Positions 1 to 64,000 of a DNA stretch of 64,000 nucleotides are shown piece after piece. Position 1 is the first letter of the stretch; every line of letters starts with the position of its first letter. The stretch covers positions 8,695,501-8,759,500 of the forward strand of contig OU612070.1 of the NCBI GenBank assembly GCA_914767715.1. Direction: 5' to 3'. The notes beneath the pieces were generated by a model, which saw only the letters and a program-made list of their open reading frames with translations, ran no database searches and was not told where the DNA came from. The translations under genes were made by a program, and so were the position numbers. Source of the DNA: Membranipora membranacea (Eukaryota; Bryozoa; Gymnolaemata; Cheilostomatida; Membraniporidae).

Positions 1-597
1 CTAAGTATCTTTTTCTGATGTTCAAAATATAGTAGAATATTACACTTCATGTCATAGCGTTGAATTATTTTTTTATGTAACCTTTGTTTGTATTTACAAT
101 AAAATAACAGCTTAATTTTCGAATTCTCTTACGGTGTTGGTATCAAACAAGAAAAGTAAGGCACCAAAATATTTGTTGAGGCTGTGCAGTCAGAATTGGA
201 ATTATACCTAAGATTTAATAATGAGGTTGTTATTGAGTCTACGAATGTTACGCTAATAAACTTAGGTTGGCTGTTTTCATCGGTCGGTGTTTTCCTCTCA
301 CACATTGTTCCACTCATGGATTGTGTAAGTTAGAAACTGGTGAAGTTTTCATAGTTAAAAGGTATCCAGCTAATTAATGGGCTTTTGTGCTAAATATTTT
401 CTTGAAAATAGTGGTTATGACTCGGGGACAAAACTGATGTATTAGACTTAGACGTCAACTTTAGATGCAATTTTATGCAATCATCCAATAATTGTCAGTG
501 CTTCAGCACTTGGGAGTTAGTTCCTCATTGATACTAAGTGCACAACTCCAATTTTCAAGGTAAATCATTTGCATTATTTATAACCAAGGATCAGCAG
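1..597. other. AT-rich sequence without a recognised gene
   Basis: Nothing coding is supported here. Short open frames exist on both strands but none has a family resemblance, a splice structure or a repeat partner in the window. Confidence 0.5.
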
Positions 598-619
598 GGA
601 GGGTGGGATCCCACCCTCC
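598..619. repeat. 22-bp perfect palindrome
   Basis: The arm GGAGGGTGGGA meets its exact reverse complement with no spacer, centred on a GATC. It is far more GC-rich than its surroundings. It has no 7-bp flanking direct repeat, so it is not grouped with the micro-hairpins described elsewhere. Confidence 0.8.
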
Positions 620-968
620 ATGGTGGGCTCAGGCAGGTATAAGTCCCAACCGTAGATTTAAAAAACTGTTTTTTAAATCTATGGTCTCAACCCTTAGATC
701 TTTCAGAAGTTGCATTCTCCTTACATATGAATTGTCGTAAAATGGAAGGCGAAGTCTCTAGGCGGTGTGATGTCATGAATAAGCTGTGAAGCTTATAATC
801 AATAACATAGTTGATTTTTATGGTTTGATTCAAAAGCATGTTTAACAGCACTGAGTCCATTTTATGCCTCATAAAAGATGTCAAGGTCATCTAAGTGAGC
901 AAAATATTTCTTTGCAAGGAAAAAGAGAGGCTTTCCACATGTCTACCCCCACAGGCGTTCCGTAGTAA

Positions 969-1043
969 GTGCAAGTCCAGTGGTAGAGTGCCCCAGTGGT
1001 CAAAGCCTTTGACCACTGGGGCACTCTGCCACTGGACTTGCAC
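969..1043. repeat. 75-bp near-perfect palindrome (37-bp arms)
   Basis: Two 37-bp arms with one mismatch surround a single central base at 1006. The left arm starts GTGCAAGTCCAGTGG and the right arm ends CCACTGGACTTGCAC. Just outside, CGTAGT and ACTACG continue the symmetry after a small mismatch. DNA or RNA from this site would form a very stable hairpin. The open frames read across it on both strands owe their length to the symmetry and are not supported as genes. It may be a small foldback element or a product of template switching. Confidence 0.85.
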
Positions 1044-1270
1044 CAAACTACGAAAGGCCTGTGTCTACCCGACACGTTGGTCTGGATTGGCAAGCAATGC
1101 TTCAGTGATTGGCCGACTGAGGGAGGGGGGGGGGTTGGTTATAGTTGAACTTCATTTATCATTTCATGCCAGCTATTATTTTATATCTTCATTATAACAT
1201 CAAAATAGTATAATAATAACAGTAAGTAACTACATTACATTTACTTCATTGATTAGAATAGTTAGTAGTA

Positions 1271-1595
1271 CATTACAAAATAAAGTACACCTATGCTGTA
1301 GTATGTTGGATAGGCCCTGGGGGCCGATGTCAGGGAGACATGCCCCAATGCACCTATGAGAGTTGTGTAACAAAAGGCCTTTTGTTTGGTGAATAAAGGA
1401 GTACAATGGCAGGCAAAGTGTGCTTGTCTGAATGCATGTTGGATTTATGTGATTGCATGCTGGGGCGCGTGTATGCTAGGCTCAGCTCTCTACTTTTGCT
1501 ACACTCATTTGTGGGTATACACAATCCACCCGCTGCTACGATATGTAGGAACCACTGGTAAAGGGTATTTCACAACTGTACTTTATTTTGTAATG
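1271..1595. mobile_element. MITE-like element, copy 1 (18-bp perfect TIRs)
   Basis: The element begins CATTACAAAATAAAGTAC and ends with the exact reverse complement at 1578-1595. It is about 325 bp long and has no coding capacity. A second copy lies at 2116-2446 in the same orientation. The two share long stretches, for example the segment around GTAGTATGTTGG, the GGCCTTTTGTTTGGTGAA block and the ATACACAATCCACCC block near the right end. No clear target-site duplication was found. The TIRs and dispersed copies fit a non-autonomous DNA transposon; the superfamily is not assigned. Confidence 0.75.
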
Positions 1596-2115
1596 AGTGA
1601 TTAGTTTAATCAAGGACTAATTCCTTGGTTAAGTTGGATCTCTGATTGTTAATAGATGGGTCCCTGGGACTAACATGCCTTTACTTTGACAATGTCTATT
1701 GTCAATCACCCCAAAAAATGTTTTGGGATTGGAGTGATAAAGTAAAGGTCAGGTAAGGAACTCATTCCATTGATGTTTGTGGTAACTTCTCCTTAGTGCA
1801 TGGCTCTGAACATGCCCAGGTGTCTCCTTCCTCTTCTCTCTTTGAGAGTTTCCCACTCTGCAAGTTTGATATGTGATCGGTGGTGCTAGTTTATGATCAG
1901 TTCTTGGTATGTTGTACACGGTAGGCCTACAGGCTTCCTTGCACTGGACTGCCTCAGATGAGTCTCTTGCGTTGTAGTGAGAGAAGAGCCCCATACAGTG
2001 GAGGAGTTCTCAAGTATGGGTTTCACGTGTGACTGGAAGGATATGCTTTTTCTCTAAGCGGAGTCAGTGTTGGTGGTAGGCCTATGGTGTGGTGATCAAT
2101 GAAACCAACTTTACC
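1596..2115. other. spacer between the two MITE copies
   Basis: About 520 bases with no recognised gene. It starts with a small hairpin (CAAGGA..TCCTTG, 1611-1627) whose 7-bp flanks match at five of seven positions. A balanced inverted pair near 1688-1725 (GACAATGTC and the ATTGTCAATC region) is too weak to call. Confidence 0.4.
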
Positions 2116-2446
2116 CATTACAAATTAAAGTACAGTTATGCTGTAGTATGTTGGGGGCCGATGTCTGGGAGTCTGTTTCCAAGCATGTCCCAATACACTG
2201 ATGAGACTTATATAAAAAAGGCCTTTTGTTTGGTGAACAAAGGAGTACAATGGCAGGCAAAGTTTGCTTGTCTGAATGGCTGATGTGTGTGATTGATGGT
2301 TGGGGAAACTGTTTGATAGCTGTCCTGTAGCCCCAGTTCTCCAATTTTGCTTCACTCATTTGAGGGTATACACAATCCACCCAATGCTACAATATGTAGG
2401 AACCATTGGTAACGGAAATCTTACGACTGTAATTTATTTTGTAATG
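2116..2446. mobile_element. MITE-like element, copy 2
   Basis: This is the second copy of the 1271-1595 element, about 331 bp, beginning CATTACAAATTAAAGTAC and ending TTATTTTGTAATG. The TIRs have drifted slightly from copy 1. Internal identity is obvious by eye over most of the length, with small indels (for instance an extra stretch near TCTGTTTCCAAGCATG). It abuts the decayed LINE that follows. Confidence 0.72.
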
Positions 2447-3200
2447 CCAGCAACCTTTCCTGTTACATAGTCAGTGTTGGAGTTCAAGTGTAGGGTGTGT
2501 TCTATTTTGACTCGAAGCTTGAATTCCATATCCCAGTGTAGCTCCCTTCATTCGGTCACTCTTGTCAGTTGTTGTGTAGATCACAGCGTCGTTAGAAAAC
2601 AATCTCACCTCTGTGTTGTCTTTGGATGGTAAGTCATTAATATAGGGTAGGAAGAGGATTGGACCAATTACAAAGGCCTGAGGTACACCTGATGTGACAC
2701 TGCAGTGGATTGAGTGGAATCCATCTACAGCCACCTCCTGAGTTCCTTTAGACAGGAAGCTTCTGATACATCTGACCAATGAACTCCCTGAGGGAGTTCA
2801 TTGATCTGACGACCTGACTGATTGCAACAATGTTGTGTGTTTTCTGGATGAGCTTTGAATGGTTTACCTTATCAAAGGCCTTGCTAAAATCTAACACTGT
2901 GGTATCTACCACTACCTGGTCTAGGAACTATAGTTATGATAGTTGTGAAGTCAGCTCTATCAGTTGACTCTTGTAGCTTTGTTTGCTGCAAAAGACATGC
3001 TGTTGATTGTGTAGTAGATGGTTTCTTTCGAGGCATGGCATCGTTTGGCTGGTGACTATATACTCTAAGATCTTGCTGCACAGGCAGATGATGCTTATTG
3101 GTGGGTAGTTGGCTGGGTCATATTGGTTACCTTTCTTGAAATTTGCACACTCTGGCGTGTCTTCACACTTTGGGGACAATAACTCGACCTAGGGACAGTT
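2447..3200 (-). pseudogene. decayed non-LTR (LINE) reverse transcriptase fragment
   Basis: Read on the minus strand, this segment carries recognisable reverse-transcriptase blocks. An upstream part has FKKGNQYDPANYPPIS followed by a degraded fingers/palm segment with QQHVF. A downstream part has the SGVPQ block, a GPILFLPYINDLP block and the catalytic box, which reads RLFSNDAVIY where active elements have F-A-D-D. The blocks fall in different frames (2471-2779, 2884-3081 and 2934-3179), so frameshifts separate them. Together with the mutated catalytic box this makes it an inactive copy. A 27-bp palindrome with 7-bp direct repeats (2777-2803) interrupts it. The family resembles jockey/CR1-type elements, but the clade is not certain. 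Confidence 0.8.
2777..2803. repeat. micro-hairpin insertion with 7-bp direct repeats (no. 1)
   Basis: A 27-bp perfect palindrome beginning CAATGAACTCCCT sits between two exact copies of ATCTGAC (2770-2776 and 2804-2810). It lies inside the dead LINE, so it arrived after or during that element's decay. The palindrome starts CAA and ends TTG, like the other members of the family. Confidence 0.8.
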
Positions 3201-4124
3201 GAGATAGAGGGTAGGAGCGATGGTATGAGCTGTTTAGGAATCTAGCCTTGTAGTATTAGGTTGAGTCATAGGATAACTCAGTTGCATCTGGATCTGACAA
3301 TGTGTTGGCTCTAAACTGATGTTGGCTATTGGATGGGAAATAGAGCCAATGCTATGCGTCACTGAAAATACCTATTCGTGTATATTGAAAGTAAAAGTCA
3401 GTTATTTGACATTCACTATCAGATCAATATGTACTTCCTTTCAGGTACCATTTGACCTGGCATTGGTTCTCTACCATGACAATCAGGGCCAACAAATTGG
3501 CTAATAGGATTGTAGAGTCGATTATCTTAGAAAGTGATGGCTAGTAAGTCTCAAATACAGTTTAAGATGATTTACTGATAGCGTAAACATATCATTCCTC
3601 CTGAGAACATGAAAGGAAGAAAGAGAGCGAAGAACAGCGATGCTGCGTATTCAATTTATTCTCTTGTTGAGGTGTAGTTAAAAATAATAACCCAAAGAAC
3701 CGGATGGCTAAGGAGGAAAAATTTTTAAAAAAAAAGAAGATTTGTTGGGTAATCTACATCTAAGAGTAGAGATACCAGACACAGGAGTGACAGTTATCAC
3801 CGGAGACACAAGTTCCTTATTTTTATCGGATAAAAGGAGGAAATTTGAGTCTCCTTCGGTAATTCTAACTGCAGTATCTTGTCTCCTCGGGTTGAAGTTT
3901 GAATATGACTTATAATGGCTATGAAAAATAGCCAGACTGCAAATGATAAAAGAATCTTATATTATAAAATATGGTTAGAAGAGATTTGAACAGCTTACCC
4001 TTCACAAACTGTGTGTGTGATTTCAGGTATGCTAGACGGAAACTCCACTCCTTTACATTTGGTCCAATAACTTGTTAACTACTGTTTTATGTTATGTTTT
4101 ACAGACTAGAGTGATTTATACAGA
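3201..4124. other. 5' flank of TIMM9
   Basis: No gene was recognised. The stretch immediately before the TIMM9 ATG contains a possible 3' splice site (TTTTACAG near 4096-4104), so a non-coding first exon further up is possible. The nearby 3.6-3.7 kb interval is purine-rich (AAGAAAGAGAGCGAAG) but shows no clear TATA box. Confidence 0.35.
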
Positions 4125-5395
4125 ATGGCGTTGCCTACTCCTGCAGCTGGTGCAGCCCCAGATGAGATGGTCAAACAGGTGAGATAGTGCTTATCAAATC
4201 AGGTTACCTGAGTACTTAACGTCCCTATCATTGTCACAATTACGATTGGCTGGTTACATATGTATCATTATAGCTTTGTGTCCATGCCTCAATTTTCCCT
4301 CAAACAACAAAAGATACAACCAAGGGTGCTGGATATTGATGTGTACGGAGAGTCATCAGATTAGATAAACATTGCTATAACAATTCAAGCCCTCATACCA
4401 AACAATATGTATATATGTAACTTTTAATGGTCCATCTCTAATATCTAATCGCGCATGTTGTTTCATAATAGTAATTACTGGTAATTTGTCCCGCCACTTG
4501 TTTTGGCCCCACAACTAATTACGTTGTAACGTCCAAGAATTCTAAACATAATTATATTACTTATATCTGATATAGTTCCGAGAGTTTCTGCTGACATATA
4601 ATAAGGTGACAGAAATGTGTTTTGGTGCCTGCATAAACAACTTCACATCTAGGAAACTAGTCGATAAAGAGGTATGTACTTTGTATTATAAAGAATGAGA
4701 TGTCAGAGCTTGATTACTCAACTGACAAAAATATCCATCCAAATTGAAGTTTTGACGTTTCTCAAGAAAACAATTTGATGTAATGTTATATTTCTGAAAA
4801 CTATTATTCCTCAGTATCGTAAAGAAACATTTGTATACCAATGCTAAGGTAAAATGGTTTTCAGAAAGTATGACATGATGAGTTGTCTCCTCAGATCTGG
4901 GCAGGACACAACTCCCAGTGCACCACCCATCATTTACTTAGTACTGCTTGTCCCAGATATACTAATCTCTTACATGATACGCGCCATGACCATCAGAGGT
5001 GAGAGATCATATATGGCCCCTGTCCGGTTTTCACAAGTTGCCACCTATGGCTTTCAAAGTGACTGGAGTACTATTAGGTTTTGTGACAGTATATGTTGTT
5101 TTGTACATTGTGAGATGAGTAGGTAACGACCAATAGAACTGTTATATTTATTGTTTAAGTTTGGAACAGTAAAGTAACTATTCGGTATTAAAGTGAAGGG
5201 ATAGAAGTCACATAGATTATTCGTCACTGGTCATGTCTGTCTGTTCTCTCATAGATTGGATGCACCAACCATTGTATGGACAAGTATCTAAAGATGACTC
5301 AAAGGATATCTCTGAGATTCGCTGAACACCAAGTACAACAGAATGAAGCCGTGCTCGGGCCCATAGCTCAGCAACGTAAGCAAGAGAATAAGTGA
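4125..5395 (+). CDS. TIMM9: mitochondrial import inner membrane translocase subunit Tim9
   Basis: Three exons join in frame: 4125-4178, 4576-4671 and 5255-5395, giving 96 aa, close to the usual ~90 aa. Exon 2 reads [19 protein letters not shown] and exon 3 reads [20 protein letters not shown]. Together they supply the twin CX3C motifs (CFGAC and CTNHC) and the [10 protein letters not shown] block typical of Tim9 rather than Tim10. Both introns are phase 0 with GT-AG ends. In known systems Tim9 pairs with Tim10 as a hexameric chaperone that escorts hydrophobic carrier proteins through the mitochondrial intermembrane space, and that role is inferred here. The ATG at 4125 is the first in frame. 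The N-terminus ([14 protein letters not shown]) is a little longer and more Ala/Pro-rich than common. There is no sign of damage. The gene converges with the receptor gene downstream. Confidence 0.95.
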
Positions 5396-8003
5396 CAGCA
5401 GAGATCAAACTCACCCGAAAATATACTGATTACTTTACGCCGAATTAATTGTGTCAGGTTCGAACTAAAAATCATGTGCCAAACGAGTGACTGGAATGCA
5501 ATGTTATGCTGCTGATAGATTCAATTTCAACCAGAGTTTAATTAATTTATAAACTAAATTAAATTGCCAATTAAGTTCCTTGACCGAAAGAATATGTTAT
5601 GTAACTTTTATGACAAAGTTGAACACTGGTTACGTAACTATGTCTTCACCTTTCCATGAGGGTCGCGTGTCTATGAATCCTTCACATAATTTTGGTTGGA
5701 TGAGTTACGCAAGTTGCAGTTTGAAAGGAAGATTTTTTCTCATCAGTGCGTAAATATTTCTGCAGAGTAAACTTCGAATAATTTCTTGTACCATAATAAA
5801 AGTCGTGTGAGAATCGAGTTGAAACTCAAAAGACATTTGGTATCAAATATGTGACAGAACCTGTTGAGAGCGTTGGCGTTTTGTTCCAAAAACCATCTGT
5901 CCAGAATCACCATCCAGCAGCTAATTTGTATATCAGTAACTGCATGTGTGCCTTATAATCTCAGCCTTAACCAGGATCAGCACATGAAACTTCCCAGCAT
6001 ACTACACCCTTATATTACTGTTCTAGCAAACTTGTGTTTGTAGAAAAAAATTTGTATGGATACAATTTCATAGAAATTGAAAGAAAATACTGTCATGTCA
6101 ACTATGTCAATACGCCAAGATATTGAATGATCATACAATGACAGTGACATGATAAATGGTCAGCGGCACAGATTTATTCACCCATCTTATATCTGTAAAC
6201 CAGATATGACATGCAACAATGCTGACCCATCGATCTTGACATGGCATACCATGACCCATTTATTTTGAAGAAGCTGCTGAAGCGTGATTTTACAAGGCTT
6301 TGTTTTTATTTCAAGTAGGTTCTTGAAAATGTTTTGATGAGAACTATTTTTTTATTCAGCTGCATTGCGATTTTATATATCCATTTAGCAGAAGCGGAAT
6401 GGTATTGATGCCAACCGCAATGATTTTATTTTGATATATTATTGGCGAGCAAATGACTATCATTGAGGTCTATGTAAATGAATGTGACAGGCATGTCTGA
6501 AGTGAAATGGCCAATGATTTTTTGCAAGTAATTAGCACTTGACTGGGACGCTCACTTCATCTACTCTCCATATTAATTATTTCCACTTGACCCATATCAT
6601 CCCAATGAAAACAACACTCGGAACTAGACAAGTCTGCACTACAGTGATTTAATGCCGGCAACCATTCATATTCCCTTATAATATGTAAGAGTTTGTATGG
6701 GAATGAAGGACGCTCACACAGTTATTGAACACAATATCAAATGCTCCACTGATCATATGCGTTTCCTTTCCCAACTTAACTTTTACATGGGGAGGGATGG
6801 TTGCTCATGTGTGCACATGCGGACATGAGCCTGATGTTTGTATCAGCGGCAGAAAAATATTAACAGAAGGGTTAGGTACTTAGTAGATGGCAGCTTATTC
6901 CCAAAGGAAATGTCCAGAGTCATCTGTGCTTTTACTCTCTAAGTGCATGTATACCTAGGCAATATTAATGTTCATTTATGTTAATGTCATGTAAGCTCAC
7001 ACATAACTATAACATCAGTTCTGACTGAAATCGAAATATAGCGTGTAGATATCAACAATTCACTATATACATGCACGCCTGTCTCAAAGTGGACTGTGAG
7101 ACGGCAACGCCAATTAGTAAATCCAATTATTCATCTACTAAGAAAATTTGACATTTATGAGACCTGTGGAGGTCCCTTAGAGACCCGTTATTCTCTCTTT
7201 TCGCAGTTGATGATGTCATGACGCCTTATGGCCTTTCAGTCAACAACAAAAGCTTTGATTCACTTGAGGAGTATTTTAATGGAGAAGGAGCACATGTAAA
7301 ATTATAGCCTCCTAACAGTTACCCATTACAAAGAAGTGGTTTGAGTGTAAGCTGTACTGGAACATTGACCGGGTTTCTGGTATTGGCAATTAAAAACATC
7401 TGCAGCTACATGATGGGAATGTGGTTCATTATGAAATACTACTACCATCAACCCGGGCGATGTTTGAGTACTGCAACTAGCCTGAACTCTGAATGGTATT
7501 TCTCTGCAAGTTACTTTTCGCACAATGCCCCCTATGGTCACTTGGCTGTTGCTATTTTGGTTTTGTTGATTATTTACTCAAGCCATCCTATGCTCAGCAC
7601 TTGTGGTCACATATAACTCTGAAAGCTCAGTTTGTATTGGAATTGACAGTATAATTTATCAAGTCATAATGGACGGAGAATTCAATAATAAAACTAATCT
7701 AGGCATATACTGGTGATTATTCTAAGAAAGTTAAAAAAATATAAAACAACCATTAAATATTGGGCAAAGCTTCTGGTGTGTAACATCGAAGAATAAATAC
7801 TCTTCCTGAAACTCCATCTTCTCATTGACGTATCTGAGTTATAACACCTACTCATTGTAAAGTTAGTTTGAGCGGTTGCCTGCGACAGCACTAATTAACT
7901 CCAGTTTGAAATGAAAGGTGTATAGTACCCACATGTATAACACATGGGGCGCGGCTTCATCAAGCAAACACTTCTGGCAAGAAAATAATTCTCATGGTAA
8001 ACA
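5396..8003. other. intergenic region between TIMM9 and the receptor gene
   Basis: About 2.6 kb without a supported gene. An AATAAA at 5794-5799 could serve TIMM9. Several short open frames exist around 7.3-8.2 kb on both strands, but none shows conserved motifs, and they are treated as chance or as shadows of the receptor gene. Confidence 0.45.
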
Positions 8004-9380
8004 TTACACGACGAATGTTGTTCGTGATTGCGAGGCATCCTCTCTTTGTCTACATGCAGAATTTTGCAGTGTTCCATCTGATCCACTCAAACTGCTGCTG
8101 TCAGTGCTATCATTGTTGTTCGTTTTCAGTTCATTCACCACTGACTTACTGGGGCCCAAATTAGTTGACTGATACACAGTTTCAACTTCGTCTGCTTCAG
8201 AGGATAGTAGTTTTTTATCAGCCCCTGCTTCAGATTGGTCATATGTTGGCTTAACAGATTTGTTGGAAAGTTTCGTTGATGCTTCACGCTTTTCCGAATA
8301 TCTACTGTGTAGTCCAACTTGTAGGGAGTTGCCAGATATTTCGGCAGATGCTCTGCAAAATAGAAGACTTGAGAAACTTTTACGAAACATAATGTTTGTG
8401 AAGATATATATCAGGAACTTAGCTGAGTGATTGATGATAAGGAATATATCTGCGACTCCTCTCATCATTACCCATGTGCCTTGTTTAATCCTCCCACTTC
8501 TGACACCATGTTTCATGCCCCTCCACACATAGGCTGGTATTGTACAGATGATGAACGATATGACTATGGCAATAAGCATGATACTGATACGTCTCTGGTT
8601 TCTCTGCCTTTTACTGCCACCTGTACTCTCCATTCCTAAAGATTGTTGTCTTTGCTGCAGTGTCCGAATGAGCAGCCCACTTAGAACAAAGCAGATTGTA
8701 AAGGGGAGAGGGCTGTTCACCGTCTCCAAGAATGTGATTTGATAGACATTTTCGAATGTTCGATCTCTGGCGAGCTCTGTGTCGGTAATGTAGAATCCAT
8801 ACCCGTTTATAGGTATCAAATGTATGGTGAAACAGTCTGGAACTACGGATAAAATTGACAATATCGTGATGATTACTAAAACTATCTTTGCTCTAGTTGG
8901 TGTACACCACTGGCATGCCTTCAATGGGAAGTAGATAGCTATGAAGCGAAACACCATCACTGACACCGTGCACCAATTGGAGGCTGTGATGAACATATTT
9001 GCCGGATACAGCCAGGTGTAATATAAAAAGTACATGAAAGTACCAACATGCTTTTTTTGGATGTGATGAAAATCGATGATAGGACTTGGCGGTAAGACTA
9101 TACAAACAAAGTCATAAAGTATGTATAATGATAACACCATCAAGTCTGTAACCGCGATGGCCAGCAAGATAATGTTTGTTGACGAACTAAATGCTCGCGA
9201 CATGCGGCTGAAGATGACGATGCTAAAGATGTTTCCAATGATGCCAAAACAGCATATCATGCTTCCGGAGAGTCCATTGAGTATGAGATAAAACTGGAGA
9301 ACATCTGCTCCATATGGATCCTTGTCCATCCAGTCATCATTCGAGATATTATCAAATTCTACAGTCATGTTGTATAGCAT
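8004..9380 (-). CDS. divergent rhodopsin-class GPCR (peptide-receptor-like)
   Basis: This intronless 458-aa frame has seven hydrophobic segments: about residues 33-58, 68-92, 123-147, 165-188, 223-241, 266-286 and 304-330. The short N-terminus has two N-glycosylation sequons (NMT, NIS). TM1 has the GN pair and TM2 reads LAIAVTD, keeping the conserved Asp at 79. The TM3 end reads FRF in place of D/ERY, followed by IAIYFPLK. TM7 ends KFLIY instead of NPxxY. The overall style recalls FMRFamide-type receptors of invertebrates, but the ligand cannot be assigned. Oddities: position 3.25 is Tyr (residue 120) and ECL2 has no Cys, so the usual disulphide is missing; the CWxP motif reads CTIP. The C-tail is long and Ser/Thr-rich, which suits arrestin-type regulation. 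The first ATG is used, with a weaker one at codon 5. Confidence 0.88.
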   Translation of the reverse strand: MLYNMTVEFDNISNDDWMDKDPYGADVLQFYLILNGLSGSMICCFGIIGNIFSIVIFSRMSRAFSSSTNIILLAIAVTDLMVLSLYILYDFVCIVLPPSPIIDFHHIQKKHVGTFMYFLYYTWLYPANMFITASNWCTVSVMVFRFIAIYFPLKACQWCTPTRAKIVLVIITILSILSVVPDCFTIHLIPINGYGFYITDTELARDRTFENVYQITFLETVNSPLPFTICFVLSGLLIRTLQQRQQSLGMESTGGSKRQRNQRRISIMLIAIVISFIICTIPAYVWRGMKHGVRSGRIKQGTWVMMRGVADIFLIINHSAKFLIYIFTNIMFRKSFSSLLFCRASAEISGNSLQVGLHSRYSEKREASTKLSNKSVKPTYDQSEAGADKKLLSSEADEVETVYQSTNLGPSKSVVNELKTNNNDSTDSSSLSGSDGTLQNSACRQREDASQSRTTFVV

Positions 9381-12310
9381 GGCAATGCACTTAGTTGATG
9401 GTTGTTTGTGGTTCGCTGCCTAATGGCACATTGTAGATATATTGCGTTTGACAGTAATTTAAGAATCTGTGTTGTGCTTCTTCCAGTCTGTAATAAAATA
9501 GTACAGTTTACATCATTAAAGCATGTGTCAAATCCAATTTCTGTAATGTTTAGGAACGCTGATACTGAACAGTTGATAATCAAGTAGAATAACATACTGG
9601 TTTAGAACTACTCTATTACCCTTGCCTATGACGTGCTATCAAAGAATAGATTCTTGTTTATTGACTAAAACTATTGAAAGTTGTGCTAATTACCTAGTGC
9701 AAAGCAATGAACTCCCTCTCATTGTGCAAAGTCAGTGGCCAAATTCCTTTAAATTTTTTTGCACTCAACTCTGGAAAATTTACAACTGAAATTTTTAAAA
9801 ACATACCGTGGAAATTGATTCAAATTGAAAAATAACGTAATCGTGCCTGTCAGAGGTCAATGTCTTTTTTTTGCTTTGTAAAACTCTAGACTTGTCAACT
9901 ATTACTGCTATGAGTATTATATATCCACTTCACACGGAAATAGAGGTGTCATATAGCTCATACCACTCAGACATTGACTTCATGGGTGCTCTATTGGAAT
10001 TTGGAACCAGCAAATTTACTCAAGGTGATGAAACAGCTGCTCATCATTGCAGGAAACACATATCGTGTCTCAGCATCATAGTAGTGGGTAATGTTTTTTT
10101 CATAAGGACCTGTAAATGACTATCCCACAATGCATTTTTTGGGAAATCCCAATTACAGATCTGGCCCAGTGTTATCTTCTTGTTTGAGTTGTATTGTGGT
10201 TTATGTTAACATGCCCTTTTGACAACTATTTTGGTATGTGAGACATGTAAGACCTTGATGTACCTCACAAAACCTTTTACCTATAAATATGTATTATTAC
10301 AAAATTAGGTGATCTTTGACAGTTTGTGGGCTTGCTTATTTCGGAATATTAGTGAGCATGCTGTTTTTAAAACTTTTGACAACGTGAACAACAACCGACC
10401 TGTAATAAATCAATGAGTCTGTTCACTTTCATTGTTGTGAAAAAATTTTGCAGAAGCGTATCTGCAACTTTGTAATAAATGTGCTGCAAGGTTGAAGATG
10501 ATATACATACAGTGTTTATGTATTGTAAAGGTCGACATCACCCCTGAGCAATTAACTAGTCTGACTTGAGATACAGCTATTTTATTTCTATTATTGGGAA
10601 TGGACAGTGGACTACACGAATAAGCCAGATAGCTAAGGAGCCGGGTACATTTTTGTAAGTAACTGTTCGGAAATACATCATTCTTTATAATTTGATCAAT
10701 TTGTGTGAACCTATAACCCAATGACAAGTGAAAATGTGCCAATGTACCCAAAGCTAATTTGCTGCTCTGATACTTTTCAGTCGAACATAATGAAATTATG
10801 GAATATTGACCATATACAAGAATAAATCGCAAGTTTTGTTCATAGTTTCATGCCGAACACTTCAACCCTTTATTTTGCCTGTGTTGGGTAATTTTGAGAT
10901 GCCCTCTCTCTCCCACGATCGTTCGCATGTCATATTTACATCACTGCAATTCTGCTGTGTACGCTACTCATACATAATATATAATATTGAAATATTTGTT
11001 TTAGATGTGACAATTGTGAAAGACAGTTCAGTTAGTGGGACTTGGTCACTGCAGTGCTTTTGTCATCCTACAGCTACATTTAAGTCAGGGGGAATGTTGG
11101 GTCATAGGGAGAAGAAAAGATTGCCACTGGAGAAAAATAACTGAGACATTATTTAGGGCATCTTAGGTCATATCAGGAAAGAATTTGATACATTGAATTG
11201 AATAATAAACATCAACCAGATGATGCTGCACTTTTTAGGGTGGAAACTTTAGTAAAATTTATCAAGGGCTTGTTGAAATATAAAGAAGAAGAAGAGCATG
11301 CTTTATTCTTATTTATGTCACAAACGAGCGCTCCTATTACAAATTTTCACAGATTAGCAAGTTATGATTAAAAATTGCTAACGTCTTATCAAGGAGTAAA
11401 AGACAGCTCCTTGGACTAATAGCGGTGAAGCAATGAAAAATGCGGAAACATCAGAAATTCTGGTATGCAAAACTGCATTACGATAGTTCATCACCAAATT
11501 ACTTGATTCAGTTTATAACTCACCAACTCTTCGTTCTAATTGCAAATTAACCGCAATTTGAATCCATATTTAATCCGCAGAGGATTTCTTCTTGTTTTAG
11601 CAGATTGGTTCAGTTTGTATTGCCAACCCAATGCTGTCTGCTAACCATGTTTAAATAATGTTTATTACGTGTGAATGTATATAAATGTGTATGAATAAAT
11701 GTGTGTGCAGTTGAATTAGAAATATCTCAATTATTGGTCATAGTATTGGATTATCCAATCAAATGGTTTAGGTGTGAGAATCTCATTATCATTTTTCAAA
11801 GCTAAATATCAATTCTGCAAATCATTGAATTTTGGCAAACTATATAGTGACAGCTTATATTATATAGACCAGATGCAAAAATCAAAATTCTCTCGGCAAA
11901 CAAATTTTGGAGGGGGAGAGACGGCTGGGCCACAAGAAAACCCCTTTGTTGAGCCCAAATACCTAGTAATATTTATCATTGTGTATCAAAATCAATCACA
12001 ACTGAGATGGTCACGGTATCCCACGCCACGTTCATGATATAATCTTAGTTTTGTAACTCGACTGAAACCATACAACATGGTCTAAGCTTGTTTATCACAT
12101 GTTCTCATAAGTTGAGGGCTGGATTGATTTTCCAGTATCTATAATTTCCTGTTTTGGTTGTCTGCCTGTGCCAGTACATGTAGGAAAAGTGGAAATGTCT
12201 TTGGCTTGTGTGATGTTTGATGTTTGTTTATTTAGACATTTCCGGTATCACTCCTAAAAAGGTTGACAAAATTGAAATGTTTACATAAAAATTGATGGAA
12301 AAATATTGCA
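9381..12310. other. intergenic region upstream of the receptor
   Basis: About 2.9 kb of AT-rich sequence. The longest frame (10410-10832, minus, 140 aa) has no family motif or repeat partner and a composition typical of non-coding DNA, so it is not called. The receptor's promoter should lie just above 9380, but no TATA box is convincing. One micro-hairpin insertion occurs at 9705-9724. Confidence 0.4.
9705..9724. repeat. micro-hairpin insertion with 7-bp direct repeats (no. 2)
   Basis: The 20-bp insert CAATGAACTCCCTCTCATTG lies between exact copies of TGCAAAG (9698-9704 and 9725-9731). It is almost identical to the insert at 31899-31919, although the flanks differ. Confidence 0.8.
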
Positions 12311-12763
12311 CTAGTTGAAAAATCTCATATAGAATTCAAAAAAGCTGTTCTGCCGTTTTACAGTGCGGCATTTGCTGGGTCGGTATTTGTCGATTACTGC
12401 TTTACGGGCGGATTTTCTTTGAGTGTTAGGTCTGATTCTATTGTTCAGCGGATGGGTATTATCGGTTGAAATTTTTAAAAAGTGTTCGCTGCATAGAGAC
12501 ATTAAGAAGTCGGATATATAGGGTAAGGCTAGCTTGGTCAGTCTATCGGCATAGTGCTCTATGTGTGGCATCATCATGCGTGTAGCGTATCTCTGCAATT
12601 TCTCTAGTTTCTCTTTATCGGCTTCGGAGATAAACTGAAACCATACAGGGCAGGCGTAGGAAAGAACGGGTTTGACATTGGCAGCATAGAATGTTATCAG
12701 TCCTGCAGTGATGGCATGAGAAGGCTTCAGATAACATCCACTGATGTTCTTGAAGCAGTGCAC
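12311..12763 (-). pseudogene. LINE reverse transcriptase C-terminal fragment
   Basis: This 150-aa frame carries the post-catalytic part of a non-LTR retrotransposon ORF2: YAANVKPVLSYACPVWFQF followed by a Lys/Glu-rich LEKLQRYATRMM segment, the usual thumb-side landmark of jockey/CR1-like elements. The stop gives a natural C-terminus (EFYMRFFN), so this is the 3' end of a 5'-truncated copy, the common fate of LINE insertions. The polymerase palm is absent, so it cannot be active. It differs from the LINE at 2.4-3.2 kb in the part of the protein retained, so whether they are the same family cannot be judged. Confidence 0.8.
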
Positions 12764-12803
12764 AGCTTGTTAAGACAGCTGAAGCTTCACAGGCTCGTAG
12801 TTC

Positions 12804-12834
12804 TAGGGGAGGCAGGGACGCTCTGCCTCCCCTA
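12804..12834. repeat. GC-rich hairpin (TAGGGGAGGCAG arms)
   Basis: Perfect 12-bp arms TAGGGGAGGCAG and CTGCCTCCCCTA are separated by 7 bases. A related but degraded arrangement occurs at about 53041-53075 (AGGGGCCG..GTGCTGCCTCCCCTA), which suggests a second small hairpin family. No flanking 7-bp repeat was seen. Confidence 0.65.
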
Positions 12835-15338
12835 CAATGCACAATGCTAAAAATTCTATATAATTGAATATGTTCAATGTCAGAGTTTGGGACTTCCATG
12901 CATTTGCTTTTTATGATCATAAATACGATTTGGAGGCTGGGCATTGACCCCAGACTCCACAGAAGGAGCTTACAATATCCAACCTGGGGTCACTTCATGG
13001 TTCACACCCACAGTTTTTGCACCTCCCCTAAGACTTCATCATTCTTCTATCACTGCTCTCTTATATCTTATTATATTCCGCTATTCTTGATCAGCACTAT
13101 TCAGCTATTTGAACCTTGTTATTCCTGAAAATGATTGCTATTTCTAGAACCGATTGTTTAAACCGGCATTTGATTATCTGAGGTAATGATTAAAACTTGA
13201 AGTTAGTGTCCTCGGCGGCGGTATAATGAGAAGCTGTTGAGATGCCAAGGCCGGAGCTGCCATGTGTTAAGAAGTCATCCATATATTTTCCACCAGTTTG
13301 AAGAGCTACGCCCTCGAACCGGCTGACAGTTAATTATCTGTGGGCAGTATCTGGGCTCATGACAACAAGGTTTCCTCTGTTATGTATCTGAAAACTTGTT
13401 GTATATTTTGATTGTAAAATATTTGTTTTCTTTATATTTTGTTGGCAGTTGTATTTGTCCATATAGCCATTAAGAAGAGTATTCCTCAGTGTAACCTCTT
13501 CTTCGCCTCACTTTCTTAAGTTTAGTTCTATTTCTTTTTTCTTTCGGGCAGCATGGAGTGCTCCTTTCCTTGGTCACAGCGTATAAATAACATCCTATGA
13601 GTTGATTTGCTTGCCAATGCAAATTGTTATATATATATATATATAAAAATGTGTCTAAAGGAAAAGCCATTTATGTTTGCTAAAGGCAGGTGCTCCTACC
13701 ATATAAGACTACTGCGGTTTCAGTATCTGTCATCGATCAGCTCAGAGGGAAATGTCTGTGATGTCACAAAGAAAGTGAAGACTTATGGCACGATTCGGCA
13801 CAAGTTGTTTTGATATGGTACTACGGACCTCTTTGGCCCCCAAGATGGTTATACTAAATTCCGAACCAATCCAAAACTGTGCGATTTTACAAGAAATCTG
13901 TGACGCTGTTGGCCAGGATGCTGTTTGATGTCATTCTAATCAAATTGCGCGACAAGGCTGTGATTGGGGTCTTGCATCCATTTCTTAAAAAATTGAGTGT
14001 GGCACACATTATTATGCGACAAGAATAGGCGAAAACAAGGCAAGATTGGTTAGAATTTTATCAGCTGAGATCTCTGGTGCGAGCTGCTTGATCACTGCCA
14101 CCTTGTGTGTCATTGAGAGATAACAGCCAATAACTCTTACAAGCATCCAGGCCTCATTCATTCTGATATAGTGAAATCACTTATACACTGGGATCATCAG
14201 TTGTCACGCCATCAGTGTAAAATAAAACTTGATAATTTGTTGACCACTCAAACAGCTGTAGATTATAACAGCTAATGGTGGGTATGGCTAGCCTGGGCAG
14301 GCTGTCAGGATGGGTGGTCCCCCCACCCTCCCTGACAGCCTGCCCAGGCTAGGGCGATGTATGATTTATAATCAGGGGACTATAGATTAAAACTTAAGTA
14401 CTGACTATGCTAATAATTAGTATCGATTTATTAGTATGTGACCATACAAAAATGAAATTATAATAATACACTGAGAGATGGAATATTGGGATAATTTCCC
14501 AATATCACCAGAAACAAGTGACATGGATGTAGTAATAAAACTTCAATAACTGCTAATGTGTGCTCTAAAGATCATATGATGAGTCTAGCTAGACTGTACT
14601 AAACAGAGAATCATCAACACCAACATCATTAACAAAAAATTGCTAGTTTTGGTAGTTTTATGTAGATCTACCAGCAAGTGGATTTACCAACAATGCATTG
14701 TAGGTAAATCCCGACCTGTCTTGACATGCTTTGTTGGATGGAATAGGAGGCCCCCCACTAGTGAATCCTTGTCAGAATCAGGCTAGTTTATTCCCAGCCC
14801 CCATGCTGTTTCCATTAAAAAAAAATTTTCCCAGAGGAAAAGAACAGAAGGGTATATTACACAACTAACAATGTCTAATAGGGTGAATTCAAGAGCCAAA
14901 ATAAAGCAGCGGAACCAAATTTGAGGGCTGAAAACACTTTCTGTTGCAGAATGTCTGTATCAGATGGGTACTTAAAGGCAGTAATTAGGGCAAGTATGCA
15001 AGCCCTTGATTAATTGCAACTGTGCAACTGAGCTGTTGTGAAAATCCCACTTGCAGTCATTCCAGCCAACAAACAATGGGTACTTGACACATAACGAGAT
15101 CTGATATCATGACATAAGTTACTTTTAAAGCGGAGTTCTATTCTTGATTTGGAGACAGAAAAACGGATATCTGAGATTATACGAAGAACAGGACGACACT
15201 AACAATGATCTTAAGACACCATTTTTCCTCAGATATTATTCTTTAGAACCAGTAATCTTTCACTACCATTTCGATTACTAACAATTTACTTGAGTGTACT
15301 TCAAGTAATAAGCAGAGCCATCGAAAAGATTTCCTAAT
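12835..15338. other. intergenic region downstream of the exonuclease gene
   Basis: About 2.5 kb with no supported gene. It contains a TA dinucleotide run at 13628-13645, a strong hairpin at 14288-14352 and poly-A/T tracts. Short frames at 13470-13813 read through the TA repeat and are not supported. Confidence 0.4.
14288..14352. repeat. hairpin with 22-bp perfect arms
   Basis: The 22-bp left arm (14288-14309, starting CTAGCCTGGGCAGG) and right arm (14331-14352) are exact reverse complements around a 21-base loop rich in GGTGG/CCACC. This is strikingly GC-rich in AT-rich DNA. It could be a foldback element or a hairpin RNA source; nothing in the sequence decides. Confidence 0.85.
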
Positions 15339-18300
15339 TTAACCAGACTGCAGGACCGTGGAAGCTACCAGCTCTGCCTCGTGTTCCTGTTGCACTAATA
15401 AGTACAGCTGCATGGTGTGCTGGGCGTCCTCCACTGAACAATGTGTGCTCTTCTGTATTTCAGATTCTGAAAATAATAATAAAATAACATATATAAGTTT
15501 TTCATTATTTTTTAATCAATCATCGATATAGAATTCGACATTAACCAATATTAATGAAAGATAAATTCTTCTGGTCTGTGAAAATGTGTATTCCATTTGA
15601 AGCTTCAACATAACGACTTATTCCACAAGTCCATACGTAATTATTGTTTTATAATTCATAATATCATTTGTGCATGATGTAATATGTTACTTAAACGGGA
15701 ATGTGAAATCATGTATATATATATATGTTGCTTTATCAGAAGACTGGTCTATCATGGAATGGCAGATTTACTCTGCTGATGCAATATTTGTTCTCCCGTA
15801 TTATAAGGATGTGTTCAGTTATCCCATCATAAAGACCCATGTTCATTAATTACTAAATCCTAGTGCTAATCACTAAGCATGGTGTGTGTCTACAATGCTG
15901 GTAACGAAATTACTCTGTAGCTGCACATTGATCACGTGATATACTATTGCAAGTATATCTCTGATCGATAGAGAGTGGATTAATTCACATAGCATAAGAA
16001 CCATTATCAAGAATTTGGTGTGACAACCCAAGTTCAATGTCACTAATTAAGGGTGGGTACATGTTAGGTTCTCATACTACATTGACTCTAACGATCAGAG
16101 ATAGACGTGATAATAATGTAGTCTCAATATCAGTGTGCTGTAGCTGCTGTATGTTGTGATACTTACCCAGTAAGACAGCCGACAGCTTAGCCAGACCTAT
16201 TACAATTCTGGATTCTGGCAGGCCCTTCTTACTATTATACATATCCTGCAGTCTCCTGAAGGTCTTAATATCACGCGTGTACTTGTACGGATGTTTGTAG
16301 TCCATCGCCGCAAAATCATTGCTGATGGAATGACCAACTACAATTTTTCCCTAAAATTGAGAGAAACAATCTTTGAAGGAACTGTTTTATTTGAGAGCAA
16401 CGGAGACCAGTAGGTATTTCAAGAGGCCGGCCATCATGCTGAGCTAGACCTTAATTCGAAAGAATTATATTAATAATTTATTTGCTCATGATCGTTGAAT
16501 GATTATTATATCTTTAAAAAGGTGAAATTTTATCAACGTTAATTTGCAAAAAAATATCCTACAGTCTGAATACATGTAAACAGAGTTTAACCAAAGTTTT
16601 TAGTAAGGCGTAACAGTATGAGGGGGGGGGGGCTACCAGTTCTCCGCTCCCCCCTGAAGTTGGAAGATGGATTGTTTGTGTTATGCTGATTGATGGTTTA
16701 TTGGATGATGGTGACTTTCACACTTACCACTAATGTTCTGACAATAAGACTTCTGGCGTCTTTATTTGACATAGCTGTCGCCATGTGTACAGGTTTTATA
16801 CCACTAAACCTATACCGATAGTCTTGTATAGGGAGATCAGGCTTCACATATATATCTAATACTGTGTTCATATCCACATCCACTATACTACATCGAGCTA
16901 TAATAAATCAAATATGGTTATGACAGAAATGTCAAAATATTCAGCACAGATATATAATGTAAACGGAAAAATGCACTAATTTCAACATAGTCCAAGTAGA
17001 TGTGAATCACTGGCATGAGATTGACCATATTTTATTTTACTCAAATCTGACTGTATGTCAAACCCATAAAGCTACAATGGCAATTAGCAAATTACTCTGG
17101 GTAGTATGCTGAGTAGGGATGATGCCTTAATACTCAAGTTAAGCTATGCACCGAGGGCTCGAAGTGAATGAATGATAAGCTCATCAAAACACAGGGGTGA
17201 CTTCATGTTGCTTGGGCCGACCATAAAGAGTTTGTACTAGGGATGGCCTCGAAATTGCGCTTGACTCATGGTTTCTAGCTGAAGACTTGCGGTTTGGGCA
17301 GTGGTATGGGCACTACTGTATGCAATATTTTTCAGTAAATTTAAGGGAATTAGATCAGTTTAAACTTTCTATGTCAGATGCCCAACTATTTTTAAGGTGA
17401 TAAAGAAAAAACACAGGATTCTGATGTGCAATTGAATATAGATAATATCAAGCCTTGTCACGCGGCTACTTTTTTGTGTAGGGGGGTACCCACATGACAA
17501 GTCTACAGAATATCAGGTCACAGGTAGGCCTGACTCCATTATTGACACTCAGTTTGGTTGATACAGCTGTCATGAGAGACAAGGCAGAGGGTAATATGCC
17601 TTAAACTTCGGTAATGTAGATTGACACAACTTTTTTATGGATTATAATTAAACTGTGAACTTTAAAAAGGCATTTACAAAGTGAGTTACTTATCTGAACT
17701 ATCTGAGAGGGCGCGCCATACCATATCAATTTTTCCTATGTGCCTCGAGAATTCAGCCTAGTGAGGCTCGAATTATGATAAAAAAATAATGTGTAAAAGT
17801 TTTCATGTCAATGCCATAATTATTTTTTCAATTTCAAGGGTGACACAATGTAACAGGTGTGGATGCTGTATGCTAAGACCAGGTTGAGGTATGAATATCA
17901 GTGAGCAAGCAGTCTGTGCCGCTGTTACTTTAATTTTCATTCGGGCAGAATAAAACTACGTACTTTTACAACATTAAATTTGTTATTTTTCAACCTGATA
18001 GTGTTTACAAATCTCATCAACTTATCCAGGCACTGTTTGGTAACCGAGAAGGTTGACTTTGTAAAATACACAATCTTTTTAATTTCTTTACAACTAATTC
18101 TGATGTCACGTCAGCTTAACATTCAACCAAAGAGGTTAGTTGGTAAAAAAAAATTCACCTACCAAGAGCGCTGATCTGCTTTGGTCCACCTCGTATGTTC
18201 CTCTGTGTGTGGTCTATACATCCAACCATCTCACAATCTACAGCCACTATAGCCTTCCCATCAATGTGTCGACTTATAGGATAAGGGGAGATATACCTCG

Positions 18301-20041
18301 GTTTAGATGTTGTAGATTTGTCACCGGGTTTAGATTTTCCACCAGGTTTAGATTTGAGAATGTTTTCTTGTCGGAGGTTTAGGCTCCATGTACCATTTAA
18401 CAAGTCCTTAGGGGGAGAGTTGCATAATCTTGGTCTTTTAATCTCCTCATATACATTTTTCTTGTATTCCTACAATAAATGACGTGAAGACCCTTATTGA
18501 ATGAATAAAGTGTGGAGAATACGCAGCTGATTAAGCCCTTTGAGATAAGGCTACAGTTGGGATATAATTTAACTGGAGATATGGAGAGCTCAAGACAAAA
18601 AAGCCACTTATGATGTGTATGTTATGCTTCTGACTGACAGCAAAATAATCACAGGTAATACATGAGAAGACAACTGCCATGTATGTGAAGAGGTCATTTT
18701 AATCAATGAAAGTCTCACAGTCACATTTTAAGATAGCTATAACATGAGTTAATCAAAGAAAATCCGGGTGCCAGGTGGTGATGCGCAAATTATTTTGAAA
18801 TTTCTTTGGTCCATTTGAAGACATCCAGAGACAACTGGGATATAAAAGGGTGTATATAATCAAGAGAGCAGTTGTCCCTCTGATAACCTTTTTGTGTGCG
18901 CTAATATTAAACTTGTCTACATCATTACTCACAGATTCTATTGCGTTGATGATGTTTTTACAGCTTTCACAGCCTGTGTTTGATATATAAATACATTTAC
19001 AGAGTATCTCTATGTCGTCTGCGGTCTGCTTTGCAGATATTTCATTGTCTCCTTCTAGATCAGCCTCCAACTCTCCATCCCTTTCACAATCTAGCCAATT
19101 TGGTAAATGGAAAGACTGTTTTATTTTGAGTTTCAGTGTATTGGAGTTTAAAATATGCTATTGTGTTTCTCATTTAGCTAGATAGCTACTCTTGAAGATC
19201 AAATAGCACAACAGATTGTGACATTGCAGTTGGGAAGATAAGATAAGAATTTATAGGTTGTTCTCACTCACATATTTTGACGAATGCTCCCATCTTGACA
19301 GCAAATGCAGCACATACGGGACAGCTATCATCTGAGTCAACATCCTCACAGTCACAAGCCTCATCAGCAAATACTAACATATGCTGATCCTGCTCTCCTT
19401 CTTGCTCGGTAGCTTCCGGTGACTTCACGAACAGTTCAGGCTTCGATAAAGCTAGCCTCTTACCATACTTACTATGTAACAGATCATATAATTTGCAGAG
19501 TCAAAGAAAATTAAAACACTTATGGAATGAAATGTAATATTGCAAATGGACCTTCTCTTGTAGATTGATGTTGGTAACTATTTGTTGTAGTTGCAGCACA
19601 TGGAATTTCTACATGCCTTGAATTGATGTTCCTAAATAATACATCGAGGGGACATAGCTAAACCATGACCTGAAACTTAGTGATGACCGTGTCCTTGAGT
19701 GAAAAATGGGACATTTTTCTTGATATATGAATATATTCTTACTTTTTTATTGCGCGAGCTATGACAGAACATTCCTCGCAGTTCTCTGCCGAGATGGATG
19801 AACAAGTACAACTCGTAGGACTGGATGCTGCAGGTTTTGCAAGCTTTTGACGCTTAGCCTTTTTATCACGCTGTGTTTTTGGACGTTTTGCTTTTGAAGG
19901 TTTCGCACGTTTGGCTGGTTTAGCAGTTTCTGCATTTGATCTTGCTTCTGAAGCAGCTCTTTTCTCAGCCTTCTTCCGCCTCTTAGACCGTGATTTCTTC
20001 TTTCTTTCTATCCTATTAAGTTTATCTTCTGTGACTTCCAT
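15339..20041 (-). CDS. DEDDh 3'-5' exonuclease, ISG20/AEN/REXO4 family
   Basis: Seven exons join in phase on the minus strand: 20041-19743, 19471-19272, 19090-18933, 18469-18163, 16897-16728, 16350-16167 and 15466-15339 (481 aa). The N-terminal third is very basic (runs of KKKSRSKRRKKAEKR), suggesting nuclear or nucleolar targeting. The catalytic domain starts about residue 291. It keeps all five DEDDh residues: D297 and E299 in AVDCEMVGC, D390 in VVGHSISNDF, and H448 and D453 in THCSVEDAQ. Such enzymes trim RNA or DNA 3' ends; AEN, ISG20L2 and REXO4 are the nearest relatives I can name, and I cannot choose among them. Unusual: three short Cys modules, CxC-x(7-8)-CxxC, at 78-91, 139-153 and 197-210, one in each of the first three exons. 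The gene is head to head with OPA3, 1.3 kb away. Confidence 0.9.
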
Positions 20042-21308
20042 TCTCTGTTAGTTGGTTCTGTAACATATGAAAACATCAATATAGCCTTAAAAAATAAAAT
20101 CATACAAAGGTCAATATTCAAGACTAGTCAAACAATCCTTGCTGCTCCGGTGGCCAGACTAACATATATATCCCCAAAAATAGACATGCTAAACTGCATT
20201 CCAGGCATACAACCGCTATTATCAATTGGACCTAGCATACTGAGTGCCATCTCCTACATCAAAAGTATTAGCAACTTGGCAAAGTTGTCTCTAGCTACAA
20301 GTTGTCAACGTTGTCCAACGTACTCAGTAGTGGAGTAGACCTATCAGTATCTATGTATGTATGTTGCCAAGGTCAACTCCAAAACATGGGTCCCTGGCAA
20401 TGTTTTACTGTCCCCCTTTCTACAAATACACAAGGAAGGTACAAGGAAGGAGGTTGGTTGGTATATGGTATGCTCATACTGGCAAGGAATCTCTCCATCC
20501 CTGTATATACACGGTCGGTGACAGTAGACGTAGTGTAAAATCAACAGTCTGACTGAAAATCTTAATCCACTTCCTAACAGGTCCATTTTTGATATCAGTT
20601 CATGTAGTTTAGCCATTAACATGACTATTTATGGATTGATGCAGGGAAAGGTCTCCCTGGGGCCTAAGGCTGATGGAGGTATGGTATGAAATGATTATTA
20701 TGATGATGATTGAATTATTATAATTATTATTATATTAAAAACAATTAAAGTTGCTTATTTTTCACTGTTTTGGGACAGCCCATACATAGATTTTCAGCAG
20801 CAGCTTAACTAGTGTCCTTTTTATTTCAACTAGACAGCAAATGAGTACCTTATCATCGTATTTTTGTTACCAAAAGTAGCTTTTCTGATATTATGAAAAA
20901 ATTTCTCCAAAGCCAGCATGTATGAGACTGATTTCCAACAATCAATAATATCGTAATTGGGACATTGAGTGAATGGTTCCCTAATAATCCCCCTTGTATA
21001 TTCATAAATTCAACTAAGGTCACATGGAGGTCATTGTCATTTAGAATTATAGACTAAGTTCATTTTTTACTGCTAGTGCTGCGGGTGCTGCTGGCTTGTC
21101 CCCAAGGCTTTTGTACCAGCAGCATAACAATAATCACAGGCTACACTGCTCTATGAGTGAAAAAATTGAAAATTTAGAAAAAAGCTTTAAAAAATTGAAA
21201 AATATAGGCTGTGGGTACAAAGAATGCAACATAAGACTACTAGAGGACAATAAAAGGTGCCATGTTCTGACTTAAGAACAAAAATTTAGAAATCACCAAT
21301 AGACAGAA
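20042..21308. other. divergent intergenic region (exonuclease / OPA3)
   Basis: The 1.27 kb between two oppositely oriented ATGs should contain both promoters. No TATA box stands out. It includes an ATT-rich microsatellite-like stretch at about 20694-20740 and a short GGTACAAGGAAGG tandem near 20430-20455. Short frames on both strands at 20.3-20.6 kb are not supported. Confidence 0.4.
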
Positions 21309-22722
21309 ATGCCATTCCCAGCAATCAAGTTAGTGAGCCTGTTTTTGAAGCAGTTGAGCAAACCTCTGGCCGGCTACATTAAAAGACAGGCACAAGAGCA
21401 TAGACTTGTGAGGACATATATATGTATACCACCAGCCCAAGGTAAGTTCTGCACACAAAAAATAATCTTGGTTAAGGCCTAATCTGGTTATTATGAGACT
21501 GCAGAGAACACACTCAACCTCAGTCCAAACTTCTTATTAATAATAGTCCCTACTATCCCTTGATTATAATCTGACTAGGTTTTCAGGTACTCAGTTCATG
21601 AATAAAAATGTCAGATGTTTGTAAATACTCTTTCCATTGCCTCAATTCAGTTCAAGTTCACTTCAGGTCTAGAATGAACCACACATAATACCTCCTTGCC
21701 CATTTGATGATTCAAACACTAACCTAACCCAGGGCGAATGGAGAACTCTCTCTGCCTAACATAAGGCACTTGAACTGACTGAACCCCTGAAAATCTATAG
21801 ACAACCTCTAGTTTTTAGCATGCATGGGCTTCACGGAATGCCATTGAATGATTTGGGTGCTGCTCATAATCAACACCTATGCATTTACTTACCTGATAAA
21901 CTGTTCAATCTCGATCTGTCACCATTGTGGTGGTCAACTTTTGTACATTAGAAACATTGTTGATGTTGCTCCTGTCATAGATAATTTATATCTCTCTTAC
22001 CTTGACAGTAATTCACAGAGCAGAGATGAGGCTGAAGATGTGGTCTGCTGGGTCTAAAAGAAGCAAAGACTTTAAGATTAAGCCTCTTTCAGAGGAGGAA
22101 GCAATAAAACAAGGCGCTGACCTGCTAGGTGAACTTGTGATATTTGTATTTGGTGCAGGTAGGTGTCTATTATCTCTCTAGATTCTGGTAACCATTGAAG
22201 AAGCTCCTTACACTGAGTTATCATAGCCATGATAGTACTGAAAGAACTGCTAAATCTAGAGTTGTAGCAGTTAAATTGTGATTATTGCCCTTAGAATGTT
22301 TATAGAAAGTCTTGCAGTGAATTTCAACAACATTGTTGTTTGCTGATTATTCCTAAACAAGAACACAATATCCTGTCAACTTGAGTCGAGTTTTGAACAG
22401 AATGAGACCTTCTCTGCCTATCATGGTAATACGGTAGGCGAGACTTACAATTTTGTGACATTGCATCTTTAGCTTGTTAATTTCAGGTGTCATAGCCATG
22501 GAATATTGGAGACAAGCAGTAAATGCTGCACTAAAAGAGCAAAAGCAAGATGACAGCTTGGTACGGTTAAGAAAAGACATTAATAACCTCATGCAAACTG
22601 TAGACTCTAGACAAGATCAAATAGATCGATTGACCTTTATCTTAGAAAATCAACAAAGTAAAGACTTCAAGCTAGTCAAAGTAGATCCAAAGACAGACCC
22701 AAAAAATAACAAACCCAAGTGA
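21309..22722 (+). CDS. OPA3: OPA3-like mitochondrial protein
   Basis: Three exons, 21309-21441, 22009-22158 and 22487-22722, join through phase-1 introns to give 172 aa (human OPA3 is about 179). The N-terminus reads MPFPAIKLVSLFLKQLSKPL with RTYICIPPAQ, followed by an EMRLKMW segment, a hydrophobic GELVIFVFGAGV stretch and AMEYWRQ. These correspond in order to the conserved OPA3 blocks. The C-terminal third is a charged coiled-coil-like region (LVRLRKDINNLMQTVDSRQD). In vertebrates OPA3 is a mitochondrial membrane protein tied to morphology and lipid metabolism, and the same role is inferred here. A candidate polyadenylation signal AATAAA lies at 22971-22976. A micro-hairpin insertion sits in the presumed 3' UTR at 22806-22832. 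No defects were seen. Confidence 0.93.
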
Positions 22723-22805
22723 AGGAAGCCTGGGCAACTCCAACTTATTAACATATCAAGTCAGTAGGTGGTAGAGCTACACCAACTGAGAGATGAGGGT
22801 TAGCT

Positions 22806-22832
22806 CAATGAGCTCCCTGAGGGAGTTCATAG
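22806..22832. repeat. micro-hairpin insertion with 7-bp direct repeats (no. 3)
   Basis: A 27-bp hairpin starting CAATGAGCTCCCTGAGGG sits between exact copies of GTTAGCT (22799-22805 and 22833-22839). It differs from the insert in the LINE at 2777-2803 by only a few bases. It lies in the likely 3' UTR of OPA3. Confidence 0.8.
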
Positions 22833-23267
22833 GTTAGCTGCTGTTGTGAGTATTTTCTGTGCCAAAAAGAATTCCTTTTTTTACAAATACAATTAAATAG
22901 GTGGTTGAAAACTGAAAATATATTTAGTGCTGTAACTATGATTTTGCTATTACATACCTTCTACTGTAAGAATAAATATCAAGCAAGTATCTGTTTCATT
23001 CCAGTTTGCTGGGAAGGGGGGATAACAGGTTTTTGTTGTAGCTTAGTCACAGGCGAGGGAGAATATTATCACTTTGTATTATCAATTTACATGAACCAGG
23101 TTTTATTGTACAGTGTGATAATTTGTCTAATCTTCACTTTGTCACATGTCAACGCTGACAGCAAAAATTAATCCGCCTGTGTTTATCTGTGCAGATAAGG
23201 CTTTAGAGATGGCGTATTTATAAGTTGTAGTCAGATTTTTTAGTGATCAGGTTTTACCAAAGATGGG

Positions 23268-23662
23268 CACTGAGGCATTTAATTGTGGGCGACGTACCGA
23301 CATTGGAAGGTGTAGTAGAATTGGGGTTATCTTTGATTTGCACCTCATATTCCAGGCTTTTCATTGATAACTCGATCAAACTCCATCAAACTCCATCAAT
23401 TTTGAATAGATTTTGAAAATTACTATAGATGTAGTTTCAGCTTGTCGTAATCAGCTCGATACAAATTTTTGAAGAAGAAATAACATCAAGCTGATAACAA
23501 GATGCTGCTGATTGTAAAGCATTTTTCAATCTCAAAATCCATGCAATCAAAATTGATAGAGTGAAGAACAAAAAACCTTGATTATGGACAGTAAATCCAT
23601 GATAACACTAAGGCTGCTACACCTTCCAATGTCGTTACGTCGCCACAATTAAGTTCCTCACT
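23268..23662. mobile_element. foldback/MITE element with ~50-bp TIRs
   Basis: The left arm (23268-23318) contains TTAATTGTGGGCGACGTACC and ACATTGGAAGGTGTAG. The right arm (23614-23662) is its reverse complement with a few mismatches and one indel. The ~395-bp unit has no coding capacity. A fragment resembling the right arm (AAGGCTGCTACACTTCCAA) also occurs near 34535-34555, which suggests a dispersed family. Confidence 0.72.
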
Positions 23663-24596
23663 TCAGCTGTCTATAGTGTCTTGTCTATGTTTATTATTAA
23701 GTCTATGGGTATAATACAGTGTTGGATGTCATCACATAGAACAGGTTTTATATTAATTGCAAGGATTCAATCTAACCATAAGTGTCTAATTTTTTTAAAA
23801 CCTTAGATATCATGGGGGTGATGCTGGCTTTGAAGGGTTAAAGTTAGCATGAGGCTATCCTATGGTTTCAGAGTGACATTTAGCTGACTTCCCTACTGTT
23901 TAATTATTGCATTGGCTTTTTATAGGTGATTGATGGGATAAGATTGACAGGAAACATATACAAGTCATGTTTTATTGCTTATTTCATTTCAGTGCCAATA
24001 TAAAAGGAAAAAAATGTCAGAGCAGTCTAGGGCAAACATAATAATCTGACTGTCTTGCCTACATGTACACATAATGGTAACTTAACAACTACTTAACATT
24101 ATCAGTACCTTTCAGATTTCCACAAATCTTCCTGGCTGCATGCAGGCCATGAAGATGAAAAAAATGAGTGCATGCAACAGCTAAGATTGGGTAAAATTGA
24201 GGAGTTATGCCTTTTTTATACAGGAGTAGACAACTAGTTATTTGAATACATAGCAACAAAATCCAGTGAATCGATTAGAACTTTAGATGACCGACTACTA
24301 CCTAGATATCTGTAAACATCGAATTAAACGAAATTCGCATTTTTGAATACTTAATTCACCTGCTTAGTAGCCATATTATGATGTGGTTAAGTAGATTTAC
24401 ATTGCTAATAAACTCGGGTGTTGCACAACTACAAATAGAAAAAGTGTCAGCCATCAAATTCTCATCCTAAGGAATCAGGCATCACATGCATCGGCCTACA
24501 AATGATTGAACATTTGGCCAGGCCAACACCGACTCACTAAACCGACTATTTATCAGTGTCTAGCAGCCTAAATTCCTGTTAGAATAAAACTAGCTG

Positions 24597-24602
24597 TTTA
24601 TT
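24597..24602 (-). terminator. striatin polyadenylation signal
   Basis: AATAAA on the minus strand, 132 bases past the striatin stop codon. Position and strand fit; no transcript evidence is available. Confidence 0.5.
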
Positions 24603-24733
24603 TGAATGGAAAGAAAAAGTGTGAATATTTAAATAATAAGAATTATTGTTCATAATTTCCTAATAACTTTTATGCCATAATTTTGCCTAAATGGATTAAA
24701 TTAAATAATAACACGACTAGCCGGGATGGTATT

Positions 24734-27700
24734 TCACACGAGTACTTTGGCTACACCATCTGCTCCCGCGCTGGCTATATATGGTTTACTTGGATGGAAC
24801 GCTACATCAAATATGCTCTCATCAAACTTTTTCCTATGTGAGGTAATCTCTTGGACGCATGTCTTTGTCTCCATACTCCATAATCGTATCGAACAATCAT
24901 GACCTAGAAAATAAAGAGGCTAACAGTTAAGCTGCGAGATGATATACATCATGACTATCAGACAATTCACTGTTACCATATTGCTAGGATCACACAATGA
25001 GTTATGCAGAAGGCTGGTCTTATTTTTCTGGATTATTGAATTTATACCCTAGTGCAGAGGAGTAAATATTAGCTAGAGATTAATTGAGCTATTTGGCAGT
25101 GATTTAATGTTAGCCAGTGCCGATTCCCTTAGCTAAGGTGGGAGTTCATCTTTAAATAATTGAGGTTCAGTAAAATATTAGCTGGCACAAAATTTTCTAT
25201 TTTTCAGGCATATGCGAAATGACAGCTTTTGCCGACTGCAAAAACTTAGTTCCTCTAGACTATCATCGTTTATCTGATTAACGGATCAATGAACTTACTT
25301 CCTGAGAGTAGATAGAGGCCATTGGGATCGATAGCTAGAGATGTGACAGAATCTAGATGAGCTACCATAGTGTCTATTGCCTGTCCGCTGGTGCTGTCAA
25401 AGAACCTTATACTTCTATCCTCGTGGGCTGAGATAGCTACTGGTAATGTCGGGTGAGAGATTAACTTATTAATCCTGGGGCTCACTCCAGTTTCTATATA
25501 AGTATAAAACACAGCAGTTGGGTTGAAGTGAATATGAAATTACTATGAAGTCAATATGAAGTTACTATGAAATTACTGTACATTATGTAATGAGAAATTT
25601 TCTTTGTACCAGCAGGGAGGGTACCAGTAATGAATTGTTCAACCCAGAAGTTTTACAAGTCGTGCTCTCATGAAAAATGCAATAGAGCACAACTCTTAGA
25701 TATCATCATTCCGTCATGTTGGGCCTGAGTGGTTATCACGAAGAATAATCCACAAAACCATGACCAATCAAATAAGGCACATATTATCTTTCCATTCTAA
25801 CACATAGACTTAGCCATGAGTAGATCAGATTGGCATCTAGCATGATATGAGTAACTTTTTTAAGGTTTCAACTCATCATGTGTGCAAACAATAGGTCGAA
25901 TAAATATTATCTAATAATTATTGTCATTTTATCATCATATGTAAGCAGAAACGAGGATAGAGCAGGCTTACCTGGAGGTTGGGTGTTGAATTTAACAACT
26001 TGTTGTCCGGTACTCAGGTCGAACACATACACATTACCCGAACTGTATGCAGCCATCATGTGGTTAGGATCACTGGCTAGGAAATCTATACATGTGGGGA
26101 CACCATCATCTGTAAACACAACAGAGTGCAATGAATTACCATAAACATATAATAATTATATATAGTATATAGATTGGTACATTTATGCAAATTACTGACC
26201 GCTCATGATTCAGATGATATCACCTTATTCATCAATCAGATAGATACTATGTATTAAGTGGTCCAGGCAATAAAATTGTATGTTAAACCAAGGAGTTTGG
26301 AGTTCCGACTCCTTGATCCAAATTTTATTTATGACAGAACTTCCCAAACATTTTCAGCAAGCTTTGCGGCAATTTGAGATTGTGCTGTCGAAGGCACATA
26401 TGAAACCTTCATACTTCCGTATCAAGCCGGGAAGCTGTCAGTGTCAAATGTCAAATTCCTCATCAAAGCCCTGAAAGACTACCCAAAGTGCAATGCATGT
26501 TATAGTCAGGATGTTACTTATGATACGTTATGTCATATTCACATGGTAAAAAATTCAATGTTTTTTTTGGGATGAATTATTGATGGTGGAAAGAGTTTCT
26601 CCCATAAGGGAAGGTAACTCCCATTCTCTACATTATGATGTCAAAGTGAACAGGATGTGCTTGTTACCTATATTGCACATCATGTACACTGACTGTGACA
26701 CCATAATGCAGAGAATGAGAGTGGTTGCACTCTTTAATTGAAAATATCTGATTGTAGTTACCTTCATTGGGAGGGAGGTATGTTTTATCGAGCTGCATTT
26801 TAAGTCCAGGAGACCAGAGCCGGACAGTACCATCAGCAGAGCAGGATAATAACTGTACTCTAGTACTGTGTATAGCTAATCCCCATACAGCATCTGTGTG
26901 AGCTACTAATGTATCCTGTAATATACTGGAATCTACAAAAGAACGCACATGTCTAAAAAAAATAGTTAAATACTACAGCAATCAATATGATTCCGTATAT
27001 TGTAATTTTTTCAGGACAATACAAAGAAGTGCTACTGAAGAAAGGGGATTTGTCAGTCACCGTAATGGAGACATCTGGGGCCAAATCATCGCAACCACCT
27101 CACTTCACACTCATAATTTCATTTTCTATAAAGTCATCCATATTTGATGCGTTGTATAATTTCATATGAATGAACTGAGGTAGGGAACTGTTTTGGCTGT
27201 TTTCGTCTGGAAAACTGACCTGGAAAACTATAACTGCAACCTACCGTATGAGTCATAGGGATCTATGTTAGAGCTGGGCAGATTCCAGCATCTAATGGTG
27301 GAGTCTACTCCACCACTAAAACATTCCTCTCCAGTGGCTGACATGGCCAGACAAAGTACGGGACCCTGGTGTGCTCTAAATGTGTACACTGGCTCAACAT
27401 CTAATGCTGTCGCTCTGTATACAAAACAACAACTTATTAGGATGAGATGGAAAACAATGTAATATACACATAGTATTTAGACAACCTATCTACACATATA
27501 AACGCTGTCAAATAGTTGCCTCGACTCCGTTAAAATAAACTGAAAGATAGCTTTTGTGTCTGTTGGAGTAATCTATGTCTTCATCTGAGACAGTAAGATC
27601 TATGTTTGATATCATACTGAAACTCAGTTTCAATAGATGATGATCGGAAAGATAACTTTTGGTGTCTTCTGGAGTAATCTGTGTCTTCATTTGAGACAGT

Positions 27701-30700
27701 AAGAACTATGTTTGATCATACTGAAACTTGCTTAGTTTCAATACATAATGATCCAATTCCATGGTATGCATTGCTGGTCGATTGTCTTTGAGCACAGAGC
27801 TCAGCTTCCTCAATAGTTGTTATTCTATACCCCTATCCAATTATTGTATTTTTTTTGGGTAAGATTATACACATGTAATGTTATATTTGCCAGACAAGTG
27901 ATTTAGTAGATAATCTCGAACAGGACCTATCGGTGATGATTGAGTCTTACTTTTTAGTAGCGACTGTTTTCTGGAGATTCCACAGTTTCATAGTGTGATC
28001 CTCTGAGGCAGTGAGTAACACTGGCTCCACTGGATGGAAGGTTAATGCTCTCACCCCATCAAAGTGACTATCAAAAAGAAATCAATGACCTGTCATAATA
28101 AATGTTTTCAATCCTATGAATCAGCAGCGAGACATTGCACAATAATAATTTTCAATATTATCACAGCGTAAGGATATATACTTACTCTGCTGTGTTATGG
28201 AAAAAACAGACTGATGAGCCAAGGAGTTAGAGTTACTCTTACTCCTTGGATGACCTTCGATGAACTAAACAGTAAGTGAGAGCATTAGCTAAATCATGCA
28301 TTGCAAAGTTACCATGACACCTGTCAGCACACCTGTCAGCACACGCTAGTGTGCATCTTTATCATTTTTCTGATAGGAATTTTCTGATACAAATTTTCGG
28401 ATATTAATTTTATAATACGATAAAAATGACGGGCGCTTGCAAAGTGTACTATGTTAATCGCATCATATCTCTGACACCATATAACTTTATGATGCTGGTA
28501 TGATAGAAGTACCAAACAGACACATAATCAACTTGTGTTTTTGACTAACACATACTTGACATTCCTGACTACTTTGATGATGGGTCAAGCTTGTACTCTT
28601 AAAAAAAATGTATTGGTCCAAGATCCATCTGAGTACTATACATAAGGTCAGGTTGACTGGTGTAAAGTGACAATGAGTTGACGGGAGTATTTTGACGACA
28701 AGAGTGGGGCTCACCTTCTCAATGTATATTTAGCATTCCATGTTTTTCTAGTATTAGCGTCAGCTGCACCGGCCATCTCAAACTGAGCAGTATTATCTGT
28801 CTCATCATTAGCGACAGTAATATCAGCTAGATCTCCGAGACCGAGGGCTGCAGCCTCTAACTGTCGATCTAATGAGGCACCGGGAGGAAAACGCATCATC
28901 AGTTCCGAGGATTTAGCTCCTTCGCTTCCTCTTCCTCCACCTAGTGACGACAAACACAGAAATTATCAATCAGGAAATAGGAAAAACTCATTGATTACAC
29001 TACCGACTGACGCCTCATTACTTAGGTATACAATGTCTTTTACATAATACAAACAATGCCATATCATCAACCAGCACTAGGACAACAACCTGGTCAATTT
29101 GTATCATCAATCTCTTTTCATAGATTCTTGTATGGAGATTGTATTGCAAGGCTTACTCAGCTTTTCAAAGTTGGATATTGTATTATGTACAGCTGACATG
29201 CCATTACATCTTTTCCACCATAATTAGCAAAGTGCAGCGGACAGACAATGATGAATATCCATATAAATATGTACAGATTGATTAGACTAAGCTCTCACCG
29301 TCGGTTTCATCCGAGGGACTATCATCAGAACCCAGAGTGGCTATCATAGCCTGTAGATCATGCTTCTTAGGTCTCTGTGAGTTGTCATGTTTTTTATGTA
29401 TTCTCTCTTTCTTATATTGCTCTATTTGCATGTTCAGTCTCTGTTGATCGAGTGGCCAGTCAGTATTCTTTGCCCATTCAGACCCATCTCCTGTATGATA
29501 TAAACGTCTCAAATTATTCATTACAGTTGAAAATAATACTTTCCGGCCTGACAACAGCCATTTCCAACAGCTTTGATATACTGCACAATGTTATAACAAA
29601 ATTAAATTGTCTATGGTAACATAAAAAAAATAATAGAAATCTTATAGTAAGTAAGAATAGGATAAAGGTCCCTCAGGCCTAAAACATGGTTCTATTACAG
29701 ATCACAGCCCCTTCTAAGACTAACAATCAAAAAAAGTTTTAGTCTCATCAATATAAGCGTAAATCTAAGTTATGTCTCACACGCTGACTTTGGTTGACCT
29801 TTGATATCTACATATGCATAGGGGTAACCTTACCGTCAGTTCTGCCATCATCTGCGCTGTTCTCTGAGACGAGAAAGTCAAACTCGGCCAGAGCCTCTTC
29901 TTCATCATCCAGCCCCTCCTCCTCATCATCATCTGCTAAAGTTTTAGCTCCGCCCACTCCACCAGGACCTCCGGGGAGTGACTCAGCGATACGTCTCCTC
30001 TCCTCCAAATCATCGTCATCATCATCACCATCGTCCTGACTATCCTCCTCATCACTACAACAAAACGTGACAGAATCTTGAGATTACTCAGTGACACGAA
30101 TACCTTAGTTAGAAAAAACTGTTTTGAAATAAGGAGTTATGCCCCTTTCTTCATGTTCTCATTATTTACGCGACGTCGTTTCTTGTAGACAAGACGGTAT
30201 TACTGATGGGAGTAGATTATGATATGGAGTTATCGACCTCAGAGTTGTAAAAAAGACAGGGATTATTCAATCATCAATGTTTCTCTACAATCGATTGATC
30301 AAACATCTAAAAAAAGGCAACAACATCCCCTTTTCAATGAGACATTTTACTATTTTTTGATAAACCATACAGCACTTACCTGTCGTCAGCGTCATCGATA
30401 ACAGTACCACCAGTCTGAGGAAGATACTGTAACTGTACCTTCATAACATCTGTACTGTCCTGATCCATCATGGCTGCCGTCTCAGACTGTATTGAAGGTG
30501 CAGTTATTATCATTCTATAAAATTATGATAGAGAATTTATGCCTTGTCATCATACTCATGATGTGACTGACATGGTTTGATCTGGAGACTTTGCCAAGCT
30601 CTAGAGTGACATTGTTGCTCCTTGATACTACTAACAGTATCAAGGAGCAACGATGTCACTCAGAAAATTGGCAAAGTCAACTATAACCTACCCACTGTAA

Positions 30701-33700
30701 AAAGTACTGACAGAACAAGATATCTATTGGTAACAACTTACAGTCAAAATACTTAGTAAAGAATGTTCACCTGTTTGCAGCAAAAAGTGAAACATGTATA
30801 ACTAGAATTTCTAGGTCGATTTTCTGCTGCAAACATTGCATGCATAGCTCCAAATTATGAGCCAAGATAAATATGACACAAATATGTATTGTACATAATA
30901 AAACTTAAACCTGCATTATGTTGCGCTATAGAGAGAAATAACATTCCTAAAATAAAAGGATATTATTTTACTACTTGCTGTAGAGTGTAGACGACCTATA
31001 TTCAAATGGTCACAATCTTACTTTTCTTACAGGTATAAGGGGAGGATTTTCTTCCTACGCTGTCAAATACTCAGAATACCAGTTATGTTTTTATGACCAG
31101 CCCACACACAAAATATACATGTGAAAGCAAATCTGAAATGGGCACCCAGGGAATTCTAATATGTGCAATCCTGACTGCTCAGTCTTGTTGGTTAACTGTG
31201 CGGCCTTTCCGAATAGGCTGAGAACACTGACTTATAGTTTTGTGATAGGATTTTGCAGCTTGATTTACTTAGTAAGTAGCCGAAAACCCCCAATGAAGTT
31301 CTTTTTATGGTCCTCAGACTACATACATGGAGCTCTTTCATGGTCCCCAGACTACATACAAATGGACATCCCCACTAGTAATAATCTACCTGGAATCTGC
31401 GGAGAGGGATTGGGAGGGCTGTTGTTGTTGGCCGCTCGATTCACCGCCATCTTTGAGATGATGATCATCTTTATCTGTATGTATACCAAGTAGAGACCTA
31501 ACACGTGATGATCGTACATCTAACAAAGCGTCAGTATAACCTATCTCCTCCAGATATCTACAATAACATGCACAGTGCAATCAGTGACATTGTTTTACTG
31601 TTAGGCCTATATGAGATAAGATTGTGCAGTGAATTTTTTTCGGGTAAATCAATATCAGTAAGGCTATTGATTTATTGTGAGCGTGACCTGACAACTACAC
31701 TAATCTCAGTAGCTACCATTGAACAAATTTTCCATCTATTTTTTTATACCACCAACGTCAATGTTGTCCATTTTGATCACATTTTGATTACAGATACGAA
31801 ATTAAGCCAGCCTACGTGAGGTTTCAATGTTACACTCTAGCTTGTATTGGACTGAGTGACAAATCAATATGGTAAATATGTAGTGATAGTACTCAGAGCA
31901 ATGAACTCCCTCTTCATTGCTCAGAGTAACATTGATCAAATAAATCATAATGATGAAAAACAAGCAGGAAGTTGGAATTTCTGATAACTAACTCAATACT
32001 GATCATAATGCACATCATTAGTAGAGGAAATACAGCAGCAACCATGTTATTGCGTATGAGAGCATCAGATTGTATTCACTGTTTCTCTATATACTTTGAT
32101 ATCTGGGCCACTGGTAAGGTAAGCGTGGAGAATGAAAGTTTCTACTGCTACACATACATTTATAATAATAATTTGAAACAATTTCCAGGTTGACAAGAAA
32201 AACAAATATTTCAAAGTTAAGTTAACCTATAAATAGGCCCACTTACTGTTTGAGAAGTTGACGACCTTGTCTGTATGTGGGTCCAGTGGTAGAATTTGTC
32301 TGCACACTATCTTCATACTCATCTAAAATAAGTAAGTGGATACATTGTCACCCAAGGTACACCTTTGGTAACAAATTGGCTCTGGGTTTGATTATCAATC
32401 ACACATTTCTCCCAATACCTAAGGTGTTTAATGTAGAATGTGGGTAACAAGGTCATTCTTATGTGATTGACCTATAATGTTCAGCAGCTTTCCCCCCATG
32501 CAGAGTTATCCAAATAGGTAAAACTGCCAACAAGGTAGTTACAGCACCTAGTGATCACAATTATATAATATGCACAATATCCATTATGATTGACCTAAGC
32601 AATTTGGAAAGTTGCCAAAGAAAAATTAGTAAGTAGGGAGTGTATGCTGAATAGCGGACTTAAGCAGGAAATTTAGTTTTTCTTTCAAGATTATCAACAT
32701 TAGCAAGAAAAAAAACCCTTGTCCTAGTTCTTTAAGCAACAAGCATCCGCATGATTATAGGCCTAGATCAACTATCATTTATTAAGTTTCTAATCCTATC
32801 CCTTCTGGTAGGCCCAACAGATTGGCCTAGTTCAAATAGACATACTAAGCTCATACAGAAAAAAAAATCAAATTTCAGAAAAGTTTGTCTCAATCTGTTG
32901 GCTTGTAGCCTATGTCTCAACCTACAGGAACAACTAGAAAGGTGACACTACATGGATATCTATATGACCAACCTTCAGAACTCTGTGTCCCATTATTGAC
33001 AGTTTGCTGTTGAGTTTGTTCCACGCCGTACTGCAATTTTTGATATTTAGCACGTTCCTGTCGTAATGCAAATTCTAACATTTTGATTCTGCGTACTAAA
33101 TCCTGCTTAAGATTTTCCTGCCCTTTTCGCTCACCCTGTAGGAAGGCTATCCTAGCCTAAAAAGAAAATGATAGGATGATTATAAAGCAATGAGGAGCGG
33201 GTGGTTTCGTCTCAAAAATTGAGATGTGTCATCAGCGATACAGGCCTAGAACCTAGGCCTGATGAAGGTGGTATGTTATAACCTAATACGTGCAAGCTAT
33301 CAACAATGACAATTCTTCGATTTGCCTGAATCACAAACAGAGAAGGGGGGAGGGGGGTTTTACCATGTTGTGACCATGCCCAGCAGTTCTTTCTTGCATG
33401 TTCATTGTGCTTCCTATTTCATGCTTTTTCAGTTTCTGTAACTGTTAGGATCGCTTTTCAAAAAATAAAAGCAGTAGCAGTATACAGGACTAATTAGGAA
33501 TATTTACATTTCATGTACGCAACCCTAGTGAAGTGAGGTTTGCAATCCTGCGTAATGTTGATTCAGGTATGCCTACATCATCCCTCTCAGTGGACAAGCT
33601 AGCACTTCATGATTATAAGAGTTTCACTTTCAAACAACCCAAATAAATCCAGGTCCACCTAATCATTGGTAATAATAGGGATAAAGAACAATCAGAGAGG

Positions 33701-34326
33701 AGTGTATGTGCCACTGATACCCTTGTTGTGACTTTATATCCCATAAATCTATGAAGGGATAGATAGATAGGTTCTGTTGCTCAGTTTTGATTTGACATAT
33801 CACATTGTGATCATTGTGGGTGATCTTGGATAATAAGACTAATTGAGTGAGTGACAGAGCACGGTAATAAAGCAACTACTACTGCTCCTAGCTGGTGACT
33901 GACTGTGGTGTGAGAAAGAATCATATATATACAATTAAATTCATTGATTTGAACCTTTCATTTTGCAAACTTATCATTTATAAGTTGATTGGTAGAACAA
34001 ATGCACACTTTAGCATTCACATGTTCATTGTATCATTGTAAAGCTGTGAGCAATGCAGCAAGTACCAAATAAGTATTAGTAAGGAGGGTTTTAAATAACC
34101 TTTCTTTAGTTAGTTTACTAACCTGAAGCTCTGCTCTTTCTACATCCCATTGTGCCCTCTCCATTTCAAACTTCGCCCATTCTGTCTGTAAGAAGTGCAA
34201 GATACCAGGCATATTGTAATCCATTCTGCCAGGGTGTTCATCAAAGCTCTGTTTAGAGTTCATTCCATATCCTGAGTTAGGACCCATCTGACCGCCTTGA
34301 TTTGATGATGGCCCGTCGTCAATCAT
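24734..34326 (-). CDS. STRN: striatin (STRIPAK / PP2A B''' scaffold)
   Basis: Fourteen exons read on the minus strand, every junction GT-AG and in phase: 34326-34123, 33156-32973, 32322-32247, 31557-31390, 30514-30380, 30054-29834, 29547-29299, 28940-28715, 28067-27951, 27414-27245, 26932-26762, 26109-25972, 25493-25299 and 24903-24734. The product is 807 aa (vertebrate striatins run roughly 710-800). Residues about 42-66 are the caveolin-binding segment (GILHFLQTEWAKFEMERAQW). Residues 69-112 are the coiled coil (LVRRIKMLEFALRQERAKY). An acidic linker (DDGDDDDDD) precedes the conserved EALAEFDFLV. WD40 repeats fill about 485-807 (SHFDGVRALTFHP, AHTDAVWGLA, LLSCSADGTVRLW, AHEDRSIRFFD). Striatins tether PP2A to Mst/GCKIII kinases, Mob4 and STRIP proteins. 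One gene stands in place of the three vertebrate paralogues, which I infer from general animal patterns. The first ATG is used. Confidence 0.96.
25613..25620. repeat. 8-bp insertion flanked by 7-bp direct repeats
   Basis: CAGGGAGG separates exact copies of GTACCAG (25606-25612 and 25621-25627) in a striatin intron. It has no palindrome, but the GGGAGG core and the 7-bp flanks resemble the micro-hairpins, so it may be a shortened footprint of the same process. Confidence 0.5.
27540..27760. repeat. two-copy tandem duplication in a striatin intron
   Basis: A unit of roughly 108 bp occurs twice in tandem, each copy with a recognisable GGAGTAATCT, GAGACAGTAAGA and CATACTGAAACT. The copies differ at scattered positions, so the duplication is not recent. 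It lies between the exons at 27245-27414 and 27951-28067. Confidence 0.75.
28220..28248. repeat. micro-hairpin insertion with 7-bp direct repeats (no. 4)
   Basis: A 29-bp hairpin starting CAAGGAGTTAGAG and ending ACTCCTTG lies between GATGAGC (28213-28219) and GATGACC (28249-28255), a six-of-seven match. It is in a striatin intron. Confidence 0.65.
30586..30678. repeat. 93-bp hairpin in a striatin intron
   Basis: The inner arms of 26 bp (30604-30629 and 30636-30661) have one mismatch and read GTTGCTCCTTGATACT and its complement around a 6-base loop. The outer arms GACTTTGCCAA and TTGGCAAAGTC extend the stem across a short mismatched bulge. In striatin pre-mRNA this would form a long hairpin. 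It may be a foldback element; no flanking direct repeat was found. Confidence 0.8.
31899..31919. repeat. micro-hairpin insertion with 7-bp direct repeats (no. 5)
   Basis: A 21-bp insert (CAATGAACTCCC..TTCATTG) between exact copies of CTCAGAG (31892-31898 and 31920-31926), in a striatin intron. It is the near-twin of the insert at 9705-9724. Confidence 0.8.
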
Positions 34327-34915
34327 CTTTGGAAGAGATGGCCATTTGCATCTGTGTATATCATAGACGGCGCTTTCAAATAATGTTTATTTGAGGCTAT
34401 ATAGTTTGTTGTAACAGGCAATTCATACATGCAAGACATGGTTTTGTTGATGGTAATAAATTCATGATGTCTATGGCCCCAATTTCCTTTTTTCAACTGA
34501 TAAGTAATAGCTGGTATGTAAAAGCCTTACAGTATAAGGCTGCTACACTTCCAAAATTCAAGAGGTATGGATAGGTAACTCTTAATTTTAGAAAAATTGT
34601 CTAACATTATCTTGATAATGAAAGCTTGCAGCGCAGTAGCCTGTTAACATACAGAATATCACATTACGACCTAGGAAGAAATTTCTAGATCATGCTATGG
34701 GGATCCTCGTTATCTGTAAGGAAAAACAAATATATAGGTAGATGTATTCTTAGCTCTGTTTACAAGTTGTGTTTGAGACCAAACTATTTTATACGTGATA
34801 CTTTTGCCGCCTCAGAGATCTTTTTCAAAATGTTAAAAGTGTGTTGAGTCTGTATTGATTGTAAAGTGATGCTGTAAAAGCAAGATATTGAGCAACATCA
34901 GGGAGGGTGTCCAAC

Positions 34916-34933
34916 CAATTAACTCCCTCATTG
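34916..34933. repeat. micro-hairpin insertion with 7-bp direct repeats (no. 6)
   Basis: The 18-bp insert CAATTAACTCCCTCATTG lies between GTCCAAC (34909-34915) and GTCCTAC (34934-34940), a six-of-seven match. It is upstream of striatin. Confidence 0.65.
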
Positions 34934-35629
34934 GTCCTACCAGGCCGCATTGATAGCTGAGATTTCATTTTTATCATAGTGTGATTGTTCAAATAAACTC
35001 TCATCTCATGTAGGGATTTTTGTGCCATATTCTTATATGTTTTATAAAGCTTGCTTTTCGATGACAGAAATCCACTTTGAAGGCTGTACAGTAAGGAGCA
35101 GAAAGGGGCACAAAATACTGCTAGATGATCTATTAGTATGACAAATTCTTGACGTCGTTCAATTTCAGAGACATGAAATGTACCACATATGGCAAATTCC
35201 AATATTGAATATGAGATTAAGCTAGATCAAGTTTGAATTACCTGCACTACAGGTCGCTCCCATACTGGTGTGTGAGTCGCAACACACACTCGAGTTTGTG
35301 TTTTGCCTCGTATTGGTAAGTCTAAGTGCTCAGGCGGCTGCAATGCAAGTTAGTGGCATTACATTATGAACCACTCAAGAAGCTGTTAATGTAAATGCGA
35401 CCAACTTGCATTTGGGCAGTCTGAGCGCTAAGACCATCTACAGAGATACTATGATGGGTGGCAAAAGATTTTAAATATTATCATTTTTCGATTTTGATTC
35501 TGCTTCTTTTTTTTATTAACCTGAACAACACAAGCATGGCTCTTTTTTTTTCTTTTGCCTGGTGTCGCAGAATTTTGTTGTGATATAACTTCATAGCAGA
35601 ATTCAGATACTGATAAATGTTTGTTTGTG

Positions 35630-35731
35630 TATGTACAGTTTGTGTATGTACAGTTTGTGTATGTACAGTTTGTGTATGTACAGTTTGTGTATGTACAGTT
35701 TGTGTATGTACAGTTTGTGTATGTACAGTTT
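35630..35731. repeat. 15-bp minisatellite, about seven copies
   Basis: The unit TTTGTGTATGTACAG is repeated about seven times with essentially no variation. Because 15 is a multiple of three, it keeps long frames open on both strands (repeating NCTYT on one, MCMYSL-like on the other). Those are by-products. Near-perfect identity suggests recent expansion or ongoing homogenisation. Confidence 0.9.
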
Positions 35732-37394
35732 GACTGTAATGTTATGTGAGTTGCCAAAGAGGTGGTGTGTTGGCAACTCATTTCACAAGCATATTATTCC
35801 TGTGGTGCCCTGCGATTAGATTTTTTAGTACAACTGATGACAATGAATATAAGCCAGATAACAATAAAAACAAACTCTTGTCGGTCAGCTTTACCGCCGT
35901 ATTTTAGTCATCGGGTTTCCTTCTTCGCAATGCTCATGGTACACTGGTAATACTTCGTAGTAGCAAAGCTGCTATAGGTACTTTCTGGAAGCGAATTTCA
36001 CTTTTTGCAAAAACGATCTGATGGAAAATATGTGAGAGGTTTTTTGGTCACACACTTTTGGCATAATCTATTCTAAATTACATTTTGATAGGAATGTGTC
36101 AGCTTACATAGCAAGTCAATACCTATACGATCAATCACATGGATTGACCATGCACATAAAAAAATCATTTTCCAACATTGTTGTGCACAAATAGCCAGCA
36201 AAAACCAAATTTTCAGGTTCATTGATTACATGTGTATGAGGATAAAGTATCAATGAAATTATATATAGCTGGGCATTCAAGCACAAGCTCTAGAACACAT
36301 GCTAAAGCTTACGCATTATACCAGATGCAAGTTGTGGCATTGTCATGAAAGCATCAAATCTATGAATGATAGCAGCAGCCTCACGCTTTTTTGCTTAATC
36401 AGTACACTCTTAAACGTGGCATTGTTATGGTTGGCTACCAAATGCTGGAGAATGTTTCATTTAGGTTAAGTCTAGTGAAGTCGCATTGTTACACGTTGCT
36501 AAACGCTAACAATTGGGTCCTTGCTTACAAGGACACTTCTCGTCCATAGACTTAATATAAACTTATTATTAAGTTCTGGTCACAGTTTACAACAGGAACC
36601 GAGAGAGAGGCTGTTGCTTTTGAAAGAAGAATGGGTAAGTGGATTCATTTTGATAATGCGCTTCGTTATAGCACATCCACATCTGACATATTCATTTGAA
36701 AGAAAAGAGATCAGAAACTGTAGTTTAAGTTTAATTAATAGATATCAGATTTGTTATGTTTTCTCTTGCCCCTGAAAAATAGCAGATTTCAGATTTCCAA
36801 ATTTGGTTGGCAAAACTTGAGGAATACTTCGACAGTACAATGTAGAGACATAGGCTACCTGTCCTGCTAAGTACCTCTTGTCCACAAGTCAGATGAGGGA
36901 CTCTGTTGATTGTGAACTTGTAAGAGAAATTTTACCATTGACAAGCACAAAAATACAAGTATCCTACTTTACTCTACAGATATGATATGCCGTCCTCAAC
37001 CTCAAAACCCAAAATATCCTTCATACGGTGGCCTATCTGTAAGCAATACTTAGATGTAGTAAGGCTTCATTATAAGGTGGTCTAATTCTCCAGAAATTAT
37101 TGTTTCTTTTGTTCATTTTCAAGGGGACTTTTGAGTTACTTACTTCTTATTTGACTATATTGTACATCAGTTTATAAAATAACAATTATTTAAACTAAAT
37201 TTCTAATTGTATCCCGTACTAGTCTTGTCATATCAATTGATGGCTTGATCGGCAAGATAAACTTGATGATATATATAATAACATAATTATATTAGGTCGC
37301 TTAAAATTAATTTGGTCTGAAAATCAAAAACTTTGAGAGCTTTTTGTGAGATAGTCTAGTTTCTTCATTATGTTAAGTATGTAATGCTCCATGC

Positions 37395-37545
37395 CTTGAG
37401 GTTCGAAGCAACACAGACGGCAAGAGCTCGCCCGGTGTTTCGCGATAGATGTGGCAGGCTCGCTCGGAGAAGCGGCCGGTTGGCCATGTTGCCGGCTTTG
37501 CTAACCAGCGGCGATGCTGGCTCGCCAGACTCTCAGTCAAACAAG
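37395..37545. other. compositionally distinct GC-rich patch
   Basis: Roughly 150 bases of clearly higher GC than the surroundings, with many CpGs (CGCTCGGAGAAGCGGCCGG, TTGCCGGC, CAGCGGCG). Both strands stay open across it but no protein motif is seen. It could be an isolated CpG-rich regulatory element, a remnant of foreign or mobile DNA, or the head of an unrecognised SINE. Confidence 0.45.
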
Positions 37546-38259
37546 GGAGTTGATAGATTGAACAAATTGAACCAATAATTAAATTGAGCACGGGCTTAAG
37601 ACATTTATTTGGTTAGATAGAACCATTTAATGTGTGGGTAATCTCTAAGTTATTATGGCTTTCTAATCATATGGGTGATTTTAACCCTGAGGAGGACATG
37701 ACCCTATGATGGGATAGTAACCACTAATACTAAGTTCAATAATTGGTCAGCAACATATGGCTAGTGGTCAAAGTGGGGGTAAAAATAAAATGATAAAATC
37801 CCTCACCATCCAGTAGGTCCATAAAATTGAATTCAGTTTCTGCAGCATCGTAATTTAGGCTATTGAAGTATTTTTTTCTGCTCTTTTTTTATTGAAAGTA
37901 GATAATGTAGAAATAATGAAACACACTGATCATAAAATCTTCATCAAAGTGTTGGTAAAGACCAATCAAAAGCAAAAGCTAAAGCATAACACTCGGCAAC
38001 ATCTCGAAATAAGGTTTGCCTTATAGGTGGATATCTTAGTAGGTAGTAGAGGGCTTCAAATAGCATTTTTAGGAAGATTTGAAATCAGTTAAATTGTCAA
38101 TTTAAATAAATAAAAAGAAAAAATTGACTAAAACCCTACAATTTTTACCAATGATGCTAGATACTAGAGGTGACAACTCAGCTCGATCTAGGCCGAACTC
38201 AAAATTCGCATGGAAACATGGTGTATCACGTGAATTATAGTATATACCAGAGGTGTGCG

Positions 38260-38650
38260 GCGGACGGGATTCCCGTCCGTTTGTGTCCGTCCATTATTTG
38301 AGCATGGACGGACGGACAAAAATTTTCGATGGACTGGCAGAAAATATTTGGACGGACGGTTTTTGCTGGACGGACACGGACGGACAAAAATTTTCTATGG
38401 AAGGGCAGAAAATGTTTGGACGGACGGTTTTTGCTGGACGGACATGGACGGATGGACAAAACTTTTTGATGGACGGGCAGAAAATATGTGGACGGACTTT
38501 TTTAGCTGGACGGGCATGGACGGACGGACAAAAGTTTTTGATGGACGGGCAGAAAATGTTTGTACAAAAGTTTTATGTTGGACAGGCATGGACGGACGGA
38601 CAAAAGATTTTGATAGGCGGGCAGAAACCATTTGGACGGACGGTTTTCAA
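38260..38650. repeat. degenerate ~70-bp tandem repeat (GGACGGACGG-rich)
   Basis: About five to six units, each containing TTTGGACGGACGG, TGCTGGACGG and GACGGACAAAA, with point differences between units. Long frames exist on all sides because the repeat lacks stops. The predicted peptides (repeats of DGRTK and GQKMFGRT) have no convincing protein character. It also differs in base composition from the surrounding DNA. Confidence 0.8.
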
Positions 38651-39940
38651 TTAAGGGAATAGAGGGACGGAAATTTGTCATGATGGATTCGGCAACAGCG
38701 TCTTATACATTTTTAATTATGATGGGATTAAACGATGAAATATTTTGATCGACGACCAACCGAAAGTTAGCTCTATATTTTTTAGTGAATTTAAATAGAT
38801 GATAGCACCTGAATTGTACCAACTTCAAGGTCTTAGGCAGAAAAATGCTGCTAAACAATAATACAAACAGAGCAGGCTAATTAGAGCTAGAATCTTACTG
38901 GTCACTTTCACCAATAGGATTAAGAATATTTATCATACAAGGGCTTGTATTTTTATGGTATTTATTGGATGTACCCATACTGTGAATATAAACTAAGCGA
39001 CCATTATAACATGGGCTTCCCTAAGTTTATGAAGGTAATCCTCAGTCATGACAGGCTTTTGGCATGTTTGTGCAGTACACTGTTGACTGATATTGATGGC
39101 GGGAATTTATTTCAATGAAGCTGTGATAGTTTTGGGTAAAGTTATAATTACTGTTGTTACATATGTTCAAGAGAATTCTGACAGTAAATTATGAGGCACT
39201 AAATAGTTTCTAGTGAACATTTAGCATTTGTTGGGGTGACTAGAAAATTACATGAAAACATTCACTAGCCAAAGTTTGAGTGTTAACACGACTGGCAACT
39301 GTCTATGCATCTATATCAATTCTCAAGTACACTCTCACTAATGGATCCATTTAGGAACAAAGCAGGACAGTCAGGCCTGCTGCATGGTGTAGAAAATAAA
39401 ATTTCTCTGGTTTTACCAGTAGTCAAAGGTAGGTCCAAGTTAATACATTGATTAGTAATTATTTCAACTTCATAATTACTCACATCTGGTTTATTGTGGT
39501 CATATCCAATGAAACAGGTGTCGTGGAGGACTTGGGTCAATACAAGGACATTCCCTAATTCTGTTGACCAGAAGTGTGCCATTTTTTTACATGTAAATCC
39601 ATATGATATAACTCTTTTAAATAAAACCTGGATAGCTTATAGCCAATGAAGCCTACCTAAAAATGACAAAAATTTGGTGTATAGCTTGAAGGTTGGAAAT
39701 TTAAACAAGGTATATACTATATACCTGGTACCCTGCTCCAATTAATTAAATTGCCTTTTTGTGATCGGTTTATTATTATTACAGGTGTCTAAACAATTGT
39801 TTTATGTATGTTTTGACAGGAGGGGCCCACCTTTTGGTCTGGTAGACAGGGAAATTAGGATAGTAACAAACCGCAAAATGACCACTTTTTTATTTTACGC
39901 AGAAATCCAGAAAAATTGGCAATAAAATTGTTGTTTTAAC

Positions 39941-39958
39941 CAAGGAGTTAACTCCTTG
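39941..39958. repeat. micro-hairpin insertion with 7-bp direct repeats (no. 7)
   Basis: The 18-bp perfect palindrome CAAGGAGTTAACTCCTTG lies between exact copies of TTTTAAC (39934-39940 and 39959-39965). This is the cleanest example of the CAAGGAG subtype. Confidence 0.8.
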
Positions 39959-40236
39959 TTTTAACCAATTGCGGAAATCATTTGCAGAAATCATTTGCAG
40001 CTAGTTGAAACCAAGTATAGACTTTATAAAACTTTGGGAAATTGATATACTTCCATCTGTAAATGATAAAAAGTAGCTTGAAAAACAAGATCAAGTTCAA
40101 CTATCGATTTGAGTTTGTGTTTTTAATAATTTAGGGTGGCAAAAGGTTTTCGTAATAGCTTCAATGACCTTGATTAATTAAGATCGGGATAGAATTTTTA
40201 ACTGTGTAGCTCGAACAAGTGATTCTCCACGTAACA

Positions 40237-40287
40237 GCTAACCATTGAATGATCTTATATAAAGATCATTTAATGGTGAGCTGTCAC
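40237..40287. promoter_or_regulatory. palindromic sequence with central TATATAAAG upstream of the P450
   Basis: Imperfect arms of about 22 bp (ACAGCTAACCATTGAATGAT and its near complement) surround TATATAAAG. The TATA-like core is in the right orientation and about 50-60 bases above the first recognisable P450 coding sequence. It could be the core promoter, or simply a hairpin; the two readings are not exclusive. Confidence 0.35.
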
Positions 40288-40316
40288 ATATCACAGTCTC
40301 TATTTTGTGATTGTAG

Positions 40317-43300
40317 ATTATTTAACATCTTCATTGTTTGGAGAGTGGATTAGCGGACTTTCAGCTCCTCATGTATTTTTCACAGTGGTAACATTGCTGG
40401 TGTTATATAACTGGCCTGTATGGGATAGACATCTGCTCCCTCCTGGCCCTTGGCCTCTGCCATTTGTAGGGAACACTTTATGGATGGCATCTGCTGCTGA
40501 CTTATCCAAAGAATTATATGGTGAGTTATCTTTGGGCTGCTGTAGGCCTGAATCTCAACAATGTTGTTGTCCCATGGAAGGAGGGATACCAACCCTCCTT
40601 GGTTGACTCGTGACCTAGTTTGAGCCCCTCCCTCAGACTCTTGTCCCCATTGCCCGGCCTCCCCTGGCCAGTGCCCATTATATGTTTCTTATCATATACC
40701 GGTAATGCAGCTTTGGCAGTCTATTGACATATCCGATTATATTTCCTGTAGACATCATGCCAATTTTGTTTTCTTTATCAGCACCTAAACCAAAGTTCTA
40801 AGAATCTTGCTGCAAATTAGTTTTTTTTGCAATACCTCTTTGGGTCCAAATACAAATGTTGACAAGTAGAGACAACATATTCGAATTCGTAGAAAAGTAT
40901 AATTGGCTAGAAAAACCCTCAATAATGAACTCGGTGTTGTGCAAAAACACCTTTTCTGGCTAGACGGATTATAGCACTGGATGATTTGACAAGTGACCTT
41001 CAGATTGTGAAACCTGTTCATAATTACCGCTAACAGGTCAATGTCCATTACTTAACCGATTTTGGGATCAGAAATAGTTATTTAGTTTCACTCGATGGAA
41101 CTGGGTGGGGGGGGGGGCAGGTGTCTTGACCTCCCTAGATCAGGCAATACTGGCAAGGCAAACTGTAGCTGCAATTACAGGAGAGTAATTATTACTTAGG
41201 CCTATTTTAACTCATTTATATAAATAATACATCAGTCCAAAAATTCTGCTCTGTGAAAAAGCCAAGATTTCAATCTAATTAGATGTTGAAATACTGGATC
41301 ACACTTTCACATCATGCATCATTTGGCTTCTGAAACAATCATTCTCTTTCTTTCTAGGCCTGCGGAAATTTTATGGGGACGTCATCACTTTGCACCTACC
41401 GCACGGAGCTAAGTGGATAGTTCTGAACAGTCCTGAGGCTATTCAAGAAGGCTTCGTCAAACATGCAGAATTTCTCAGTGAATTCCACAGCACAATAGTT
41501 GGAGCAATCCATGAAGGTGATCATTATTTGCCTGAGAATAGAATCAGAAGTGAACAAAAGGTCAAAATAACTTTCTCTCATGAAAGTAAAACAATACGCT
41601 ACAAGTATAAAGGATTTTTTGATCTAATGGCCAAAGTAGTCTGATCATTTGGTTTGACTGGATATATTCAGGTTGATCAGCTGGCGAAGAAAAGCTATTA
41701 TAATTTCAGCTACCAATCGGGTTCATGCTGCTGATGTCTTTGCATGGAAACCGTCTTCTAGAGAGAAGCGAAAGGCTACATTTCAGCTCAGTTTAAATCG
41801 AGTTTAAAATGCCCACAGAAGTCTTAAAGTCTGAGCCATGATTAGATTGTAATAATTGAAACAAATATTTCAACAAAATCTTATGATTATCATGAATCCT
41901 CAGCTAGAGCACAAATTTTCAAGTGGGAGACTTGGGATCAAAGTCACACCTTGAGATTTTGCTATCACCGATATTGACGATGACTTCCTACCCTGTGTGA
42001 CCCTCAAACTCAAGCATAATATCGCATCCAGTTCAGTCAGTTACATACAAAGACAATCTCTTACATATATGTACAGTGTTCATGCCAAATATAAATTGAA
42101 CTTTAGATAACGAGCCACAAGGATTATGGAAAGAGAAAAACAAGAGGGTGCTGAAAGTTGTACGAGACCCTCTTATCGGTAAAGCTATTTTCTCTTTTCA
42201 TCAAAACTTTCGAATTATCTAAAGCGGTTGAGCTAGAAACGTATGAATTTATTTAGTTTCATTCGATCGAGTTTAGAAATGAAAAAAACTGTATAATATT
42301 TGATTTGACCTGGCAAATAATATCCAAGAATCAAATATGCAAGTTCAACTTAGTCCATCAAACTCTTTGCTTTATCAGATGTTCAAACTTTATAATGATT
42401 GCCTTTCAAACTAAAAATAGCCAATACCAATTTTTTCATGTGTTTTCTTTTATATTCTTTCACATAGGTGGCAAAGGAATGGATACAGCTATAAGTGATG
42501 AGATATCTCATTTTGTTGAAGAAGTTGAAGCAGCCGATGGAGCCCCAATCGATCTGATAGAGTTGCTGCCAAAAGTGACAGCAAACATAGTGACAATGAT
42601 GTTGCTTGGTACAAGGTTTGATTACAGCGATAGAAGGCTGTTGGACCTTCAATTTGGAAAGTTTGCTGGCCTCAATATGAAATCGAGATTTGTTCCTCTT
42701 ATCAAGGTTAGTGATTACCCTCTCTCCTGTTATGGAGGCACAACTCCAAAACTTATCAAATGTCATCATACTAGAAATCGTGCATATCATACAATGTTAA
42801 ATTAAACGCGGCAAGTCAACTTAAAATCTTTCACTCATGAGCTGAAGCTTTCGATCAAGCTTAATTTGTAGAAGCCAATTGATTGCCAGAGATTGCAACT
42901 GCTAAATTCCGCTTGTATGCTTTGACAAACGCAACATACCAGCGCTTAATAATTCGCGATTTCTTGTTGCGATTTCTTACAAAATCAAAATCTTTACATA
43001 GAAGTTTTCATGTTTCCATAATTTTGAGTGACCTAGCGAAGGGTGCTCGCAAATTAGTTGTTCTCATTTCTGATTATCACAGCATGGCAAATCATATCAT
43101 GAAGCAAAAGACCAGGCCAATAAAGGTATAGAATTTGTTGAAGAGAAAATCTCACAGCGTCGCCGAGACTTTGATCCAGGAAACTTATCCAATGATTATA
43201 TCAACAGTTTCCTAATGGATTATCCTGAACAAAATTCTGATAGAAAAGAAACAGGTGAGACTCTTAAAATACTTGTCTAGTTGATGAAACAAGGAGATGC

Positions 43301-44753
43301 AACAAATTAACTCCTTGCTCTCATGTGCTGTTTTTGTCATCCTTGTAATTATTGTTATTGCTATTATTGTTGCTGTGATTGTTGTTATTATATCTCTTAT
43401 TTCAGACAGAGTGTTGTTGCGGCATGTGACGGGATTCTATCTAGCTGGCACAGATACAACTTCACACAACCTGTACTGGAATATTCTGTATCTACTACTT
43501 AACCCAGATGTTACAGATAAAATGTATAGTGAGATTCAAAATAAAATAGGTGGGTTTCAAATTAAAATTCCTCGGCTCCTGGTATTATGCTGAGATGCTG
43601 GAATTTTCTATTTCTTTTAAATTATGGTCACTGAACATACCCACAACATCAGCTGTGGGAAAAAGCTAGCAGTACTTGTCGACTATGATTTCGGCATTGA
43701 GCAGATTGTAGCCCTTACCAGTATTAGGATCTGAGGCCGAAAAGTTATTATAAAATTAGTATGTTACGATGAAGGAATTCAGTAAACAGCGATCACATCT
43801 AGCTTCAATGTGTTTGTGTGTGTGACAGGTACTAGACCAGTGAGATACACTGACAAGGACATGATGCCGTACACATCAGCAGTGATGACAGAACTACTGA
43901 GAGTTACACTGGTGGCATCTTTGTCTATTGAGCACGAGGCTAAGGAAGATGTGATGGTGTGTGGTATCAAGATACCAAAAGGTAAACGTCTGTAATGGCG
44001 ACCATTGGGACTTTTTGGATTGCTCTTCTTGTTCAAGCGACATAGTTTATGGAACCTCAGAGCTTTTACCAGCAAAATGAGTCATGTAATAGCGAGCCGC
44101 TTTTTTGATGCATTTTTAATGTGGCACTTTTATTAAATTGAAAATTGAAATTATGAACAGTTTGATGTAATAATAACTCAGATTGCCCCCTATGATATTC
44201 AGGGAGTCGAGTGGTTGCAAATTTACACTCAACGTGTCATAATCCCACTGTATATCCTGACCCTGAAGTTTTCAATCCGGAGCGATTCTTAGATGCAGAG
44301 GGAAACTTTATAAAACCAGAGCAGATGTACATGACACCATTTGGAGCAGGTATGTAAATAATCTGTCCTCAACAAAATCACTATTGTATTCCACAAATGC
44401 TACACATGATGTTGTGCTACATCTGAGAGTGTGTCAACATTTGTATCAACCAATATGTTGTGGATTTCAATTCTATCAACTTTCAACGTCGGGAATAATT
44501 ATATTAATATCTGGTTTCAAAAATCAAAGCTTATCTTAAATATTTTAATTTATTTACTTTTTTATTTGAAGGTCGCAGACAGTGTGTATGTAAACATTTA
44601 GCAAAGTCGGAGCAGTTTATGTTGCTTGTGACTATCATACAGAAGTTCAAGTTGGAGCTCGGGCAGACAGAGACCCCGTGCTTAAAAGGGAGTGTAAAGC
44701 ATTTAGTGAAAGCTCCAGAGAAAAACTATCTCGTCAAACTTACAAATCGTTAG
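40317..44753 (+). CDS. cytochrome P450, CYP2-like, with damaged or missing C-helix exon
   Basis: Eight exons join in phase: 40317-40520, 41358-41516, 42468-42706, 43083-43254, 43406-43549, 43829-43981, 44203-44349 and 44572-44753, about 465 aa against the usual ~490-500. Exon 1 has a membrane anchor (FFTVVTLLVLYN) and the LPPGPWPLPFVGN hinge. The I-helix reads FYLAGTDTT, the K-helix has ExxR in MTELLR, and there is a NPERF motif. The heme loop FGAGRRQCVC keeps the ligand Cys but has Cys for the usual final Gly. Microsomal monooxygenase activity is inferred from family. The block with the C-helix W-x3-R is absent from the joined product. A 92-base segment at 41710-41801 looks like its remnant but has no good donor. 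No in-frame ATG precedes exon 1, so a short 5' exon is unlocated. It may be a pseudogene or alternatively spliced. Confidence 0.8.
41710..41801 (+). pseudogene. candidate decayed P450 C-helix exon
   Basis: After a TTTCAG acceptor in the right phase, 30 codons read ..DVFAWKPSSREKRKATFQLS.., ending in LNRV. The R-K-A-T-F-x-L run is reminiscent of the C-helix region (W-x3-R-R-F-x-L) that is missing from the joined P450. Its length matches the ~30-residue shortfall. It then meets TAA, and the only GT nearby (CGA/GTTTAA) gives a wrong phase. A one- or few-base lesion at the donor would explain this. Confidence 0.4.
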
Positions 44754-45659
44754 CAAGCATGTTTTTTGCCTCATAGACTTGCTAGCTTTTTAATTGTGTC
44801 ATGTTGACATAACGCATAGACATCGTCTAATTCTATGACATAACGTGATATGGATGCAAGCCTCTTTCACTTCCAGCTCAGTCAGACGCTTTCAGGTCTA
44901 AACCATTGAATTCCATATCTGGAATAGCATCATTAGCTTTCTTTTGCAAAACAAAGGGCTTGCAAAAATAGCCAGTCCCTAGTAGCAATCTAGAAATGCC
45001 CTAATCATCGACACTGTATGGGGTATAATTACTGTTTGCAATTTTGTAAACAAGACAATTACTCAGGCTAATTATTCATGCTACTAGGGACAGCCAATCA
45101 GATAACAGCCAGATGGGTCCCTGTGTTTAGTGTCCTAACCGTATAACGCTATGATACTATTTCCATTCTAAGAGAAGAATCTAATTCAGTGGTCTAAACA
45201 TATCAGTTAGAACCTCCAAGGTTTATCCATCATCACCATTGTGAACATGTTTGCTTCCGAGAGCTCTGCTATTTGATCAGCAAGCTAAGAGTGTGAAGAG
45301 TATCGCATGACTTGTTATGTCTTTCATTTTCATTTCCCTTCATCGATGAACATTATTATTTTTACACATTTTTATTTGGGTCTCTATATCTAGATTTATC
45401 GTAGTTTAAGCTGTATTTTTGCTCTTTTACTCTATGCCAATAAGAATGATTGAGCTCTAGCACAAAAATGTCCGTTTGCCAAAAGTTGCATTCTTGACAA
45501 GTCTTTGAAAGCCTCCAATTCTATCCTATCCTATCACCCACATTGGGATGACTAAATATTTCACAATCAGTTGAGATTGAGGCGTAATACATGTTTCTGT
45601 TCTTCATTTTTGCATAGTTATGAACATTATTAATCAGTTAAAATAGTATTGAGTTTAAA
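44754..45659. other. P450 3' flank
   Basis: About 0.9 kb of AT-rich DNA. No canonical AATAAA was found close to the P450 stop. No gene was seen. Confidence 0.4.
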
Positions 45660-46091
45660 ATGGAAAATGACAGGCAGAAAAACATGCTGATTATACATCC
45701 TAAGGGTTCTCCACAAATATCCGGATTTATCTTATCATTTTCCGAGAGAAGACAAATATGTCTTTTGCAGTATTTTCTCATACTTTTATTTGGCACCATT
45801 CCTGGCACTGCTACTATAATTAGTCTCGTGGCAGCCCCTGCCTATCTTGTCACTTCCATTTGCACTTTTGGATGGATAAGGTTTGTCAGTTGTTTCTGGT
45901 ACAGTTTTTCACGCTGATCGCAATGGTAACAATGTACCTTACACTCAGTTGAACAATGGGCCGATTATTGCCAAAAATGCTGCCAGTAAAAGGGAAAGTG
46001 ATGAAAAAATGATGATATGTTTTCAAAACATCCAAAATCTGAAAGATCATGTCAATAAAAATGAAAATAATATGAATGATTATTCAAGATA
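45660..46091 (+). CDS. hypothetical small membrane protein, apparently frameshifted
   Basis: An 85-aa frame starts at 45660 with a polar head (MENDRQKNMLIIHPKG) and a hydrophobic hairpin (LLQYFLILLFGTIPGTA.. through APAYLVTSI). A second frame, about 45883-46091, continues with a polar tail (NNVPYTQLNNG, KMMICFQNIQNLKDHV). A decayed relative at about 62000-62450 aligns through both frames, with conservative replacements in the tail and an in-frame 9-base difference. That suggests one gene of about 145 aa now broken between the two, or a very unusual splice. I do not recognise the family. It lies just outside the small-peptide cluster. Confidence 0.4.
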
Positions 46092-46260
46092 AACTCCTTT
46101 TTCCATCATCATATGAATTACCACAAGGTATTTGGTCACTGAGTCTTTAGATACTGTACATCATTATAACAGTACATTAGTAGTTTTAATGGCTGTTCAT
46201 TGTCTTACCATGGAATGGCCTAGCTAGATGTTCGGAGTGGTAGAATTGTCCCTGAAATGC

Positions 46261-46569
46261 TCAAATCCTAAGATAACAACAGTGTTTGATATTGCCATCT
46301 ATCTCTAGTTCTGTTGTTTGGCTTTGCATTAAGTCATGATGGTGGGATCCATCAGACTTCATTCCAAACAATGTCGACTGGTCTGACTTGACTAGGTTAA
46401 TTTTTCCTACCTGCTTGTTACCTATATTGCGGCGAAACTGTTGTTTAGTGTTTATCTCGTGAGCGCAAATATTATGACAAGATAAACCAATCTGAAGTGT
46501 TTGGTCAGAAGAAAAGAATTGCATAATTAAGGGCAAAAGCAGGTTAATTGTATTAAATTTTGCAACCAT
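46261..46569 (-). CDS. hypothetical 102-aa protein with hydrophobic N-terminus
   Basis: The single frame starts MVAKFNTINLLLPLIMQFFS, which could be a signal peptide or anchor, followed by a polar Cys/His-containing tail. A related stretch on the plus strand at about 57430-57560 preserves VAK-F/Y-N/D-T-I/L-NLLL with conservative changes, then loses the frame. This supports a once-coding repeated unit, but no family is recognised and the tail has no partner. It may equally be part of a repeat element. Confidence 0.3.
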   Translation of the reverse strand: MVAKFNTINLLLPLIMQFFSSDQTLQIGLSCHNICAHEINTKQQFRRNIGNKQVGKINLVKSDQSTLFGMKSDGSHHHDLMQSQTTELEIDGNIKHCCYLRI

Positions 46570-46774
46570 TTTCGGCAGTTAAGGCAAAAATGGAATGGTT
46601 TGAGAGAAAAACAACAAACTGTTAATAACGGCTGAAAGCACTAACATCCCTGGATTTATTTCTATAATCATGTTTGCCAGAATCAGGGATTAGTCACATC
46701 TTACAACCTGGATAAGTTGGTCAAGTCAACAGCTTACTTTACCCATTCATATCCCATTTCTAGGATAAGCAGGA

Positions 46775-46945
46775 GGGCGTGGTGAGTGGTCAGTGGTCAG
46801 TGTGCTTGATCACTGCGCAAGAGGCAAATTCTTGTTGGGGCCAGAAAAGAAGCAAAAAGTTGCATGAGTATTACACATCATTTTCATATATTAATATACC
46901 GCAAATTCAGGCCTGAGTTCAAATCCCAGTGAAGCCAGATTTTAT
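46775..46945 (+). repeat. tRNA-derived SINE-like sequence
   Basis: GAGTTCAAATCCC near 46918-46930 matches a Pol III B box. A GTGGTGAGTGGTCAGTGG stretch near 46780 could be a diverged A box, although the spacing is long. The tail GTGAAGCCAGATT is shared with the copy at 48435-48495. Confidence 0.4.
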
Positions 46946-47058
46946 TTACAAATGATCTCTTTTACTACTCATTGGTTTAACTTGTTTTGATAAATACCTT
47001 TTTTTTTCTTACCTCAATGATTAACAAGATAGCTGGGGGTTCCCCTATAGGAGTGGGG

Positions 47059-48274
47059 CGACTAATACGCCATTTACTGGTTAACCCCCAATAAGTTAGA
47101 AACAAACATTTAAGTAAGTACAGTAAGTTGCTGGAGAACAGCATGGGCAGGGCAAGAATTTTATAGGAGGAAATTCGGCCTCGATACTTTAGAAAAGGTG
47201 GAAAGTTTAGCACCAAAGGAGAGGAGTTTATAACGTAACTCCCTTTCGCCAAATACACAGCCCAATAAATTATCAGTTATGTTTAATATAACTTAAGTAG
47301 GCATCTGATTTCCACCTGCCTTGAACCTCTATCTGAGTTGCGGTCCATCCTCTCTTTCTAGCCCAAGTAGCCCCTCCATGACGGAAACAGTGCGGTCTGA
47401 GCTTTGACTTTATCCCCGCTCGACCAGCTACATACTGTAATATTTTCCCATACTCCTGGGCGGAGACATCAAAGAGTGGCGACTCAGGGAGTCTATGCCC
47501 AAACAAATCCAGGTATTGCTGTAGCAACAGCACTGGTTTCAAGGGTTCGCCGGAGTTGTCAACAAGTTTGACCCTAGCCTCTGTCTTAGAGTGTTTGAAC
47601 GACCTCAGAGTTAAATGACAAGAGGTTTTATCCTTTGACCAATGCACATCTCTGAACAGAAGGTCATGGGAGCTAGCTGTGGTGCAAAACTCTGGTGGTC
47701 GAAGAAACCCGTAAAAAGCTACTGCCATCATGCAGCGAAATTGGCACGCAACTCTAGGAGCAAGTATTTCAGCTGCCCTGTTAAGTCTGAGCAGATGACT
47801 GGAAGACACTGCAGTTTTCGTGCCTGCTGTAGACTCATTCCTAAACCCTTTCAGCAGCATCTTGAGTCTTTCTGAGTCAAGGGATACTTTTAGGTCTCAC
47901 TTGCGAAAAAGAATGGCGTGGGGCGGAGATGTGAGTCAGTACTGTACTGTAAGCAAGGCCCTCTTTCTTCAGATGTGCAATCCACAACTCCACAGAAGAT
48001 TTACAGGCTTCTGTCTGGTAAGAAAGGCCCATGCCATCACAGAACTTTTTGAATTTGTTAAAATATTTTTCATAAATCTTTGCAGACGCCGGGCATACTG
48101 ACGCATCGATCAGCCTGTCCACTTCTTCTTCAAGTTCTACAAAAAGAAGAGGAAAGAATTGAATGTATCATTAAATGTACAGATACTTAATTTATAAGGT
48201 CAAGAAGAAACTAATTTAACCCTCACCACGGGTGAAGAAATGCCCTGCTGACAAGGGACGACTAATACGTCATT
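47059..48274 (-). mobile_element. tyrosine-recombinase mobile element between 16-bp direct repeats
   Basis: The sequence CGACTAATACGCCATT at 47059-47074 recurs with one mismatch at 48259-48274, exactly 1,200 bases apart. The recombinase frame lies between them on the minus strand. Short direct repeats around a tyrosine recombinase are expected of Crypton-type elements or of circular-intermediate integration; DIRS elements would also carry a reverse transcriptase, and none is seen. Whether the repeats are true ends is inferred. Confidence 0.6.
47273..48136 (-). pseudogene. tyrosine recombinase/integrase, frameshifted
   Basis: The catalytic frame (47273-47860) keeps the full active-site series: Arg in FYGFLRPPEF, Lys in RSFKHSKTEA, H-x-x-R in PHCFRHGGAT, Trp in QGRWKSDA and the nucleophile Tyr in YLSYIKHN at the C-terminus. 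The N-terminal core-binding (SAM-like) part (ASAKIYEKYFNKFKKF, SSVELWIAHLKKEGLAYSTV) is in another frame (47877-48136). A single extra A in an AAAA run near 47883-47892 can account for the shift. A strong 3' splice site (polypyrimidine tract then TAG) precedes the N-terminal part at 48137, so an upstream exon once existed. Such proteins, often labelled XerD-like, are common in invertebrate genomes. It acts by site-specific strand exchange. Confidence 0.85.
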
Positions 48275-49880
48275 GCGATAACTAATTTTCAGTTATAACA
48301 CAGTACTGTGTTATTAAATAACTGAGCTTTGTCACATTGCTCAAGAAAAAATGAGTTCTTTAGGTGTAAAAAACTCTGTATATTACTACTTACACCCACT
48401 ACATCATTAAATTTAACACCTGGATTATTCTGCACTGAGAGTGGCTGAGCGGTTAGAGTGAGGCCCGAGTACAAATTCAGGTGAGGCCAGATTAAAAAAA
48501 GATAGGAGGAGCATGGGAAGGACCTCTTACTTTTTATAACATATATGAATATACCACAATTATAACATGTTTGTTGCGCTATATTCTATGGCTGTATTCA
48601 CTGAGAAAAATTGTGGGGGGAGATCTGCCACGTAGTAGGACAACAATACTCAGGCTGTACTTCATATGTGGTATGGAAAGGACAGCCATTTCAATTTGCA
48701 CTTATAGAGACATCGCCAATTGGCCATCTATCATAAACTCAATCGACAACTTGAGTGTATGTCATCCACACCCCTGAAGCATTTATGATCGTGGCATTTC
48801 TAGTTAGTTTTATCAGCTGTTGGTATACATGACAAATATCGGGTACCTGGTACAATGCCTAAAATTACTGCTGTGACTCAGGCAAATTTGCGCTTATTGA
48901 GTTCCTGCTCAACAAGCACAAATATGCTTGTGAGGCAGCAGTGGTTTAAAACAAAAATATCCTCAAAGTATTATTTGGAGCTTTAAAATATTAATTATGG
49001 TTTTTTTGCAGCGAGAAGCCAAAATTTTGTTACAACATGCATAGTTTGTCTCATCTTCCTCTCATAATAGAAAAGTTGTGCAATTCTAGTTTACAGTGCC
49101 AAATACTTCATCATGGTTTATTTTGTCATAAACAATCATAAAAGACAAAAAAATCAAACTACCATAATTTTATGATATCATGTTGATCTAACTAGTCTGA
49201 CATAATCCTTTTATCCTTGGTTGATTTTAATGACGCCAAATTGAGTACTTATTGGATTTCAGCTCACTTTTTTATCTTCTGAATATGACAACACTCTGCC
49301 CTGAATTGTGAGCAAAATAGTTTAGGTTGGCAATAATTCTTAACGGCAATGTTCTTACTATTTATTTGTTGCTGATATTTTATGATATAAGAAACATGTA
49401 CTGGAATTATAAAAATTTTGAGTCTAGAAATATCTGCTAAACCTGAATTACTGTAATAGTTTGTCAGTTCATAATTGCAAGGTTTATGGTCAGGCCTGGA
49501 CATCTTCTTTTTGAAATTGATCAATTCTATTTTTTCTAATACAGATCAGCTTAAAATTTTAAAGTTAATTTTGGTAATTTGAACTTAGAATTGATAGCAA
49601 CACCTATTAATTTATATTCAAATGAAAGGTAGAAGTTTTGCTAATACAAAATAGCAAAACAGCATAATACAACAAAAGACAGAATGACTCACAAAAACCA
49701 GGCTTCCTTATTCTATCCATATCATAGGTTGGGAGAAAATTTACAGATATGGTTAAGGTATGAAGATCAAAATTATTGCAGGACCAGCTCTTGCGATTGT
49801 TTATTAATTTTGATATTCATGTATCACATAGTTTGGCTAAACATACGCTCAGAAGAAGCCAAACTCTTGGCAAGCTTGGA
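48275..49880. other. intergenic region before the peptide cluster
   Basis: About 1.6 kb with a SINE-like sequence (48435-48495) and otherwise AT-rich DNA. No gene is supported. Confidence 0.4.
48435..48495 (+). repeat. tRNA-derived SINE-like sequence
   Basis: GTGGCTGAGCGGTTAGAG is a good match to the A-box end of a Ser/Leu-type tRNA gene. It is followed after about 30 bases by a degraded B box (GAGTACAAATTCAG) and GTGAGGCCAGATT, shared with the sequence at about 46932-46944. It is too short and degraded for a tRNA gene. Confidence 0.5.
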
Positions 49881-50495
49881 CTTTTTGCACAGATAATACT
49901 TTTGCTCACCAGGATTAAGGGGTGGGTGTCAGTGATGTAATGTATCCAGTGACTGCCAGCTCAAGATCAGAAGTGTCCAGTGATTTAATTTTCAAGATCT
50001 ATGATGACATTGATTGATGGTATTTAATTTTTTTTTATTTCATCACTGCCTGTTTACCTGGTAATGATTTTATGTCCGATTCCGCAAAAGGTTATTTTTT
50101 GCAAGTTTTTTTATTTGAGATCCATGTCATGCAGGGGTTTTAATACTCCATAGTTATGACTCGATAAACCACCTGATATGATGGATTAGTGACTTATCGT
50201 ATAGTCTTTCTCTTGTCATTCTAGAGTGTTTTCTCCTCTGTTTGTATGGTTGTTCCCTGGATTCGAAAGCAAAAACTTGACAATGTTCATGGGTTGTTTT
50301 TTGCTTTTTTCATGACATCACAATAGTGAGTTATATCATGGTTAGAGAAAGTATTTAAACAGAGTGCATGCAACGGCTTCTATCAAAACCAAATTGAAAG
50401 AGCTTATCTTAAGACAACACTGGCCAGCATAATAAAGCAACAAATCTACTCATACAATTATTGACGGCTCACAACCTGACAAACTTCACTTCAAA
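49880..50495 (+). promoter_or_regulatory. promoter module A of the small-peptide cluster
   Basis: This is the first of five related upstream regions. It contains a diverged TTTGCACAGATAATACTTTTGCTC block (near 49885), a CATTCTAGAGTGTTTTC block (50218-50234), a CRE-like TGACATCA at 50323-50330 and a TATTTAAA box at 50352-50359, 137-144 bases above the ATG. It leads to an intact gene copy. Confidence 0.6.
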
Positions 50496-50896
50496 ATGGA
50501 TATTCTTCGTTACTTCATATTTCTTGTGCTTCTTACTGTACTGATTCAACCAGCAAATGGTGAGTAGTCCACGACTCAGCTATTGATTCTTCAACATGAC
50601 ATCCTCTTGGATTTAACCACATTGTCATTGCAGCCTGTGTATCATGAAAGTCTGTTCTGGGAAGGAGACTTGACTTGATGGGTGTGCTCTTTGAGAATTC
50701 AAAACTGTATTAGAATATTTGTGCCTTTACATTAACACTGTAACTTGTATCGACAATAGTCTTTTCAAATATCTTATACTCGTATACTTATTTTTTGTCA
50801 GGTATCGGCTGGCCTTATGTAATTCCTATCCTCTGGATCACAGATTTCTGCTCACACATGTTGGCAACTCACTCGATGGGAGGCACCAATCACTAA
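50496..50896 (+). CDS. small predicted secreted peptide, copy 1
   Basis: Two exons, 50496-50559 and 50802-50896, joined by a phase-1 GT-AG intron, give 52 aa. Exon 1 encodes a classic signal peptide (MDILRYFIFLVLLTVLIQPA) with likely cleavage around the Ala-Asn-Gly at its end. Exon 2 encodes a 30-residue hydrophobic tail beginning IGWPYVIPILWITDF and ending in TAA. Copies at 55.3 kb and 60.3 kb have the same exon lengths, intron phase and stop position, and many of the differences in this copy are synonymous or conservative. It has a single Cys and no dibasic site. The family is unknown to me: it could be a secreted peptide, or a tiny membrane protein if the second hydrophobic stretch inserts. 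A host-defence or signalling role would be a guess. Confidence 0.72.
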
Positions 50897-52560
50897 ACTA
50901 CCTACCTTTCAGCTTTACTCTCTCCAAATAATCAAACTGTGATATTTTATTTACACTTTTACTATGTTGGACAATCGCTTAATTTTAGAATCCTCAAACA
51001 AATTTTATTTACAAAATATGGAAAGCAAAATTCTAGCTTCATTGCTGTAGTTGAGTAACTCTGAATTTTAGTGGCATTCTGTGTTTATTGACTATGCAAT
51101 CAGTTCTTCATTGTGAACTTTAAAGTAAAATGTAGAAAAAGCTTTTAGTTTCGATCATCAGTAGGCACTCATTTGCCTTTCTCAATAGCAGAACTCATAA
51201 TTTGTCACATCTTTGTTTCTATGGTTTTTCATCACAACTTGTATTCTAGCCTTTCGCTCATTGGTATCATCTGCCTCTTTACAGCAATTATGGTCGTGCG
51301 TTCCTTTTCAACTTCAAAATTTTAATTTTTCTTAACCAGTTATCTGTTTTACAATAAACTGTGCGACAGAATATTAAATTTTAATAACCACTTGCATAAA
51401 TAAAACTTGAAAAAACCAGGGAGTTGTACAAGATATGGCTTGAATAGGATTAACATTGGATATTCTCTACTCAAAGAAATATAAAACATGTAAGCCTCGA
51501 ACGGTTTGCATGTACATATAAAGAAACACATTAAGTTTCTGAATGTGTTTAGGAAGGGCAAAAAATTGTTCGAAATCTATAGATCGAGTCTATAGCCGAA
51601 ACAGTAACCTATTTTGGACATAATTATTTCTACCGTTGAAAAATTTTGTGAATAATATATCAAAGCAATCGGTGATTGTTTTTTTGTAGGTGGAATCGTT
51701 ATCAGCTTATGATCAACCTGGGTGGGTTTTTCATGATGCAAAAAACAAGTAAATATTGAGTGGTTAAGCGTGATAGATAATCTTCTTATTCTATCGTGTG
51801 AGATTTTCAAACCAGCGTGTTTAATCCGTTTCTAATCAATCAATTATGACAAAACATGTCATAACATGCAAAAAAGAAGAAACAAGAACTAATAGTTTTA
51901 TTGGTTCGGATGTTTCTCCATGCAAAAGTACCCCTGATCATTCTGCAGACAGGATTAATGCTTGGTTTCCGACTTCAGATCAGAGCATTGTGCCCTACGA
52001 TAGGTATGGTATGATATATATCTTCAAATAAATTTGAGACATGGGTACAGTTCCAAGATATTGCAGTCAAATAAGGGCACATAAAATAATAGGAAATAGT
52101 CAGGGTATGCTGGCAGCAGCAGAGTGGTGTGTTGACTGGTAAGAATTATCCAACACATAATCACCGAAGAGACCACTGAATCTTGACCCAAATCATTCAG
52201 AATTTACCGCCATATATCCAGACCGGTCAAACCAACCCAACCAACCATTCAACATCAACCATCATCTAGCGTCAACACAGCTGCGATGAAAATTGAAATT
52301 ACCAAGGGAAATTAGATATATGAATAAAAGCTAAGTCAGAGGACATCAGTGTAGTTTGTGCAGTTTAGTGTCAGCAAACTGATATATGTTACAAAATTTG
52401 CCTCAAATTAAGCAATCAATGGTTACTGCTGGTGTATCTTGTCAACACAAACCATTTGCAAAATTTTAAAAAGTGATTGCAACTAATGTGATTTAAATCC
52501 TGACTGTAAAGAAAGGCCATATAGCGAACATGTTGCCCTAATCCACAAACACATAAATAA
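50897..52560. other. 3' flank of peptide copy 1
   Basis: No gene is supported. A segment near 51700-51830 (CAACCTGGGTGGGTTTTTC and GATAATCTTCTTATTCTAT) resembles parts of the flanks of the other units and an inverted piece near 63285-63310, so it belongs to the repeated unit. Confidence 0.4.
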
Positions 52561-53450
52561 GTACATCACTGGTATTTTGGTAGGCTGATCACATGAACAT
52601 TGTATCAACTTATTTTGATGACCATGCATATACATGGGGGATGCAGCATCAAACATAATTTTACTGAATTATCACCCCAGAGTGTAAATTTGAGACATAA
52701 TGTATGGGTATTTCAAGTAGTGTGGTAGGGTAGTCATGCCACTGTGACTTTTTTTGTTATGTAAGATATCTGTCTAGATACTATGACCCAATCCTTAGTA
52801 CTCTTGGTAATAAAAATCATTGACACATTGTATTTTTTGCACAGTGTAATACTTTTGCTCTGGGTGTTGTCTCATAAACATATCTGTTGCGTAATACATC
52901 CAATGACAGCATGGTTCAAGACCTCCCGTGTCCATCAAGCTGTTTTCTTTCAATTTTATGATAACAATGATTGATATTAAAGTGTTTTTATATTTCATCA
53001 TTGTTCGAGTGTCTGGTAAAAGCTCTGCAAAAGTATTTTTTAGGGGCCGAACGGAGTGCTGCCTCCCCTAGAAATAATAACTAAATAATCCATTCCAGAA
53101 TCAGTTTAAGAAGAAGCCCAATTAGGAGTTTTACTTCCCCCAGACCAAACAGGTGGAGTGTGCAAGATTCCATCTGGTGTTGCTTCCCATCTAGGTTTAT
53201 TACCTCCCCTATGGTTTATTCCTAACTACCGCCCTGCAAACTCAATAGTTCGCAGGGATTTTTATGCAGAACATTGCAAGTATGCTATAATCCACCTGAA
53301 ATGATTGATGACTTGTGAATTATCCATTAGTAATTCCTATGTCATTCTAGAGTGTTTTCCTTTCTGCTTGCAGGGTGTTCCCTGGCTTAGAAGGCAAAAA
53401 CTGGAAAATATTCACTGATTGTTTTAGCCCAGTGATGACATCACAATACT
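52561..53450 (+). promoter_or_regulatory. promoter module B, gene body deleted
   Basis: The full upstream module is present: the GTAATACTTTTGCTCTGGGTG block (52846-52866), TCATTCTAGAGTGTTTTCC (53342-53360), CCCTGGCTTAGAAGGCAAAA and the TGATGACATCA site at 53433-53443. At about 53455 the sequence jumps to DNA that in unit C lies downstream of the gene (compare 53455-54240 with 56120-56830). The TATA box, both exons and the intron are gone, as from a deletion between units. Confidence 0.65.
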
Positions 53451-54240
53451 GAATAACTACCTCAACACAATCATGTATTTTGCTAGAGTTCTGTCTTCTA
53501 TTTATATATCGGCACAGGTGACCATGCTCACCTAGCTTCAAGCTGCTTTTTTATGGCAGCAAGTTTTTTTCGATCTCTCTTTTTTCGGCTTTTGTTTTGT
53601 AATTTCAAAGTCTTGATACCAGGCTAAAATGTCTTAGCAATAAAGCAGTTCTTCCCAAGTACTAAAAACATAATAGCATCTTAGCTGTTTTGGCTTCAAT
53701 TTCAGTCCCTATGTGATAAAGGCAAGACATTAGGAATATAAAGAAACTTAAATGTGTAAGCTTGTTACCTTGTAACTACAAAAAGTAGTCATCAAATCGT
53801 ATGGAGTTGCGCCAAAAAGAGGAATGATGGTGAAGAGATCAGCTAGGATAGAAAAACAAACTAGTTTGTAGTTCATTCATGATTGAAAGCTAATTGACTT
53901 GGATGTCAGTTTGATTATTTTGCAAAAAAACCGTTCCGGATGCAAAAATTACTAAACAGGACACTAGGTGTGGTATCTAATGCAATCAGCTAATCTTCTT
54001 ATGACATGGTAACATTTTCAAGCGTTTAACATTATTCTGTGGAAGTATTTAAAATAACAGTAATGATGTATGAAGTTAAAAATCATTAGGTTCTTTACTC
54101 ATCTCGCTATGCAGACGTGACTGATTAATTTTAGGGTCCGAATTCCAAGCAAAAAGCAATGTTGCAATGTTTCAAGCAAAGCAATTATTTGGGCACAATG
54201 TCAGTATCTTTTCTTGGAATATTGGTTTTGTGGTCAATCT
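53450..54240. repeat. 3'-flank repeat, unit B copy
   Basis: Matches 56120-56830 over most of its length, including GTGGTATCTAATG, TTCAAGCGTTTAACATTA, TCTGTGGAAGTATTT, AATTCCAAGCAAA and TTATTTGGGCACAATGTCA. Divergence is moderate with small indels, so the duplication is not recent. Confidence 0.75.
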
Positions 54241-54259
54241 TGTTGTTAGTTTGTTATTT

Positions 54260-55327
54260 CGGTAGGCTTATCACATGAACGTGTGCATCAGTCAATATTG
54301 AAGACCATGCATATATATGGTGAATGCAGCATCAAACACAATGTTATATATCAATGGATATTTGAGTTATAATGTATGACGTGTTTCAAGTAGTGTGGTA
54401 CGGATAGATAGTCATACCACTGTGACGTTTTGTGTTATATAATATGTGTCTGGATGCTATGACCCAGTACCTTAGTACTCTTGGTAATAAAAATCATTAA
54501 CACATTGTATTTTTTGCACAGTGTAATACTTTTGCTCTGGGTGTTGTCTCATAAACATATCTGTTGCGTAATACATCCGATGACAGCTGGCTCCAGACCT
54601 CCCTTGTCAATCAAGCTGTTTTCTTTTAAATTCTATGATAACTATGATATGATAACAATGATTGATATTTGAGTTGGATTTTTTTATATTTCATCACTGT
54701 TCAAGTGCTTGGTAATGGTTTTAAGTCTAGTTCTGCAAAAGTCTTATCCCTGGCAAGCACGGCTTGTAGTTCTAGGGGTGGAAGGGAAGCACCATCTCTC
54801 CTTGAAGCTAACTAAAATGGTATAATATTACTATAAATGAATATAAGTGAAAAAAAGATCATTGGGCTTTCCCTTGCCCCGAAATCCAACAGGAGGAGTT
54901 GCAACACCCCATCTGATGATGTTTTACATCCTCCACGATAATTACCTCCCCTATGATTTTTTAAACTAAGGCCCTGCAAATTCAAAGGTTTGCAGGGATT
55001 TTTATGCGGAACATCGCAAATATGCTACAATCCACCTGACATGATTGATGACTTTTGTATTATCCATAAGTGATTCCTATGTCATTCTAGAGTGTTTTCC
55101 TATATGCTTGCAGGGTGTTCCCTGGCTTAGAAGGCAAAAACTGGATAATATTCACTGATTGTTTTTGCTCAGTGATGACATCGCAATACTGAATAACACA
55201 ATGAGGGTATATAAAATACTGGTCTTACTGAGAACTGACATACAACTGCTTGCACCAGAACTGTCAAGGGCTTCTCTAAATCATTACTTTATTCAGCAAA
55301 ACAAACATTACACAGATTATTAACAAC
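54260..55327 (+). promoter_or_regulatory. promoter module C
   Basis: Repeats module B from its start (ATCACATGAAC, CCATGCATATATATGG, CTTAGTACTCTTGGTAATAA) through TCATTCTAGAGTGTTTTCC (55082-55100), a TGATGACATCG site (55173-55183) and a TATATAAAA box at 55208-55216. The 5' UTR that follows (GAGAACTGACATACAACTGC) matches that of module E on the other strand. Confidence 0.65.
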
Positions 55328-55713
55328 ATAGATACTATCAGATACTTCCTCATTCTTGTTGTGTTCCTAGCAATCATCCAGCCTGCCGATGGTGAGTAAA
55401 TTATCTTTCTAAGTCTTGAAGTTGACTCTAAACGCGTTTGCTATCCTCAACTGTGGTTAAAACCTCAAGTTATAATTTGTATGCAAGTATAATACTCTCT
55501 GCACTGACATACATTCAAACTTCAGACCTGTGGATTCCAAATGCTGGATTCACTTTGTTGCATTATTATATCATTTATATGTCCTATATTCTAATCATTA
55601 TTCCTCTACATTTTTCAGCTATTGGCTTTGCAGTAGTGATTCATTTCTTGTGGATTACCGAATTCTTCTCGCTTTCACTGGCCTCTCACTCGATGAGCGG
55701 GATACATCTCTGA
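55328..55713 (+). pseudogene. small secreted peptide, copy 2, start codon lost
   Basis: Same structure as copies 1 and 3: exon 1 at 55328-55391, phase-1 intron, exon 2 at 55619-55713 ending TGA. The first codon reads ATA where the others have ATG, and no in-frame ATG lies between it and the upstream stop at 55277. The remaining signal sequence (DTIRYFLILVVFLAIIQPA) and 30-residue tail (IGFAVVIHFLWITEFFS..) are intact, and promoter and TATA box are present. It may be a fresh pseudogene, use a near-cognate start, or reflect an assembly error. A longer overlapping frame in another register (to 55898) is open but inconsistent with the intron phase. Confidence 0.65.
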
Positions 55714-57860
55714 AATCTCTGATCCACTACTTCATCAAGATTCTTCTGTGCACAGCTGTGATACTTTTGATACTGTTATACTCCATGAACACTCGGATCC
55801 AGAAATCCCTTCAGGAACAACTCTCTATAGAGGCTTTATATAAATCTTTGCACAATAAGTTTGATACTCTCCTCATAACACTACTGAGCTCATTTTAAGT
55901 GTATATGGTAATACCAGGAAGTTTACTCCTGGGTTATGCAAGTCAGACAATCTCTTCAATTATATTTAAACATACATATGGTGCTATACACATCACACTG
56001 CCTACCTCAATCTATAATATTTTAGTGGCTTTCCACTCATACTCTTTGGTCTATCAGACCATTTAGTTTTACAGCAAAAGTTAGACTCAATTTACAATCA
56101 GGGACTGTCCAATTATATTTCTACCTCAATTCAATCATTTATTTTGCTAGTGTTTTGTTTTCTATTTTGATATCACCACAAGTGACCATGTTAAGCTACC
56201 ATCAATCTGCAATTCAATAGTAGTGAGAGAATATCCAATCTTACTTTTTTTTACTTCTGTTTTGTAATTTGGCAGTCTTTGATACCAGCTAACATGTCTT
56301 AGCAATACAATGGGATTATAAAAAAAACTTACATTCACTGTGTAAACGTGTTACCCTGTAACTACAAAAAAAGGAGACATCAAAGTGAAGGGTGTTGTTC
56401 TAAATTCATAGTGATAGCGATTAGATCGGTTATATAGATAATTAGATCGGCTATGATAAAATAACAAGCTGATTTTTGTCCATTCATGATTAAAGCTGAT
56501 TAACTTGGGTGTCAGTTTGAATTTGCAAAAAAACATTCCAGATGCAAAAAAATACAAGACAGAACAATAGGCGTGGTATCTAATGGCGATAAGCTTATCT
56601 TCTTATTAGATGGTAACATGTTCAAGCGTTTAACATTAATCTGTGGAAGTATTTGAAGAAACAACTGATGTATGACGTATAAAATCATTAGGTGCTTTAC
56701 TCATTCTGCTTTGAGGACGTGACTGGTTCGTTTTGAAGTTTAAATTCCAAGCAAAGAGCAAGGATACAATTTTTCAAGCAAAGCAGTTATTTGGGCACAA
56801 TGTCACCTCTTTCCTTGGAAAAATGGTTTACTGAACCTCCAGCAGCATTTTATATCTGCATTATTGTGTAAATCCATCAAATATCCAGTCTCTCTATCCA
56901 ATTAGATAATTTAATTCAGCAGTATACGCATCAAGTAACTGTGTATCCTCTCTCCCAGATAGCTGACTAAGCTGACCAACAGTCATACCATAAATATTTC
57001 CAAGTTACTTATGATAACTATAACAAATTAGCGGAGGAACATGACATGGAAAAATACTTCTGTTACTGAATAAGCGGCAACAATATGTATGTGCACATAT
57101 TTCCAGTCTTGAAAAATATTTCTGCGTAGTCTACTTTAAAGTGATTTTTGTATAGAAATTGATCAGAAGAATTATTGATGCATTAGAATTTATCACTAGT
57201 GAGCTAGGTTGGGATGAATCTAGGAAGTTTTCCATACCTATTTTATCATAACTCATAAACAATAAATCAGGATGAACCTAGCCCACCTTGTCCAGATTGT
57301 AAGATATCACCCACCCTTGATTCTAGCAGTGTGGGAAAAATATTGTTTTATTTATAAATCCAGGGGCGTTCAGCTAAACATTAACAGTATAAAATGTTTG
57401 TTGTTCTTTTCTCATCCCATTCAGTTTTTTGCCTTGCATAATGCCAAAAATTGTTGCAAAATATGACACATTAAACCTGCTTTTGCGGTTTTGCCTTAAA
57501 TTATGCAATCCTTTGCTACTGACCAAATACCTGAGATTGGTTTATCTTGTCATTGGTTTATGAGAAAAACAAGTAACACCACATGATACACAAACATATT
57601 TGTACAATGAGCTGAATCAAGTAGCTCAGGCAAAAGTGTTTGAAATGACGGCTGAGGAATCCTACCATCATGACTTACTTGCATGACATTGCAAAACCAA
57701 ACAAGAGTACTTGTGATAGATAACCATATCAAACACTGTTACTATCCTATGATTTGAGCATTCCAGGGACAATAGAATAATAACGTACAGTACCTTGACT
57801 CGGTGACCAAATACCTTGTATTAATACAAAAACTTGAATGATCATTTGTAATTTTTAATT
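55714..57860. other. 3' flank of copy 2 and spacer
   Basis: Contains a hairpin with 7-bp-like flanks (55915-55931, homologous to 59742-59759), the 56120-56830 repeat shared with unit B, and the 57430-57560 relic of the 46.4 kb ORF. No active gene is supported. Confidence 0.45.
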
Positions 57861-58270
57861 TTTTGCTCAGTGTAATACTTTTGCTGTGGGTGTTATCTCA
57901 TAAACATTATTGTTACGTAACACATTCCATAGCTCCTGGCTTTGGAGTCCACCTTAGTGTTTTTATATTCTGTGATAGCAATGATTGCTTTGCTCGAAAG
58001 CCCACCCAAGAAGGGATTTATATATCATAATCCACCTGATATGATTGATTGCAGCTTTGTGGGCAAAAAACCCTTCTGGTATTATTGAGAGTGTTTTCCT
58101 ACTGTTTACAGGGTGTTTCCCTAGATTAGAGGGCAAAAACTCGATAAACGTCCATGGAATGTTTTTGCATGGCTATGACATCCGAAGCGTCATAACTATA
58201 GAGGATATATAAGAGTGGTTGTATGGAAAACTGACATACGTCTGTTTCCACCAGAACTGATAAATATTCA
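57861..58270 (+). promoter_or_regulatory. promoter module D, gene body lost
   Basis: Contains TGCTCAGTGTAATACTTTTG (57865-57884), GAGAGTGTTTTCCTACTG, GGGTGTTTCCCTAGATTAGA, TATGACATCC (58174-58183) and a TATATAAG box (58206-58213). The 5' UTR start (ACTGACATACGTCTG, CCACCAGAACTGATAA) is recognisable, but no signal-peptide exon follows. Confidence 0.6.
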
Positions 58271-59741
58271 AATCAGAACATATAGTTGATGCTCATAAGA
58301 TAAATCTTCTTATTCTGTGATAAGGACAACAGGAAGTGATAGCCATATGGATGATGATTTTTGTAAACACTTTTATAAATGTGCTCGGAGAATCAGTATA
58401 CCCTCTGATTCATTATTGATACCAACATAACTATGAATGTCTGTCTGGGAATCATCTCCATTTTAGATAAACAACTGTGAATATTATTTCACACTTCCTT
58501 ATTTAGGTATATATACACTTCTATTTGGCAGATAAATAGGGTTATAATTGACTATACTGTTGATACGTCCCATGCAAAGCTTTGATATATGGGTCTTTTA
58601 AAGTTTTTAGGAAAGCAAGAATCAACCAATGCCAATACGGAAATATTCTCATAGCAATGGAAAAAAAACTTTGCACATTGACATTATAGAATCATTTAAC
58701 TGATTCAGGTGGTCTAGAGTATGTTATATCTCCTGTTACATGTTAACACTAAAGTATTTAGTAGATGACCTTTTTCAACATCAGTAGCATCAATGACTTT
58801 TAGTCTGCTTGGGAAATTGCTGATCAAAACATGACATCAAAAGTCCCATGTTAATTTGTTTTATAAACAAGAGTAAGCTTTACTTGTAATAATGGAATTT
58901 GGTCTAAAAGATGCATCAGTCGGCATGTAATTAACGACTAGTGCTATTTCACCAGATTAACGAGTGAGAATTAAACCAGTAAGAGCTTTTTAACATTTTA
59001 AAAGATGTGATGTTTGTACCGATAAAAATATATGAAATCATAACGTAAAAATAAATCCTGGTACTCAACAAACAGAAGTTGTCGTTAGCATTTGCATTTT
59101 CAATGCCATACATATTCTATTCTCCTTCCTCAGAATAATGTGAAATGCTTGAAAGTGTTCCCATTTAATAAGTTTATCTAATCCAGATAGAACCACAGCT
59201 ATCGTTCTGCTTAGTTATTGTGCATCCTGGAATATTTTCCTGCAAAATCAATCAGCTGATAATGATATTGTTTTTATAATACTAATGTCTTGCCTATCAT
59301 AGGAAGAGCTTGAAAATGGAGCGAATACAACTAGATTCTACTATTTTTATAGTGCTAGTACAGATATGTTTTATTGCAAAGATATTATGTTAGCTGGTAT
59401 CAAGAAGTTGGAGTTACTTGCTGGTATCAAAGACTTCGAAATAGCAAAGTCGAAAAAAGATTGGAATCAAAACAAACTTGCTACTATGACAGAGCAGCTT
59501 GAACGTATTTGGCATGTCTACCTGTGGTGGTATAAAAATGAGAAAATAAACTTGAACAAAACACATGATTGAGTCAAACTAGAAATATAATTGGACGGTC
59601 CCTGATTGTAAGGCTGAGTCTGGTCATGATATATCACAGATTATGAGTGGAAAGCCATTAAACATTATAGTTTGAGGTATGCTGAGTGATGTGTATAGCA
59701 CTATCTGTATGTGTATATAATAATTGTCTGTCTTGTATAGC

Positions 59742-59759
59742 CAAGGAGTAAAATCTCCG
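59742..59759. repeat. micro-hairpin insertion with 7-bp direct repeats (no. 8)
   Basis: The 18-bp insert CAAGGAGTAAAATCTCCG lies between GTATAGC (59735-59741) and GTATAAC (59760-59766). The homologous site in unit C (55915-55931) has the same insert, diverged, so the insertion predates the unit duplication. Confidence 0.6.
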
Positions 59760-59954
59760 GTATAACGATATAAACTTAAAATGAGGTCTGTTGTATTATG
59801 AGGATAGCACCAAACTGATTGTGGAGAAATATATATAAAGCATCTAGAGAGTAATTCCTGAAGAGATTGTCTGGATCCGAGTGTTGAGGGAGTATAACAG
59901 TATCAAAGGTATCACAAAGGAGAATCCTGATGAAGAAGTAGGGTAACGGAGAGC

Positions 59955-60323
59955 TCAGAAGTGTATCCTGCTGATCGGGTGAGAAGCCAGTGAATGCGAG
60001 AGGAATTCGGTAATCCACCAGAAAGGAATCACTACTGGAAAGCCAATAGCTGAAAAACGAAGAAGAATAATGATTAGAATATAGGATATAAATGAATGAT
60101 ATAATAATGCATCAAAGTGAATATATTTTGGAATGAATAAATCTGAAGTTCGAATGAAGCTCAGTGCAGTAAGTATATACTTGAAGCTTTTACGACAGTT
60201 TGGGTAGCAGCAACTATTGTCAGAGTCAACTCTGAGGCTTAGAAAGATTATCTACTCACCATTTACAGGCTGAATGAATGCAAGGAACACCACAATAATG
60301 AGGAAGTATCGGATGGTATCCAT
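59955..60323 (-). CDS. small predicted secreted peptide, copy 3
   Basis: Two exons on the minus strand, 60323-60260 and 60049-59955, joined by a phase-1 intron, give 52 aa. The signal peptide (MDTIRYFLIIVVFLAFIQPV) has an intact ATG. The 30-residue tail begins IGFPVVIPFWWITEFLS and ends with TGA at the same aligned position as the other copies. The tail is hydrophobic with three Trp/Phe-rich positions, no Cys and no dibasic cleavage site, ending in a short His/Arg-containing segment. It lies 105 bases below a TATATAAAA box. Copies 1 and 3 both look functional. Substitutions between them include many third-position changes, as expected for constrained coding sequence. Confidence 0.72.
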
Positions 60324-60419
60324 GTTGTTAATAATCTGTGTAATGTTTGTTATGATTAAGAGAAGCTCTTGTCAGTTCTGGTGTTAGCAGATGTATGTCA
60401 GTTCTCTGAATGAAAACTC

Positions 60420-60465
60420 TTTTATATATGATCTCTTCATGTAGTTCAGTTCTGTGATGTCATCA
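60420..60465 (-). promoter_or_regulatory. core promoter of peptide copy 3 (TATA and CRE-like site)
   Basis: TATATAAAA (minus strand, 60428-60420) lies 105 bases above the ATG. The CRE/ATF-like palindrome TGATGTCATCA spans 60455-60465, about 30 bases further up. The same pair, with the same spacing, occurs in modules C and D. Confidence 0.6.
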
Positions 60466-61999
60466 TTTGGCAAAAACAATCAATGAATATTATCCAGTTT
60501 TTTGCCTTCTAAGCCAGGGAACACCCTGCAAGCAGAAAGGAAAACACTCTAGAATGACATAGGAATTACTGATGGGCAATACACAAGTCATCAATCATGT
60601 CAGGTGGATTATAGCATATTAGCAATATTCTGCTCGAAAATCCTTGCAAACCATCGAGTTTGCAGGGCCGTAGTTTTGAAAAGAAAATGTAGGGGGGTAA
60701 TAACCTTGCGAATGCGAAGCAACATAGGATAAGGTGTTGCAAGCTCCTCATATGGGGTCTTTGGTAAGTATAAATCTTGATGAGGCTTTTTCTTAGGCTG
60801 AATCTGACCTGGATTATTCAATTATAGTGATTTAAGGCAACTTCAATTAGCTTCTAGGGCCAGTGGAGGCAATGTCATCCTTCCAACCCTGGACCTTTGC
60901 AGAGCCTGACATAAAACCATACCAGGCACTTGAGCGGTGATGAAATTAAAAAAAATCCAGATTTGATTTCAATTATTGTTATCAAAGACAAAACAACATC
61001 GTTGACACTAGAGGTCTTCCTTACGCAACTGATATGTTTATGAGACAACACCCTAAAAGTACTACTCTCTGCAAAAAAGAGAAGGTCTGTGAATGATTTT
61101 TATTACCAAGAGTGCTAAGTTATCGGGTCATAGCAACTGGGCGCATACATTACATAACGTCATAGCTATCAAACGACACAATCTCTTATCCAGTTTGTCT
61201 GCCTTGATTTGCACCCCTTCCACTTATAAGCTGCATTCAATTGTTCTGAAGGGGAAAGCAATTTAAAAGCAGACAAGGTGCACTAACCCCAACAGCCTAC
61301 ATTGAATCTAAAATTTGCAGTATAACCTCTCTGGAGTGAATAAAAGTGAAGTTTTTTAACTATATTGACCAAGGTTTATTAAAACATTGTTTAAACTTTA
61401 TGAACCTGAATTCTGGAAGCAGCCTTATGCCTGGAACTGAAGAATTTAGTGATGCCATGAATGATCCTCTTCTATTTGTTTTAACATAGACTAGTTTGCT
61501 GGCATTTAGCTCCAAAAGTTTAACTCCTGCCAGCTGAATTATTTCATTCACTTATATCAAATTGTCCTTGGTTATTTCATTCATTGTGTTTTGATCGGGG
61601 TTGATGGCCGATTTTGAATTTGGTTTGTGGTGTTTGTTTCTCAGGTTGTATAGATGGAGCTATTTGGGGTTGTTATGGGTTCATGTGGATTTAATATTTA
61701 GGGAGTTCGTCTGTGATTATGTGTTGAATATATTTTACCATTCAATGCATCAGTTAGCTGCTGACAGCCTACTCTGACTATTGCAGTACTTCCATTTTGT
61801 AATGCTGTACTGTACAGTATATACCAACACTTGACTTGACAATGGTTGTGGTGGATTGTTGTGGGCGGGAGAAAGAATCTAGGAGGCTCAGACTAGTCAG
61901 ATATATTTTAATTGGTATTTGTACCCATATAATTTTTTATTTGTCAGGGCACACTGCTCTGTTTTGATCTACAGTCTGAGATCAAGCCAAAACTGACTA

Positions 62000-62455
62000 C
62001 TGGTATATAGTCCAGTGGCAGCCTACCAGAGATGTGGCTAGAAGCGCAAACTTCATTTACGAAATTGGATGGATAAATTCTAAGAGTGGATTCTAGGGTA
62101 GTTTTTTGAGGTGGTCACAATGGTGATGATGTACCATAGGCAAAGTTGCACGATGGGCAGCAAATTGCCAAAAACGCTGCCGAAAATGGCCAAAATTGCT
62201 GTTTTTTGAGATTTCAAAGGTCTGTCCTGTGCTCACCTTATAAGTTGGGCTACTCAAACTCTGCAATCAGATTCATATAAGCCTTAGTCAGTTTTTGGTA
62301 TAATATCGGCATGATATCTCAAATATTGAGTGAATGACCAACCATATAAAAAATAATAAAGTGAAAAACGCTGCCAACAAAAGGGAAAAAATGATGGTAT
62401 GTTTTCAAAACATCCGAAATCTAAAGGAGCATGTCATTATTAGTGGATCTAAGAG
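62000..62455 (+). pseudogene. decayed relative of the 45.66 kb membrane-protein gene
   Basis: Aligns with 45820-46060, from GTGGCAGCC and TTGGATGGATAA through ATTGCCAAAAACGCTGCC, and again from GCTGCCAACAAAAGGG to CATGTCATT. About 190 extra bases sit in between, bordered by a repeated AAAACGCTGCC (62171-62181 and 62364-62374). The hydrophobic part has lost its frame. The polar tail still shows K/R, I/V and D/E-type exchanges. Confidence 0.5.
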
Positions 62456-62459
62456 ATAA

Positions 62460-63012
62460 CATGGGCCTGCTATGATAAATAGCCGAGATGTTGCCAACAA
62501 CAGTTGCAATACCCTCTTATATCATCTGTATATAACTATCATCGAAACAACACTACTTTTTCAATTTTGCAGACTCCTTGACAACTGACTTCGAATGTTC
62601 GTATCGATCTGATTTTTTTATGGTGGTTTTGCATTGACTCCATCAATGACCAAAATATATTTTCCAGCACTACGCACCTTTTTGATGATATTTGAAGGAA
62701 TTCACTTTTGCTTTACACGCTATATAACCTTATGAAGACGATATTTATGATACTATTAAGGAAACCTAAAAATACGCACTATTTGAAAAACGACACACTC
62801 AGAGCATTAAAAACTGGTGATATGCGATGGGAGGGTCAATACACAGTCACCACAAAAAAATCAGAACAATACAAACATTTGAAGCCTGTTTTTTAAGCAG
62901 CAGCATAATTTAAAAAGTAGTTTCGCTTTAATGATAGTTATACACAGGTGATATAAGGGGTATTGCAACCGTTGTTGGGAACATCTCGGCTTTTTATGAT
63001 AGCAAACCCATG
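62460..63012. mobile_element. foldback element with ~110-bp inverted arms
   Basis: The left arm (62460-62571) and right arm (62905-63012) are inverted copies with scattered mismatches, starting CATGGG and sharing AGCCGAGATGTT, CCAACAAC and GTTGCAATACCC. The 553-bp unit contains a 62-aa open frame (62708-62896) without recognised motifs. No clear target-site duplication was found. Confidence 0.75.
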
Positions 63013-64000
63013 TTACTGCAGGATGGTCAGGGGTACTTTTGGATTGAATAAAACCCTAATCAATGAAGTAATTAATGTTTCATTTTTTTTGCATGTTATG
63101 AAATATGTTGTCATACTTGATGAATTAGAAATTTAAAATTGATTTCAAATACTTCAACAGATTAAACTCGATGGTTTGAAATTCCTATACAATAGATTAA
63201 GAAAATTATGTTGCAGGGCTAACCGCTTATTGTTCTGGCAAGTGTGTTCTTGTGCAGATGTTGCACTTTTTTGCATTACAAAAAGCCCACCCAGATTGAT
63301 CAGCTAATAACGTTTGCACCCACAACAAAACAATCACAAATTGCATTGATATTATTCAACAGAAGAAATTTTAAAACTAAACATGTTTGAAATAGGGTAC
63401 TGCTTTGGCAAGATATTCCAGGTTGGGCCAAATTCTACCTTCTGCTCTCTGAGCATATTCAGATATTGAATATGTTTCTTTTACATGTGCATCCAGACTA
63501 GGTGAAGTTTATTCTTTTGAAATATATTTGAGCAGAGAATATCTAACATTAAACCTATGCGAGCCATATGTTGTTCAACCCCTGGTTTGTTGTATTGCCT
63601 GGTTGAAGGTTGTGTAACATGTATGGAACAGTCCTGTTTTATCACATAATGATATAACTTTGAATTGAGACACTGATTTATTGTGAAATTGAATATAGGC
63701 TACTAGATTTTACAGTTTATTTGAAACGAAATAATACATGTTGCAAACGAAAAAAATGTGAATATGAAAGGTCAGCATTACTGCTGTAAAGAGGCAGCTG
63801 ATATCATGTGATAAGAAAGCACAAAAACAAAGAAGCCACAAATTAATATTACTAATATTGAAATAGGCATATGTTTGCCAACTGGTGATTGCAGCTATAT
63901 CAACTAGTAATAATACAGTACCGATTACCAAATGATGAAAAATTTGATGCCAGTAAAATTAAAAAAGATTCAATTTAGCAGTGAAGCACGAATATTGCTG
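63013..64000. other. terminal AT-rich region
   Basis: No gene is supported. An inverted fragment related to the peptide-cluster flanks (AAAGCCCACCCAGATTGATC near 63285) is present. The 73-aa frame at 63710-63931 on the minus strand is hydrophobic but has no start context or family support. Confidence 0.35.

What the first reader, a model, noticed from the sequence alone, without database searches (positions are those of the whole stretch)
2777..59759. Micro-hairpin insertions of 18-29 bp with 7-bp direct repeats
Inserts at 2777-2803, 9705-9724, 22806-22832, 31899-31919 and 39941-39958 are each flanked by a perfect 7-bp direct repeat, a different one each time (ATCTGAC, TGCAAAG, GTTAGCT, CTCAGAG, TTTTAAC). 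Those at 28220-28248, 34916-34933 and 59742-59759 have six-of-seven flanks. The inserts themselves are related: they start CAATGA or CAAGGAG, have an AACTCC/GGAGTT core and end TCATTG or CTCCTTG. Related cargo with unrelated duplicated flanks is what transposition leaves. They may be excision footprints of a TIR transposon with 7-bp target duplications, or an extremely small hairpin element that moves on its own.
Basis: partly seen in the sequence, partly recalled or inferred. Interest (0 to 1): 0.88.

Follow-up and report, generated by a model that had tools for sequence, protein, structure and literature searches.

The report
Thousands of jumping-gene excision scars
The tiny hairpins in this animal genome look like repair scars left where mobile DNA elements cut themselves out, rather than tiny mobile elements themselves, and they are numerous enough to serve as a natural record of how the germ line mends broken DNA.

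Summary
All eight inserts are where stated: five have perfect and three six-of-seven 7-bp flanks. Strict 7-bp hairpins number 4, against a mean of 0.175 and a maximum of 2 in 40 shuffles. A ninth lies at 59401-59420. Genome-wide, 3084 places match CAAGGAGT..ACTCCTTG (reversed control 4), and CAATGAACTCCCT..TCATTG matches 735+738 times by strand (control 0).

The parent of the CAATGAACTCCC type was found: ~886-bp non-autonomous elements with 33-bp inverted repeats (TIRs) and 7-bp duplications. In 82 scars no end keeps more than 20 of 33 TIR nucleotides by exact match (7 of 164 ends could be 21-25 with one mismatch). The commonest product is the join with the longest microhomology. One CAAGGAG scar has near-identical empty-site sister loci.

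The anatomy matches Drosophila P-element excision scars with a Galileo-like 7-bp target. P-superfamily membership is inferred: no transposase-bearing copy with these ends was found.

The parts
2770..2810 (.). Scar 2777-2803 (CAATGAACTCCCTGAGGGAGTTCATTG) with 7-bp target duplication ATCTGAC on both sides
9698..9731 (.). Scar 9705-9724 with duplication TGCAAAG; one of the 1-nt microhomology joins
22799..22839 (.). Scar 22806-22832 with duplication GTTAGCT
28213..28255 (.). Scar 28220-28248 of the CAAGGAG type, duplication 6/7 (GATGAGC/GATGACC)
   Evidence: pattern type counted
31892..31926 (.). Scar 31899-31919 with duplication CTCAGAG; the modal product CAATGAACTCCCTCTTCATTG (3-nt microhomology)
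34909..34940 (.). Scar 34916-34933, duplication 6/7; the same 18-bp insert recurs with perfect GTATAGT flanks at L017:1076
39934..39965 (.). Scar 39941-39958 of the CAAGGAG type with duplication TTTTAAC
44807..44845 (.). Hairpin 44815-44837 (CATAGACATCGTCTAATTCTATG) with 8-bp repeat ACATAACG; shares its CATAGA start with three 8-bp-duplication P elements of this genome; as a class, 8-bp hairpins are not above background
59394..59427 (.).
59735..59766 (.). Scar 59742-59759, duplication 6/7 (GTATAGC/GTATAAC)
11390..11413 (.). Possible eroded scar CAAGGAGTAAAAGACAGCTCCTTG, flanks 5/7
   Evidence: weak
26289..26315 (.). Possible eroded scar CAAGGAGTTTGGAGTTCCGACTCCTTG; flanks only 3/7
   Evidence: weak
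43290..43317 (.). Possible eroded scar CAAGGAGATGCAACAAATTAACTCCTTG; flanks only 1/7
   Evidence: weak

Best explanation
Each hairpin is the scar of one cut-and-paste excision. A DNA transposon with inverted ends inserts and duplicates a 7-bp target (T favoured at position 2, A at position 6, as in a GT..AC palindrome). Its transposase later cuts about 18 nt inside each TIR, leaving TIR stumps on the two chromosome ends. The cell joins the stumps by end joining, often at a 1-3-nt microhomology and sometimes with filler bases. Because the stumps are inverted copies of each other, the joined product is automatically a hairpin between two copies of the target. Shown here: the element with these ends, the 7-bp duplication, the limit on retained TIR, the microhomology bias, empty sites for one scar (CAAGGAG type), two one-sided copies that fit interrupted gap repair. 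Inferred: that the enzyme is a P-superfamily transposase, that the cut lies near nt 18, and that the CAAGGAG type arose in the same way from a related element.
For: Non-autonomous elements with TIR CAATGAACTCCCTCTTCCTCAGGAATAACAACA, 881-892 bp, perfect duplications ATTGGCT, CTGAACT and AATTGAG; 40 left ends of 97-100% identity among the 40 of 150 candidates scored. Drop in exact TIR length: 2553 13-mers, 348 18-mers, 68 30-mers. Of 164 ends in 82 scars none keeps more than 20 of 33 nt by exact match, though the pattern admitted longer stumps. Of 55 pure joins 40 have microhomology, expected 9.2 under uniform joining (p about 8e-20); the 3-nt product has 23, expected 3.5. L078 and L082 are 19 nt of TIR, 2 or 7 nt filler, then 292 or 248 nt of the other end. 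Empty sites: L038 against three other loci, single GTTTGAG, 96.7-98.9% over 180-181 nt, gap-free in two loci and one gap in the third. Drosophila P: 17-nt stumps inside a 31-bp TIR (PMC7776569, passages) and duplication-stump-filler-stump-duplication products, there in repair-mutant flies (PMC2895639, passages). Galileo of the P superfamily: 7-bp duplication GTAGTAC (PMC2775673, passages); of 29 hand-listed duplications here 22 have T at position 2 and 20 have A at position 6.
Against: No transposase-bearing copy with these ends was found: facing exact TIR ends lie no more than 2163 bp apart, and none of the 68 lies within 66 kb of the 134 listed P-transposase matches, a capped list. The four P elements whose ends I resolved have 8-bp, not 7-bp, duplications. 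The full-length CAAGGAG parent was not found. 27 of 82 scars have filler or mutations that simple joining does not explain. With one mismatch allowed, 7 of 164 ends could be read as keeping 21-25 nt, so the limit is not perfectly sharp; TIR nt 15-25 is nearly palindromic, which makes some of these ambiguous. Only 15 of 29 duplications have both T2 and A6. No second individual was available.
Confidence: 0.88

Rival explanations
1. The hairpins are themselves mobile micro-elements, 16-40 bp long, moved by a transposase supplied elsewhere.
For: One 21-mer recurs at many sites (23 of 82), with different 7-bp flanks where flanks were read.
Against: The recurring product is the one predicted by the longest microhomology of the parent TIR; many others are varied, and a full-length parent exists. 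In the CAAGGAG type 50 listed places have 33 different products. Stumps of about 18 nt per side would overlap in a 16-27-bp element (inference).
Confidence: 0.03
2. They are excision scars, but of a transposon outside the P superfamily with a 7-bp duplication.
For: No P transposase was linked to these ends; resolved P elements here have 8-bp duplications.
Against: CA...TG ends, a ~30-bp TIR, a stump of about 18 nt and a 7-bp target with T2 and A6 favoured fit P and Galileo. The genome is rich in P transposases (134 matches), and one 8-bp hairpin in the window starts like three resolved P elements.
Confidence: 0.12
3. They are end-stage, internally deleted MITEs rather than scars of completed excisions.
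For: Internally shortened copies exist (L078, L082; a 541-bp exact-ended copy).
Against: Loss does not look graded: most exact-ended pairs are 863-892 bp (11 of 17), few are shorter, while more than a thousand are 19-49 bp with short stumps. The 49-bp limit is set by the search pattern, so lengths between 50 and 270 bp were not surveyed.
Confidence: 0.04

Closest known systems
Drosophila P-element excision repair junctions (end joining after P{wa} excision, PMC2895639)
   Same: Target duplication, TIR stump, optional filler, TIR stump, target duplication; 1-3-nt microhomologies and insertions; stump length set by a staggered cut (passages)
   Different: 8-bp duplication and 17-nt stumps there, 7-bp and about 18 nt here; those were recovered in an experiment with repair-mutant flies, these lie in a genome assembly in the thousands
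Galileo (P superfamily, Drosophila; PMC2775673)
   Same: 7-bp target duplication with a GT..AC consensus (GTAGTAC; passages)
   Different: Two of the three Galileo copies tabulated there have TIRs of 575-610 bp (a short one has 10); the element here has 33 bp
P elements resolved in this genome (L061, L063, L064, L066)
   Same: CA...TG ends; transposase-bearing loci; a CATAGA hairpin with an 8-bp repeat lies in the window
   Different: 8-bp duplications and other TIR sequences
hAT (Ac/Ds) excision footprints
   Same: Leave a changed target duplication after cut and paste (recalled)
   Different: Recalled: these keep only a few bases and little or none of the TIR

Membership tests
Excision footprint of a TIR DNA transposon | Parent element with the same ends in the genome | tested here: met
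   CAATGAACTCCC type. CAAGGAG type: parent not found.
Excision footprint of a TIR DNA transposon | Target duplication kept on both sides, different at each site | tested here: met
   not every scar still shows it
Excision footprint of a TIR DNA transposon | Empty site has one copy of the target | tested here: met
   One scar of 35 gave informative sister loci: L038 (CAAGGAG type) against L047/L062, L048, L050; not tested between individuals, and not met or unmet for the CAATGAACTCCC type
P superfamily | CA...TG TIR of about 30 bp | tested here: met
   33-bp TIR
P superfamily | 7-8-bp target duplication, GT..AC preference | tested here: met
   7 bp; T2 in 22 of 29, A6 in 20 of 29 hand-listed duplications; the symmetric consensus is palindromic by construction; Galileo GTAGTAC
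P superfamily | Long staggered cut inside the TIR (17 nt in P) | tested here: inconclusive
   Stumps fit it: at most 20 nt exact in 164 ends, 7 of 164 possibly 21-25 with one mismatch; two one-sided copies break after nt 19. No biochemical test.
P superfamily | P transposase encoded by a copy with these ends | tested here: inconclusive
   134 P matches in the genome (a lower bound), none within 66 kb of the 68 exact TIR ends; no long copy found
Self-mobile micro-hairpin | Conserved interior shared between insertions | tested here: not met
   Interiors vary and follow microhomology, although one product makes up 23 of 82

The most novel reading that the evidence does not exclude
In this genome the normal fate of a P-type insertion is to end as a scar: germline excisions are mended mostly by microhomology-mediated (polymerase-theta-like) end joining rather than by copying from the sister, so scars outnumber surviving elements many-fold, and related 7-bp TIR families have left several thousand of them. 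The scars would then be a genome-wide, datable archive of germline double-strand-break repair and a mutation class in their own right.
Probability: 0.4. Interest if true: 0.75.

Novelty: new member of a known kind. Interest (0 to 1): 0.55.

Why it matters
I know excision footprints of P-type elements mainly as experimental products in flies (recalled, and PMC2895639). Here one genome appears to hold thousands of natural ones, and for one type the starting ends are known, so the outcome of each break can be read: resection, microhomology choice, filler. That would let germline end joining be measured without breeding the animal. It also warns that short hairpins flanked by 7-bp repeats can be mistaken for regulatory hairpins or tiny mobile elements.

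Tried and rejected
Rejected: the self-mobile micro-element (varied interiors that follow microhomology; too short for two internal cuts); graded MITE decay (though lengths of 50-270 bp were not surveyed); chance (shuffles and reversed-pattern controls); the idea that L061's CAAGGAGTT motifs are the ends of its P element (its ends resolved to an 8-bp ATCAAGAT duplication, about 7.6 kb).

Led nowhere: reading six frames of the 886-bp element for transposase remains (two of the nine pieces printed were scanned, no Pfam match at the cut-off); the longest exact-ended copy (L122, 2163 bp) carries a reverse-transcriptase-like reading frame, judged by eye only, and no P transposase was recognised; 35 of the 40 left-end hits were probed over 241 bases downstream and no transposase was recognised; naming the species through the window's receptor gene gave no close named relative. 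Not done for lack of answers: a right-end DNA search, a protein search with the L061 transposase and further literature searches.

Rows dropped: from the 100 rows, 15 were second-strand rows of the same place and 3 places were left out (a duplicate in a minisatellite, one whose right motif looked accidental, one complex 48-mer), leaving 82. One search dropped low-complexity inserts and duplicates. The empty-site test took 35 scars and printed only alignments crossing the joined point by at least 12 nt with fewer than 8 gaps; apart from matches within a minisatellite (L007/L008), self or duplicate-locus matches (L018, L025, L038) and a 35-nt match at 88.6% (W 59401), only L038 gave informative sister loci. 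The 29 duplications were picked by hand from several types, include one 6/7 case and some read by eye.

Full report
OBSERVATION. Five have perfect 7-bp direct repeats and three have six of seven. A strict scan (exact 7-bp repeat, perfect 5-bp terminal hairpin, insert 14-40 bp) finds 4 in the window; 40 dinucleotide shuffles gave a mean of 0.175 and a maximum of 2. With 5-bp and 6-bp repeats the window is at background (4 and 0, against 3.2 and 1.05). A looser scan adds 59401-59420 with perfect CTGGTAT flanks. One hairpin has 8-bp flanks: ACATAACG around 44815-44837.

A scan over all 16 starting dinucleotides in 346,675 bases (window plus loci held, overlaps included; low-complexity inserts and duplicates dropped) gave 29 CA..TG hairpins with 7-bp flanks against 0-3 for every other dinucleotide. 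Of the 29, 13 are centred on pattern-search hits; 5 in the window and 11 in loci were not sought. With 8-bp flanks there were 2 CA..TG hairpins, both starting CATAGA, which is not more than other dinucleotides gave (up to 4); with 9-bp flanks none; the 3 with 6-bp flanks are one tandem array.

GENOME SCALE. The window is C6:8695501-8759500 of a 339-Mb, 18-contig genome that the tool leaves unnamed. CAATGAACTCCCT occurs 1279+1274 times (reversed control 2+0). CAATGAACTCCCTN{0,30}TCATTG occurs 735+738 times (control 0); the 100 rows listed were 85 places, so roughly 1,250 places by extrapolation. CAAGGAGTN{0,30}ACTCCTTG, a self-complementary pattern, marks 3084 places (control 4). The target duplication was not checked for these genome-wide counts. 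Other TIR types were seen once or twice each: CAATGAACTAAACCT (L025:2216, L114), CAGGGAGTTT (L025:538), CAGGGAGGG (L029:1036), CAGAGACTATAG (L016:1740).

THE PARENT ELEMENT. Exact 18-mers of the TIR (348 genome-wide) include pairs facing each other at 0.3-1.6 kb. Fetching seven of these showed complete elements: L077 (892 bp, ATTGGCT), L080 (886 bp, CTGAACT) and L081 (881 bp, AATTGAG), with TIR CAATGAACTCCCTCTTCCTCAGGAATAACAACA; L079 is a copy of 1,210 bp with a nested insert and a 6/7 duplication; L078, L082 and L083 are shortened or rearranged. The left end gave 40 matches at 97-100% identity, only 40 of 150 candidates having been scored. Of 35 of these probed 760-1000 bp downstream, 25 matched the reference element's right-hand part in about the expected register, 2 matched another part of it, and 8 carried other sequence. 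Two of the 8 turned out to be copies of other length (541 and 1,294 bp). No transposase frame was recognised in these elements.

HOW THE HAIRPIN ARISES. Exact TIR prefixes fall from 2553 (13 nt) to 348 (18 nt) to 68 (30 nt). In 82 scars, no end of 164 keeps more than 20 of the 33 TIR nucleotides by exact match, although the pattern would have admitted longer stumps. With one mismatch allowed, 7 of 164 ends could be read as 21-25 nt; TIR nt 15-25 (TTCCTCAGGAA) is nearly palindromic, so some of these can equally be read as the other stump. This set was selected to keep at least 13 nt on one side and 6 on the other. The one search list holds 12 scars of 36-46 bp that keep 18 nt on both sides. Of the 82, 40 are joins with microhomology, 15 are blunt, and 27 have filler or mutations. 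Among the 55 pure joins, 40 have microhomology (expected 9.2 under uniform joining of stumps of 5-19 nt) and 23 are the 3-nt-microhomology product CAATGAACTCCCTCTTCATTG (expected 3.5). L078 and L082 keep exactly 19 nt of one TIR, then 2 or 7 nt of filler, then 292 or 248 nt of the other side, as expected if copying from a template stopped early and the end was joined. In the CAAGGAG type the 50 listed places have 33 distinct products, the commonest two 5 of 50 each.

EMPTY SITE. L038 carries GTTTGAG-CAAGGAGTTTGAAAGTAACTCCCTG-GTTTGAG in a repeated P-transposase locus. Its flanks, joined over one GTTTGAG, match three other loci (L047/L062, L048, L050) at 96.7-98.9% over 180-181 nt, gap-free in two and with one gap in L050, and the printed sequences show one GTTTGAG. 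The hairpin is thus an insertion with a 7-bp duplication. This comparison is between repeats, not individuals, and concerns the CAAGGAG type. A CAATGAACTCCC scar inside the P element of L061 is also present in that element's second copy (L085), so it was probably carried along when the element multiplied.

WHICH SUPERFAMILY. Drosophila P transposase cuts 17 nt inside a 31-bp TIR (PMC7776569, passages read), and its end-joining products, recovered in repair-mutant flies, have the same anatomy as these scars (PMC2895639, passages read). Galileo, of the P superfamily, duplicates 7 bp with consensus GTAGTAC (PMC2775673, passages read). Of 29 hand-listed duplications here, 22 have T at position 2, 20 have A at position 6 and 15 have both; read on both strands they give S-T-Y-W-R-A-S, which is palindromic by construction. 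The genome has 134 matches to the P RNase-H domain, a lower bound. However, the four P elements with resolved ends have 8-bp duplications, facing exact TIR ends lie no more than 2163 bp apart, and none of the 68 is within 66 kb of a listed P match. Membership is therefore likely but unproven.

WHAT IS KNOWN. Excision footprints are a known kind of feature. The listings showed no title describing thousands of natural P-type scars in one genome, but four further searches failed, so I make no claim of priority. What is unusual is the number, and that the parent, the scars, one set of empty sites and one-sided copies can all be seen in one assembly.

LIMITS. No second individual, no species name, no transposase for these ends and no full-length CAAGGAG parent were available. 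Exact-match counts miss mutated scars and mutated elements alike, so the ratio of scars to elements is only indicative. Listings show at most 100 places per search, for the scars from the start of contig C1, so the junction spectrum is from one part of the genome.

Noticed in passing
L025:1494-1567: Two scars in tandem sharing a target: ATCAGAC-scar-CTCAGAC-scar-CTCAGAC, as if the same target had been hit and vacated twice.
   Followed up: no
L083:106-1695 (C1:4262555-4264144): Rearranged element: 72 nt of left end, then an inverted near-full copy, then a partial direct copy, within one apparent element.
   Followed up: partly
L063, L064, L066, L061: Four P-transposase loci with resolved ends, 4.9 to 7.6 kb, 8-bp duplications; three have TIRs starting CATAGA, and L061 has weakly matching ends.
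   Followed up: partly
L079 (nested), L072 flank, window 1576-1595: A separate short element with ends CATTACAAAATAAAGTACA, seen nested in L079 and as single ends elsewhere.
   Followed up: no
window 38253-38662: Tandem array encoding a repeated peptide (DGRTKIFDGLAE-like), two overlapping frames open.
   Followed up: no
window 47273-47860, minus strand: 195-aa frame that looks by eye like a tyrosine recombinase of a mobile element.
   Followed up: no
L007/L008: A scar inside a minisatellite of GATGGAT-type units appears twice, 131 bp apart, probably copied by unit duplication.
   Followed up: no
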